Source of the DNA: Owenia fusiformis
Lineage: Eukaryota; Annelida; Polychaeta; Sabellida; Oweniidae
DNA length: 64,000 nt
Direction of reading: 5' to 3'
Assembly: GCA_903813345.2 (NCBI GenBank)
Contig: CAIIXF020000011.1
Location: 16,847,754 to 16,911,753 of the forward strand
Of this stretch, positions 1 to 64,000 are shown piece after piece. The notes below the pieces were generated by a model that was given only the letters and a program-made list of their open reading frames with translations, ran no database searches and was not told the origin of the DNA. Position 1 is the stretch's first letter, and every line of letters starts with the position of its first letter. A program made the position numbers and the translations under genes.

Positions 1-2
1 TT

Positions 3-569
3 ATCAAATGCTATGAATGCCCGGATGAAAAAGCCAACGCTGATTGGATGGCAAGAATTTTCAAAAGTAATCGAGAATTTTACGGTGGCGATAAAAACGT
101 TACTGGTTGGATCAACGTTTTCTTTCCGTATGTGGGCTACAATACCTTAGAGCCGAACGAAATGGCCAAGGTGGCTTATTGTGTTAATCGATCCAGAAGC
201 ACCTACGTGGACAGTGATGATGATTTAGACACTTTTGATATTGTTGAAAATACTGCAAATGTTGAACTTCCAGACAATGTCGCATATGATAATAAAACGG
301 GTGATACAGATTCAGATGAAGACAGCGTTCTATCATACGCAACGGATCACGAGTCATTCCAGCAGACGGCGCTTTACCCAAAAGCAATTTCAACTGCCCC
401 ATTTACATTGAACGAAATGGGAACATTAACCAAGATGGCGTTTAATGGCGGACCGTGCTGCGTAACTGAGCAGACTGTTCAAATCGAAGGAGGTCCTACT
501 CAGATAGGGACCCTACATGTACCGTTTGGTTGGTCCGTTGTGACAGACAAGCCATCTAAACATGGTTGA
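3..569 (+). CDS. DUF4419-type protein, C-terminal exon (5' partial)
   Basis: The reading frame is open from base 3 at the window edge to a TGA at 567-569, so the gene continues to the left. The segment reading W-x-x-I-F-K, then GG and GWINVFFPY, with PFGW near the end, matches the pattern of DUF4419 proteins, a family of unknown biochemical function found in fungi, cnidarians, molluscs and others. Between these blocks lies an acidic stretch (about residues 55-105 from the first Met) rich in Asp, Glu and Ser, which looks like a low-complexity insertion. The first in-frame Met at 48 is inside the conserved block, so it is not the true start. The first AATAAA after the stop is at about 964. The family call rests on remembered motif shape only. 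Confidence 0.62.
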   Translation: MKCYECPDEKANADWMARIFKSNREFYGGDKNVTGWINVFFPYVGYNTLEPNEMAKVAYCVNRSRSTYVDSDDDLDTFDIVENTANVELPDNVAYDNKTGDTDSDEDSVLSYATDHESFQQTALYPKAISTAPFTLNEMGTLTKMAFNGGPCCVTEQTVQIEGGPTQIGTLHVPFGWSVVTDKPSKHG

Positions 570-2324
570 TGACCTCTCACTGAAATGTTGATATAAATGT
601 GGTCGGCCCTAACTAAACTGATGTACTGCAGATTTAAAAGTGTAAAAATTATAGGCGATTGAAATAATCTCAGTTTTGTTGCTGTTCTTCATTTTGCCTG
701 TCAAATTCAGATAAAAGTTAAAGGCAGAATCAGATCTATAGTGGGTGACAAAATTACAAGCGACTTTTATAATTTACCTACCAATCTCTTCCTTACAAAT
801 ACAATATCTCCCAAAAGATTCACAATATGTTATAAATTAGTGAAGTTATTAATGATTCAAAGTGCAAAAATGGGTGGAAATGTTTAAATCCTCCCAAATA
901 ATAAGAAATTACCATTCTTATAGAAAAAGAATACATTATTGTAAAAATCTTTAGTTTTCCTTGAATAAACTATGCATTTTTGTGATTTTTAGAAAATAGA
1001 CATGAGCGGAATGACATGAGCCAAAAATATTCTAAAATTGAGACAATTTTTTGTTTAGCCTGCTCGCTATATCTGATTCTCTCTTTAACAAGGCATTAAC
1101 ATGACAAACTATCACCACATTAAAAGTTACTGCCAAACGGAACTTGTTTCAGACGCCGAACGTAGACCGCCAAACACCGTCCAAAAGTACCTAAACTAAA
1201 AATATAGTTACACGATATTCCACGTAGCAGTGTATAATGTGTTGTTCTCATGATAAAAAAAAGTCATACTAAACTATGAAAAAATCTGCCTGCGGTTATT
1301 TTGGCCGTGATTATGTGATTCCTGTTTGCAGTCACAATATTGGGCAAAAAATAAACGGGACCATCATCCACTATAGATATTGACTACTACGGCACTACCT
1401 TCATCCTTATGCAATTTATATTCGATGTGAAAGATGAATGCATTTGTGAACAAGAACAACCTCTAGTCACTTTTCTATGGGCGAATAATAAGCAATAAAT
1501 TCAGACGTAAATTGGTAAAGATAACAAGAACTGTCAAAAAGCTTTGCTCTTGACTTATTTATCTGCATAAATTGATTTGTTGTTCAAGATTTGAAACGTG
1601 TTATTTACTTGGATTAAATAAGTCAGAGACAGAAAATTATTATAAAATCAATGGCGTTGTATAATCGCATTTTAGAATATCAGAGTGAATAGATGAGAAA
1701 TTCGTGTTATGTTTAAAGTGATCAACTGTTCATTGAAGAGTTGTAACTTGAATACACGATAATGACGTAGCAAGAGATTCACACATGGCTAGGCAAAGTG
1801 TCCGATTCCAGTCAATCCGAACACAGTGTTTCATATAACTGCACTACATTATAAAACCAATGACCCGAACAAGGTCACTCTTTGAATCGTTGTCAAGGTG
1901 GCAACTTGACTCTACATACTGAAATTGATGCTTTGCCAACTTGAGCTAGCTAGTGATATAATAAATTAATTTATCGCTAACGACCAATAATACCTTCATA
2001 TAGTTTAGATTAGCTCCTATTCCCACTTTTTTAACACACCCTCCTTTATATCGAGGAATATGTATGAAAAGAAAAAACTAGTTTCTACATTGTGAATCAA
2101 GGGGGGAGGGGTAGCATAAACGACAAGCTCGCTTTTATTAAACAAACTTGCTAATGATATTATTATTATTATTATTATATATTAAATAAACACGAATGTA
2201 TTATGTTCCGTTATAATTAGCAACTGAGAAGATCAAGGAAAGGGACACAAACAAAACCTTTGCAAAATCAAGAATTCCTTCATTCTATTATTTTGGTTGC
2301 AGTAATATTCTAATTCCCATGATA
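570..2324. other. Intergenic, no gene seen
   Basis: AT-rich DNA after the DUF4419 stop. The first few hundred bases are probably its 3' UTR, with AATAAA at about 964-969. A short ATT-repeat microsatellite lies at about 2157-2180. I saw no coding-like frame on either strand. Confidence 0.5.
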
Positions 2325-2454
2325 TCATTGGCTGTATTTCTTTATAGCTGCGTGCAATTTCGCAATATCATTCCAGACTCCAGATGGCCCTGGTGTAAAA
2401 TCGTCTAGAAATATATAGTCTTGATCTGATTGACTTGTCTCATCATATCTAAAC
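2325..2454 (-). CDS. Possible terminal exon, unrecognised
   Basis: On the minus strand an acceptor-like TGGCAG is followed by a phase-2 frame of 42 codons ending in TGA (complement of 2325-2327). The peptide is protein-like in composition: it starts FRYDETSQSDQDY, has YIFLDDFTPGPSGVW in the middle and ends in KLHAAIKKYSQ. I do not recognise the family and found no convincing upstream exon, so this may be a terminal exon of an unmodelled gene or a fossil. Confidence 0.22.
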
Positions 2455-2800
2455 CTGCCAATTGAAAAATGATATTACACTAATATTAATGTTGCATCGA
2501 TCGTTATGAGACTTTTGGGATTCTGCCTTTCTTTTAAAGGTACAAATGAGTGCCATAAGAATCAGAAATGATGCTTGGCATGCCTAGTTCGTACGTACAG
2601 GGATGGCCAAAAAATTGAAACATTTTTATACATACATATTTTTATCAATAACATTTTCACAAGTAATCATTTTACCACTACCTGAATGTTTGTGAATTGA
2701 AAATGTTCCGATTTTTATTGGTCCACCATGTACATGAATATTACCTACACCACACTGAGCTACATACTCTGCTACATAAACTGAGTATGTAGCACTTACA

Positions 2801-2816
2801 TGGGGGGGGGGGGGCA
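2801..2816. repeat. Poly-G run
   Basis: An interrupted-free run of about 13 G. Similar G runs occur at about 27211-27230, 43312-43324 and 63649-63660. They are simple sequence and can cause assembly or length errors. Confidence 0.8.
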
Positions 2817-3310
2817 GAGGGGCGTCGGAGACTATAGTGCAAGACAAAATATACTTGAGGAGTCAATAGGTTTAATAGCATAGCTAGTGTTCCCTGATAA
2901 GTGTTTCTGAAATGACCATCCATCAACAAGATGACCATAATACTATACCCCTAAATACCTGTAGGACTAAATACCATTCGTCCTATGTATAATTCAAGCT
3001 AAGGGAACATCACTGAACTCACTCCCAGATCAAAGTACCTTGATATTGGCAAATATGCCATGGACATCAACTCGAGACAAACTTATTGTAATGGGTTCTC
3101 GTTATGATAACATATCAGAATCATATTGCATTAGTACCAAGCGACTTAGTATGGTTGAATTGCTAAGAACCTTTTAGCCTTTAGTGATTATCATCCTGTT
3201 TCTGATATATACACCCATTCAAAGCTTTATGGAGCACGAGTTTAATGGAACTAATATCTTAGAGTATCAGAATTAAGGATGCTCGTTGGTCATAGCTAAA
3301 GATAACGCTG

Positions 3311-3927
3311 TGTAAAATGTAATGCATTGTGGTTAGAAGTGTAATTCATTGTGGGTGAAAGTGTAATTCATTGTGGGTGAAAGTGTAATGCATTGTGGTG
3401 AAAGTGTATTGCATTGAACATAGCAGTGAAAAGTGAAATGCATTGTGGTTGAAAGTGAAAATCATTGTGGTGGAAAGTGTAATGCATTGTACATATCAGT
3501 GAAAAGTGTAATGCATTGTGGTTGAAAAAGTAATGTATTGTGGTTGAAAATGTAATGCATCGTGGTGAAAAGTGTAATGCATTGTGGTGGAAGTGTAATG
3601 CATTGTGGTGGAAGTGTAATGCATTGTGGTGGAAGTGTAATGCATTGTGGTGGAAAATGTAATGAATTGTGGTTGAAATAGTAATTTATTGTAGTTGAAA
3701 ATGTAATGCATTGTGGTGGTAAGTGAAGTAATGCATTGTGGTGAAAAGTGTAATGCATGGGGATGGAAAGTGTATTGCATTGTGGTGAAAAGTGTAATGC
3801 ATTGTGGTGGAAGTGTAATGCATTGTGGTGGAAATGTAATGCATTGTGGTGAAAAGTGTAATGCATGGGGATGGAAAGTGTATTGCATTGTGGTGAAAAG
3901 TGTAATGCATTGTACTGCATTGTGTTG
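3311..3927. repeat. Minisatellite of ~19-21 bp units
   Basis: About 30 imperfect head-to-tail copies of a unit close to GTAATGCATTGTGGTGGAA, with variants carrying GTTGAAA, GTGAAAA or GGGATGGAAA. A higher-order pattern is visible: a block containing ATGCATGGGGATGGAAAGTG appears twice near 3761 and 3865. All long open frames here are products of the repeat and not genes. Confidence 0.95.
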
Positions 3928-4043
3928 GAGACTCCTATACTTCTTTTTTTACTGAGAAATAGTCATATCTAAAAGAAGGTTAGTAATAAGTTAATAGCTA
4001 GAAGGGGACCAAAACTAACTATCTAGAAAAGACAACCTTACTT

Positions 4044-4190
4044 TTATTTATTTCCCATGGCCTTTTGAATCTCGTCTTGCTTCTTGTTTGCTGTCGGGTA
4101 CCATCTCTTGCTAAGCCTTGTAATTTCGGAAAATCGATCAAAATAACGAAAATCATCAAACGGTACGCGGCTTTTAAGAATACAAGATCC
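4044..4190 (-). CDS. Possible terminal exon, unrecognised
   Basis: A minus-strand frame of about 48 codons ends in TAA (complement of 4044-4046). The peptide contains SRVPFDDFRYFDRFSEI and RWYPTANKKQDEI, which looks like real protein rather than random sequence. No family is recognised. An overlapping frame starting with ATG near 4184 is hydrophobic and less convincing. It could be the last exon of an unmodelled gene or a decayed copy. Confidence 0.2.
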   Translation of the reverse strand, partial: GSCILKSRVPFDDFRYFDRFSEITRLSKRWYPTANKKQDEIQKAMGNK

Positions 4191-4897
4191 ATTTTAAGCT
4201 CCTATGTTACGATTTGATCAGATTTCCCTCTAGTCAGTGCACAACATGTTCAATGTAACCGTATCTTTTATGGGGCAATTTTAACTACTTTTAGCTCGGT
4301 TCTTTGGTCTTGATTGGGATCCCTTGCTTTAGATTCTGCTTTGTTGAACTATTAAGTATTAATGACGCATCCAAAAATTAAACTTAAAATGAAAAACCGT
4401 GATTGCGAAAAAATGATCTCAGTTCTAAATTATCTAGTTTTAAATTCCGAATTCCATGTGTTCCACTTTCGAAGAAAACTATATTCAAGTCCGGAGTTGG
4501 TTTTTATGCTGTTTAGAAAGATCTTATTTCAAGTGGTTTTTATTGAACCTTGGAAGTAAACTATTTTATGAGTGTTTTTATTTCGCACTATGTGGTTAAC
4601 CGGGTAAACCGATACTGACATATTTTTATCATTAATCCAATGATCGTTCAAAGATGTTTTCTTAATGGCGCAATAGCTTGGATGTTATCGTCAAAACCAC
4701 ACTTCAGACATAGCAACATCTTTTATTGCTTTTTCGTAATTCAGAAATTAAAACTTCAATATTTCACAACAGATGTATCATGTAGACCTCCTGCGAATTA
4801 CGATATTATGCTATTGCAGCTATGCCTGATCAGAAGTCACCGAAATAGTGCAAATAATGATTTATCCCATACTGTACGTACTTGGACGTGTTACTTG

Positions 4898-5014
4898 CAG
4901 TTATGTCCCTATCATTGAATATATGCCTAGGGTCTGTCACCAATATAGCCCGAGCTTGCAAGGGTTATATTACGACAGATCGAAGGCATATATTCAATGA
5001 TACGGACATAACTG
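4898..5014. repeat. Foldback element, 117 bp
   Basis: The left arm 4898-4927 and right arm 4985-5014 are reverse complements with one mismatch in 30. The interior also pairs (AATATAGCCC against GGGTTATATT, GTCTGTC against GACAGA). Almost the whole element can fold as one hairpin, as in a MITE. Confidence 0.85.
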
Positions 5015-5143
5015 TTGTATTACATACTTTTATATCATGGCTACGTTATATCAATGACGCCACGTGTCTGTGTGCGAGTGAAATTAGGAAGAAATGAAAC
5101 ATGACGTCCCGATGACGTCATAAGATTGTCATGGTCAAAGGTT

Positions 5144-5935
5144 TGGCAGTGACTGCGACTGCGACCTATTCATTAACAAATCGCAGTCTGCGATGTCCAT
5201 GCGACCAGTCGCAGTGATTACCACGTGGACGTGCTTGTACACGTGTTAGTTATCCTTTCGAGAACTTCTTGTATCATTTCGTAAACTTTTATAATAGTTA
5301 ACCCTAGGCATGTGACATCGCAAAATAAGGTCCACATTATCGTTTATTTGAAGAGGATCTGTACGATCTCTAAGTACGCGTTCTCTACGCAGAGCATTAC
5401 GGTTGAAATTAACCATCGGTTGCGCCATTTCGAACGAATAAACGCTTCCAACAGACGATTAACGTGTCATGCAAGATTGACAATATGGATACTGAGTGGG
5501 CACAGCCACGTGGGTCAAAATCCAAAACCACGTGTAACGCACAATCACTGCGACCGGTCGCACGGTGAAGTACTTGAAAATACAAGCCGAAAACTAGCTG
5601 TTTTTGGTAGCATCAAAAACATGTTAAACATAATGCATATGCTCTGCAATTTTAATATAACATGGATCGAATATCGAACTATACGTCCTAGAATTTCTAT
5701 ATAATTTCATAAAGAAATTCAACTAATTTAAGACATTTTTCGTGAACTAAAATCACTGCGACTGGGTACCACCGGTCGCTTAAATTTGGGCCATTTTAGG
5801 GGTATTTCATTGCGACGTCGCAGAAAATTCTACCGATCGCAGTCGCACGAGATTGATGAATAGGACGTAATCGCTAAAAGGGCCCTTGCGACATCGCAGG
5901 CTTGCGACGTGCTTGCGATAGCTTGATGAATGACC
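5144..5935. repeat. GCGAC/GTCGC palindrome-rich element with inverted ends
   Basis: Many short GCGAC, TCGCA and GTCGC motifs in both orientations. ACCAGTCGCAGTGATT at 5204-5219 is matched in reverse by AATCACTGCGACT at 5751-5763. CCTATTCAT near 5165 is matched by ATGAATAGG near 5857. A further copy of the motif lies near 5544-5562. This looks like nested inverted-repeat transposons; boundaries are not clear. Confidence 0.6.
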
Positions 5936-6045
5936 CCTCTGGAATATATAGCCGACCTTCAGCTCCATTGACTTCAATACAAATGCTTCGCTGGGTATGT
6001 AATACAGGTACATAAAGCAGGTTTGTAAAAACTTATATTTTCATC

Positions 6046-6106
6046 AGCGGGCAGATATAGCTTTACGTCCCGCTCCGAGCGGGCAGGTATAATATATCTG
6101 CCCGCT
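6046..6106. repeat. Hairpin, arms AGCGGGCAGATATA
   Basis: Perfect 14-bp arms at 6046-6059 and 6093-6106, with more inverted GCGGG/CCCGC inside. Confidence 0.75.
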
Positions 6107-6311
6107 ACGTCATAATCGCCGCTCGCATATTGGTTACTTTTTTGTAACGTTCACAAAATAATTGTAAACGAGAATTGAGAAAAACGCAGACAATCGCGAT
6201 CTGTTTGATGGTTTAAAGAAGGGAAGGAGCATCCGGTTAATTAAAAATTAGAGAAAATAAATGTGGGAATATCTGAAAGAACAGTTATATACGCCCGTAG
6301 TCGATTCCTTT

Positions 6312-6373
6312 GGCCAATATAATATATCTACCCTCGGGACCTACAGCCTTTGGGCAGATATATTATATTGGCC
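6312..6373. repeat. Hairpin, 22-bp arms
   Basis: Arms 6312-6333 and 6352-6373 are reverse complements with one mismatch. They share the GGGCAGATATA core with the hairpin at 6046-6106, so the two are probably the same family. Confidence 0.78.
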
Positions 6374-7046
6374 TCGGGATAATCCCAATATCCTGAACCT
6401 CATATAGGATAACCTCTATTTATTTAGACACGGATTAAGATAAAGCGTTTTTAACTCTAGGTTACCCGGTCAAAACGATTCTTATGAAATGCTATAATTT
6501 TTCATTCTTTCAAATGCAGATGTTGAGACCTGTTAGCAATGAAATCCCATATGTGTAGAAATGCTCATAGTCCCAAAGTCAGGATAAGATGCAGTTAACT
6601 GATTACGATTGCACTCTATCACATTCGCAGCTTTTGAAGGTTGACTTAGACGCAGTTGTTTCTGGATGCATATTTTATTTTCGATTCAATTTATATATTT
6701 TCTCCTATCACAGAAAGGCGGTTCTAGAAATCAAGGGTGATTTGCAAACGTTTTATTCAAAAAATAAATATCTGATCTTGCGCGTAAAAAAGGCCCCATA
6801 AAAATTTCGACATTTTTACCCGCTTGCTTTAGAATAGACACAAAATTAATCACAAAGTTCAGTATTCTACCGTCACCCAGTTTATTTTTCGAAGGGCAAA
6901 TTATGGGCCGTAAAATGTTGTGGGTCCATCTTTTTTATCACCACCACTGTATAACTGAATGTTTTTGTTTGAAAAAACCTTCACAATAGTGTTCTATTTG
7001 TATGAAATATTTCAAAATCTAGAACATTGTGAAAAACGCGACACGA

Positions 7047-7494
7047 TTTCAAAATAATTATTGCCAGGGCATTAAAATGTCTGGACGACTTACAAAAATT
7101 GTTGTTACTTGTTGAATTATACTGTCCTTCTAGGTACAGTAAGAGTCAATTTCAGGCCAATTTCAAAATAATTATTACCAGGGCATTAAAATGTCTAGAC
7201 GACTTACAAAAATTGTTGTTACTTGTTGAATTATACTGTCCTTTTAGGTACAGTAAGAGTCAATTTCAGGCCAATTTCAAAATAATTATTGCCAGGGCAT
7301 TAAAATGTCTAGACGACTTACAAAAATTGTTGTTACTTGTTGAATTATACTGTCCTTTTAGGTACAGTAAGAGTCAATTTCAGGCCAATTTCAAAATAAT
7401 TATTACCAGAGCATTAAAATGTCTGGACGACTTACAAAAATTGTTGTTACTTGTTGAATTATACTGTCCTTCTAGGTACAGTAAGAGTCAATTT
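7047..7494. repeat. Tandem repeat, 114-bp period, ~3.9 copies
   Basis: Four copies of a 114-bp unit with a few differences each. As 114 is divisible by three, one frame stays open for 145 codons (7099-7536), encoding a 38-residue repeat. No start context, splice signal or homology supports coding, so this is treated as repeat DNA. Confidence 0.9.
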
Positions 7495-7776
7495 CCCTAC
7501 CTATATTGCATTAGCATTTTTAACACCATATGCTAATCCAGCAAGCGTCTAAGGCAAGGGAAAGTTGTAAAGATTTATTTCAGTATACGACATCTAAATG
7601 AAATAGCTTGCTGCCAACAATATGCGAGTTGTGATTACAAGATTTATTGAATGTTCAATGATCTAATTGATCTAAATTCAATATTCTTTATTACAAATGT
7701 CAAATGATAGCAATAAAGATCATTAAAAATGTCAAGTTTTTGTCTTATGGTCAAATTATAGACTTTGACTGTTAAA

Positions 7777-7984
7777 CCCCAGTCACATTTGCTCTACGAC
7801 TGTCTTACGGCTGTCGTAGCTACATAAAATCGATATAGAAACTTTTTTGGTACTGCTTATCCATATAATCTACGAGGTGATATTGATATCTGCAGGAAAA
7901 GCAAATTTTATGCTGCGTATTATTCTCGATTTTGGGAAGATGCTGCCGCCGTATATGGTTGCCATAGATCAAATGTGACTGGGG
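7777..7984. mobile_element. MITE, CCCCAGTCACATTT family, 208 bp
   Basis: The element starts CCCCAGTCACATTT and ends with its reverse complement (AAATGTGACTGGGG). It has no coding capacity. Related copies are at 35113-35604, 41264-41694 and, degenerate, 19888-20033. Confidence 0.75.
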
Positions 7985-8375
7985 CATAAGGATCTAAACG
8001 GGGGGACATATCTTCCAAAATGCAGTCCTTCAAAAATGTTTTAGGGCGACCTCTATCTCATTTACAGATTGCCAAATGCAAATTGCAGAAAAGTAATCTA
8101 AATGGAAGAGGACTTACAGTACTCTATAGGAGGATAGATAGATGTCAGTAGTGAATTTGACGGGGCTTGACTTCTACATGTTATAGACTTAAGTCTTTTA
8201 AGGATATTGGGGTAAGTCGCCTTGCCCCATATACGAATGAGTCGACGGAAGTAGTAATCACTGCTCAAGCTGCTAGACTTCGCAATGTTTATCAAAACAA
8301 CTTGCAATTTTTCAAAAACTGAACTTATATCGTGGTACCGTAAAACTGGTTTGTTAGTCTACAGAAAATGTGATG

Positions 8376-8603
8376 TACATCTCTCCTCCATAAGTTTGGC
8401 AACCTTAGCTCCCTCATTGAACTACGTGTTAAAGCCTCTTTACGTTTGGATTTTTATTTACTTAACCGGCGATGAAATAACTTAAATTATTGATGGAAAC
8501 GTAACTTGACTTTATTTACAATACTTCCAAATTCTATCAATTTTTTCCTCAATTACAATAGGTCGAAAATTGATGATAAATTTGATGAATTTTTGATGCC
8601 GAT
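8376..8603. mobile_element. Solo arm of TA-flanked TIR element
   Basis: The sequence from CTCCTCCATAAGTTTGGCAACC through the GGTCGAAAATTGATGATAAATTTGATG block closely matches the left arm of the intact element at 37363-38238. No partner arm follows, so this is a truncated copy. Confidence 0.75.
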
Positions 8604-11600
8604 GCGACAATCATCTGCCACAATTATGACGACAATTCTTGCAAATTATGTTCTCAGAATATTTTCTAACAGTTCTGTTGCATTTATCAAACATCTAAGG
8701 ATCTTCCTAATACATGTACATTTCAGGAGGGTTTCTTTGGATTCTTTTTCCAGTAGGATATCTATCTGATCTTTTGGGAAAGACCCCCCCCCTATGCTTG
8801 GCTCCATCGACATTTGGGCTATTTGGCGGGAATTTATCATTGCCAAAAAGTCAACATTTGATGATTTTAATAGCTTCGAGAGGTTCTATGCATGCTTGCA
8901 ATATTTGTGCACCAACTGTCAAGACACGGTTCTTTTGATTTTAATTACAGATACGACTTCTAAAAACTTTTTAACTTCCTTCCACTACAATTTAATATAA
9001 TATTAATGCACTGTGATTTTATCCGGGATTCGGCTGCAATCCATTTCTCACGCATGCCATCCTTCCTATTTCATTTGTGATCCATTTTTAATATTAAATG
9101 ATAAAGTTTGTCCCAGCATGTAAAGCTTCCCATCGGATCCTGCCAATATACCTATTTGAATTATCATGAATAATGAATGGCATTGTAACTCAAACTCTTA
9201 ATTCATAGCTCGTGAATTTTCATTTCATCAGAACGATCAAATGTAGCAGAATACAAGTATTTTCTGTAGGTTTATATTGCCGACCACCAGTTTTTGCTAC
9301 AGGTATTACTTTTTTATTCTGTTTAGTTCAGTAATCAAATTGGTATGTACTCCAACACCTCAACACGGTTTAATTTGGTATATAACATTTTGGATATCAT
9401 GTTTTTATGTAAAAGATAAGATATTATTGACACCCTGTACAAAGGAAAATTTGGTTCAAAAAGTATTCAAAGAGTTAAAACCCCCAAAAAACAAAATAGA
9501 TTAAAATTAAACCTCTTCCATTCACTGAATACTTTTTAAAATGAACACAAGGGGTCGGCCCACAAAACTTCTTATCTGGTATAAGAGATAATTTGTATAA
9601 TTACAATATTGAGAGACCTAATATATGTCATTTTATTCCAATGTGGTTCGGATAGATGTTCAATTTCATTTTGAACATATGATACCGAGAACAAAAGAAG
9701 TGTCTGATGTGTTTTCTAAAACAATATAGAGAAAAGTATACCAGGTATATTTTTTCAAATCAAATTGCTACCATTCAAAAGATGATCATTAAATTGACGA
9801 TGTGTAAAACTTTCAGATTTCGATACTAATTCTTTGTAATGACATCTCCATATGTGCCAGAATATCGAGTTGGAAGCCTGGGATCCAATGCTCCTCGTCA
9901 GCCAACTGAACATTAATTAACACACATATTTTTAAACATGTAATCACCTTATTTTCTGAGCATTGAACTTCAGTTCCATCTTTGTGCACATTGATTTCAT
10001 GATTTGAATCTAATGACACACTTATTTTATCAATGTAGAATATTGAATCTCTTTATATTATTCCAATCGTGCAATTGGTCGTTTGCACGTGGTTGTTGGT
10101 AACACAAAATATGAATCGTCACATTCTTCTGTTTAATCATCACACTACCCTACCACGTGACCACGTTTAAAAGGGAAACAGGGTACAGCTTAGTTGCAAA
10201 TGGAGGACGTGGGTTTAATTCCATATTTCTGAACGTAAAATACATTTTACATTTATTTCTAGTGTTCTACCAGACATAGAATTGATTCATCAAGCAGTGT
10301 GTAGAATATTGTTGGCAAAAAACCACTATAGGCAAAGATAGATAATAGTGGGCGCAGTGAAGCAAAACACGAATGCAATACACGATACATTTCGGTAAAT
10401 CTATCAACGTACAGGGAGCATGTAAGTTTCCCTTCGAAAATGTTACATTGATATGTAACAAAAAAACCAGTTAACTGTTATTTAAACTGCGTGTCATCGT
10501 GTTATAGGTGGATACGTTTTCTAGTATGTTAGTCAACTGTATTTTTGTGAATTTGAATAAAACATTTTGAATGATCGGTTTTTGAGGACGGTAGTGAATT
10601 AGACCATTCAAGGGGTTCTATAGAAAGATTCTTCACATGTAGTTCAGGCAATTTTAATTATTCTGAGTAGCAGATAGTCATTAATACTGAGAGCGGATAG
10701 TCATTTATCATTAACGTGTTAATATTTAATTTCGTTATTTTATTTCAATTTGATACCTTAGTAACACGTATAATCTAGCCTTCTTGTTAATTTAATGACT
10801 AAAATGCATACGACCTGAAAGCCCGTGTCTAAATCTACAACATAATGTTTACTTTATTTGGATTAGATAACAATTGATGACACCTCCAAAGCATCAACAG
10901 GCGGCCTTTTTAGCATTACTTTCACTGTTTGCAACGTAAATGTACATGATGTCGGGACATAGTATGTCTGTATAATCAGCTTACTTTCTCGCTCCCTGTA
11001 CTATTGAACAATTTACATTCCTTGTACCCTGTATTGATCAACTTTTGCAACTGTGTACCATGTACTATGCCATATCAAATATTTTAAAATCTAAAACGAT
11101 ATTATTTACATTCTTTCTTCAACTATCATATAACTTGGAACATGGACTTCACTATTGCACCACTGAAGTGTAGCGAATAGCAATATTGACTCACTCCGAG
11201 CACCAAACGTATTAACCTTTTGACTAAGCAGTCGATATACTCAAAAGCGACCTGGTTGAACGCCAAAAGATTCGCGCATGCGCGATCGAGGTAGGGTAGT
11301 GTGATTATATACTGCATTGCTCTTTAAGCGTTAAGCTTGATATTGTATAACATAAAATATTGCCGTGGATATAAAGTTGCCGATTGCCGAATGTAAAACA
11401 GAAACGGCAACATAAAATTCGGAAATATAATTAAGTAATTGAAGATCGATCTTAGTGGGCGATAATATGGTAGTTGTCTAACGTGTGTCAACTTACTGTA
11501 ATAGGGTAATTTTCTAACGAGTATCAACTTACTATACTTTAACAAAAATCATAAATAAAATACGATAAAATCGAAGCTTTATTCCCCAGCATTACAATTA

Positions 11601-13650
11601 CAATAAAAAGTTAATAATAAAAGTGTTGCAGTTAAAATACATGCAGTAAATTCTACAAAATATCAAAAGGATTGTCATGTTAAAAAGTTAAAATGTCAGA
11701 AGATATAATCGTATCCAAGTGCTTTGGAAATCCCAGGATTAAAAGTTTTTAATCTCGATATTAAAAGTTTTTAATCCTGGTATTAATTGTACTGAGTCGA
11801 ATGCGGGTATTATGTTAATAAATCACTCAAATTGTCACTCATAATGTCAGGATGTCAGGTTTTCTCAGTCAGTCAAATGAAGGTGATTAAAATTCAGTTC
11901 GGTAAATCAAAATTATATTAGGGGTGTCAGTTTAGCAATATTTTATTTGGCTTTACATTTAGGGGTGTCAGGTCGGCAAACTTTTATTCGGCAATAACAA
12001 TTTCAATCCAATTCGGAAAATAAAGCACCCGGATTTAATACATATTAATATACAGTTTACTGCATTGTTCTTTAAGCTTCAAGCTTGATATACTGCATTG
12101 TGCTTTAAGCTGCGCATTTCTCTGAGTATAACATAAGACCTCAACAAGATCTTGAACAACGTTTTTGTTTTACATCCAATAAATCTTGTCTACAAGTTTT
12201 TTGTCTACACTGAATAGTGTTGGGGCATTCTTGTTGGTACTTGTTAAGGCGGCCATTTTGGATTTTCAGTCCTTAAATCTTGTCTTTCCAGGCTTGTCTA
12301 CAAGCTTAGCCAAACCGTTTAACTCATGCAATACTGGGGCAAAAAGCACAATAATACTGACGAATTTTTGAAAGTTGCCATATGTGGTACCTCTGAGATA
12401 ATATATATAGTATATACATGGGTAAACATATATTTTGTTATACGTCATTTTAAAGCATATATGCTATACTCTTTCAAAATCAATAGGTTTTTAAGTCCCA
12501 TTTTATAAGTTGTCATGGTTACAAGATTCCAAAAATACATTGGGTTTGTGCTTGAATTCATCTGAATTTTGAGTTTTTTTCTACGTAACAAAATAAATAC
12601 GGATTAATACTACCCTGGATAAATGTTAATGCGGCCATTTCGGATTTTGCATCCTAAAAACTTGTCTATTTTATTTAAGGGCGCGATACTGTTCCCTCTG
12701 TCTTGTCTTAAATATTACAATAACTCAACTGATTAAAGCTCTAACACCACTTCTATGGCCGAGGTCTTGAATTGACATAGAGGATATTAAACATCTGTTC
12801 GTCTGTTAGTAATCATTTTTCTTTATTCTGTAAACTTTGTGTGCCAGATGATGAAAATGTCATACAAATCTTTTGTTTTCAGAATTTGAAAGATGTTTTT
12901 ATATGATAGATATTTCTCGTAAATTGAAAATAATTTAATTCTGAAATACCACCTATCTGTTAAAATTGTTAACGCTTGCTCAATGGCTCAAATTTGTGTT
13001 GCCTAGCGATGGAAAAATTTTAAGGGATTGAGAATCCACCGATATAAGCTAATTACTGGTACTACAACAATAGTCTTTATGGAAAAATATCACTTACAAT
13101 GAGCCTGGTTTCCGTTTTAACCTTATCACTTGATAACACTTTAAATGTTTTTATTTTACAGAGTCGTATAATATTAACAATATATGAGCCTGTCCATGGG
13201 AAAGCCGGTCTCATCACAATCATTAAAATTGTGCTACAGAGGCAAAAATATGACTTTTGGTCTATATACACAAGGAAAAATTTTTAAGACATAAGCCATG
13301 GCTCATTCGAAAGGTCTCTTTGTGCTTTTTAAGATAAACAAAAAATCAGAATATTGAAAAAATCTGTGATAAGACCCCCTTTCCCGTGGCCTGGCCCATA
13401 TTTTTATATTATTTAGAGTGAAAGTAAATGCATTTGTAATTTTAAAAATCACACCTGTTGAAATCCTTAAATTATTGATAAATTGCACAAACTTGTGATG
13501 TTCAACAGAAATATGATTAAGTTCTTGAGATTTAGGAAACTGTTTTGGCCTAAAATAAATGTTTCGTAGTTGCAATTCCTAGCATTAACTTTTCGGGTAC
13601 AACGTTTCTTAAATCCATCCTTGAGAAGAGTTACCACTACACAAGTTTTC
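8604..13650. other. Intergenic, no convincing gene
   Basis: AT-rich. The only structure seen is an imperfect palindrome at 11732-11787 (CCAGGATTAAAAG against its inverse), a short direct repeat of TACTGCATTG followed by CTTTAAGC at about 11311 and 12059-12111, and a weak coding-like patch at 9813-10051. The end nearest 13650 probably holds the 3' UTR of gene 1. Confidence 0.45.
9813..10051 (-). CDS. Weak coding-like patch, unrecognised
   Basis: On the minus strand about 34 codons (containing FYIDKISVSLDSNHEINVH) run to a GTGATT donor-like site. After about 42 bp ending in TTCAG, 30 more codons (ADEEHWIPGFQLDILAHME) end in a stop. A 42-bp intron is short and no family is recognised, so this may be a fossil. 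Confidence 0.15.
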
Positions 13651-16600
13651 TTATTGAAAATTGGCATATGTATCAAATGATGACATGTAGTTTTCAACTA
13701 CATCATGGCAAAATATGTACTGCTCCTGAAACATAGAAGTTAGTATATTAGTTTTATTTTATAGGAAACGAGCATATGACTAAGGGAAGGAGAATCGCAC
13801 CCCCTTGCAATACCACCATAGTCCATGGTATGAAATCTCCAAGACGTCTAATAAAGGAGCTGGTAGCACACTATAGCGCAGCGATATTATGACCTAATAT
13901 TAACATACCTACATATGTCCCCTAATAATTTTTTTATTATAACCATTCAATATACTTCCGGCGTTTAGGCTGAATTATGCCTGCCATTAACAGAGGTCAA
14001 AAAATCACCAAAAAAAATAAAATCCCAGCTCTTCACAATTTTAAGTAAAAAATGCAACAAAAATAATACAAAATGGTTTTAAATATATGATGTAGGTTTC
14101 TAAGCTATACGTTTGAGGTTATTTTCTTATCAATACCAAAAATTATGTAATCAGTGTATCGACGTTTTGTATTGTTTCTCAGGTATTAATAACATAAACG
14201 CTACAAATGAATCACTTTTATATTAGAATGACATATTTTTAAATTATACTAGTTTTTCATAAAATGGGTCTCAATACGTTTTATTCAGCGGTGAACATTA
14301 TCAATAAAGGAGGACCCATTGCTCTTCCTTGACTAATTGGGACTACAGCTAAAATCATATTTCTCGGAGTTAGATATAGCTCAGTTGCTTAAAAAACAAC
14401 CACCAGGAATTGGTCGAATTCATGAATAATTGAGAAAAATCGTTATCACTATCTTCCTAACATCTTCTGTAACATTTCATTAGATATAAATCTTACATAT
14501 TTGTTATTGTATTATGTTTTATAAAACATGAACAATAATTTGTTGTTTGACCCCTTGCGATTATATGGAAAAATTAAGAAAATTAATATGTTCACAATCA
14601 TAAATTACCTAAATATTCCACACAATTTTTCTGAATCTACTTGGCTCATATTTGAAAAACCAAACAAAATCTGAAAAACACACTGTCATAATTACACTAA
14701 TTAAACACCGACATTTAAAGAAAAATAACAGTATATTTTTACATTATGATAATCTATTTTTTGTTCGTATGCTTAGAATAACGGTCTGTGTCTTATAAAA
14801 TGTATAAAAGTTTGAATCAAAATCTTTACGTTTTTTTGACCCCTTGTAATGAAAGACATTTTTCGACCCGCAAGCCGGAAGTTTTTTCAGCAAATGGTAT
14901 TTTAAAATAATCAAGACATATGCACCCTCATAAATATTGCTTCAAATGTTGCTTCGCTATAGTGTGCTACGGATCCTTCATATTCGTAGTCATACCATGG
15001 ACTATAAGGCTTGTATCTCTTTCACATTGTTTGTGAGTATTAACAGTTTCTCAACTTGTAAATGTAATTAAAATGAAATAAACGAACCTAAAAAAGTTAT
15101 AATTTCTTTCATCAAAGATACTTAGCAAGCTTATTTATTGCTTAGTCATATCATGACATTTAAGTTTTAAATAACTTAACACATATTTCGATGATATCAT
15201 AAGTTATAACTCATAACAATAGAGAGATTTCGCACATAAGTGAAAGTACAACTTATACGTATACGTATAGTTTAAAGGGTCGTGTCGAACTATTATATTT
15301 ACTAAAATCAATTTTAAATTGTACTTAATGGAACATAACTATTCCCGTTATAAAAAAAGCTCCATCAACTAGAGACTGTGAATGCACTGTCATCTGCACG
15401 TGTAGATTATAATTACATGCTTGCTTCCGTGTCCTTGTAGTTGTAGTGTATTATAAACACGATCCTTTAAAGTGAGTCATGATTCTTTAAAGTGAGTCAT
15501 TACATAAACAAGTTGATTATTTCAATGTTTTCGTGATCAGTATAAGTTCAATGAACTTACAAAACGGTATATTTACGTAGATGATAACGTATACAGTTGG
15601 ATCTCCGTATAAAGATTTGCCTACATGTGTGTGGAACAATTGACCGCAAGCATTTTTTAAAATTAATTGGCTGAGTGGGAACAGTATCCAATCAAATACT
15701 TTAACCATCGATTTGAAACACCAATCAAACCAGTAGGTTCTAGCAATTCCTGGAAACAGTAAATTCAGTAGCTCAACATATGACATACAGGGTGTTTCAT
15801 AACGAGCATCTCCAAAAAGTCAATTTGAGAAGAGATGGGTCTATAACATAGTCTATGTACTATATATGAGCCTATTTTATTCAAGACAAAGACATTTGGA
15901 TCAACTAAACATGCTACAATTCAAGAAAGTACAAATGGCATCCCTTTGACCTGTATTTATTACAGTCCGAGAAGATCTTTCCTGACGAAAAGCCAACATT
16001 ATGAAACACCTTGTACGTTACCTATAAGTATAAGTATACGTTATAAGTTGTACTTTCACTAGGTGCGAAATCTCTCTAATAAGTTAAAACTTACAACTTA
16101 ACAGGTATTGGACTTAAATACCTATTTAACACAATAACATGCTATATACTAATATGGTAAATCAATGATATAACTTTCATGTGCTTAGATTCATAAGTAG
16201 AAAAACTATCTAACTGTACTTTAGTTTTACCTTTGTTGGAAGCAGTTGAGGCCTTGTAGTCTTCAAAGACTTGGCAATCTGGAATAAATCTACTTCTTGT
16301 TCCAGTTTTATGCTCTCCACTGCAGTTGAGGCCAGGCAAAACAAACCACTCCTGTCTGCACCATTCCTAGAATAAATATTACATTGAACCAAGATCAGGC
16401 AAACATGTTTAAAAGAAAAAAAGAATAGCCCAAAACAGGTAAATAAAAACAAACACCAATATCCCATACCTATGAACCATGGTATTGGATATATGTTCCT
16501 ATGAATCAATCTTAACGTGCAATATCTTGTAGAATAAATTAGAAAATTAATAAAACCTGAAGAGCCTCTAAGCCTCCAAACATACATATTTCTTCAATGA

Positions 16601-19600
16601 GAGTTAAGCAGTAAAATACAGCAAAATGATTGTTATTGATCTCATGATCTCTATAGTGTTACATTTTATCCGAAATCGATTAATACAAATCCATGTTGAA
16701 TTATATTCTTCAAATGTTGAGCCCACTCATGTTACACGATCAACTATTATAAGTGATAACTTTTGGGCAATCTTCTGATTATATATGACAAATGCGCCTT
16801 ACATGCAGTGTACAGTGATTGGTTTGTTGCCATGTTTCTGTTGCCATGCCTCAACAGCTGAGAGCAGATCAATCAAACCACTACAGCCATCCGGACATGC
16901 AGCATCAGGCGACCAATTTTGGATGTGGAACTGTTTCACTTGGTGCTCGGTACCCTAAATCATTGAAAAAATATTTTTGATTAAAGTCATCGATGATAAA
17001 GTTATACTTAAAAATGTGTATTTGAATTAGATGCCGTGACGGACCGTCTGTACTCTTGCTATACTTTGTGTGTCAAGATTAGAAAAAAGTCGTGATATTT
17101 GTAATACTTATTTATATTTTCTGGAGGAATTTAATTGTCAGTTTATTAAGCTATGTTCATTTTTAAATTTGACATGTAAACATGACACAAACTTTCTTGT
17201 TTTCATTACACCTTTGGATTACTCACATCAAACTCCACATTAAACTGTCTCTCTGTGAACGAATCACGATCATTGCAAGACAACAATGATATTTTGAAGG
17301 GACTAACATCCACACCCGAGTCTTCTTTCCAATAGCAAGGGGAATCCTACACAATAAATAAATAAGATACAGAACATACAAATGCACTCTATTTTATGTA
17401 TTTATGATTTTAGCCAAGGACTCGATGCATCTTAGATGATTTAATCCACCCATGTGTTATTTCCAGACCTTTGCATGAATGAACTTGCACAAGAGTTACA
17501 TTAACATACGATTTTCAAAGGCATAAACGTTCCATTTACAAGCATATCAAAATAACACAACAACCCCGTCTCGCAGTAATAAGGTATTTAAAATAAAATT
17601 ATATTTGTTAAATATAAGCAATGGTAAAAGGATATATAAACTCAATAATTAAAATTCAACACGTTTGAAATTAGAGTTGAATTATTTTATTTCCGGTTGA
17701 TATAACGTCTTATAGCGTTAGTGAAATCGAACGCGATTTCAACTGATTGGATAACATGATGTGATCATGAGTAGGTTATGTGAGTGGATGCACGATGGGA
17801 TCGTGTTATTCTGCGAGTAGCAACCGAAGCGTTTATACACAGTTTTAGTTAATGTTGTAAGTTGTCATACAACCGATTCGAAAATTTAGTTTTATTGTTC
17901 GAGGAGGCATACCTTTTTCCCTTTCGAAAGTCACAAAGATTTTGATGTGGGTTTTAACGGTGTCAGGTCGATAAACTAAAGTTTTTCATATTGAAGTCAA
18001 TGAACACTTTCTTTAGTGCTATTGACCAAATCAACGTTTTTGAATGAAGTATACGTGTTCTGACGTTAATGTAACCTGTTCCCAATAATTACTATTTTGG
18101 GAAGTATATTTTTCTGCAATTATTACAAAGCAGTGCATAGCATAGGATGTTAATTTAAGTTAATTAAAACATTTAGATATTAGGTTTCTAAGAAGCAATT
18201 ATGTAATGTGCATATACATCTGAAACTCAAGGCATGGCTTTTTACTGACAGCGCATTGAATCTAAGTGAATAAATATGTATTTAAGTGCGTTTCTGTCAT
18301 ATTGTTTCAAGGAAGGCACAACGTTTTGCTTTTAAAGATATTGATTTTATCCGAAAGTCCTTCATATTTTTAGATATGTAATATCTATTTCCAGAAGGGC
18401 ATCAATTTTGGTAATTTAAGATGATAGTTGTGTTCCTTTACAACATTTACAGTAGTTGTGTTATATCAGTGTGACAAACACATTAAGAGAAGTGCTTGTC
18501 AACTAATTGCATTTTATATTAAACAGATAGTATTGAGATTTACAACGTTTCGAAGAATTGTTCTTTTGCTTTTGTTGCAATACGAGATAAGTTTGTATTA
18601 AGGTTTGCAAAGCATGGTGCTTTCCAGATATTATATTGTTCATCACAATAGTTTTAGAAGATCGTATGATTTTTGTAGTCCGGGGTCGTGTATTCTTGTG
18701 ATAATCACGGAATTTTTGTATTTTGTGACCAACAATGTCGCATATTACGACAGTCTGTTAAGGAAGGAAGTTTCATTAACTTTCTGAGTTACGTGTTTTG
18801 CCAAAAGGCAATGTTATGGTTACAGTGCAAGTCTGTAGACAGTGATTTAGATTATTGTTATGTATTAATGACAGTGCGTGATTACTGTATTAGATAGTGA
18901 GACATGTTACTCACAGATTTTGCATAGTGCTAGAAGGCACTATATACATGTATGGTCCTTATACACGTTTTTTATATTGCAAGTTGACAGATAGTCACAA
19001 TTTAGAATTGGTTTATTCCGAAATTTGTGAATTAATTTGAGATCTTTGACGTGTTAACAAACGTGTAGCCACAATGGTTTTAATGACAGTTGATCATTAG
19101 ATATGGATGGGTTGTTGGATTTAGATGTTTTAATTAGGCACACGGTGCCTTATTGATGCCTTGAAGGCAGTTAAACATCGTAAATCAGCAGCGAGGTTGG
19201 GAGCCGAGGACGGATGTTGGGTATATTTGAACCTAAGAGGTTTCTGGCATTAATGCCATCGGCATCGTGGCCGCTATGACATTGGCATCGTGGCCGTCAT
19301 AGGTACCTGGATGCATCGCGACCTGGCTACATTTTTTTTTCACTCATTCTTTGTATCAGATGTACTTAATGCTATTCCAATAAACGCGGGCTGCTGGCTC
19401 GAATTTAATCCTATAATATATGTGATATTATGTTGTGTGGTTTGTGGTGAAGACTGTTTAATTAGGAAATAAGCTTATAAACTAGTACTTACTTTACTTG
19501 CAACGTACTTGTCGAGCATAACAACTGTATGCGATTGATGATCTCTCAACAGTCTGTATAAATCAACAACAGTGTTCTCCAGTGGCATCTGGGTAATGAT

Positions 19601-22600
19601 ATAGGCATCTTTGTGTTTGAAGCCCTAGTATTAAGTATGAACGTTCATGTACTTGCACATTAATATCAATGAAACACCAAAATCTAGTATTGGTCATGTT
19701 TTCAGTTGTTATTTAACATACTAAAATTAATCACCCCCCCCCAAGAATGAATGTGCAATTATGAATACAGGCCTGGATGATCAAAATATTTCCTAGCTAT
19801 GTATATAAAGATAATCCACGTTTGGTTTGATTACAATACATAATTTTGTTACGAACAATTTAATATAAAACCTAAAATCTCTATATGCCTCAGTCACATT
19901 TACACTACAGTTAGATTACAAACCTATGCATCATTGCATCATCACTTTACAGACAGCCTGGCAGTCACAAAATCAAAATGTGCCATGCGGTAAACCCCTT
20001 TGACTGCTACAGCAGCAGCAGCAAAATGTGACTAATCACAAAAACTTACGTTGACAAATACTGCATTTATGTAATCAGTTCTGTCATCAAATGTACCCCG
20101 CAAAAATGGTCTTGTTCGATTCACTAAAATAAAAGGTTATGATTAATGTATCACAAATATAGTTAATATTAAAACACAGAGTAATACTTTACAATTCCGA
20201 ACTCCACTGCTAAAACAACTGTTATCATTGATCAAGATACATGTACACAATCTGACAATTACAATAATATAATATAAGATCATAGTTTATCATATACATT
20301 GATATTATGTATAAAAATGATTATTCGGCCTATATGACATATCATACACAGGAACAGTCCATTCGATTTTAGACTTACATGGCAAGATTAATTTTGATCT
20401 ATTTTTACTAAGATTGTCTGGTAGTGTAGCGTGGCTGCAGTCGGTGGCATCTAGCGGTTTAGTCAGTGAGCACAGAGCCTGAAAAATAATATGACAAGTT
20501 ATGCCCAAAATGTGCATTGATATACATGTTTATTTCAATGTTATGGCCACTGCAAAGAAATTTAAATCTAAAACAATCCGTTGGTATTTTGGTATAATGA
20601 TTTGACTGAGTGTAGCAGTTTTATTTCTGTCAGGAGACGTAGCGAAAAATACATTTTTGCAGACCAAATATGTGACAACTAACTATGCCATATTTGCACA
20701 AGTAGTTTAAAAATGTTCTTTGCGTTAGAATGTATCCTCGGGGCCAAAATGTAGTGAAGTTGAATTACCTCATATTGAGTAATAATTTGCGATGTTGCAC
20801 CATCATTGGCCTTTTTCAGTTTCAGAAGAACGTCACTGAACTCAGACGCCACTATTGTCGTGTTCCCAACTCGCAACGCCTCGTCAAGTGTTTTATGAAC
20901 AAAGATGTATTGCTCCTGAAATGCATTGGAACCTTCAATTCTCTTTGATTTGAATTGGCTTCTTCGTTAAAATCATACACTGTAAGTTGTCTCTTGATTT
21001 TCAGAATAGGAAGCATCAATTGGCTTCTGAAGCAGCGAAATCACCATTCTCATTGTAACGTTTATAATATGAATACAATAGCATAAATTCTCGATAAATG
21101 TGACTCTTATTACCTTTGTTTGAACCATCATATGTCTTTGTGTACGTAGTTTCTGTACACAAGTAAAAACATCTACTTTGTTTTCCTTTTCAGCCTGCTG
21201 AAGTAATATATCAAGAGCTATGAATGTTCCCGTCCTTCCGACTCCAGCGCTGTAAGAGATACATTATGATGACCTTGTAACAAATAAAAGACATGGACGC
21301 CAAGAGAAATCCAAGGGGGTATGAACATGAACTAGGAAAGATACATGATTTAGGAAAGGTTGTCATAGAATAATATTAAAAATCCAAGGGGGTTTGAACG
21401 TAAACTAGTATAGATACATGATTTAGGAAAGGTTGTCATAGAATAATATTAGAAATCCAAGGGTGTTTGAACGTAAACTAGTATAGATACATTATTTAGG
21501 AAAGGTTGTCATAGAATAATATTAGAAATCCAAGGGGGTTTGAACGTAAACTAGTATAGATACATGATTTAGGAAAGGTTGTCATAGAATAATATTAGAA
21601 ATCCAAGGGGGTTTGAACGTAAACTAGTATAGATACATGATTTAGGAAAGGTTGTCATAGAATAATATTAGAAATCCAAGGGGGTTTGAACGTAAACTAG
21701 TAAAGAAACATGATTTAGGAAAGGTTGTCATAGAATAATATTGATATTTACACATTACCTGCAGTGTACAGCTAGTGGACTATTTCTCCGTTCACTCAGG
21801 TTATATTTAGCTGCCATAACAAGTCTATGGAAATATATCACGTGACCCGAATTGGAGGGAGCGCTATGATCGAGCCAGCCCGTAAAATGGTATTGTACTA
21901 TCTCTCTTTCACCTGGCTATAATAAAATTAGTGACAATATTTATCCTTAGGATGATTATTCTTTGAAAATCACCTGATAGTTATTTTAGTTGTGTATCAA
22001 CCCGGACGTACTATCCTTTATTTACAATATGATATGTATTATCTTGTAAGTATACTTACATCTTCCTTTTTCTTGACACAGAATATTCTTTTTGTATATA
22101 TATTTCTAGTTTCTTCACCCATTGCTTCTACAGTGATGTCACCGTAGTGCTCTTTGTGTTCATTATCTGGCCAATATTTCTCACATTTTTTCTAAAAGAA
22201 AGAAGAAATGACTATTTTGTAGGATGCTTCACTTCTTTGGAACTGCTGTTTTGTTCTAGACATTATATATTATATGATAGTCCCAAAACCGTGATCTTCA
22301 ATGTGTACCATTCACTCTGTTGTATGAAATAGTAAGTAGCTATTGTTTCCCGTACCTTTCCATTTTCTACCAAATTAGTTAATGTTACTACTAAAGCGAT
22401 GTTTTCCTGCCACAACAACCTCCATGTATCGTTTACTGTGTTAACTTTCGGGCCCTGTAGTGCAATATACCTCTTTTTGGTGTCCCCATATCCCTGCAAT
22501 AAAACCAAAGTACATACTCCGCACTAAACAGAACGTTTAAATAAATAATATATATTACTTGATCGTTTTACATATTTTTGGAATTAATTCTCTCGTAATT

Positions 22601-25600
22601 CAAATTTATTATGGAATCATTTTAGTGAATCCTAAATATTCGGGATGACGTTGTCGAACCGTATTTGCTTATTAGTCCAATAAATTGTATTCAAAGTAGT
22701 TAGAACATGTTTTGCGGAGAAAAATTGTTTAAATGGGATCCATCAAGAAGTGTAACGCCCCCTTTTGACAAATATTGACTCTTTAGGGAAGTCTTGCAAA
22801 GAAAACATACATCCTCTCGTTTACTACGGTAAACTATATTTCAGGAAGAATTGAAGAAAATAACAAAAGTTAAATTAATCCTCCGGAGAGCATCCATTGG
22901 TCTGCCAAAAATGAAACCAAACAAGTTTCAAGTTTTGGTCATTTTTGTTAAGGAATGAGGAAGTTCTTCATCAAAAACTTGACATTATCAATCATTTTTA
23001 TTATGCGCATATTTGTCAGAGATATCTAATTAGAGGATATTATTTTAATGAGGTATATTGAAATATTGGTTTGTCGTTTTATTGATTTTCCTCCGGTATA
23101 TGAAATGTGTTTGTAAATTCGCTTACCTCTATATACGATGCACTGATATAGTCAGTATCATTTGACGTTGTGTCAAGTACAACTCTGGTATGGTCGTCTA
23201 AAAAGTTGAAATATCATGGCCATAATATTGATGGATTAAGAATAAGACACTTGGTTGTATAAGCAAATGTTGAAATACACATGATAAACGAATTAATTGA
23301 AAGTATAGTGGGAATTGTAAATGTGCAATGTGCATCAAAATGACGCGATCGCAATACATCATAATGTCGTAAATACAAAACTGAGAGTAAATGTAGCTAC
23401 TAATCTTGAATCAGGCAGTTGAAGTTCAGAAAGTAATTTTGGAACCCCCGAATGGTATTTGAGTTGTGTTAGACCCTGTTTTCCAGGAAATTACACATCA
23501 AGTGTTTGGAATACTTGGAATTTGTGTCCATATCGCAATATGTACACTTGAATATTATTTCTCTACCAACGCATATTTTAAAATACTTGTTTTTCTCCTG
23601 TGTCACTTGTGTTTAGATATTTGTCTCATCCAGACAATTGCATTTAAATCCAAAATACAACTTTAACATATGTATTTAGAGTCCCAACTTGTCAATGCAC
23701 ACTATCTAGTATATCAAAAGCTGACTCGGCAAATCAAAAATTATTTTGAACACCACTTACATGTTGGTATGTTGACAAACCGATTTCTAACTTTGTTTTC
23801 TTGCTTTGACGATACATCATATTTTGCTTGTGGCGTGGAAGGCAATTGCTGAAACAGTCGAATAGTTGGGAAAATAAATAAAACATATAGTCAAACTAAA
23901 CGTAATTAAGAAATATAGACCGAAGAACAGGTGTTATATCGACGAATACATCCCACGGGGCTAAGCAAAAACGCTGTCTGGTTCGAAAGCTTTTGTGCCT
24001 AGCCCTAAGGGGTGTATTCGTCGAGATCACACCTGCTCTGAGGTCCCATTACGATTCGAACATGAAAACTCAACAAAATCTTTCAAATATTCATTTAATT
24101 GTCCGCCATTTCTATGGTCCGCCGTTATGACGTCACATATTACTCGTATTACCAGGGGTATGGTTCGCGAATATACCCCGGGTGATATGTTGACTTTGTT
24201 CCCAGTTTAAAAAAGACATGAATACAGTCATGCTCGAATTTACAATACGGGATGAATTAAACCACCCAGTTGTTCATTAGACCATGGACCTTAACGTATT
24301 AAAACAACGCACTGTACAAAAAAGTGTTATAACATGAAATAACACATAGTTGTACAATTAATTTGCTCAGTTTTAACTGAGACTAACATGAAAAATAAAA
24401 AATGATGGTCTCAGGTTTTAACAACTTTCACATTTGCCAGTTGTCATTGAATAATGGTATTTCTATGTAGAACGTCGGATATATCATCCTACTGCAAAAA
24501 TGTATATATGCACCTAGTCTTTCCAAAACTCGATCGGGTCAGTTTAAGATAAGCTTCAATAATAGCCCAGCCTGTAGACATGAATATGATGCGGAAAACA
24601 CAAAATCAACTCACATAGTATATAAAATCAACCTAAAGAGACCCTTAACACCAATAAGCAAATACATGCAAAGTAAATATTACACCATGGTCAGAGCAAT
24701 ATCAGGTACATAATAGGAAGTGATAAATCACATATTTTTTTACAAAATTTTCATTTTCTATTTCTTATTAAAAGTCCATGTTTTATTTAAAATTTAATTT
24801 TTTTCAAAAATGTCGATTTTGTTCAAAAAATTTCATTTTTTAAGTAATATGTTTATCCTAAATTCCCAATGCACGTTAGGGCGGGCCGGGATGATATGTA
24901 ACTTTAATATTCCCAACATCGTTTTCTCTCATTCAATAGAGGACTTTAGGTAGATACCTGTATTGCTCTTGACCATGGTAGAAGATCGTTATTCACTTGT
25001 CGGGATGATAGGAGGTATACACCTCGGATGATATCAGGCTACGGTCGCCGTATAGCAGTTCCTCAAAATCGAGAAATATGTAAGACCACAGCAGATGATA
25101 TACGCTCACCTCAAGCTGTCATTAGTGTATTAATCAACTTACATCAAACTCAGCCTTAAACGCAGCATTGTCATTTTGAGAAAGGCCATCTATATAGGTA
25201 GGTAAACGTTCGACTGGTATACTGGTATCCTTCATGGCAGACAAATTGCCGTATATATCCGTATCCAATCCATCAATAGCTATATCATTAGTTGAGACAG
25301 GAAGCAGGGAGTCTAAAACAACGTTGTCTCATATCATGTTAAGCGTATACATTTATCATTTATACATTTAAAACAACGTTGTTTCATATTATATTAAGCG
25401 TATACATTTTAAGTCTTGATGTGTGATATAAGAAATTAAAATTGTCTAAAGACTTGTAACCAAGAATAAGGTAATCATCATTAAGCGTTTCACAACTCTA
25501 ACGTCTAAAGAAAAAGAAGTAAATTGACCTTTACTAAGTCACGAGGGAGGTTAAGATACACATAGGGAGCACAGGTAACCTCGTGGTTACGGCACCCATG

Positions 25601-28600
25601 CGCCTAACTCGAAGGTGCTGGCGCTCAAGCCCTCCCGGCAATCTTGACAAACCCAAATCAACTTACGTGAACCACAGATAACTGCTCCCATCTCAATTGG
25701 TTTTCCCACTACTTAGACGACCATAATTCTACACGTTCACGGATAAGATCTTAAAAGGTGTAGCTTAACCTCCCTATTGTTATTTAACATGATAAACGAC
25801 AGAAGTAAAATTGAATTACTAGGTTTTGCAGCTGTTTGGAATTTTCCTATTTGTTTATTCGTTTCATTATTGTTCGCATTTTGTGTAGCTCTTTCTAGTG
25901 ATGTCAGTTTTTCCTCATCGGTTGTATTAATACCATTGGCAAATCCAGCATTAACGTATCCGTTACCTCCAGTAGCGCTCTCTAAATTTGTAATATACAA
26001 TTATTTTTCAGCCATGCTTTACCAAATATGTAAATATCTAAGTTTTATGTACCGAGGGGGTAAATATTTGGAATTAATCAATTAATTGATCGAAGAACAG
26101 TGCAAGTGGGTATTTCCTATGGTAAAGTCTTTAGCTAAAACCGAATGTTCATAAATGGTTTTTAAATCATTTTATACTTGAAAAATTCTCAAAAACTCAA
26201 TTGGTGTTTTATTAGGAAAACCCGTATAGATTGAAGAAGTTGAACCCAATGCTTGTTAAACTCATCATATATCTCACCGTCAACATATGCTCTTTGCCTA
26301 TCGTCTTTCTTTAGACGTCTTTTCCTAAAACAGACCATCGTTCCACATTCATTTCTAAACTTAGTGCACGTGAATGTATAACAATTTTCATGAAAAATGT
26401 ATTTTAATATGTTTGTCTATAGGTTATGATTCAGATGCTATTTACAGTTCCTCCATGAGGTTATTCTTGATTGTATTACACCCTCAAAAAGTATTTTATA
26501 TCATGGTAATATTATATGATAGTATTTCTTTAGGATATACCTTATAAATACAACTATTACAGTCGCAAGTACAGCCACTAGTATGACGCCAATCACTGCT
26601 CCAATAATCGGTACAGGATCTGTTGTACCTGGCCCTCCAGCGCCTAATGGGGTTCCCGATTAAAAATAAATGTTTTTTCATCAGTGACTGATTTTTTCAC
26701 TGATATGAAACCTTCATAATTTATAATGAAAATAATTTTGACAAATTGTTAGATATCTAAATACAAGTATTAAACGTTTAACAAATACTAATATTTCTTT
26801 TTGAATCAAAAAACATCCAAACATATGAGCCAATTCCAAAATATGGAGAAAGAATGGAGAAATACAAGTCTTCACCTAGATATATGTCTATTCCTTGATT
26901 ACCTTTTGCTGTTTCAAACTTAGCTCCATTTGCAGGTCCAAAACCTGCTCGGGTAGATGCACGTATTTCACAATCATACTTTGTGTATTCCTCTAGACCG
27001 CTGACAAAGACTTCTCGAGTTACAGAAGGAAGGGTTTGGTTGAATACTACAAAAGTTGTGTTCTCATAGCAGCTGACCTTGTAAAATCAAGCAGAATAGC
27101 GACATTTAAAAAACCAACATTAGGCCTAAAATTCATATAAAAACTGAATTTATATAAACACTTTGAACATCCTTCAACTTTCAATTCAATTTCAATTCAA
27201 TTAAATTAAGAGGGGGGGGGGGGGGGGGGTGGGGCGGAGTGTCTAATTTTGCAAAGTCAACTTGTTAAATTGAACTTCTAAATTCACATTATATTACCTA
27301 AGTGAAATGTCAGGATTATCTTTTGGTCAGTTGACAGTTTGAAAATAAATTATATTACTTTCTAAAAAGTAATTTATTATTTTAAAGCAAATTATTTTAC
27401 TTTTTCAAAACTAATTTTATATAGGCTCAGTCTTCCAATTTTCTATTGAAGGTAAAACATGCCCCTGTTCATATAACACCATATCATCAAAATATAGCAG
27501 ACCTTCGTCATATCTAAGTTCACACCAACGGCGCTTTGATGACATTTTAAAGTTATAATATATGTTACAAATAGGTGAAGCATCAATTTTGACCATCGTT
27601 TATTTGCTCAAATATTATATGTTCGTGAATGATTTGAAGTGCAATACAGGATATATCCTGCTCGAGAGATTCTATATTGGAACGAGAACGTTTTTTTTGT
27701 GTGATCTTAGGTCAATACATTTTACTTCAGCTAAGTTCACACCAACGGTGCTTTGATGGCGCTTTGGGAGATAATCCCTAGGAAATATTATGTATTTTCT
27801 ATATAGCTACTGATATTGTTCCTTCCGTACAAATATTTTCTTTGTTGTTACGGAGATGATCAATGGGAACAATCTCAGTAGCAATACAGATTGGTACAGC
27901 ACAAGAACTGACCAATCAGAGGGCTTCAATTTACAGATGATACGATAATATATTATATTATTGTAATAATTGGGTTCTCATTTAGCTACATGTAGTTGTT
28001 AATGTACATGTTTCTTGATTTACTTTTGATTACCTGATACTGCCGTAACCGACCATTAGTAAACTCTGGAGGACTCCATGTAAGATTGAATGAATTCACA
28101 TCACTTCCGCTAAGACTAAGCTCCCGGGGAGGAGATGGCTCTAAACAAAAAGTTCAGATAAAAACGATTGATATAAAAATATGATAATGACATATATAAC
28201 AAATCGTCAATCAAATCAAAAACTCTTAGGGTCAACGCTTATAAAAATTACAATGCGTCGGGAAGGTCGGATTACTCATAAATGAAAATGTATCCACTTA
28301 CTATCAGCAGGAGTAAGTGTGTCAAAGACTAAGATCCTAATCCCTTCGAGATTTGCATTATTTATCATAGTCAGCTCCACTTTGTATTGGGTATCAAAGG
28401 CAAACTTATCTATCGGTAGTTCTATATTATTTCCAGCTGTTTCACTCAATTTTTCTCCATTACGATAAATATTGTATACTTGAATTTCGTCGCACTTTAT
28501 TTCATCATTGTTAGGTCTCTGAAAACAGAAACACAAATCAAAATCAATCAAATCGCTTTCCATTTTCTTGAACCAGGCGAATAAGCCCGAAAGAATTACA

Positions 28601-31600
28601 CAAATGAAACGGGAGTGCGTCGACCTTCCAAAGCAAAACTTTGCGTTCCATCATTCAAAAACGCATGTATTTTGACAAAGTATGTCATTTGGGTGGGCTC
28701 GATGGTAGGACTTGTGTTATGTCATTCTTTAGGTAATACGTAACAATTCTCTGTTCATTTCTCCAGTCTCTTCTTTGATAATTCATTCTCTGCATTGCAA
28801 TTGATGCGCATTGCCTTCGTCTCGAATGAGCAAAGTTAATCGTTCTTTTTCGACAATCTCAGCTTAATAAGGGTTCTACCATTTACATACCATCCATGTT
28901 AGGCTTGTAGTAAGAGTTGATGGGCCTGTATGATCCAAGGATGGCGTAATGACAAAGTCATATGTGGATTTCAGAGTTGAATAAGTTGGATCTAAAAGTA
29001 AGAAAAGAACCATATGGTTTTTAATGCTCTTATTTTACGATGCTATTTCTAGACCATCTATTTTTTTATTTTAAGGAATGTACATTTCCTGTTTCACAAT
29101 GCGTCTATGTACAATGTTTAATCGGAGTTTAATTTTGAACTGATTTAGACCAATCTAATGCTTACCTCCACATGTGATAAATGTATCACTCCAATCAGAT
29201 GCAATACCCATCTTTACATCATTAGCTATATATTGATACAATGCTGACACACGGAAAACAAAACTGCTATCCTTTGATAAGTTTTCAATTCTTGCCATTG
29301 ACCCAGAGCTGTCAAACGATACTATATCATTATCTTCGCCTGTGGAATTTTTGTATTCAACTCGGAAGGATTCAGTACTTGCAGTATCACGTTTGGTTGT
29401 ACTCGTGGTATCTACAATATTCCATTCTATCTCAATGTAATCAGCACCCCGACTCCTGAACGTAGGTTCACCATCAATTCTATTTGCCTCTGAAATTAGA
29501 AGTGGAATTTAATCACGTTTCAATGTTCAATGATAATGCCAAAACACAACCTATGAGTTTACTTTATCCTGGTAAAAACATGTATTTCCTATAACCGATT
29601 TATCACTGTACTGTACCTTGAATTATATATTTATTATTAGCAATTTACGAAGAATCTGAAAAGAAATACAAACAAATGTACCTTGGTTACAACTGTATTT
29701 TGGATAGTATTTGTCTTCACAATCACCACTGCAAACACCATCTTCCCTCTTACATTCATCCCGTGTCTTGCAATGTCTTGTACACTCCTCTGCACAGTTG
29801 ACTCCCCATTTTCCGGCAGAGCATCCTTAAATCAATTAATAGTTAAATTGTCAGACACACTCATGCATTTTGATACAATGGTCATTGTCGTTTATTTTTG
29901 AGAGCTCAAAGAGTCACGATTTGTGTCAGTACAGGAATTCATTTTAGGATGTCGTCGTTTTCTTAACAAAATGAATAATTCTACAAATCGACATAATGCT
30001 AAGTTGAAATCATTAAATAAGGATTTGATGTCTACTTATGCATTCTCTCTCGGGTCCATATCCAGCCATGCAATCTCCTGGACACCATCCATCAGATTTG
30101 ACACAAGTATCACCAGCTTTGCATTTTCTGGTACATTCTATACAGGAGGCACCATAGTGACCATCAGTACACTCTAAATAAGAATAGATGAAGTATATAC
30201 ATGGTGTTTCATCCCCCATCAATCACCAATCCTAGATAAAAATATACCTCCTATAAATACACTCATTGATCTCAACCTCTGTACCCCTGAGTATTTTTCC
30301 AGAATCGCGTATTTTATATTAAACGTTGAGCAACTTGACAAACCAGCGTTCGAATTGCTAAAGCTAAAGGCCCGGTCACACCGCCTAAACATTGCTGGAG
30401 CGTTCCTTGAACGTTGAAAAAAATCATCAACGCTCGTAAACGTTCACCACCGTTTAACAAAAGTTGGCATCCGTTAAAGCAACGCTGTAAACGCTCGGCC
30501 AACGCGGATGTTTCTCGAGTGGCCATCCTAACGCTCCAAAAGTTTTGAGCTGCTCAAAATATTGCGAGCGTTGAAAAAGGGACAATTTTACTCCCTGGCA
30601 AAGTTTATCACCGCTCCACCAACGCCCAGTCAAAGTTTGGCACCGCTAGACGCAAGTTCGTGGACGCTTGAATCCGCTAGACCAACGCAGAAATCTTAAA
30701 CGCTGGACCACCGCTGCTTCGTCAGCGTTGCCCGGGCGGCGATTAAACGTTGCACAAACGTCGGCGGAGCGGTTGTTAGCGTTTTATCAGCGTACATGGG
30801 GTTGTTGGAACGGTGTCGGACGTTGTCGCTGCGTTCCATGGCGGCGATGAACTTTGCTTTGGCGTTGGTTTAGAGGTGTCGGAGCGGGACCAGTATTTGG
30901 CTATAAATACGTGGAGAAATGCACCACTGTGTAGAACACTGTGGAGACACTTGTGCATTTTACATTTGATATATATTCATGTCTGGCATTTCAATTTTTT
31001 GCATTGTAAATTCTTAAATTAAGCGCTCAAAGTTTGTGATTTTGGATTTTAAAAAGGTGAATTATGCGATTTTTGTTTTTCATTAAATGTTAATACAAAT
31101 AGATTTTTACTGAGACCTTTATTTTAATATAGTATATACCTAGTGTTTTCACGTCAACCAATTCAATAAATTATCTGTGAATTTTCTGCGCAGCTTGTAA
31201 AATGTTGCACTCGTCATGGTATTATACAAAAAGTTGATGCGCGCACAGCAATGCAAACATTTGTCATGCGTCATGATTATTGCTTTGCTGTAAATGTTAT
31301 TTGACATTGTTAAAGCAATTTGAATGTAAATCGGTTCCAACTAATGGAAATGCAACGATTAAATTGTGATATGTTTGTTTGAAATGATATGAGAGATTAT
31401 TAAAGAAAATTGTAATGTTATTCATTCTTAATGTCATATTACATTAATAGAAGCACTTTAGATTTAAAACATTTCTTCTTTAATCCTTGAAGGACTTTTG
31501 TTAAAGTTACAAATTCCAATAAAGGTTCCCACTTGAAATAATTTCCCAGTAGTCAAACGCGATATGCTGCTAAACCAACGCTGCTGCTATTTATACCCCC

Positions 31601-34600
31601 GCCGAGGCAACGCTCTCATGCGCAGAACGCCGCTATACCAACGCTCGCATTACCGCTAAACAAACGCTAGCTACCGCTCGCAACCGCATAACCAACGCTA
31701 AAGCAACGCCGGCTTCAACGGTGCACCGCTAAGCCAACGCCCGTGTTTTTGTTTTTTTCCCCATTTTGTGCGCGTTGACGAGCGTTGATGATTTTTTCAA
31801 CGTTCAAGGAACGCTCCAGCAACCTTTAGGCGGTGTGACCGGGCCTTTAGTTCACATCAAAGCGCCGTTGGGCGCCCCAGGGGAATGCTTTGATCCCACA
31901 TCTGACATCAATGTCATGACCCGAGCAAAGTGTAACAAGCCAGATAAAGAAATTGAAAGAAAGTGTGCTAAATTCAATGCCCTATGTGGGAATCGAACCT
32001 AGGAGCATTGAACCCAAAGACTGATGCTCTACCGACTGAGCTATAAAGGCAGGTGGACTGTAGTAGCAACTTGCTATCAAGCGTGGTAACATTAATTTAG
32101 GTAATGCAAATATAATTCATTCAAACAACGCGCCTGTATTCAAATCATAAAACTGTTAAGTTCTTGTCGTTTTCGAAAACAATTTTTCTGCACCTATATT
32201 TGTCCATCTTGTGTTGACCTGTTATGCTATTTATAACACGATGAAATCGATGTAAAATGTGTGTCTCACCATACGCCTTGATGTCGCATATTGACAATAC
32301 TGAACTAGAAGAAGCAGTGTCTTTTACTCTAATTGTGATTTCATTTGCAGATTTGGAAGAACAGCCAATTGTCTCTTCATCTTTATGACCAAATACTTTC
32401 TCCTCACATTTTTCTCCACTGGGATTCATTGTCACTTCTAGTGTTTGGTTTCCAATGTTTTCTGGATCTTAAAGAAATTAAATATTAATATATAATTCTA
32501 AATCAAAAATACTAATATAGCAACAAATATAGTAACATGAGTAAAACGTTAACTAGTTAGGTCCAAATCTTGTCAAGATATCAAAGAAATCAAAACAAGA
32601 AGTATTAATTAATTAATTTATAAATATAAGATGAATACGAGGGGTATCCAAATGTTGTTTGATGGTAATTCAGGTCTGCACCTCAAAGTGTCCAATGTCA
32701 AAATGTCATATTCGCATATATCAGAATCCCAAGCTAATAAGTACATTTGCCAGGTGTATATTGTTACAAAACATGCATTGTGGTGATTTCTCTTTCTTTG
32801 CACTTATACGTGAGATAATTAGATTCTATTGTTAGTACCTCAACTAAAATACTCGATTCTGATTGGTTGATTAGCGGTCAACAATATGCAATGTAACAAA
32901 TAGCTTTAGGCCAGGTAACCCTTAGATCTGATCTAGAAATATCTATTTTATACAGGTCATGTTAAATGCATGTAAAATGTTAGTAATCTGGTAACTTTAA
33001 TGACCTCGATAACGGTTTTAAGAGTGCAGACCAGAACCACCAACAATCAATTTGACTATAACGTACGAACACTTCGTCGTGGTTGTAGAACTCTCTTACA
33101 GTAACACATTATACAATACAAATCTGTAGAAAAATAAGTCGTAATTTCTTATCAAGACTTAACGCCCTTTGAATAATTTAAACATTGACTTCGTTTGCCC
33201 GGTCTCCCATGATGATGCGAGTGTTTTCAGTTACTGTAGGAGAGCTCCATAGCAGAGAGTTAGGTTACATTACATGACCTTATTTTATATGTTTGAAGAC
33301 AAAATCGTATTACTTGGTAAAGAAACACCGCCTACAATAACGCATATGCGAAGGGTAGTTACCAGTTTCACCACCAGGTTGCTCATTCGGGTCAGATAAC
33401 ATGGCGGGTAAAGTAGAAAATTCCCCTTTTCTTGAATTTTACCTGTTTTAGTGGTTCAATTTCGTATCACTCTTATGTAACTAATAGTTATGCAAATTAA
33501 AATATGTTCAGTGAAAGAAAATGTTATATGTCCAATACAAGGAAAGATATCAAAAAAAAAATAAAAAATTCAAAGTTGATAAACAATTTTCAATACCATA
33601 TTTCAAGATAAAATGTTACATTTAGATTTCAATCAGTTTGACTGAATTTTTAATTGTTAATGACGTAAATCAAGATTATTTCTACTCGCATCTAGTCTTT
33701 TTAATCTATGTCAATCATAAGTTATACATTAGGAAATCTGAGTCGATTCAAATGTAATATGTTCGCTTAAAATTAAAATCATTTTTTTTTATTTTTTTTT
33801 ATTGAATCAAACATAAAAGAATACATTAAAAAAGGCAAAGATGAAATATTAAACCACTTTCACACCACCTCCATTCATTCAGACATTCGCAACAGTCATA
33901 CCCAGAAGTTCTGGTATATATATAAACATGGTATTTTCAAATTGAGTCACGTCCAAGTTGGGATTTACCTCATTAAATTGTTTTGCATATATATAATATT
34001 TGATTGCTAGTGATAGCCTGTTTAGCAAAGTGTTTTCATTATTTACAGATCTTCCGAACACCATATCATGGGCATTAAAATTAAGATTTACATTGAATAA
34101 TTTCCCCAAATTCTCTTTAATAGCTTTCAAAAAAATCTGAACCCGCCCACATTCCCAAAACTTGTGCTTTAAAGTGTCTCTTAATGGACAGTAACTACAT
34201 CTAGCATCCTGTTTAATTCCTATCTGCGTTAAGTAAGCATTTGTGGTACAAATACCATGTAGAATCTTAAATTGAAGTTGTCGAATTTTATTTTGTTTTG
34301 TGCAGCTATAAGCCATTTTGAAGTAATCTATTCTTCCTAACTCACGATCATGTTCATTTTTGTACAGTGGTTCCAAATATTTGTTTCTATTAGAAATAGA
34401 AAATTAAAATCATATCATATTATAATTTATTTCAAATGAAATACGTGAATGTTGCAGAATGTGTCATCATTACCCACAATGTTGGTGAATATGTGTAAAA
34501 ATGAAAAAGAATGAAACATAATGGAGGCAATATTAGTATTTAAATTATGCCTCACCTCCTATGAGACTGTATGTGTATATGCTGTTTGATTCAGGCCCGT

Positions 34601-37600
34601 ACTCTTGACATATATCTCCAAAGTATTTACAATTATGTTTGCCGGGTTCAAACTCAAATGCACCACAGTAACCAGACTTGTCGCATTCAGTTTTGCATTC
34701 TTGAAATGAAGATCCAGTGAGTTCTCCTTTTTTGGCATCGTCGCACTTGTTACGTGTAACACTGTAACGTAGTGGATCTGGAATAGAATATACGTCTAAA
34801 ATACATGACAATTACCATTCCTAACGAAAGGCTTTGTTAAAATTCCTTTGTATAAGAAGGAAATATGAAACATTCAAGTACATTGGAAGATAATATACAT
34901 CTAAAAATATATTAAAACACCAGAATCATAACTGAAATGGACATTATTTCTAACACGTATTGATATTTCTGCGTCGATATGAAGAAGTTAACCGTAAATT
35001 TTGTAAAGACATATGCTGTAGAAATACAGTTAACTTCATCACCGTATGTACAGTGATTGTCTATTATTTCAAGTGCGTGAGTGATGATTCGACAAGATCC
35101 GCAAAATTCTAACACCCCAGTCACATTTGTCGCACGGCGGCCGCAAGTCGACCGCAGAACAATTAAATCGGTGAATTTCTGTGCCGAGCGTAGAAAAACT
35201 ACGCTCGCCTTGCGGCCTCCGTACGGCGTATGCAGATTTTTACAGGCCGCAGGGAAGGCGTAGAAATTATAACTCGGAGTTATAATATTTGTTAATTTCT
35301 GAGGTCCCCGTAGAAATCAACTGGCTCAACAAGATTGAATCATTATTTGTCAATGTTTAACGATCACTTTTCATTTGATATTACATCCTAGCACTTTGAA
35401 TAACATTTATAAATTGTCCAGATGTAAATAAAATGAAAAAAACTAATTATTTATCGATATAAATTTAAAATTCACTGTGCGGCTGCCGTGGGAAATGTGA
35501 CTGCAAAAGTATGAGAGCGCAGAAATTCTGCGGCGAGCGTAGAAAAGCTACTTGCCGCAGAAATGATAGACCGCAAGGTCGCCGTAGGAAATGTGACTGG
35601 GGTGTAAATGTCGGAGGAAAGGTATGTTTGTTTCTTTTTTCTTCACCACTGTAATATTATTTTACCTATAAATGGTATTCCATATGCTATATAAGAGACT
35701 CAAGATTCATTTGGCAAAAGGATCCAGTGATTGGCTTAACCGAAATATCCAAACTGAGTTGATAAATGAAGCAAAATCAATAACCCACCGAACGAAAATG
35801 TATATTTCATCAAATTTTCTGCTCCACAAAAGCAACATACAAATGGTTAATATACATAATTCTTAACATTCCATGTATACCAGACGTTCCCCTTCAATAC
35901 CGATTAAAAAGGATGCTGTGAAAAATAATATGTGATCAGCCAAGTGTGGTAGTTTACTATGTGGATTCTTATTTTATATGTTCTTTGCATTTCAGAGTGG
36001 TTGGGTTCACATGTTATTACAGCCCTTCTATATTAACTCCTAAATTCCATTATAAACATTATAAACCACTGTAGAACATCATGTCCATGTCTTAATATTT
36101 TGTCACAGATTGATTGAGGATTTCAATGAATGAGATATCATCATATTCAGCCTTGATTATGCAGTTCCTATGAATTAGGAAGAAAACGAAACGAAATGTA
36201 CACCCACATAGTGACCATTTTATTTAATGAATCACCGAATGGTGAAGTTGATTTCCCCCAAATAAATGTTCTATTTGGTTTCGGACAAAAAATGCTGCGA
36301 GAAGCCCCATTTTTCTTCTGATGATCAAAATCAAATATTTCTGGGTGTCTGGTCTGCTGAAACTCACACTATAGGTTGATCCATTGATTTCTGTGTTTAA
36401 TATATATTCTATGTTATTAAGAGGAAACGTGAATTTTATCATGGTCAAATGGAAGCCCAAACCCCAACCTTAGTATAAAAAATTAAAGAGTGTAAAATGG
36501 TCTTTTGTTTTTCATATTTGAAATCTTTTCAAATAAAATAACACATACACTGTATATATCACACTTATATTCTCACATCGTAAATTCCATCACATATACG
36601 AAAAATGGTCAAACTGATATATATTTTTCAAACCATATGGGTATTATGGTGCCTACAAAACCTATTGAATCACCAGTAGCCTATAATATATACAATGCAT
36701 TTGGATTTTGCGGATCTTGTCGAGTCATTACTCACGCACTTGTAATAATAGGTGATCACTGTATATATGCAGTGTTCATAATCTTTCAAATTGTTAGCAA
36801 TAATACATGCATTGGTCGACACGTCTTCAATTAAGGGATAACAATACTTGATATATTAGTGTTGCCTGATGGCGCAGTGATATCGAGGCTCAAAATAAAC
36901 AATAAGCACTGACACTAGAAATGGGATCAATGATCCGTTAGATCCAATCTAGCACTTACCACCCGTAAGTGCATAAACATCCATTGCCCATGGTCCTCCT
37001 GTACCAACTGCCTGCTCACCATTCCTGCTACTGCCTGTACACTTATCTGAAGTGCCATATTTGTTATATGTGCCGTGTCCGTCCCTTGAAGTATAACAAA
37101 TTCCACCATTTTCGACACAAATTATTTTTTTATCATTGGCCGTTACAGCAGTGAAGCACTTCTTCACTTCCAATACTCGATTCCAATACTCATCGTTCAA
37201 ATAATCAATATCCTCGCCATCAATGTTCCAATCCAGTGCTCTATCCCAGTCGTCCCCAAAACATCCGAAATATGTATACGGAAGAGCTAGATAAAAAGAA
37301 AAGTAAACCTGTTTAATCCGATTCATTGCATTTTTCGTGTATAATAGTATACACAAGACATACACTCCCCTCCATAAGTTTGGCAACCTTTTTCCCCCAT
37401 TGAACTGCGTGTTAAAGCCTCTTTACGTTTGAATTTTTATTTATTTAACCGGTGATGAAATAACTTATAATATTGATGAAAACGTAATTTGACTTTAATT
37501 CTAATACCTCCAAATTTTCTCAATTTTTTTCTTCAATTACAATAGGTCGAAAATTGATGATAAATTTGATGAATTTTTGAAAATCGTCATTCCCATGTAA

Positions 37601-39810
37601 TCCAATGGGAAATGGAGGGTTCGGGGCAAATCAGAAATCAGGATATCTTTTCAGTAAAAGATTCAGCAAAAAATATTTTCATATAGAAAATTGAATTGTC
37701 TAACTTTTTTGAACACTAAGTGTTTAGTTTATTTGATGAATATTAAAGTTACAGCGCTTCAAAGTCATTTTTGAAAATAATTTTTCGCCTCCTGTGTTAT
37801 TTCAATGGGAGAGTTTTTTTGAAAAACAATTTTGACTTTAAAGCCCTTTAACTTTGTTGAACCTGAAGAAACATATCAATTTTTTGTTAAATAAAGTTAG
37901 CAAATTCAATTGCCTGCCTAACTCGTATTTTTTGCAAGGACTCGGATAGATGGATATTCTGTCATATGGCTTGCGGCAGACCTACCATTTCCCATTGGTT
38001 AACATGGGAATGTCGATTTTCAAAATTTCATCAAATTTATCATCAATTTTCGACATATTGTAATTGAGGAAAAAAATTGAGAAAATTTGGAGGTATTGGA
38101 ATTAAAGTCAAATTACGTTTCCATCAATAGTATAAGTATTTTCATCGCAGGTTAAGTAAATAAAAATTCAAAGGTAAAGAGGCTTTAACACGTAGTTCAA
38201 TGGGGGAAAAAAGGTTGCCAAACTTATGGAGGGGAGTGTACATGTAAATCAAACAACTCTATGGTAAGTGAAATAAATATCGACTACCTGGCAACACAAA
38301 TTATTTTTAAATGATAAAAGTGTGCGCGCCCCTGCACTTACGTACCTCCAACAGTGATTCGTAAACTATGCACGTAAAACTCCCTGCCAAATGATAATGT
38401 GAATGTTGGTTCCTCACGACCATTAGTACGAGCACATGTTGTCGCATCACCATCAGTAGCTAGTGATGCCCGATAATGTATCTTCTCATCATTATCATTG
38501 AACTCATAGTAAGTTGACGACTGGGCTTTTATTGATATCGGAATCACTTGGGTATTTGATGCAGCACATTCAACATCTGGAACGTTCAAAAATGAATGAC
38601 AAAGACAATGCATTTAGCAACTGGAAGTGCTTGGTTATTTAAGTTCCCGATCATAACTTCTAAAACAGAATACATTTATTTCCGGTACTACGGAGAATTT
38701 GCCTATACTCACATGTTAGTTTTTAACGCTTATTGTACACAAATTTATAACATTAGGACATGTTAGTACACTTAGATAGTAACTATATATTAATCAATTA
38801 TAGAAACTTCATATATCCAACAGTTTGTATATACTATGACGCTGAAATAAAAATAATATTTCGTTTTACAGTTTAAATGTTACCATTCATTCAAGAAGTC
38901 GGTAATTCTTATTTTCTAGTGTACATCGTACATACCACAGTCTACTGTACATATCCAGATTGATGTACATGTTGTGTGATATTTCAAATTAACACGCATT
39001 AAGCTGTTAAGACAAGAACCCAATCCATTACAGATGTTTCGTTTAGTGTAGTTCAATGTGGACTTTTGTATTGAAAAACAAACATTTGAAATCAATCACA
39101 TTTACATATGCAATATTTCAAACTAGTCAATTGTTAATAAAATGAAAATGATAATTTACATCTATAGGTATGGGTAATTTACATCTATAATGATGATACA
39201 CAAATAAACATAACAGAGGCATTGATCCTACGACTACAATACGCTTGACAATCAAGCAAGACCTACCTGGCGATGTTCACCTGTACTGTTAACATGTCTC
39301 TCCTTCTTTTGATTTACTTTTGTTGAATTGTTTTTTGAAAATTACAGTATCAAATATATGTCAAATATTTTTTTTGATAAAACAGAGTGACAAAGACATA
39401 TTGAAGACAAACATCAACCCTCTATCTTCTATTCTACTTCTAGATTATCTTAAAATATGGTCGTTTGAAATATCTTTAATAATTCATTGATTGTATCAAC
39501 CGTTTGGATCAGAATTGTGTCACTAAAACTGTCTAAAATTGCTCTTAAAAACAAATCCGCTCGATTCGCACATAGCAGTAACGTTGAGGTCTTAAAGAAC
39601 CCATACAAATAAGCGTTGACCTTAAATATCCTTTTTACCTTTAAACATTTTTGGACCATGTTTATATCAGATCGACCTAGATCATCAGAACGTTGATTTT
39701 CAATAAGATAAAATATATGTGTAAATATAATATAATATTAACGTACCTTTGTTGATGATCAAAACCGCTAATGTTATATATACGCCAAACATCATGGTAT
39801 CCCATAACAT
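13651..39810 (-). CDS. Receptor-type tyrosine phosphatase (gene 1), 30 exons, complete
   Basis: A single-pass receptor expected to remove phosphate from tyrosine at the plasma membrane. All splice phases agree across these exons, in transcript order: 39747-39810, 38346-38576, 36960-37286, 34556-34795, 32270-32467, 30036-30173, 29682-29825, 29166-29489, 28891-28991, 28302-28518, 28034-28140, 26903-27077, 26541-26643, 26278-26324, 25820-25981, 25143-25312, 23761-23848, 23127-23197, 22356-22493, 22060-22191, 21759-21916, 21114-21249, 20769-20915, 20379-20478, 20050-20123, 19493-19624, 17227-17346, 16803-16954, 16231-16366, 13651-13725. Total 4,407 nt, 1,468 residues. Order: signal peptide, galactose-binding-like (split), WSC-like, PAN, two EGF, three FN3, TM, PTP D1, PTP D2. 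A TATATTAA motif lies about 65 bp before the ATG. Alternative splicing is likely, since many ectodomain exons are phase 1-1. Exon ends were set by eye. Confidence 0.88.
13821..15002. mobile_element. TIR element, 1.18 kb, TA-flanked
   Basis: GTCCATGGTATGA at the left is matched by TCATACCATGGAC at the right, and both ends are flanked by TA. The inner GTAGCACACTATAGCG is matched by CGCTATAGTGTGCTAC. The arms are long but diverged. No transposase frame was seen. It lies in the last intron of gene 1. Confidence 0.65.
15221..16077. mobile_element. TIR element (AGAGAGATTTCGCAC), 857 bp
   Basis: The left arm, starting AGAGAGATTTCGCAC and running through GTGAAAGTACAACTTATACG, is matched in reverse at 16022-16077. 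No coding potential was found. It contains the smaller element at 15788-16013, so it is the older of the two. It lies in the last intron of gene 1. Confidence 0.75.
15788..16013. mobile_element. Nested mariner-like MITE, 226 bp
   Basis: It starts CAGGGTGTTTCATAA and ends TTATGAAACACCTTG, with TA on both sides (15786-15787, 16014-16015), as expected for Tc1/mariner target duplication. Confidence 0.72.
17347..19492. other. Intron of gene 1 (2.1 kb), nothing else seen
   Basis: AT-rich sequence between the two D2 exons at 17227-17346 and 19493-19624. No repeat arms, coding-like frames or RNA genes were recognised. Confidence 0.5.
19888..20033. mobile_element. Degenerate CAGTCACATTT MITE
   Basis: CCTCAGTCACATTT at the left and AAATGTGACT at the right, in a gene 1 intron. 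It is probably a decayed member of the 7777-7984 family. Confidence 0.45.
20769..23848 (-). other. Gene 1: PTP domain D1
   Basis: Exons 23761-23848, 23127-23197, 22356-22493, 22060-22191, 21759-21916, 21114-21249, 20769-20915. Motifs in order: [97 protein letters not shown]. The signature Cys (about residue 1111) and Arg are present across the 21759/21249 splice. The WPD loop reads WLD, so the Pro is replaced by Leu while the general-acid Asp stays. The usual NAS is SAS. Likely active or weakened; only assay would tell. Confidence 0.9.
21305..21745. repeat. Intronic tandem repeat, 73-bp period, 6 copies
   Basis: Six near-identical copies of a unit beginning AAATCCAAGGGGGTTTGAAC and ending GAATAATATTAG. 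They sit between the two D1 exons that together build the catalytic [10 protein letters not shown] motif. The units are head to tail with no spacers, so this is not a CRISPR-like array. Confidence 0.95.
23919..24044. repeat. Foldback element, ~120 bp
   Basis: CAGGTGTTATATCGACGAAT at the left pairs with ATTCGTCGAGATCACACCTG at the right, and GGGGCTAAGCAAAA pairs with TTTTGTGCCTAGCCC further in. It is a MITE-like hairpin in a gene 1 intron. Confidence 0.8.
25143..26643 (-). other. Gene 1: transmembrane segment and cytoplasmic juxtamembrane region
   Basis: Exon 26541-26643 encodes [19 protein letters not shown] and continues IVVFIR, a clear TM helix (residues ~766-789). Exon 26278-26324 adds the basic stop-transfer [12 protein letters not shown]. 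Exons 25820-25981 and 25143-25312 encode a low-complexity linker and then [18 protein letters not shown] plus FKAEFD, the usual lead-in to the first PTP domain of receptor PTPs. A YGNL (pY-x-N type) motif lies in this linker. Confidence 0.85.
25573..25640 (+). repeat. Possible tRNA-derived SINE head
   Basis: GGTAACCTCGTGGTTACGGC resembles a Pol III A box of SINEs, and GGCGCTCAAGCCC about 40 bp on resembles a loose B box. It lies in a gene 1 intron. No tail boundary was defined. Confidence 0.3.
26903..29489 (-). other. Gene 1: three fibronectin type III domains
   Basis: FN3-1 is one exon (29166-29489, residues ~448-555), with EIEWN, FRVEY and [19 protein letters not shown]3-2 is split over 28891-28991 and 28302-28518 (~556-661), with [13 protein letters not shown]3-3 is split over 28034-28140 and 26903-27077 (~662-755), with [17 protein letters not shown] and [17 protein letters not shown]. 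The Trp, Tyr/Leu and Asn-Gly positions fit FN3. They lie just outside the membrane. Confidence 0.8.
27211..27230. repeat. Poly-G run (about 18 G)
   Basis: Simple G tract in the intron between gene 1 exons 26903-27077 and 28034-28140. Confidence 0.85.
29682..30173 (-). other. Gene 1: two EGF-like modules
   Basis: Exon 30036-30173 encodes [18 protein letters not shown] and so on (residues ~354-399). Exon 29682-29825 encodes [18 protein letters not shown] and so on (~400-447). The Cys spacing resembles MEGF/scavenger-receptor-type EGF repeats. Both exons are phase 1-1. The first module is identical in amino acids to its counterpart in gene 2. Confidence 0.8.
30364..31850. mobile_element. Non-autonomous TIR element, 1.49 kb, GGCCCGGTCACACCGCC ends
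   Basis: The left end starts CTAAAGGCCCGGTCACACCG and the right end is its reverse complement, with pairing that continues through GCTGGAGCGTTCCTTGAACG. The interior is GC-richer than its surroundings and packed with AACGC/GCGTT motifs in blocks facing both ways. Open frames inside are under 80 codons and look random. It sits in the gene 1 intron between exons 30036-30173 and 32270-32467. Confidence 0.8.
31977..32050 (-). repeat. tRNA-like / SINE promoter region
   Basis: Read on the minus strand, TAGCTCAGTCGGTAGAGCA matches a tRNA D-arm (A box) and GGTTCGATTCC matches the B box exactly. Some acceptor pairing exists, but the anticodon and T stems do not pair. This is therefore more likely a tRNA-derived SINE or tRNA pseudogene than a working tRNA. 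The body would run toward about 31855, next to the end of the TIR element. Confidence 0.5.
33783..34395 (-). mobile_element. 5'-truncated non-LTR retrotransposon
   Basis: A minus-strand frame (33879-34376, 165 codons from its first Met) contains [20 protein letters not shown], the Cys/His knot typical of the end of LINE reverse transcriptase proteins. About 75 bp past its stop lie A-rich tracts (T runs at about 33783-33802 on the plus strand), like a retroposon tail. The 5' part is missing. It sits in a gene 1 intron. Confidence 0.8.
35030..35110. repeat. Inverted copy of sequence at 36713-36775
   Basis: The reverse complement contains TTTGCGGATCTTGTCGAATC and ATCACTCACGCACTTG, matching 36713 onward with few changes. 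Both copies lie in the same gene 1 intron in opposite orientation. Origin unknown. Confidence 0.7.
35113..35604. mobile_element. MITE, CACCCCAGTCACATTT family, 492 bp
   Basis: TIRs CACCCCAGTCACATTT and reverse complement, flanked by TAA on both sides. The interior has GC-rich CGGCCGC-type blocks around an AT-rich middle. It is the same family as 41264-41694, in opposite orientation. Confidence 0.8.
36713..36775. repeat. Inverted copy of sequence at 35030-35110
   Basis: Plus-strand partner of the 35030-35110 repeat, containing TTTGCGGATCTTGTCGAGTC and ACTCACGCACTTG. Confidence 0.7.
37363..38238. mobile_element. TA-flanked element with ~250-bp TIRs, 876 bp
   Basis: It begins CACTCCCCTCCATAAGTTTG and ends with the reverse complement. 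The arms continue to pair for about 250 bp (37363-37614 with about 37984-38238). TA flanks both ends, as for Tc1/mariner. There is no transposase frame. It lies in the intron between gene 1 exons 2 and 3, and a solo arm lies at 8376-8603. Confidence 0.85.
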
Positions 39811-41263
39811 CAACCGAAATTCACAGCTTTCGTAATTTCCATTACATTTAGGATTATGTTATTATGTTGCTTTAATATAAGCTCGCCTAATAAGTTCCCG
39901 ACTGTCAGTAAATTTACAAGTTACTTGTTGGCTGTTTACCTTTGTAGGATTTAGGAGAAGCATACAGTTTATTCAAAATGATCGACAAGTGGTCTTAACA
40001 GTGTTAATATTTTCTGCTTCTACTTCCTCGTTGAGCATTGCATTGTAGGACTAAGCCCAATACATAAAGGCGACATGACGTGCACAACTCAATTCATACA
40101 GTCGAATGAATTATTTGCTCATATACACCCTTTCAATCCTAAACGGTTCAGTTCCAAACAAATGTTATTTTATCTGAGATCAATTTTACTCAGTATGAAG
40201 TTCTTGGATTCTTTGTGTGGTTTGTTACCTCTGGTTTCTGAGATTTTTTGAGACCTCATGTGTTTGGTGCTGTATCCTGGAAGGTTGTAAATACGCACGC
40301 TTATGTACCAGTTTAGAGCCATTCGTTTCCAAACGAGTTAATACTAAATTGAATGTCAAGGATATTTCTGCCGAAGTTATTTCAAGCGACACTCTGCCTT
40401 AAACTAAACACAGCTTTAGTATTTATATGTGCTTAGTCTAAATTAAGCAACCATATATACTTTAAATAAGTACGTATACTTGTGTGTTTACGATCAAACT
40501 AACGCATACATGCTGGGACAGAAGAAAATCATATATCACACTTAAATAAATGTGCACTATGCTTTGGTAAATGAAATAGATTTTCGTCATGAATAAGGTG
40601 TAATAAAATCAGCCACAGTATACTAGTAAATAGCATTTCTTTACTGTTCATTAACAAATATTGCATTTTTTGGGTTTTCCAATTTTGAATTTGATATTTT
40701 TCTACTCGAGTTTAATTTGTCTTGTATCTATACATATTGCAAATCAGTTATTCTGTTAACTGAATAATTGTATTCCTCAGATGGAAATCTAGAAATTGCT
40801 GTTGACCCCTACGGTAAAGGTTAGCAGCCTCGGTTTATAATAATCACATTTGTATACCATAAGAATTAAAAATTGCTCCCATTCAATAAATCTTTTGACA
40901 ACTTCTGGCGTCACAAACCTTTTTACCTTTATAGCGTGAATAAAAGAGCATTTATATAAACTACAGAGATTTACATTGAGATTTGTGTAATCAGAAAAAA
41001 ACTCGTTTCGTAGAATAAAACGGAGACAATGGCCCATATTCAATTTCAATATAATTTGAAACAATACTTTCGACAATAAAAAGAAAAGATAATAAGTGCC
41101 ATGTTTCCGGATAGGTTATTTTCAACCTTGAGGTATGAGTTAATCTCAAACACGGAAGGACAAACGCTCAAAACATTTCCACAAAGCTTAAATTAATTTA
41201 TGAAATTGCAGCAATTTAAAGAGGATTATTAATGTTCTATTTGGTGGCAGAAATTGAACTTAA

Positions 41264-41694
41264 CACCCCAGTCACATTTCCCACGGCCGCCATGCGGTCT
41301 ATCATTTCTGCGGCCAGTAGATTTGCTACGCTCGCCGTAGAATTTCTGCACTCTCATACTTTTGCAGTCACATTTCCCACGGCAGCCGCACGATGAATTT
41401 TAAATTTATGTTGATACTAGGATGTAATATCAAATGAAAAGTGATCGTAAATTATTGACAAATAATGATTCAATCTTGTTGAGCCTGTTGAACTTACGGG
41501 CACCGGAGAAATAAACAAATATTATAACTCCGAGTTATGATTTCTACGGCGACCCTGCGGCCTGTAAAAAACTGGATACGCCGTACAGAGGCCGCAAGGC
41601 GAGCGTAGTTTTCCTACGCTCGCCGCAGAAATACACTGATTTAATTGATCTGCGGTCGACTTACGGCCGCCGTGCGACAAATGTGACCGGGGTG
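41264..41694. mobile_element. MITE, CACCCCAGTCACATTT family, 431 bp
   Basis: TIRs CACCCCAGTCACATTT (left) and AAATGTGACCGGGGTG (right), flanked by TTAA on both sides. The interior is the reverse of the copy at 35113-35604. Confidence 0.8.
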
Positions 41695-41876
41695 TTAAAT
41701 AACTATTTTTATATGACATTTCAACAAAATGACTTGGTGATAATTTTTCTTGATATTTTACACTGAAATATATTTCTATATGATCATTTGTAGGCCATAA
41801 AAAGCTGATGCTTTGTTAAAACGTTCCTATTGTGTTCTTACAAATAGAAATGCAGAACCCAGTATGGCTACAAACA

Positions 41877-42059
41877 CTACGAGTATGGCAAGTGATTAAT
41901 ACAAACAGGGAAAAACTTATAATCATCACAGGGACAAATTTCTAAACGTCCGCGTCCATGTTTTTTAAAACATGTAGCGACGTATTCCCCCTTTGAATGA
42001 ATGTGACCAGGAGGAACAAGCTCAATTCCCGCATAATTCAAGTGTTGATTTTGGTACAA
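41877..42059 (-). CDS. Orphan ORF, 60 codons, unrecognised
   Basis: The minus-strand ORF has a protein-like composition, with GIELVPPGHIHSKGEYVATC and then LEICPCDDYKFFPVC. No family is recognised and no flanking exon was found. It could be an exon of an unmodelled gene or chance. Confidence 0.15.
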   Translation of the reverse strand: MYQNQHLNYAGIELVPPGHIHSKGEYVATCFKKHGRGRLEICPCDDYKFFPVCINHLPYS

Positions 42060-42767
42060 AGATGTTTGTGATTAATCGAAATAAAATAATAACCAGAAAA
42101 GGTGATAAAAACAAGAATAAACGGTGCTGAACTGAGCTAAGCTCATACAAGTAGCCATGTCTCACTACTTCTCATTACATTTCCATTTATTTCCTAGAAA
42201 GTCTAATCGTCGGTTATACAACATATCTTTTGCATTGGCTCTAAATGACCGAAGATGGTGTGTTTTAACAAATATTAAAAAACAAAACACATCTCTGTCC
42301 GCATACACGTACGTATACTCTGTTGCTGCGAGTTCTCGACATTTTGACAACCATGATTTATTGCGGGAAATGAGATTATTTTTTTATTTTGATTTATTTT
42401 CAGTTTTTTAATTACATATCGCTATCACTTTTAGCTGGATAACCATCGATATCCTTGTGTTATTTAGTCAGATTGTGTGTGAGATCTCCAGCCAAAATTG
42501 TCATTTAGAATCATAAATACAAAATTTTTAATACGGATCAGATTACAGATTGTCAAGCGTATGAAGGGGACTGTAAAACATGACAAACAGCTTAAACATT
42601 TTTTGCGATTGGATTTGTGATGGAATTCGTGACAACGTAACAGCGTGGTCTTACTCCATTAACAGGTACAAATTCTGGTAAAATACGTCATAAAATGATA
42701 AAAATCTACCATCCCACCAAATATCATAAAGATATACAAGAATATGAATGCGTACGAGCCGGTTACT

Positions 42768-42995
42768 TTAAATGTTTACACTGAAATTTTTTCTTGAGAA
42801 TGCCGTCATAGAATATAGTGGAAGACCACTACCTTTTTTAATAATCACCGCTTTTATGCCGTCAACCTCCAAGCTGCGTACTTTAAAAAGTTTGAGTATT
42901 TTTGTTGTACTTTGTCTTTCAGCCTCTGGGTGCTTCACATAAACATGTAGCTGTTGGATCAAGGGTTTATTTGACTTGTCTTGCCATTCAAACAT
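42768..42995 (-). CDS. Orphan ORF, 75 codons, unrecognised
   Basis: The minus-strand ORF encodes a mixed-charge peptide containing QQLHVYVKHPEAERQSTTK and VDGIKAVIIKKGSGLPLYS. No family, start context or neighbour supports it beyond composition. Confidence 0.18.
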   Translation of the reverse strand: MFEWQDKSNKPLIQQLHVYVKHPEAERQSTTKILKLFKVRSLEVDGIKAVIIKKGSGLPLYSMTAFSRKNFSVNI

Positions 42996-43579
42996 TTATT
43001 CTTATTTCTCAACTTTCTCGCTCCTTTCTATTTTTCAGAAACTGATTTAATCTTCCACTCTATCATTTAATAGGTACAATACCACTGCATGCAATGTAAA
43101 TAGATAAGTACAAACATCCTGAATCGTGCTAGAAAATTTCTAAAGTGAGGTAGATTTATACCTCAGACACATTTGATCTTCGGCAACCGTACGTTTCACG
43201 GTCAGCTTGCGACTCCTATAGCAGTGCATGGGATACAACTGACCTTTACGAGCCCGCATGGCCCCTACGACCGCGGCGGCGCCTTGCGTTTGTCTTGGTA
43301 TTTGTCAAATGGGGGGGGGGGGGCGTTGTTGCCCACTGATATTATTATTATTATTATGAGCTTTATTATACTTGTATCCCACATTTGGGCAAAGTGTACA
43401 GCTTAAACAGAAAAAAATGAAAAAGCTTAACTAATTATTATCTATATATTATATTAACTAATCAAAGGGTGCTTGATCATTGCACGATTTTTTTGGATGC
43501 ATTTCGTGTTTTTTTCTCTCTTGATAAAAATATTAGATATATATTTTGCTAGTATATTTAATATTATTTCCTCTGAATT

Positions 43580-44075
43580 AAATAGAAACATTAATTTATA
43601 TTCCACGTTATTCATGTTTTCTAAATGTTGACAGTGTTTTTTTTATTTTATTCATGTAACTTTACCGAACATCTTTTAACTTATTGCATTCTAATAGGAA
43701 ATGGCACTCTGAACCGGTTTCCTTGTTACACATTAAACATTTTCTTTCTTCAATAGGGGTTATTGGTTTTGTGTAACGACCTGTTTCGATTTCTAATTTA
43801 TGTGCGCTAATTCTTAGCTTTGTCAAGTTATTTCTGTCTATTTCATTTTTGATTAAATCCAAGTAGGGTTCCTTGTTCCATTTTGCTTTTATTATCTTAT
43901 AAAACCTCAATTTACCATTATTTGATTTTATTTTAGTTTCCCAAAATTGTATGTATCTTTTTTCCAGGAATTTCTTAATTTCTCTTGGTTTTAAGTTTAA
44001 ATAGTTTGGTGAAGTACCATTGTAAATATATTTAAGTACATCATTGATGTGTGTGCCACTGATATATTATTGGAT
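43580..44075 (-). pseudogene. LINE reverse-transcriptase C-terminal remnant
   Basis: A minus-strand frame includes REIKKFLEKRYIQFWETK, then LTKLRISAHKLEIETGRY, then a C-x2-C with HFLLEC. This is typical of the end of LINE ORF2 proteins. A stop follows directly after CNKLKDVR, and readable sequence continues beyond it, so the copy is broken. The rest of the element is absent. Confidence 0.72.
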
Positions 44076-44766
44076 ACGGTGTAAAATTGTTTTATATGAT
44101 CGTAGAAACTATTGAATACCGAGAGAGAAATCATGCCGGTGATAGTAGTGTTCACTGTTTATGCAACCATTTCTACATGTCCTCTGCAATCCATGTAACA
44201 TGTAACCTATAGAATACTTTAGAATTGAACACATACTAAATATAATTCCCATGTACAAAGATTTAATTTGCGATTAATTGAATAATTAGGTACATCATTG
44301 ATCACTCATTACAAAATAAAGCTATGGTAATATATGTACCTAAGTATTAATAAAGCTCAGCGCTATATCACAGATGTGAAGTGAAAAGTCCCGACCAACG
44401 CCCATGTAATAACCTACCATCTGGTGCCAACGTATAGAATGCTAATCATGTATAGTTTTAAACTTTTGTGCACTACATGTGACCATTTTCCTGACACTGA
44501 AAAACATCCAAGTTTAATGTTTTATGGGAAATATTTGAATTTATGGTAAAATGGATTATAATCAATTGTAAAGTATAAATACAATGGATCTTATTATTAA
44601 ATGATTGATAGCATGGATTATATATGAGAACACGAATATTGTGGTTCTGCTGGTTGCTAAAGACAGCTCATATGGAAGAATACGATAGTTATTTTCACAA
44701 AAATGTTTAGTGGAATTTTATACACATGGGACTAGCTGATGTCAAAGTATACAAAAAGGAGAGAAA

Positions 44767-47700
44767 ATGATTTTATCAATGAGAATATGTGTAACTTTGG
44801 TGTGCGGAGTAATAACGCCGTGTTTAGGTAAGTACTCGTCTGTAAATATTTTCCAGTTCTCATTTATTCATTAAAAGAAATTTAAGTATGATACAATATT
44901 AAATTGCCTAAGTCTGTGAATATTGAATGCAACATGTACCTGTATCATACATGACTGTAAAAAAATCAAAAACGGTATACAATTCTCTGAAATTCTTCAT
45001 TACATTATTAGTGGAGACACTCTAAACACACTGGAAATATTGTGTCTTCGTTGGACTTTAGCCCCTGTCTGGTAACTAGCACCGTTCGGTTTATAACCCT
45101 CCACCGATTGAGTGTAGCCTTTCTATAATTAAGGAAAATTTGTTATTCGGTCAATATTTGCGATCTATTTTGTCCAGTAAATGTACTATTAGAACAACAG
45201 AAGTATTTAAATAACAATTTGAGAAAATACAATAAATGTCACTCTACTTAAATATCTTTTCCTTAAATTAACACTATTTGAATATGGAAACTGCATCTGA
45301 AAGTACACCAGCCATAAGGAAACAAATACAACATTCCCTAATAATGATCTAACATATAAAGGAATACTTTGAACCCAATTCCCACCATTCAGATAGCCTC
45401 ATCTCGAAACCACGGGGCACTGAAATAATGTATACTTAAAAAACAAATACTGGAGAAATAGAGAATTCAGTCATATAAAGTTAATAAATTTCATTAAAGG
45501 CGTTCTAAAGCTGCTAATAGATTTTCAAAATATATGATATAACTTGCTTTATTTCCCACGTAAAAATTGTAATATATGTTTTATCATCACAGTATAGCAT
45601 CGTGCGCCATATGTTCATAATTAATAATTAAATGTGACCTCCCTCTCTCAAATTTACATGTACTATAGCATAGGATCGTAGACATATCCATTTTCCAACT
45701 GTAATTTGTAAAGTGATTAATTAAGATGTGAGCTAACCCTAATGCAGGCAACCATTTTTCATAAACCATAAACTGTCAAGTTTAGATGGCCCCCCTCTCA
45801 ATTACTTTGATGTTGCTCTTGAAGAGCAATTTTATTTATTTCCTAAAATATGTTACACAACTAACGAGTTGCATATATCATCATCTAACATTTGTCTTTC
45901 AGGTAGTTTTGTTCTGAGTGAATGCTATGGGGCAGTACTTGGGCTCAGTTGTCGCTATGGTCACAAAATACACGTCATAGAGGACTATTTTGGTCTCAGT
46001 AACCGAACATCGGGCACTGACCAATGTAAGTCTATGGACGGAGATTGTGTAGTGAAGAGCCGGAGAGAAACTAGTGTTATACACAGGTTCTGTGAGGGAC
46101 AACAGACATGTAATAGATTCCAGGTGGATAGACGTCATTGTGGGGAAAATCAAACTAATTATGAACAAGTGAAATTTGACTGCATTCCAGGTAACTTAAT
46201 CATTTTTTAAATGTATTATTTTATTCTGTATAATGTGAAGATGTGTCATTGCTATGTTCGATATTAACTGTTAATCTTGTTAAAAAAACATGCAATTTAT
46301 TTTTCAGAATCATCAATTAGTGATATATGCATTCCAACAAAATACGAAACTAAACTTGGTTACTTATCCAGCCCGCTGTTTCCGAATGAATACAGTCCTA
46401 ATCTTGACTGCCAATGTACATTAAAAGCCTCAGATCCTTATGTTAAAATAGAACTTGAAACGATACACTTTATCGTAAAATTTGACACTCCGTGTAAAGA
46501 TTGGCTGGAAATCGGTATGGGAGACCAGAAGAGGAAAGTATGTGGACCATACAGAGCTACTTTGTTAAGTGATGTATATGCACTAAAATTCCACTCTGAC
46601 AAAGCCAATGGTCACCAAGGATTTTGGATGAAATTTTCAGGTGGGGTATCACGTTAGGGAAATATGCTAATTTGAAAAAACTCGGAATAAATCTAAATGT
46701 TTAAGTTTTCCTTATTATACACATGTATATAAATATTTTTTTTATAAAACGTAAATGAATCCGATGATATTGATATAGCTGCTGAATTATCCGGGTCCTT
46801 ATTCTTTCAAACTAATGATATCCTCATGCAAGTTAACCCTTTATAACGTATGTCTCTATGGCAGCTAATCCATCTTTATTCCAGTTTATCCCCCTAAATC
46901 CAATGCCACTGTGAAAGTTGAGTGTAATATGATCCAAACAACTACTACTACTACAACAACTACCACAGAGGCGACTACAACTGCCCTGGCGACAACACAA
47001 GAATCTGAGGAACTCACTGACCTATATGACACTCTTGGAGAGGAATATGACTACAAGGACTATACTGAATATATCCAGGACTCCAACGAGGTAGACGAAG
47101 ACAAGTACAAAACAACAGCCACTTCAGCAAGCACAACTAAATATAGAAAACCAACAACACAAGAAAGCACAGATAGTAACACTTTAGTTGAAACCGATGA
47201 TCCCGATGAGTATTTTGAACTTGAACCAACCTATGCAACTACAAGTGCACGACCAGTGAAGAAAAAGAAAACTAAACTTAGGAAAAAGAAAGTTAAACTT
47301 AGAAAAGAGAATAAGGGTAATGAAGTGCAGCTGTCTCCTACGAGTGATACCTATTTACTAGAAGAAGATCTCGAAAATCTCGATGGGTTAATTATCGAAG
47401 AGGAAAATGATGCCAATATGACATACCCTAATGGCACCCTTATTAGCAGTTACGAAGGTGAGTATATCCCAGTGAAATAAACCTAATGTATTCCTAAATA
47501 TGAAGGGATGTCAACATAACATTATATTGCTATATTCACTATTTTCTGTGATAGATGTGAGATACATCGAAAATAATCATAATCAGGTGTCCAATACTGT
47601 ACTAAAAAGTGTTCATACTTACAGACTCTATCGCTGAAGATACGGACAAGCGAAAGGCTGTCAACAGGATGACGGGAATCATCATCATTGCCATCTGTGT

Positions 47701-48446
47701 TGGTGGCATTATTCTCCTGATCACCATCCTTGGTATACTCTTATGTGTCAGTAAAAGGTATGGCCGTTTTGCATTTTGAAGCACCATTTGCGTTTATAGC
47801 ACGTGTTTGCATTTGTAAGTGGGATGTCAGCTTACGCTTTGAAACGTTGATACCTACTGTAACGTAACCCATAGCTCGCACATATTGATCTCATCTCGGT
47901 AATTAAATATTAACATCATTACGACCAAAAATATTACTTGATATGTTTTCTGTTGGCTACTTGTCTTGGAGACATTGTTGCAATAATTATACTCTTGAAT
48001 TTAGGCGCAAGCCAAAGAAAAAAGAGGAACGGTTACGGAAACGAAGACTACAACAACGCCTGAACTCACTGAGCTTTTACGACAGCATTCCATTGTACGA
48101 CAGTGTTGGTCGTAAAACGGTTCCTCAGGGAATGCAAGAACACCATGGTGTCTATAATGTCGGTATGGCTAACATGGTACCAGCACAGGCTCAAGGCCCG
48201 TATGACACTGCTCCAAAGCCCCCTGGTTGGAAAGACTGGGGGAGTCAAGAGGGTGGGTCGGATAAGGACAGTGCTGTGTATGCTGAGTTAAGTGACAAGC
48301 AGTCCAGAGGTGGTAGAAGTGAAGCAGAGGACACGCCAGATAGATCCAGGAAACCAAGAAAAGAACACCATGATGATTTGGACAGTGGTGTGAGTCTTAA
48401 AGTGCCAAAAGAGAGAAGCCTTGATGATGTGTATACTCATGTCTAA
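44767..48446 (+). CDS. SUEL-lectin/CUB single-pass receptor (gene 3), 6 exons
   Basis: Exons 44767-44827, 45903-46190, 46308-46640, 46885-47457, 47625-47757, 48005-48446; phases agree; 609 residues. Exon 1 is a signal peptide (MILSMRICVTLVCGVITPCL). Exon 2 (~21-116) is a rhamnose/galactose-binding (SUEL) lectin domain with ECYGAVLGLSCRYGHKIHV and paired Cys. Exon 3 (~117-227) is a CUB domain with GYLSSPLFPNEYSPNLDCQC. Exon 4 (~228-418) is a Thr-rich, then acidic-Tyr, then Lys-rich stalk. Exon 5 holds the TM helix (~437-460). Exon 6 is a 147-codon tail with YDSI, YDSV, YNVG, YDTA, YAEL and YTHV motifs. It is likely a glycan-binding surface receptor signalling through tyrosine phosphorylation (inference). 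It lies head to head with gene 1, whose phosphatase could act on such a tail. Confidence 0.87.
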
Positions 48447-50197
48447 TGTTTGAATACAAACAACAAACGTTGTTAAGGTTTATATAGTTTCTTAACTATA
48501 ATAGGGAACAGCACTGTTCTGAAGAACGTGTACGTGGAACGTGTAATATTATAGTCCTAGATGGGCTAGTTATCCCCATTGGCCTTCAATTGCCCGATTG
48601 AGTATGAAGATGTGAGGGAAATAGTTGTAATAAGGTCCAAGTTTAGACTAATTCAGAGGTGGGCAACAATTCCCGTTGGTCATATTGTAACACGTTAACG
48701 TTCAAGTTCTTCCAAATACGTGTAACTAAACCTATTCAAAATTACAAAAATATTTGATTCCATTGAGGTGAATACCTGTTCATCTGTGTCACAGGTATTC
48801 ATCGAAAATGGAATTACATATTTGTTTTATCATTCACTGTTATATTCCTCACTCACATATATTGAATAACAAACCTTTGATGTCTAATTTATCATGACAA
48901 TGTACTCCCGTGGATATGTAAAATAAAAATTACATGGACTAAGTCGTGACTGGTGAATATAATTTGAAGTCACTGACTGAAGTCAGTGACTTCCGTTGAA
49001 TATCGCTTATTATTTTTTAGTCACGTGTAGGACATGGACCAATCAGAGAGTCAGGAATATGTCAGTGATATGATAAGCATATGTAGTGTACGTATGACAA
49101 AGGGCTAGGCCAAATTCAGCATTATTGACCCTGTTTATACAAAATAAATAAGTCAACAAAATTGACGTTTGCAAATATGTGTCATATCATATTAAAAAAG
49201 ACTTGAAGTACTTTAACATGAATACATTTTATTTTTGCTTAGTCCTTTCCATCTATACATACATTTGTAGATACATTTTTATTTAGAGTATTTTCTTTGA
49301 TCATCTTTTCAATAAAAAGTAGGTCCTCATAATGAATTCAACACATTTGAAAAGTTTATGGGGGCTGGTTAAGATGACTATCACAAAACTGTTTTTAAAG
49401 CAAGTTACTCATAAAATTATGAGTTTATCCTTTACTTTTTATGTTATATAACTGATATGTTCAACAGTTGGTGAGAATATTTCACGTGTATTTATTTTAA
49501 TATCAAGCTTTTGCAAACTTGATTTTTTGAAAAGTTGTTAATTGATTTATCGTACAAGCATCTTGCATCCAATTTTAATATATTTACAATGATAGGTCCA
49601 AAATTTCTAGTAGTACCTTCTTCTCAATTTGAATTCGCTGGTGTCCGAATGTTCTATTTGCTCATCATGATGAATACGTTTGTCTTTAGATTTGTCATGT
49701 GTCTGTGGTAGAACTACGGCTGAATTTTAGTATAATGATCACCAAGCGTATATGTTGTCTCGAAGGTTGCACAATTGTATAGATTGTATATAGTTTATAT
49801 TATATTTGAATTAAAATGTGTAATCATTCGATGTACTGTGTATATAATTCATAAGAATAAAAGAAACTTAATTATGTTTGTATTTCCTGTTAGTTCAATT
49901 CAAGGACACAGTAGATCTAAATGGACTTTACCTAAGCACGGTATGTGTTAACCCTGCCATGCTTAGGTATAATTGGACGCTTTTTCGATTAATAAACACA
50001 TGTAGCTCGACAATAAAATTGACACATATTGGCAAAAAATAGTAGATTCACATGACGTTATGAATCAATTCAGTCATAATTATCTGAAACAATATCTGTT
50101 TTGAATACATTAGATTGTACCACTCATTCTGAATCTCACTGGATATGTAACAAAACATTTATTACTCTTTTAATTATTGGACGGTCAAAAATCGACG
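48447..50197. other. Intergenic, 3' UTR of gene 3
   Basis: AATAAA motifs at about 48922 and 49856 are candidate polyadenylation signals. A short perfect palindrome lies at about 48967-48992 (AGTCACTGACT/AGTCAGTGACT). No other gene is seen. Confidence 0.5.
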
Positions 50198-53100
50198 ATG
50201 GGATTCCTTAGGAATGGATTGGTATTTTGGATGACAATCATATCATTGATGAATGGGAATATGTGTCAAGGTGGGTTGATTTCATAATACATCTGTCAAC
50301 ATCAGCTGTAAAATTACATTCAGTATATTATTTCTACAGAGAATGGTGTATGTTCTATTAAATCGTATAAATATTTCGATTCCGTCGGAATTACACCAAA
50401 GTACAACTTTGGACATAGGAACTCCACTATTTACTGTACATTAAAACTTTCTGTGCATATGGATATCGTGACCCGTTTCCAACGATCTCTGAATGCAAAA
50501 CATTGACAGACACGTAAATAAGTGTCTGGCCTATAGCTAACTGAAACATGGTTTTAATTGTACAACGTATAATTATTCTGAATTGCAATTATACACTTAG
50601 TTTAACCGCCATAAGTGTGTTAGGTTACATTTTGTCTTGGCAGTGCAATAAAAAGCGTCGCTTCAAATATGCATTCAATATATTTTCAATTGGTGTAAAT
50701 TTTACCAACCCACGACATGTGTATGATGAATGGATCTAGTAAGATTTCAATTTTCCTCATTATTTTATTGCATTAAATAAGGAACATATATTTTTATAAT
50801 TCACTGATTATGTATAGCAACCCGACAATATCAGATTTACAGTTTGCATTGTTTTATCAACAGGTACATGTATACCATGTATTCTCCAGGAGGGATTTGA
50901 TATGTGGAATATCACAAGGTTGATATCATTATTAAGAAATATGATTTACATTAGGGCATCGCTAATAAGATAAACATCTGTAGCTGTCATCGTCAAAAAC
51001 CTTAAAATATCCATCGTTTAAGATGGAGGTTCGTTCAAAAGTAACGATGGTGGTAGATCGTATATATTAAAACTGAAACATATTTCGATTCAGTACTAAA
51101 GATACTGCCCCTAATTATTAAACAGTTGCATCGATTTTAGTTTTTATTTTGTTTAAGATATTCCAAGTAAGATCATAAAGTTTAAGCACAATAAGGAATA
51201 CACTTTTGTAAATACTTTTTCAGATTATAATTTTTCATATGGTATATTTTTGAATAAAATGTAATTTAAAAATCTTATGCAGGCAAGCTTCTGAAACTGT
51301 TAGTAGGGGTGTCAGAGAAACGAAAATCTCATTTGTTTTATCTGGCTCGTCAGAAAACAGATCTCTAACTTGCAAAAAAGTCCATTGGCGTAAAGCGATG
51401 TATAGACATCAAAAATCGGAATTTAATACCATGATATCAACGTAACGTTAGGATATGAGCCTTTGGGCCTAGATTTACACTTACATCGACACAATGTATA
51501 TTTAGAGGAGTGCACCGAAATGGAATGTGCGTGCGACGATCAAGACATAATGGAAACTGAGTTAAGTGGAGATTGCCTAGAAGCTGGAGGGAGTGTTTCA
51601 AGAATTTGGAAAACAATGTGTAATGTACCAGGAGAATGTATTGAATGTTACTCTGACGATAACTGTATGTTGACCACCCCTGGGTACCCTTACCTAGGAC
51701 AACGTATACCTAAATGCAACTTGGATCCAAATGGAGTTAAGGATAACAATTACTGTGGTGAGTGTAAATTGTGTTACGACACAGATAATCAAGATGGAGA
51801 AAGGATGCACTCATGGAAACAAATTTTACTTAAGTCATATTCGTCAGTTCACGCAAGTTGAGGTCTGGGTTCGTTTAACAAATCGATTTTGATCATGAGT
51901 TTCTGACTAATTTCAACCAAGAAACAAAGCCAAACAAACATTAAAAAACTTTAAACCTTTCCAATAAAGACTCCCAGTAGACAAACAAATGGAGGTGCTT
52001 TGTGATCCAACTATATATCGTTGATATTTTTAAGGCGAGTGTAAAGATGATGAAAAGTCAAGTCAAGTGTGCATTGATGAGTATGGTTTTACACGGGCGA
52101 TATGCAGAGAAAGACAGTGCATGGAATGTATGGATGATGAAGACTGCAAAGCGACCACAAATGCATTCCCAGTGTGTAATCTAAATATTCCTCATGAACA
52201 AAACAGTGAACTGAAACTCCATATGTGTGGTAAGAACTCGATCACTACATCCGATTCTCATCTATCATGGTTGACAAACAAAAATGTCCCATTTTAAAAA
52301 TGTCCCAAAAGCTCTTTTTAAGCGTTAGAGTTTTTTTAGTAAGCTCCACACACACTTGCCAATATAAGAATTTAATCGAATAATTTCTTAAACCTCCATG
52401 AATCGGTTTTATTTTGTTTAGGGGAATGTTATGACGATTCCGTGAAAGGGGAGGATGGTCAATACTCGATCAGTGACCAATGCATACAGTCAGTGGGTGA
52501 AGAGAGACCATATTGCATGAATCGCATTTGCCATAGTTGTTTGGAACCCCTGCACTGTCCAAATTCTGATAAATGTGAATATGGTGAACACTCAGAGTTC
52601 TCCACGGAAACTGTGTTAATGTGTGGTATGTCAGGATAAGTTTTTTTCAATAAGTTTTTATTTCAGGTTAGCAGTATTACAATTACAGTAGATACACAGT
52701 GAAATTAAAAGTGATTTGTTAAGTTACGTCTTTCTGATCAAGATAAGTTTAATTGTGGCATGATATGTTTATATGCCTTGAAGAGAGCTCCACTTATCGT
52801 ACAATTAAATGAGGTTCACTCATCTGAAAAATGGTAATATATAATAACCATATCATATTTGGCTTTGTCTTCTTTAGGTGATCCCCATATTCGACACAGT
52901 ATCCAAACAACAAATTCCAAAATTCCGGAAAAGCTTTGCTATGAGTATTTTGGAAGACCTGGTGCAAAATACACGTTCCTTTCTCAAAACGACCTGAGTA
53001 TGTTAAAAGTAAAGTAATCAAACTTAATGAAGCATGTCATGAAAAGTTTATAGTCACCTGATGAACAAAATCAAAGTTCCTAAATTATAAATGAGTGTAA

Positions 53101-54343
53101 AAAGAAGATCAGCGGTAGTTAACACCTTGTTTTGAATGTATATTGAATGTGTGTTGTCATACGTAGAAGCGAATGTTACAAGCGAATAGGTTCGTGGACT
53201 TAGTCCCTCTTATTACCCCTCTTCATTCATCATTTTATTGGTTTCAGAAATCATAACTGAATTTACGCAAGGAGAAAGCCAGATGCAAAAACGAGTGTCG
53301 AGGTTAGATATATCATACGGCAAAAATCTCAAGAAAAAGGTGGTAATTGACCAAGAAGAAGTTCATATTGGCACCAGTGTAATCAAACCTTGGACAATAT
53401 CAAGGTAAACTACGGGAAAGTTTTTGGATATACGTGTATTTATTGACGGGTTGACATCTATTTGTACATCTATAGATATTTATCTACTGAAGCAACCGAT
53501 CTACTTTCCTCGACATAATGTAGGTCTAATAATATTCAAGATATTTCGTATTAGATATGAAACTTATTCCGAGTTGCTCCTTAGCCGTTCATGATTGTAT
53601 CATTTAAGAGATGAACTAACGCCGGTTCAAATTAAGATAGAAATCACATATTTCCGAACACGGGCTATAGAACTCGCTGCACTTATCTTGATCTTAGCTG
53701 CGGTCGAAGGAAGGTGGTCGGTGATCTCATGACCCATCTCCAAGTATAAATACATAAGTTATTTTTGATGTCATGCGGATTTATTATGTTAAAGCACTGC
53801 TATATTTCTCTATCAGTTTTAAAACTTACATAAACAATAATCAACAAAATCATTAACAATACACTGCATTTTAGGAAGAAGTTGAGCAATGGTGTTGAGA
53901 TTTCGGTTACGCCATCATCAGTTGATGTATTCTTCCAAAACCTAATCCTGGCTGTCAGCAAAACAGCGACAGGTTTAAACTTGGTTGTTAAAGAAGAGTA
54001 TGGCTTTCCAAAAGACGCTGCTGGCATTATAGGTATATATCACACAATTAACTAAATATCAACGTCAAAGAGTAACACTACGCACCCGTCCGAAAGCCAC
54101 CACATACTCAACCAAGTTGTTCCGTTATATTAGATGCTAATATTGCCCTTTGCGTTTGCTTTTTAAATAGGTATAATGGCAAACAAAGCAAGTCTAGAAT
54201 TGAATGGTGAGAACGCCATTATTCATCTAGCAGGTTTTGGGGAACACGTTGGTTATGATAATCGAAAGAAATGTTGGCATTTAAGAGGAGTCTCAACGGA
54301 CATTCACAAGTACATTCTTCACAACACGATTATTAAAGACTGA
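50198..54343 (+). CDS. Secreted Cys-rich repeat protein with vWFD/ITIH-C-like domain (gene 4), 8 exons
   Basis: Exons 50198-50270, 51506-51757, 52035-52229, 52422-52625, 52878-52997, 53248-53404, 53875-54032, 54171-54343; all phases agree; 443 residues. Exon 1 is a signal peptide (MGFLRNGLVFWMTIISLMNG). Exons 2-4 (~25-241) each encode one Cys-rich unit of the same plan, opening EC and carrying a C-x2-C-x4-C core (CIECYSDDNC, CMECMDDEDC, CHSCLEPLHC). Exons 5-8 (~242-443) begin GDPHIRHSIQTTNSKI and end CWHLRGVSTDIHKYIL. This resembles the C-terminal domain of inter-alpha-trypsin inhibitor heavy chains, a vWFD-like fold. No TM segment is seen, so it is probably extracellular. The Cys-rich unit is not one I can name. 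AATAAA follows at about 54373. Confidence 0.8.
50340..50507 (+). pseudogene. Possible decayed CUB-like exon in gene 4 intron 1
   Basis: After TTTCTACAG the phase-1 frame reads ENGVCSIKSYKYFDSV, then CTLKLSVHMDIVTRFQR, then a stop. It resembles the first half of the gene 3 CUB domain (Tyr, Cys and Thr-Leu-Lys positions line up). I found no usable phase-1 donor before the stop, so it is left out of the gene 4 model. Confidence 0.3.
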
Positions 54344-54862
54344 TTATAAAACACCAATGAAAGGGTACTGAAAATAAATATCGCTTAAATAACTAAGACT
54401 GGATCCAACCGATTACATTGCCCGGCTGGAAAATTTTGATTCAGCTGTGACATACAATATGTATTGAGAATTGAGAAATCAATGTGAATAGATTGAACAT
54501 GACTAAGAAATACTTTAAAAAATTGTTCCCATTAGTCTTGAAGTTTATGAAATGTATACAAAAGTACAAAAAATGCCAAAGGAGTAATCAGAAATGCTGC
54601 AGTTGTTTAAGATTGTCATAATTTAAATCGATATAAGCAGTCTAGTGCAAAATGGAAAGGATCAAAAGTTGTTATGGACGAACCTTTAAGAAAAAGCAAT
54701 CTCTTAGTGTTACCACTCATAAAACAAACACCATATTACGTATATTCCAAAACTTGATCTCGCGTGATTAAAGAGACTGAATCCTTAAAGACTCATGAGA
54801 TCTCTTTGCAAATATGTTTTGAGTCGACAGGCGACTTGTACCTGTGCAAAATATATGTCTTG
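54344..54862. other. Convergent 3' ends of genes 4 and 2
   Basis: Only about 520 bp separate the stop codons of gene 4 (+) and gene 2 (-). This leaves no room for phosphatase exons after the gene 2 tail. Confidence 0.75.
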
Positions 54863-55768
54863 TTATTTCTGGTGTTCTTTAAGTTGTTCATAAACATGAG
54901 TGTCTGCATTATCAGCTCGCACGCCATCTTGAATAGTCTCAGCTTGGTCTAAATACGTTGATGATTGTCCATTTATTTCAGGCATTTGTTTATTAGCCTT
55001 TAAACCAATATTTACATATTCAGGTTCCGCGGTTGCTTGCCTATCAGAAATCTGCCCGATATCTAACGAAGGTTTCATTTCAATTCCATCATACTCCATA
55101 CTCTGTTCATGTCGTCCCGTAGGGATTGATTCCATATTTTGGTAGTCTTTGTCCAATTTACTTTCTGATGTGTTCCTGAAACTGATGACGAAATTCATAC
55201 ATAAAAGCAAAGGTTGCCCTCATATTGTACATTTTCGACTAAACATTTTTTATTGTTCATTTTAAAATTTTAAATTCTGTATTTAATACAAAGTTTATTC
55301 AACCCTATTGCTACTATATATATATTAGGGTCGTTCGAAAAGTTTTGCACGAAAGTTTTCTTTTTACAAAATGATATAGACTATTGAGTCATCGCCTTGG
55401 TTACTATAGCAATCGTAGAATGTTAAGTAGTAGAGGTATATACATTAAACCTTAACAGTGTAAGGGAATAAGATGAGGGTACATACGTACCAACTATGAA
55501 CATAAATGGTCTATTATTTTCACAATTAGATATATTTGTGCAAAACTTTTTGAACAACGCTTGTATATATACAACATTTTATTCGACGAATAAACTAGAC
55601 ATCAGATTACTGCTCACAAGTTTTACCTTTTGTTTCGTCTGAGAAGTACAGCGATAATGACAATTAATATCAGGATACACAGCGCGCCACCTATCGCCAC
55701 CCCAATGATAAAACCTACATGTACATGTTGATTTGTATTGGGTTGTCTTGTGCATTCTTGACTCCCTC
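54863..55768 (-). other. Gene 2: TM helix and tyrosine-motif tail
   Basis: Exon 55627-55768 encodes GFIIGVAIGGALCILILIV, continuing IIAVLLRRNKR. Exon 54863-55175 encodes a 103-residue tail ending in TAA. Tyrosine motifs in order: YQNM, YDGI, YVNI, YLDQ, YEQL. YQNM and YVNI fit the pY-x-N rule for Grb2-type SH2 binding. The splice after the TM is at the same phase (AG|G) as in gene 1, where the phosphatase-bearing tail begins. Confidence 0.85.
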
Positions 55769-58700
55769 CTAAATCAAAAGGATAGTAAAACATAAAGAAC
55801 GTACAGAGGGTTTACAGAGACCCATAAATAGAAATATTTGCAAAAGACTTACGAAGCCACACGTCGTTCGGAAAAATTGTTTAGACGAACATCAGACACG
55901 TGTATGGTTGTATTATTGCGATGTTAATTGTATTGAATGAAATGGAATGATGTCTGCATATTCTGATACTGCTCTGACATAGCAAACTGACAATAGGCTT
56001 TCAAGCTTTCAATTTCTTTTATTTACAATTTTGTAGAACATCAGTAGTTCCAATAATATCCTTCGAGTTTGATATTAGAGATAAGTCGCATTACAGAATC
56101 GTTGGGGTTATAAGTATCAATAAAAAACGTTGAGAAGGTGACAACATAGCATTTTTATGTTATATCATAGGTCAATCTGAGTATCCAAACAACTGGCTCT
56201 TACTCAATACCCGTACTGAAACATATGATCAAAACATAGACAGAACGTTAACAAAATCGGCTATGCTGTGAACTATCAAATGGTTACTATAGCAACAACC
56301 ATTTTGAAGTGATTCATTGTATCTCAATATTTTTTTCTTTTTCAGGGGGTTAGGAAAATGTCAAATGCTTCTTTTCTGAAAATTTGAATGATGAATGACA
56401 AGAAATAAAAGTTTGAGAGCAAAATTAGCTTTACTTACTGAACGCCTTGTACAATTACCTGTTTCTGTTTGAAAAGAGTCTTTCGCCACGGGTCCATAAC
56501 CTGCTTTTGTTGATGCTTTGACTTCACACTCATACGTTGTCTCAGACTCAAGATTACTGACAAATGTCTCGCTAGTCTCAGACGCCAGTATTTGCTTTAA
56601 CACTACGTATGTTGCGTTCACGTAGCATGTTACCTTAACGGGAACAGAAAACATGCAATTTCAAATGTGAAACAGTTTAACTCAATAAAACATGTCACGC
56701 CCTGATAACTTAATAAATCAATGATCTGAACCAAGGGGCCTTCCTTAAACCTTTAAAAGTGAGTCTTTAATTTCTTATTTCAGAACTGTCAAGGATAGGG
56801 ACAGGATAGGGACAATTATAGGGACAATTATTTATATCAGTAATTATCAAAACAATTAGTTATGAAGATTTAAGCGAAGGATGTACACGAATTTACGGTT
56901 TACCTGATACGTCAGCAATCGGCCATTTGTAAACTCTGGAATATTCCATGTAAGATGAAATGATTTCGTATCACTTGCTCTTATACGAAGATCTTTTGGT
57001 GGTGATGGTTCTGAAAAAACCCAGACATCGTGTATTGCAAGAACAAAAGATTTAAAAACAGAATTATAACTTTCACCTCAACTAGATACTCACTATCAGC
57101 AGGAGTCACTGTGTCAAAGACTAAGACCTTTGGACCCTCAAGATCTGCATTATTTACCATGGAGAGCTCTACTTTGTATTGGGTTTCAAACTCAAAATCT
57201 CTATTTGTGAGTTCAATATTCTCCTCGGATGTATCCTTCAAATACTCTCCATTTCGATAAATCTTGTAGGATTGCATCTCGTCACACTTTATTTCGTCTT
57301 TTATAGGTTCCTAAAGCAGAAACACAAAATAAAAACTAAATTGTCTGTTTCCCCTCTGAGCCAGCAATGCTATACACTCTTCTACTCATATGTATTCTGG
57401 GCGTATTAAAGCATGGCCTTACAATCGTATATCATGTTGTTATTGACACGTATGTGACAAATATTAGAGGTGATAAGAAATATTTTGACCCACAATGATT
57501 TCTGTTCTCTCTCGATTCACTTTTCCAGGGACCTAATTACAGAGGACCATGATTCTAGATGTTCATGTAAACGTTAAAAACGTGTATCTTTACCTTCCTA
57601 ATAACGCTAATTTGGTTCAATCACTTGTGTTTGATATCAGCTCGTCGATAAAATGATACAATAACCATTCAAAATTATATTTTTTATATACACTCATTAC
57701 ACTTGCAAAATTCATGTTCAGTTTCAAAGGTCCTACAGTGGCTATTTACATACATACCATCCATCTTAATTTTGCAGTTAGAGTTGATTGCTCTGTGTGA
57801 TCCGAGGATGATGTTATGACAAAGTCATATGTGGTATTCAGTGTCAAATAAGTTGGATCTAAACGAAAGAGGAAAAGAAATACTATGTGGTTTTTAATGC
57901 TCCTATTTACAATGCTAATTTCCATTCATTCGTTTTTTATTTTAAGGAATGTACATTCCTGTTTCACATTGAGTTTAAGTTAAATGTTTAATAGGATGTT
58001 AATTTTGAACTGATTTAGAGCAATATTTTGCATTTACCTCCGCATGTAATAAATGGATCACTCCAATCAGATGTTGCGCCTATTTCTATATCACTAACTT
58101 CATATGAGTACAATGCTGAAACACGAAAAACAAAGATGCTATCCTTTGATAAGTTGTCAATTCTTGCCATCAACCCAGAAATGTAAATAGATTCTATATT
58201 ATCATCTTCGTTTGAGGAACTTCTGTATTCAACTCTGAAGGATTTTGTAGCTGCAGTATCACGTTTGATATTACTCTTAGCTTCTAAAACATTCCATTCT
58301 ATCTCAATGTAATCAGCACCTCGACTCTTCAACACAGGTTTACCATCTATTTTGGGAACCTCTGAAATTACAATTCAATCATACTTTGATATATACAATT
58401 ATAATGCTAGAAAATTACAACAAAAGTGATTTAACAAAATTTAGCAAACGTATTTTATTACTGATTCAAAAACGAAAAAGCAAGTGTACCTTGATTACAA
58501 GCGTATTTTGGATAGTAATTATATTCACAATCACCACTGCAAAAACCATCTTCCCTTTGACAATCGTCGAGTGTCTTGCAATGTCTCGTACACTCCTTGG
58601 CACAATTTATTCCCCATTTTCCAGCAGAACATCCTGAAAGTACCGTTCATGTCTATGAAATTGCAGAGAACATGTTTTCCGATCAGAGACATTCATTTCG

Positions 58701-61700
58701 ATTCCCCAATATCCTCAATATACTCCAACAGTTAGTTTAAATATGTTTAAACTATAATCCATGCAAATTTCATTGAAATCCATGTATAAATAAAAAAGTT
58801 ATGACATTATTATCTTTATTTCCTGAACACACTGTATTCCTGTTCATTTTTTTCAAAAAGTGTCTATCAAATGTTGAAATCGTTTGTTTTGGTTCAGTTT
58901 CACAGTGTCAGCCTTGTTCTCTAGCTAAGTGAATCCTACAAATTGATATCAAATTCCCATTGTCAAATATCTTAGTAAAGACATTTTCTGATTTTACGGT
59001 GTCATCCTAGAAGCGGTTTAATTAAAGCTTTGTCAAATTTTCATAATCAATGAATATATATATACTTATGCATTCCCTCTCAGGCCCATATCCAGCCATG
59101 CAATCCCCAGGACACCATCCATCAGATTTGACACAAGTATCACCAGCTTTGCATTTCCTGGTACATTCTATACAGGAGGCACCATAGTGACCATCAGTAC
59201 ACTCTAAATAAAAAAGGATGAAAGCACATCTGCCATAAATATGAGACAAGGCATAGATCATGTTGCATATTTTAAAATAAATCTACGGAAGCATTCCTTA
59301 CTTGTTCCGAGATAAATCTTGTATGTTATATTTATAATCATATTACATCTCAAATGATTGGTGTACCTGAGGTCCCAAAAGGTATGAAAAGCATACAAAA
59401 TGCTAATGTACAGTCAACCAATATTTTTGTATCCAAATCAAGATTCTGTGAAGTTCTTGTAGTTTTGGTAAACAGCTTTTTCTGAACGTATAATTTCCAT
59501 CTGGCATGGGCTTTGATGTAAATGACAAATTGTTCTACGGCTATTTATAACATGATGAAATCGATGTAATAAGTGTTTCTCACCGTACAGCTCTATGTCA
59601 CATATTGACAATACTGTACTAGAAGAAGCAGTGTCTTTTATTTTGATTGTAAGGTCATTTGTCGGTTTGGAGAGGCAGCTAATTGTCTTTTCATCTTTAT
59701 GACCAAATACTTTCTCCTCGCATTTTTCTCCACTGGGCTTCATTGTTACTTCTAAAGTTTGGTTTCCAATGTTATCAGGATCTAAAGTAAGTCAATATGA
59801 ATAGTAATCTAAAGTAAATTTAACATTGGTACAACTAGTTGGAAAATGTCTAATTTCGTCTCATATCGTCAAGATCTCAATGACGTGTCGCAAAAAGGTG
59901 GCGCATTTGTTTTTAAGGGTATCGCGTGATTGTAACTTTGATTCCCCGGATTATAAGATAATATTCTAATTAAAGTTATATATTATTTTAAAGCTGTTTC
60001 GATGAAGTTTCTAGATCAACTACACTCCGTTCACAATTCTTGTGCGTTCTTTTTTAAAAAAGAGTTTTTTACCAAAACATCTGGCAAATATCCCCTGTTG
60101 ACACGTTACATTTTGAATTATTTTTCGTCTTTAAACGCTCATAACTCAAACAATATATGACTATTTTACTTATTTTTCGTCTTGATAAAGGTAGATGGAA
60201 GTTTTATTTTAAAGGATGAATTTTAGTAAGCGTCCCATATTGTGACGTCATAGAGTTTGAAAAATAGAATCTGTTGACAGCGACCTTTTTTGCTCATTTT
60301 TTGTTACCTTCAACTTTTCAGGTGTACATTAAACAAAAAATACGAGATCAATTTTTAATAAATCATACATGATTATAATGCTCTTAAACTTTAGTTTATT
60401 AATAAAAAGTTGATTTTGTTCGCAAAAGTATGTGTTTTCTGTTGTATGTGGAAAAGTGGAGGACGAAAGGTTTTCAAAATGCATTAAAATAGGGCTAATT
60501 TACGCCATTCGCATATTTTCAAGCACAGCAACACGTATATTTATTTCACCTAAAATATCAATTGATTCGTGTTTTATGATGGTCCTATCCCATTGTTAAT
60601 ACATATACGATATCAGAGTTATTCGCCTTAAATATTTTGAGATATAGAGGCAAATGTGGAGGACGAAAGGATTTCCATATGTTTACATTTTTCTCAATAA
60701 ACGTCACATTCTGTGGTGTGAAAAAGCGAAAATGTGTAACAATGCGTGTGCGACCTTTTTGCGACACTTCAATATAAATAAATAAAGACATATAGTGAAT
60801 AATTAATTAAAACATAACATCAGTACGAGGGATAATAATGTGTCTGTGACAATGTGCATACAATTAAATGAGTTTCAACACATGCAAACTTATGCCTCAC
60901 CTCCTATTATATTGTATGTGTAGATGCTGTTTGATTCAGACCCGTAATTTTGACATATATCTCCGAAGTATCTACAGCTCTGTTTGCCACGTTCAAACTG
61001 AAATGCAGCACAGAAACCAGACTTGTCGCATTTAGTTTTGCACTCTTGAAATGTATATGCAGTGAGTTCTCCCTTTTTGTCATGGTTGCACGTATTACGA
61101 GTTACATTGTAACGCAGTGGATCTGGAATAGAGTATACGTCTAAAATACACAATGAGAACTACCATTCCTAACAAAAGGCTTTGTTAAAATTCTACTTGT
61201 TTTAGAAAGCGAAATATGTTACATCCAAGAACTTTGCCTTGTATTAAATATGACATTTGCTCCTTGCAGTTTCCAAAAGGTTTCTTCTGAATAAAACATA
61301 TTTGTCTTAAAGGCCCACTTTGCGTATTTTCAACGTTTTGGGGCAAACTAAAGACTTACATTTGAATTTCATAGTATGTCTCATGTATTGATAAGAACCT
61401 TATCTTTCATTTCACACCAGCAACAGTTCAAACGGACCACATCAACGCTTACAATAAATTATCAAAAAATGGTTTATATATCAAGTTTTTATCAATGTCA
61501 TTGAAAGATGGCAAAGTTGTTTGTATTACATGATACATTCATTGTTATAGAAGTGTCGCCATCAAATCAACAGTATAATTTCAAACATGCAGATTGTTTA
61601 ATGATGTCCAATGATCTCAGAACTTCAAATGCTTTTTTCTATGTGAGTTATTTTTTCTTGGTTCAATATTAAAGCAAATCAAACTTTGTGTCATAATTGA

Positions 61701-63155
61701 GCGAGTGTGTGAGTAACATGTTTCAATGATTTTTTTTCTTCTAAATTAAGTATAGTGGGCCTTTAAGTCAATATTACAGAGATTTCGTTGGCTAACTTAC
61801 TGAAAACCCGAAAACACATCAACTAATTGTGCACGTGTTATAATGATGACGTCAATCCGCAATTAATCGCATGCACATATCTTGTTTTTGAGAATCGCGC
61901 CCCGTTACAAATGTTATATATTGTATTTAATGTTTTGATATATAAAAATTATTAAAATACATACATGTGTTGACAAGTGACAAGGAAATTTGATACCTTG
62001 ACCTGGTAACTATAAAGACTGCTGCCAAAGTGATACAGAAACAATTAACAATAGGCAATCGCATGGGACTTTTAATCCAAAGGATCCTATCGAATACTTA
62101 CAACCCGTTATACACTTATGTTAAGCAGTGATCTTTTAGTTTAGGAAAAGCCGGTGACCTGCTATCAGCTGCTGCAGAATGTAAACAAAGCCTGCATAGC
62201 TGACTACCACTAAAGCGCTAATGTGTAACTTGACCTTTTTAACATTGCTGGCATTTGGTTGCTATTAAAAGACAGCCACTTGCTTGTGAGATGTAACTAG
62301 GATTAGGGTTTCCCAATTTTGGGAGTAGTCTTAGTAAAATATGTCTGGGGGGCGTTTGCAGGAAGGGATCAAAACAATTTTTTCAATCCTGCATAGGCAA
62401 GACAATTCTCTAAATTAACAATTTTGAATCAAGTTGATCCCTTCCTGCAATTTTGAGAGATTTAATGTTCAAGTTGCCAGAATGTTCAGAGAGAATACAT
62501 TTATTAACTAACCAGCCTTTCATCAAGGTGCTTTAATCTGATAAACTTTCACTCAAATTAAGAGAAACCCTGGAAACATTAGAGGAAGGGGTAGTACTTT
62601 CACAAAGTGTTAATTTCAAGACCTAACTCAGTATTAATTACAAGCTGTAATACTATTTTTAAGATGATCACACATTTTAGATACCAAAGAGTTTCTGTGT
62701 AAGCATTAGGCCATATGGTGGGAAATCCTAGCAGTGACGTCACTCACTAGCTGATAAGACCAGCTTGAGTAGCATTAAGTGCACTAACTAAAAGTTCGTT
62801 TACAGGCCAACATAACATAAGTGTATAGCATAGACACTCATTGCCCATTGTCCTCCAGTACCAACCACGTCATGCTCATTTCCCCTGTAATCGCCCTTGT
62901 ATCCTGTACACTCAGACGAACTACCATTTTTGTTATATGTGCCATATCCGTCCCTTGAAGTAAAACAAATTCCACCATTCTGGACACCAATTACTTTTTT
63001 ATTATTGGCCGCCACAGCAGTGAAGCACTTCTTCACTTCCAAAACTCGATTCCAATAATCATCGTTCAAATAATCAATATCTTCGCCATCAATGTTCCAA
63101 TCCAGTGCTCTATCAAAGTCGTCCCCAAAGCATCCGAAATATTTATACGGAAGAG
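54863..63155 (-). CDS. Gene 1 paralogue without phosphatase domains (gene 2), 5' partial
   Basis: Exons in transcript order: 62817-63155 (3' border uncertain), 60901-61140, 59584-59781, 59066-59203, 58490-58633, 58038-58361, 57758-57858, 57094-57310, 56904-57010, 56459-56633, 55627-55768, 54863-55175. Nine consecutive exons have exactly the lengths of their gene 1 partners (240, 198, 138, 144, 324, 101, 217, 107, 175). Order: WSC-like, PAN, second half of the galactose-binding-like domain, two EGF, three FN3, TM, short tail. The first exons (leader and N-terminal lectin half) should lie to the right of base 64000. It is the same-strand tandem duplicate of gene 1 with a different cytoplasmic end. 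It is likely a surface receptor seeing a related ligand (inference). Confidence 0.86.
56459..58361 (-). other. Gene 2: three fibronectin type III domains
   Basis: 58038-58361 is FN3-1, 57758-57858 plus 57094-57310 is FN3-2, and 56904-57010 plus 56459-56633 is FN3-3. Exon sizes and phases are the same as gene 1. Conserved strings include [19 protein letters not shown] and TQYKVELSMVNNADLEGP. Confidence 0.8.
59782..60900. other. Gene 2 intron
   Basis: Contains GTGGAGGACGAAAGG twice (about 60458 and 60655) as a short direct repeat, each followed by similar TTTTC/ATTTC sequence. Nothing else is recognised. Confidence 0.4.
62356..62450. repeat. Foldback element, 95 bp
   Basis: Perfect 17-bp arms: TTGCAGGAAGGGATCAA at 62356-62372 and its reverse complement at 62434-62450. 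It lies in a gene 2 intron. Confidence 0.8.
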
Positions 63156-64000
63156 CTAAATAAAAACAAAAGCAATGCTGTTTAATCTGAGCTAAAGCAC
63201 TTGCAGAATATCATATATACGACACACTAAGCGCGGTCTAAATGTCGTTTCAAAAAATAATTATCGATTAGTAAAAAGCGTCATTCAAATATCAATACTT
63301 CTCTTGAGAATTCAAACCAGGAAATTATACCAGCAGGAAATTATCCTGGTATAGTCCACGAAACAACTAAATAGTATACATCACGCCTGGTGATTCGAAA
63401 ATATGACGGAGGGGGAGCAGACATTTTCTGCTAGAAATTGCCTAGAATGGATAGGCGCATGGTAAAATACGTTAGGCCTTCTAGGATGTTTTAAGCCGAT
63501 ACGCTTCGAAGATATGAGATCTATCAAAAAAGCGCAAGGCTACCAACGTCCACAAGTCAATGTTTTTGCTATAAGGTAAGGAACAATTTTCTACGCGACA
63601 TGTGCTAAATATTTTTCGTTATATAAAAATAATTAAAGCGGGATGGAGGGGGGGGGGGCGCAGGGGGAGGGGAGCAATATGTGTATTAGGTGGAACAATT
63701 TTACAAATATTCTTGTTTGTGAAAAATGAACACAGAACTCTAAGTTACAGGACATAAAGTTAAGTGACATCTCTTATCCTTTGTTGACATATTACCCCCA
63801 CTCCGCCCCCTCCCCTCCGTCCCATTTTAATCATTTTTTTGTATATCGTAGTCGTATGTAAACGTATATCTAATTAAAGTCGGCAATGGGATTCATTTCG
63901 TGATGATAATCTCACTTACAAGTATTTATTTCAGGTCGTGTAGACCATTGTTGCTTTATCCATGGCAAAACACTTTATTATGACTTGTGCATGTTGATGG
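63156..64000. other. Gene 2 intron up to the window edge
   Basis: No partner of gene 1 exon 2 or the signal exon was found here, so they must lie beyond the window. It contains the inverted G-rich/C-rich element at 63630-63837. Confidence 0.5.
63630..63837. repeat. Inverted repeat with G-rich/C-rich arms, ~208 bp
   Basis: The left arm (ATTAAAGCGGGATGGAGGGG, then a G run and CGCAGGGGGAGGGG) is matched in reverse by CCCCCACTCCGCCCCCTCCC, then TCCGTCCCATTTTAAT. It looks like a foldback transposon. Confidence 0.7.

What the first reader, a model, noticed from the sequence alone, without database searches (positions are those of the whole stretch)
13651..63155. Paired-receptor arrangement: phosphatase receptor and tail-swapped tandem paralogue
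Genes 1 and 2 lie on the same strand with matching ectodomain exon lengths and phases over nine exons. After the TM exon, at the same splice phase, gene 1 enters tandem PTP domains while gene 2 ends in a 103-residue tail with five tyrosines, two of them in Y-x-N context. Matching ectodomains with opposite signalling ends recall vertebrate paired receptors. The pairing logic is inference; the exon and motif facts are read from the sequence.
Basis: partly seen in the sequence, partly recalled or inferred. Interest (0 to 1): 0.86.

Follow-up and report, generated by a model that had tools for sequence, protein, structure and literature searches.

The report
Receptor gene array, two signalling ends
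In an invertebrate genome, a row of neighbouring receptor genes shares nearly the same outer part, but one of the two genes here ends in an enzyme that removes phosphate from tyrosines and the other in a short tyrosine-bearing tail, an arrangement that resembles the matched on/off receptors of vertebrate immunity but has not been tested for function.

Summary
Gene 1 (minus strand, stop at 13651) is a receptor tyrosine phosphatase (PTP) with tandem PTP domains. Gene 2 (minus strand, first in-window exon at 63155) shares ten ectodomain exons with it, nine of identical length, all in the same phases, then ends in its own 103-residue tail exon with five tyrosines.

It is an array, not a pair: seven intact homologous tail exons and three PTP genes lie on one strand over about 0.33 Mb. 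Gene 1 is not gene 2's closest relative. Its outer half (e0-e7) is recently shared with tailed gene T3 (93.5% over 1,488 bp, introns included) and similarity falls right after e7; its inner half and TM are much older. This pattern is known from vertebrate paired receptors kept alike by recombination. In a second ectodomain subfamily, kinship of the outer part also crosses the PTP/tail divide.

The tail is conserved coding sequence, but its signalling sign is unknown, and gene 1's first PTP domain has an altered WPD loop. Paired-receptor logic is plausible (about 0.5) but unproven. New variant of a known kind.

The parts
   Evidence: Pfam F5_F8_type_C_2 1e-4 for e0+e3 of gene 2, below the curated cut-off
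39747..39810 (-). gene 1 candidate signal-peptide exon (tentative)
   Evidence: hydrophobic ORF with a phase-1 donor; an exon of this kind is shared by T1, T2 and T3 but the tblastn did not find it in gene 1
36960..37286 (-). gene 1 e1, WSC-like
   Evidence: for the homologous exon of gene 2 Pfam WSC E 0.33, sub-threshold
34556..34777 (-). gene 1 e2, PAN-like
   Evidence: Pfam PAN_1 0.0096, below the curated cut-off
32270..32467 (-). gene 1 e3, C-terminal half of the F5/8-type domain
29682..30173 (-). gene 1 e4 (30173-30036) and e5 (29825-29682), Cys-rich repeats, EGF-like by eye only (no Pfam match)
   Evidence: similarity of the two repeats
26903..29489 (-). gene 1 e6 (29489-29166), e7 (28991-28891), e8 (28518-28302), e9 (28140-28034), e10 (27077-26903), FN3 region
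   Evidence: Pfam fn3 5.4e-18
26541..26643 (-). gene 1 TM exon, ends in phase 2
25143..26324 (-). gene 1 juxtamembrane exons j1 26324-26278, j2 25981-25820, j3 25312-25143
20769..23848 (-). gene 1 PTP domain D1 (seven exons); [10 protein letters not shown] intact, WLD for WPD, RNRF for KNRY
   Evidence: Pfam Y_phosphatase 2.1e-129, two stretches
13651..20478 (-). gene 1 PTP domain D2 (seven exons, last 13725-13651); HC-MNGAD-R intact; C-terminus YANFQ*
56459..63155 (-). gene 2 (T1) ectodomain exons e1-e10: 63155-62817, 61122-60901, 59781-59584, 59203-59066, 58633-58490, 58361-58038, 57858-57758, 57310-57094, 57010-56904, 56633-56459; its e0 and signal exon lie outside the window
55627..55768 (-). 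gene 2 TM exon, ends in phase 2
54863..55175 (-). gene 2 terminal tail exon (103 residues after the shared Arg; five Tyr; stop TAA)

Best explanation
Shown: genes 1 and 2 belong to a one-strand tandem array of type I receptors with two ectodomain subfamilies and two kinds of cytoplasmic end, a receptor tyrosine phosphatase or a short conserved tyrosine tail. Shown by distances: gene 1 (P1) has parts of different age. Its outer half, e0-e7, is recent and shared with the tailed gene T3; its inner FN3 part and TM are old. The likely cause is gene conversion or unequal crossing over between PTP and tailed neighbours (inferred; direction unknown). Inferred: the array works like paired receptors. 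A shared or overlapping ligand would be bound by both kinds. A kinase would phosphorylate the tail, whose Y-x-N and YE(Q/K)L sites would dock SH2 proteins. The PTP member, brought in by the same ligand, would set the threshold by dephosphorylating tails or their kinases. The sign of each end is not known.
For: Array: a genome search with gene 2's TM and tail gave 23 matches at E<=10. Eight are tail exons, all on C11 within 16.90-17.10 Mb (seven intact, one degenerate with stops); the best match off this cluster has E 0.17 (counts are lower bounds). Pfam PTP matches (E<=0.001) in the cluster lie only in P1, P2 and P3. T1-T4 carry gene 1's exon set. Recombination: P1 against each of T1-T4 has dS 0.18-0.38 in e0-e7 and 0.83-0.98 in e8-e10, a shuffle being as extreme in 0-3 of 5000; five of six T-T pairs show no such step (410-4471 of 5000). 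The P1-T3 block of 93.5% over 1,488 bp includes introns and ends 10 bp past the e7 donor; e8 78.6%, e9 72.2%, e10 no blastn match at 1e-8. Subfamily II: the ectodomain of P3 (PTP) groups with T5 and T6 (tailed) against P2 and X in an unrooted tree, bootstrap 99, although P2 and P3 have alike PTP domains (92% in the P-loop exon). Tail constraint: dN/dS 0.23-0.62 in the 12 between-subfamily pairs, Fisher p<0.05 in 11 of 12; three Tyr kept in 7 of 7 tails. The same recombination signature is described for CEACAM paired receptors (PMC2832619, passages).
Against: No expression, ligand or phosphorylation data. Tyr is not clearly kept above other residues: 3 of 20 invariant columns, P=0.048 (T1 as reference) or 0.15 (T5). 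Within subfamily I the tail evolves fast (dN/dS 0.41-0.88; Fisher p<0.05 in 3 of 6 pairs). P1's D1 has WLD for WPD and RNRF for KNRY, so its activity may be weak. P1 itself ends in YANF, and its juxtamembrane region holds YVN and YGN, so the two ends are not cleanly opposite. T4 has an in-frame stop in e2, T1's e1 donor is weak, and T2's e4 and e10 donors had to be placed 3 and 6 nt off. T7 has no recognised ectodomain. One T-T pair, T1-T4, also shows a dS step, in the other direction (6 of 5000), so recombination is not special to the PTP/tail contrast.
Confidence: 0.5

Rival explanations
1. Ordinary birth-and-death of a tandem adhesion or lectin-receptor family. Tailed receptors and PTP receptors have unrelated jobs; unequal crossing over merely put a T3-like outer half onto an older PTP gene, without shared-ligand logic.
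For: Fragments are common in and near the array: two copies of P1's D2 exon p11 on the plus strand, a relic of P2 exons downstream of T7, a degenerate e10/TM/tail copy next to T3, e0, e1, e5 and e6 fragments at 17.005-17.023 Mb. Two tailed genes, T1 and T4, also exchanged sequence: tandem neighbours recombine regardless of function.
Against: Mixing of PTP and tail ends over related ectodomains is seen in both ectodomain subfamilies, and in P1 the outer half is alike to tailed genes while the inner half is not.
Confidence: 0.33
2. Exon-cassette or read-through locus: gene 2's ectodomain and TM are spliced onto gene 1's PTP exons in some transcripts, so that the two are alternative ectodomains of one PTP.
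For: Gene 2 lies upstream of gene 1 on the same strand and both TM exons end in phase 2, so the join would be in frame.
Against: Seven intact tail exons, each with its own stop, are conserved. No PTP exon was found between gene 2's tail and gene 1. A plus-strand receptor-like gene with a CUB exon lies between them.
Confidence: 0.07
3. Gene 2 is a decaying or decoy copy with no signalling of its own.
For: Weak e1 donor in gene 2; T4, its closest relative, has a stop in e2; gene 2 and T4 tails differ with dN/dS 0.79.
Against: Gene 2's modelled exons are open to the tail's stop, its tail keeps the three shared tyrosines, tail dN/dS is 0.23-0.25 against T5-T7 though dS is near saturation, and its ectodomain dN/dS is 0.33-0.39 against P1, T2, T3 and T4.
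Confidence: 0.1

Closest known systems
Vertebrate paired receptors, in particular CEACAM (also KIR, LILR, Siglec, SIRP; SIRP recalled)
   Same: Clustered paralogues with alike ligand-binding parts and different cytoplasmic ends; the outer part kept alike by recombination or gene conversion (PMC2832619, 12 of 40 passages shown).
   Different: Ectodomain is F5/8-, WSC-, PAN- and FN3-like, not Ig; one end is a built-in PTP rather than an ITIM that recruits SHP (the ITIM-SHP route recalled); the tails carry no obligatory ITIM or ITAM.
Botryllus fester co-receptors (FcoR), and Hydractinia Alr as mentioned there
   Same: Invertebrate receptor families whose tails carry tyrosine motifs of different sign (PMC12065747, 12 of 30 passages shown).
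   Different: Ig/sushi ectodomains with ITIM, hemITAM or core motifs. The passages mention CD45-like receptor PTPs as expressed in the ampullae, but not as the alternative end of the same receptor family.
Receptor PTP alpha (R4 class), for gene 1's cytoplasmic part
   Same: Tandem D1-D2; best PDB match 6uzt (E 4e-127); both end in YANF plus one or two residues (alignment). pTyr789 of PTP-alpha binds Grb2 (PMC11048185 and PMC7959691, passages); that this YANF is the Tyr789 site is recalled.
   Different: Large multi-domain ectodomain; WLD and RNRF in place of WPD and KNRY. D1 scores higher to single-domain chains of PTPRK, PTPRT and PTPRM (221-228 bits) than to the PTP-alpha D1 chain 1yfo (201 bits), so the class is not settled.
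R3-class receptor PTPs (PTPRO, Drosophila PTP10D), for P2 and P3
   Same: FN3 ectodomain; the best single-domain PDB chains for P2's PTP are CRYP-2, PTP10D and PTPRO (the class name is recalled); no second PTP domain found in the sequence fetched behind P2 and P3.
   Different: Lies in an array with tailed paralogues that share its ectodomain type.

Membership tests
Paired receptors | clustered genes with homologous ligand-binding ectodomains | tested here: met
   10 of 10 exons homologous, 9 of 10 equal in length between genes 1 and 2; T2-T4 carry the same ten exons
Paired receptors | different cytoplasmic signalling ends | tested here: met
   tandem PTP domains versus tyrosine tail
Paired receptors | ligand-binding part kept alike by recombination or gene conversion | tested here: met
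   dS step between e0-e7 and e8-e10 in 4 of 4 P1-T pairs; 93.5% block ending at e7. Which part binds ligand is not known
Paired receptors | opposite (activating/inhibitory) signalling | not testable with these tools
   motif content does not settle the sign
Paired receptors | shared ligand and co-expression | not testable with these tools
   no RNA or binding data held
ITIM receptors | ITIM (S/I/V/L/T)xYxx(I/L/V) in the tail | tested here: inconclusive
   present once in 5 of 7 tails (T3-T7), absent in gene 2 and T2
ITAM receptors | ITAM spacing Yxx(I/L) x6-12 Yxx(I/L) in the tail | tested here: not met
   2 of 7 tails (T5, T6); absent in gene 2
Receptor PTP (gene 1) | Y_phosphatase domain(s) behind a TM segment | tested here: met
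   two stretches, E 2.1e-129; TM exon
Receptor PTP (gene 1) | catalytic HCX5R in D1 | tested here: met
   [10 protein letters not shown]
Receptor PTP (gene 1), catalytically competent | WPD loop and KNRY loop in D1 | tested here: not met
   WLD and RNRF against WPD and KNRY in 6uzt; the Asp of the loop is kept. P2 and P3 have WPD and KNRY

The most novel reading that the evidence does not exclude
A recognition system of a spiralian animal in which a built-in receptor phosphatase and a set of tyrosine-tailed receptors repeatedly exchange one recombining recognition half, so that the same specificity is offered with two signalling outputs. This would be a paired-receptor logic that arose outside vertebrates and without the ITIM-SHP route, possibly for allorecognition or microbe recognition.
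Probability: 0.3. Interest if true: 0.85.

Novelty: new variant of a known kind. Interest (0 to 1): 0.62.

Why it matters
If the logic holds, matched receptors with opposing outputs evolved in an invertebrate lineage (probably spiralian) with the phosphatase fused to the receptor itself, which would make the general rule (same recognition, two outputs, kept alike by recombination) directly testable outside vertebrates. Even without it, the array is a clear case of ectodomain and signalling-end shuffling, with a mapped similarity border between a PTP receptor and tailed receptors.

Tried and rejected
Gene 2 as a truncated PTP gene: P1's PTP exons (E<=0.01) and P2's (E<=5, best 14 per query shown) were searched over the 124 kb that hold P1 and T1-T4; beyond P1 itself only chance-level matches came up. 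Pfam PTP found none between P1 and P2.

Tail exon as an alternative last exon inside PTP genes: T7 has PTP juxtamembrane exons downstream of its tail, which first suggested this. A 31-bp match to P2's TM region also lies downstream of that tail, so I read it as a separate relic of a P2-like gene. The match is short and the point is not closed. No tail exon was found between TM and PTP in P1, P2 or P3; only a chance-level resemblance of the tail to P3's juxtamembrane exon (E 0.34-1.6), which leaves open that the tail arose from such an exon.

End of gene X (C11:17148-17154 kb): no tail and no PTP found in the 18 kb behind its TM (Pfam on the first 8.5 kb); C11:17122001-17130000 was not fetched. 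Also not fetched: 16971754-17000000, 17030001-17082000, 17155001-17160000; these are covered only by the genome-wide searches.

Origin of P1's inner half: no close second copy found (best other hits are the T genes, 52-67%). Of P1's PTP, the nearest by identity are two isolated copies of its D2 exon p11 on the plus strand (75%, 89%); the highest score is an intronless PTP on C6 (34%).

Topology tests for subfamily I were dropped: by the distances the unrooted five-taxon trees of both halves would have the same shape, so distances were used. Rows dropped before counts: e0 left out for pairs with T2 (length differs) and T4 (not in the fetched sequence); T4's stop codon skipped; T7 used only in tail and TM comparisons.

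No structure was predicted: spliced proteins are not read letter for letter from the DNA, so none was submitted.

Literature: searches (15 of 85 listed; 12 of 69; 12 of 25; 1 of 1; 12 of 61; 0) listed no paper that, from title and start of abstract, describes a PTP/tail paired-receptor array in an invertebrate. One search returned nothing; some were for organism, Hydractinia and Grb2. Papers of which passages were read: PMC9977687, PMC12065747, PMC2832619, PMC11048185, PMC7959691; none was read whole. The library lacks most subscription papers, so absence from print is not shown.
Full report
What was checked. The window is C11:16847754-16911753 of an unnamed 498-Mb assembly. Gene 1 and gene 2 are on the minus strand, and gene 2 lies upstream of gene 1 in the direction of transcription. 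Self-comparison found ten homologous exon pairs by protein, the ten exons falling in nine DNA blocks. With splice sites placed, nine of ten pairs have identical length, and the tenth is 327 against 339 nt; phases agree in ten of ten. Both TM exons end in phase 2. Gene 1 continues open through three juxtamembrane exons and the PTP exons, seven for D1 and seven for D2 (last exon), with the stop codon at 13653-13651.

A genome-wide search with gene 2's TM and tail gave 23 matches at E up to 10. Eight of them are tail exons, all on C11 minus strand between 16.90 and 17.10 Mb: gene 2's, six further intact ones, and one degenerate copy with stops. Ectodomain exons recur in the same stretch. I fetched 140 kb of the array, mapped exons, and later fetched more. 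In the direction of transcription the order is P3 (PTP), X (end unknown), P2 (PTP), T7, T6, T5, T4, T3, T2, T1 (= gene 2), P1 (= gene 1), where T stands for tailed. T2-T4 carry gene 1's ten exons; T2 differs in length in e1, e4 and e10 and T4 in e1, and two T2 donors had to be placed 3 and 6 nt off. T4 has an in-frame stop in e2. T5 and T6 are a recent duplicate (92-93% over about 2.5 and 2.0 kb) with FN3 ectodomains of the type seen in P2, P3 and X. T7 has TM and tail but no ectodomain was recognised. Pfam PTP matches in the array lie in P1, P2 and P3, with one relic of P2-like exons behind T7.

Ectodomain. The WSC-like e1 and PAN-like e2 lie between the two halves in P1, T1, T2 and T3; T4's e0 was not in the fetched sequence. 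All four of these exons are phase 1-1, so e1 and e2 could be skipped without loss of frame. Cys-rich (EGF-like by eye) and FN3 exons follow. A signal-peptide exon is visible upstream in T1, T2 and T3 and only tentative in P1.

Recombination. Synonymous distance (Nei-Gojobori) between P1 and each of T1-T4 is 0.18-0.38 over e0-e7 and 0.83-0.98 over e8-e10; shuffling codons between the blocks gave a step as large in 1, 3, 0 and 1 of 5000 trials. In the six T-T pairs the same test gave 4220, 417, 6, 410, 4471 and 897 of 5000; the one extreme pair, T1-T4, runs the other way, with e8-e10 nearly identical. The TM exon of P1 is at or near saturation against the T genes. At DNA level P1 and T3 share 93.5% over 1,488 bp from before e4 to 10 bp past the e7 donor, introns included; e0-e3 are 88-92%, e8 is 78.6%, e9 72.2%, and e10 has no blastn match at 1e-8. 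P1's outer half is thus as close to the tailed genes as they are to one another, while its inner half lies outside. The direction of transfer is not determined. This is the kind of signal used for CEACAM paired receptors (PMC2832619, passages).

A second case. In the FN3 subfamily the unrooted ectodomain tree of P3, X, P2, T6 and T5 separates P3+T5+T6 from X+P2 with bootstrap 99, although P2 and P3 have closely related PTP domains (92% in the P-loop exon). The root and X's end are not known, so the number of switches is at least one.

The tail. The seven tails align with 20 invariant of 107 columns, three of them Tyr: (E/V)Yxx(I/V), (E/D)YxN and (V/I)YE(Q/K)L. Tyr is not strongly over-represented among invariant columns (P 0.048 or 0.15 by reference). 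All seven frames are open and end at a similar place, while the other two frames hold 2-16 stops. Across subfamilies dN/dS is 0.23-0.41 for T1, T2 and T4 and 0.55-0.62 for T3, with dS 0.87-2.10, near saturation; within subfamily I it is 0.41-0.88 and within II 0.29-0.60. Gene 2's tail is thus conserved coding sequence, but not tightly constrained. An ITIM-like site occurs in 5 of 7 tails but not in gene 2's or T2's, and ITAM spacing only in T5 and T6. The sign of the tail cannot be read off.

The phosphatase. P1's cytoplasmic part matches two PTP domains, and its best whole match in the PDB is RPTP-alpha (the query carried one residue too many). D1 keeps the [11 protein letters not shown]-loop and the Asp of the WPD loop but has WLD for WPD and RNRF for KNRY; D2 keeps CX5R. 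P2's PTP resembles single-domain PTPs such as CRYP-2, PTP10D and PTPRO, and no D2 was found in the sequence fetched behind P2 and P3 (13 kb behind P3). So the PTP ends of the two subfamilies seem to be of different kinds. P1 ends in YANF as RPTP-alpha does, and pTyr789 of PTP-alpha binds Grb2 (PMC11048185 and PMC7959691, passages), so Y-x-N is found on both kinds of end.

Verdict. The anatomy and the array are firm. That array members are paired in function is an inference of moderate probability. The source is probably not a bivalve: 12 chromosome-size contigs in 498 Mb fit Owenia fusiformis (PMC9977687, passages), but no marker was tested.

Noticed in passing
window 45743-48446 (+): A separate plus-strand receptor-like gene lies between gene 2 and gene 1: SUEL-lectin-like exon (0.0098, below cut-off), CUB exon (1e-9), Thr-rich exon, a TM-like stretch and a cytoplasmic part with several Tyr (AVYAEL, DVYTHV at the end).
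   Followed up: partly
window 32270-38576 (-), and T1, T2, T3: An F5/8-type domain seems split over e0 and e3 with two phase 1-1 exons (WSC-like, PAN-like) between the halves, so skipping or inclusion would switch between an intact and an interrupted domain.
   Followed up: partly
C11:16966-16969 kb (L006): T4, the tailed gene closest to gene 2, carries an in-frame stop in e2 while its other modelled exons are open: a young pseudogene, an allele or an assembly error.
   Followed up: no
C11:17093.9-17098.6 kb (L010): Downstream of T7's tail lie copies of P2 juxtamembrane and first PTP exons (up to 93% identical); no further PTP exons follow in the sequence fetched.
   Followed up: partly
C11:16811186-16811320 and 16819454-16819588 (+) (L034): Two isolated copies of gene 1's D2 exon p11 (89% identical) on the opposite strand, 8.3 kb apart, with no other clear gene 1 exon in the 47.8 kb searched.
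   Followed up: partly
window 33882-34403 (-): ORF with a weak match to the zinc-binding domain of reverse transcriptases (4.6e-5, below cut-off) in an intron of gene 1, a likely retroelement relic.
   Followed up: no
window 21301-21764: Tandem repeat of about 73 bp in the gene 1 intron between D1 exons p5 and p6.
   Followed up: no
window 7047-7487: Tandem repeat of about 114 bp that stays open in one frame.
   Followed up: no
C3:3946-3951 kb (L019): A locus on another chromosome-size contig with FN3 exons 50-61% identical to P3's and a weak TM-like match; no tail and no PTP match above chance in the 10 kb fetched.
   Followed up: no
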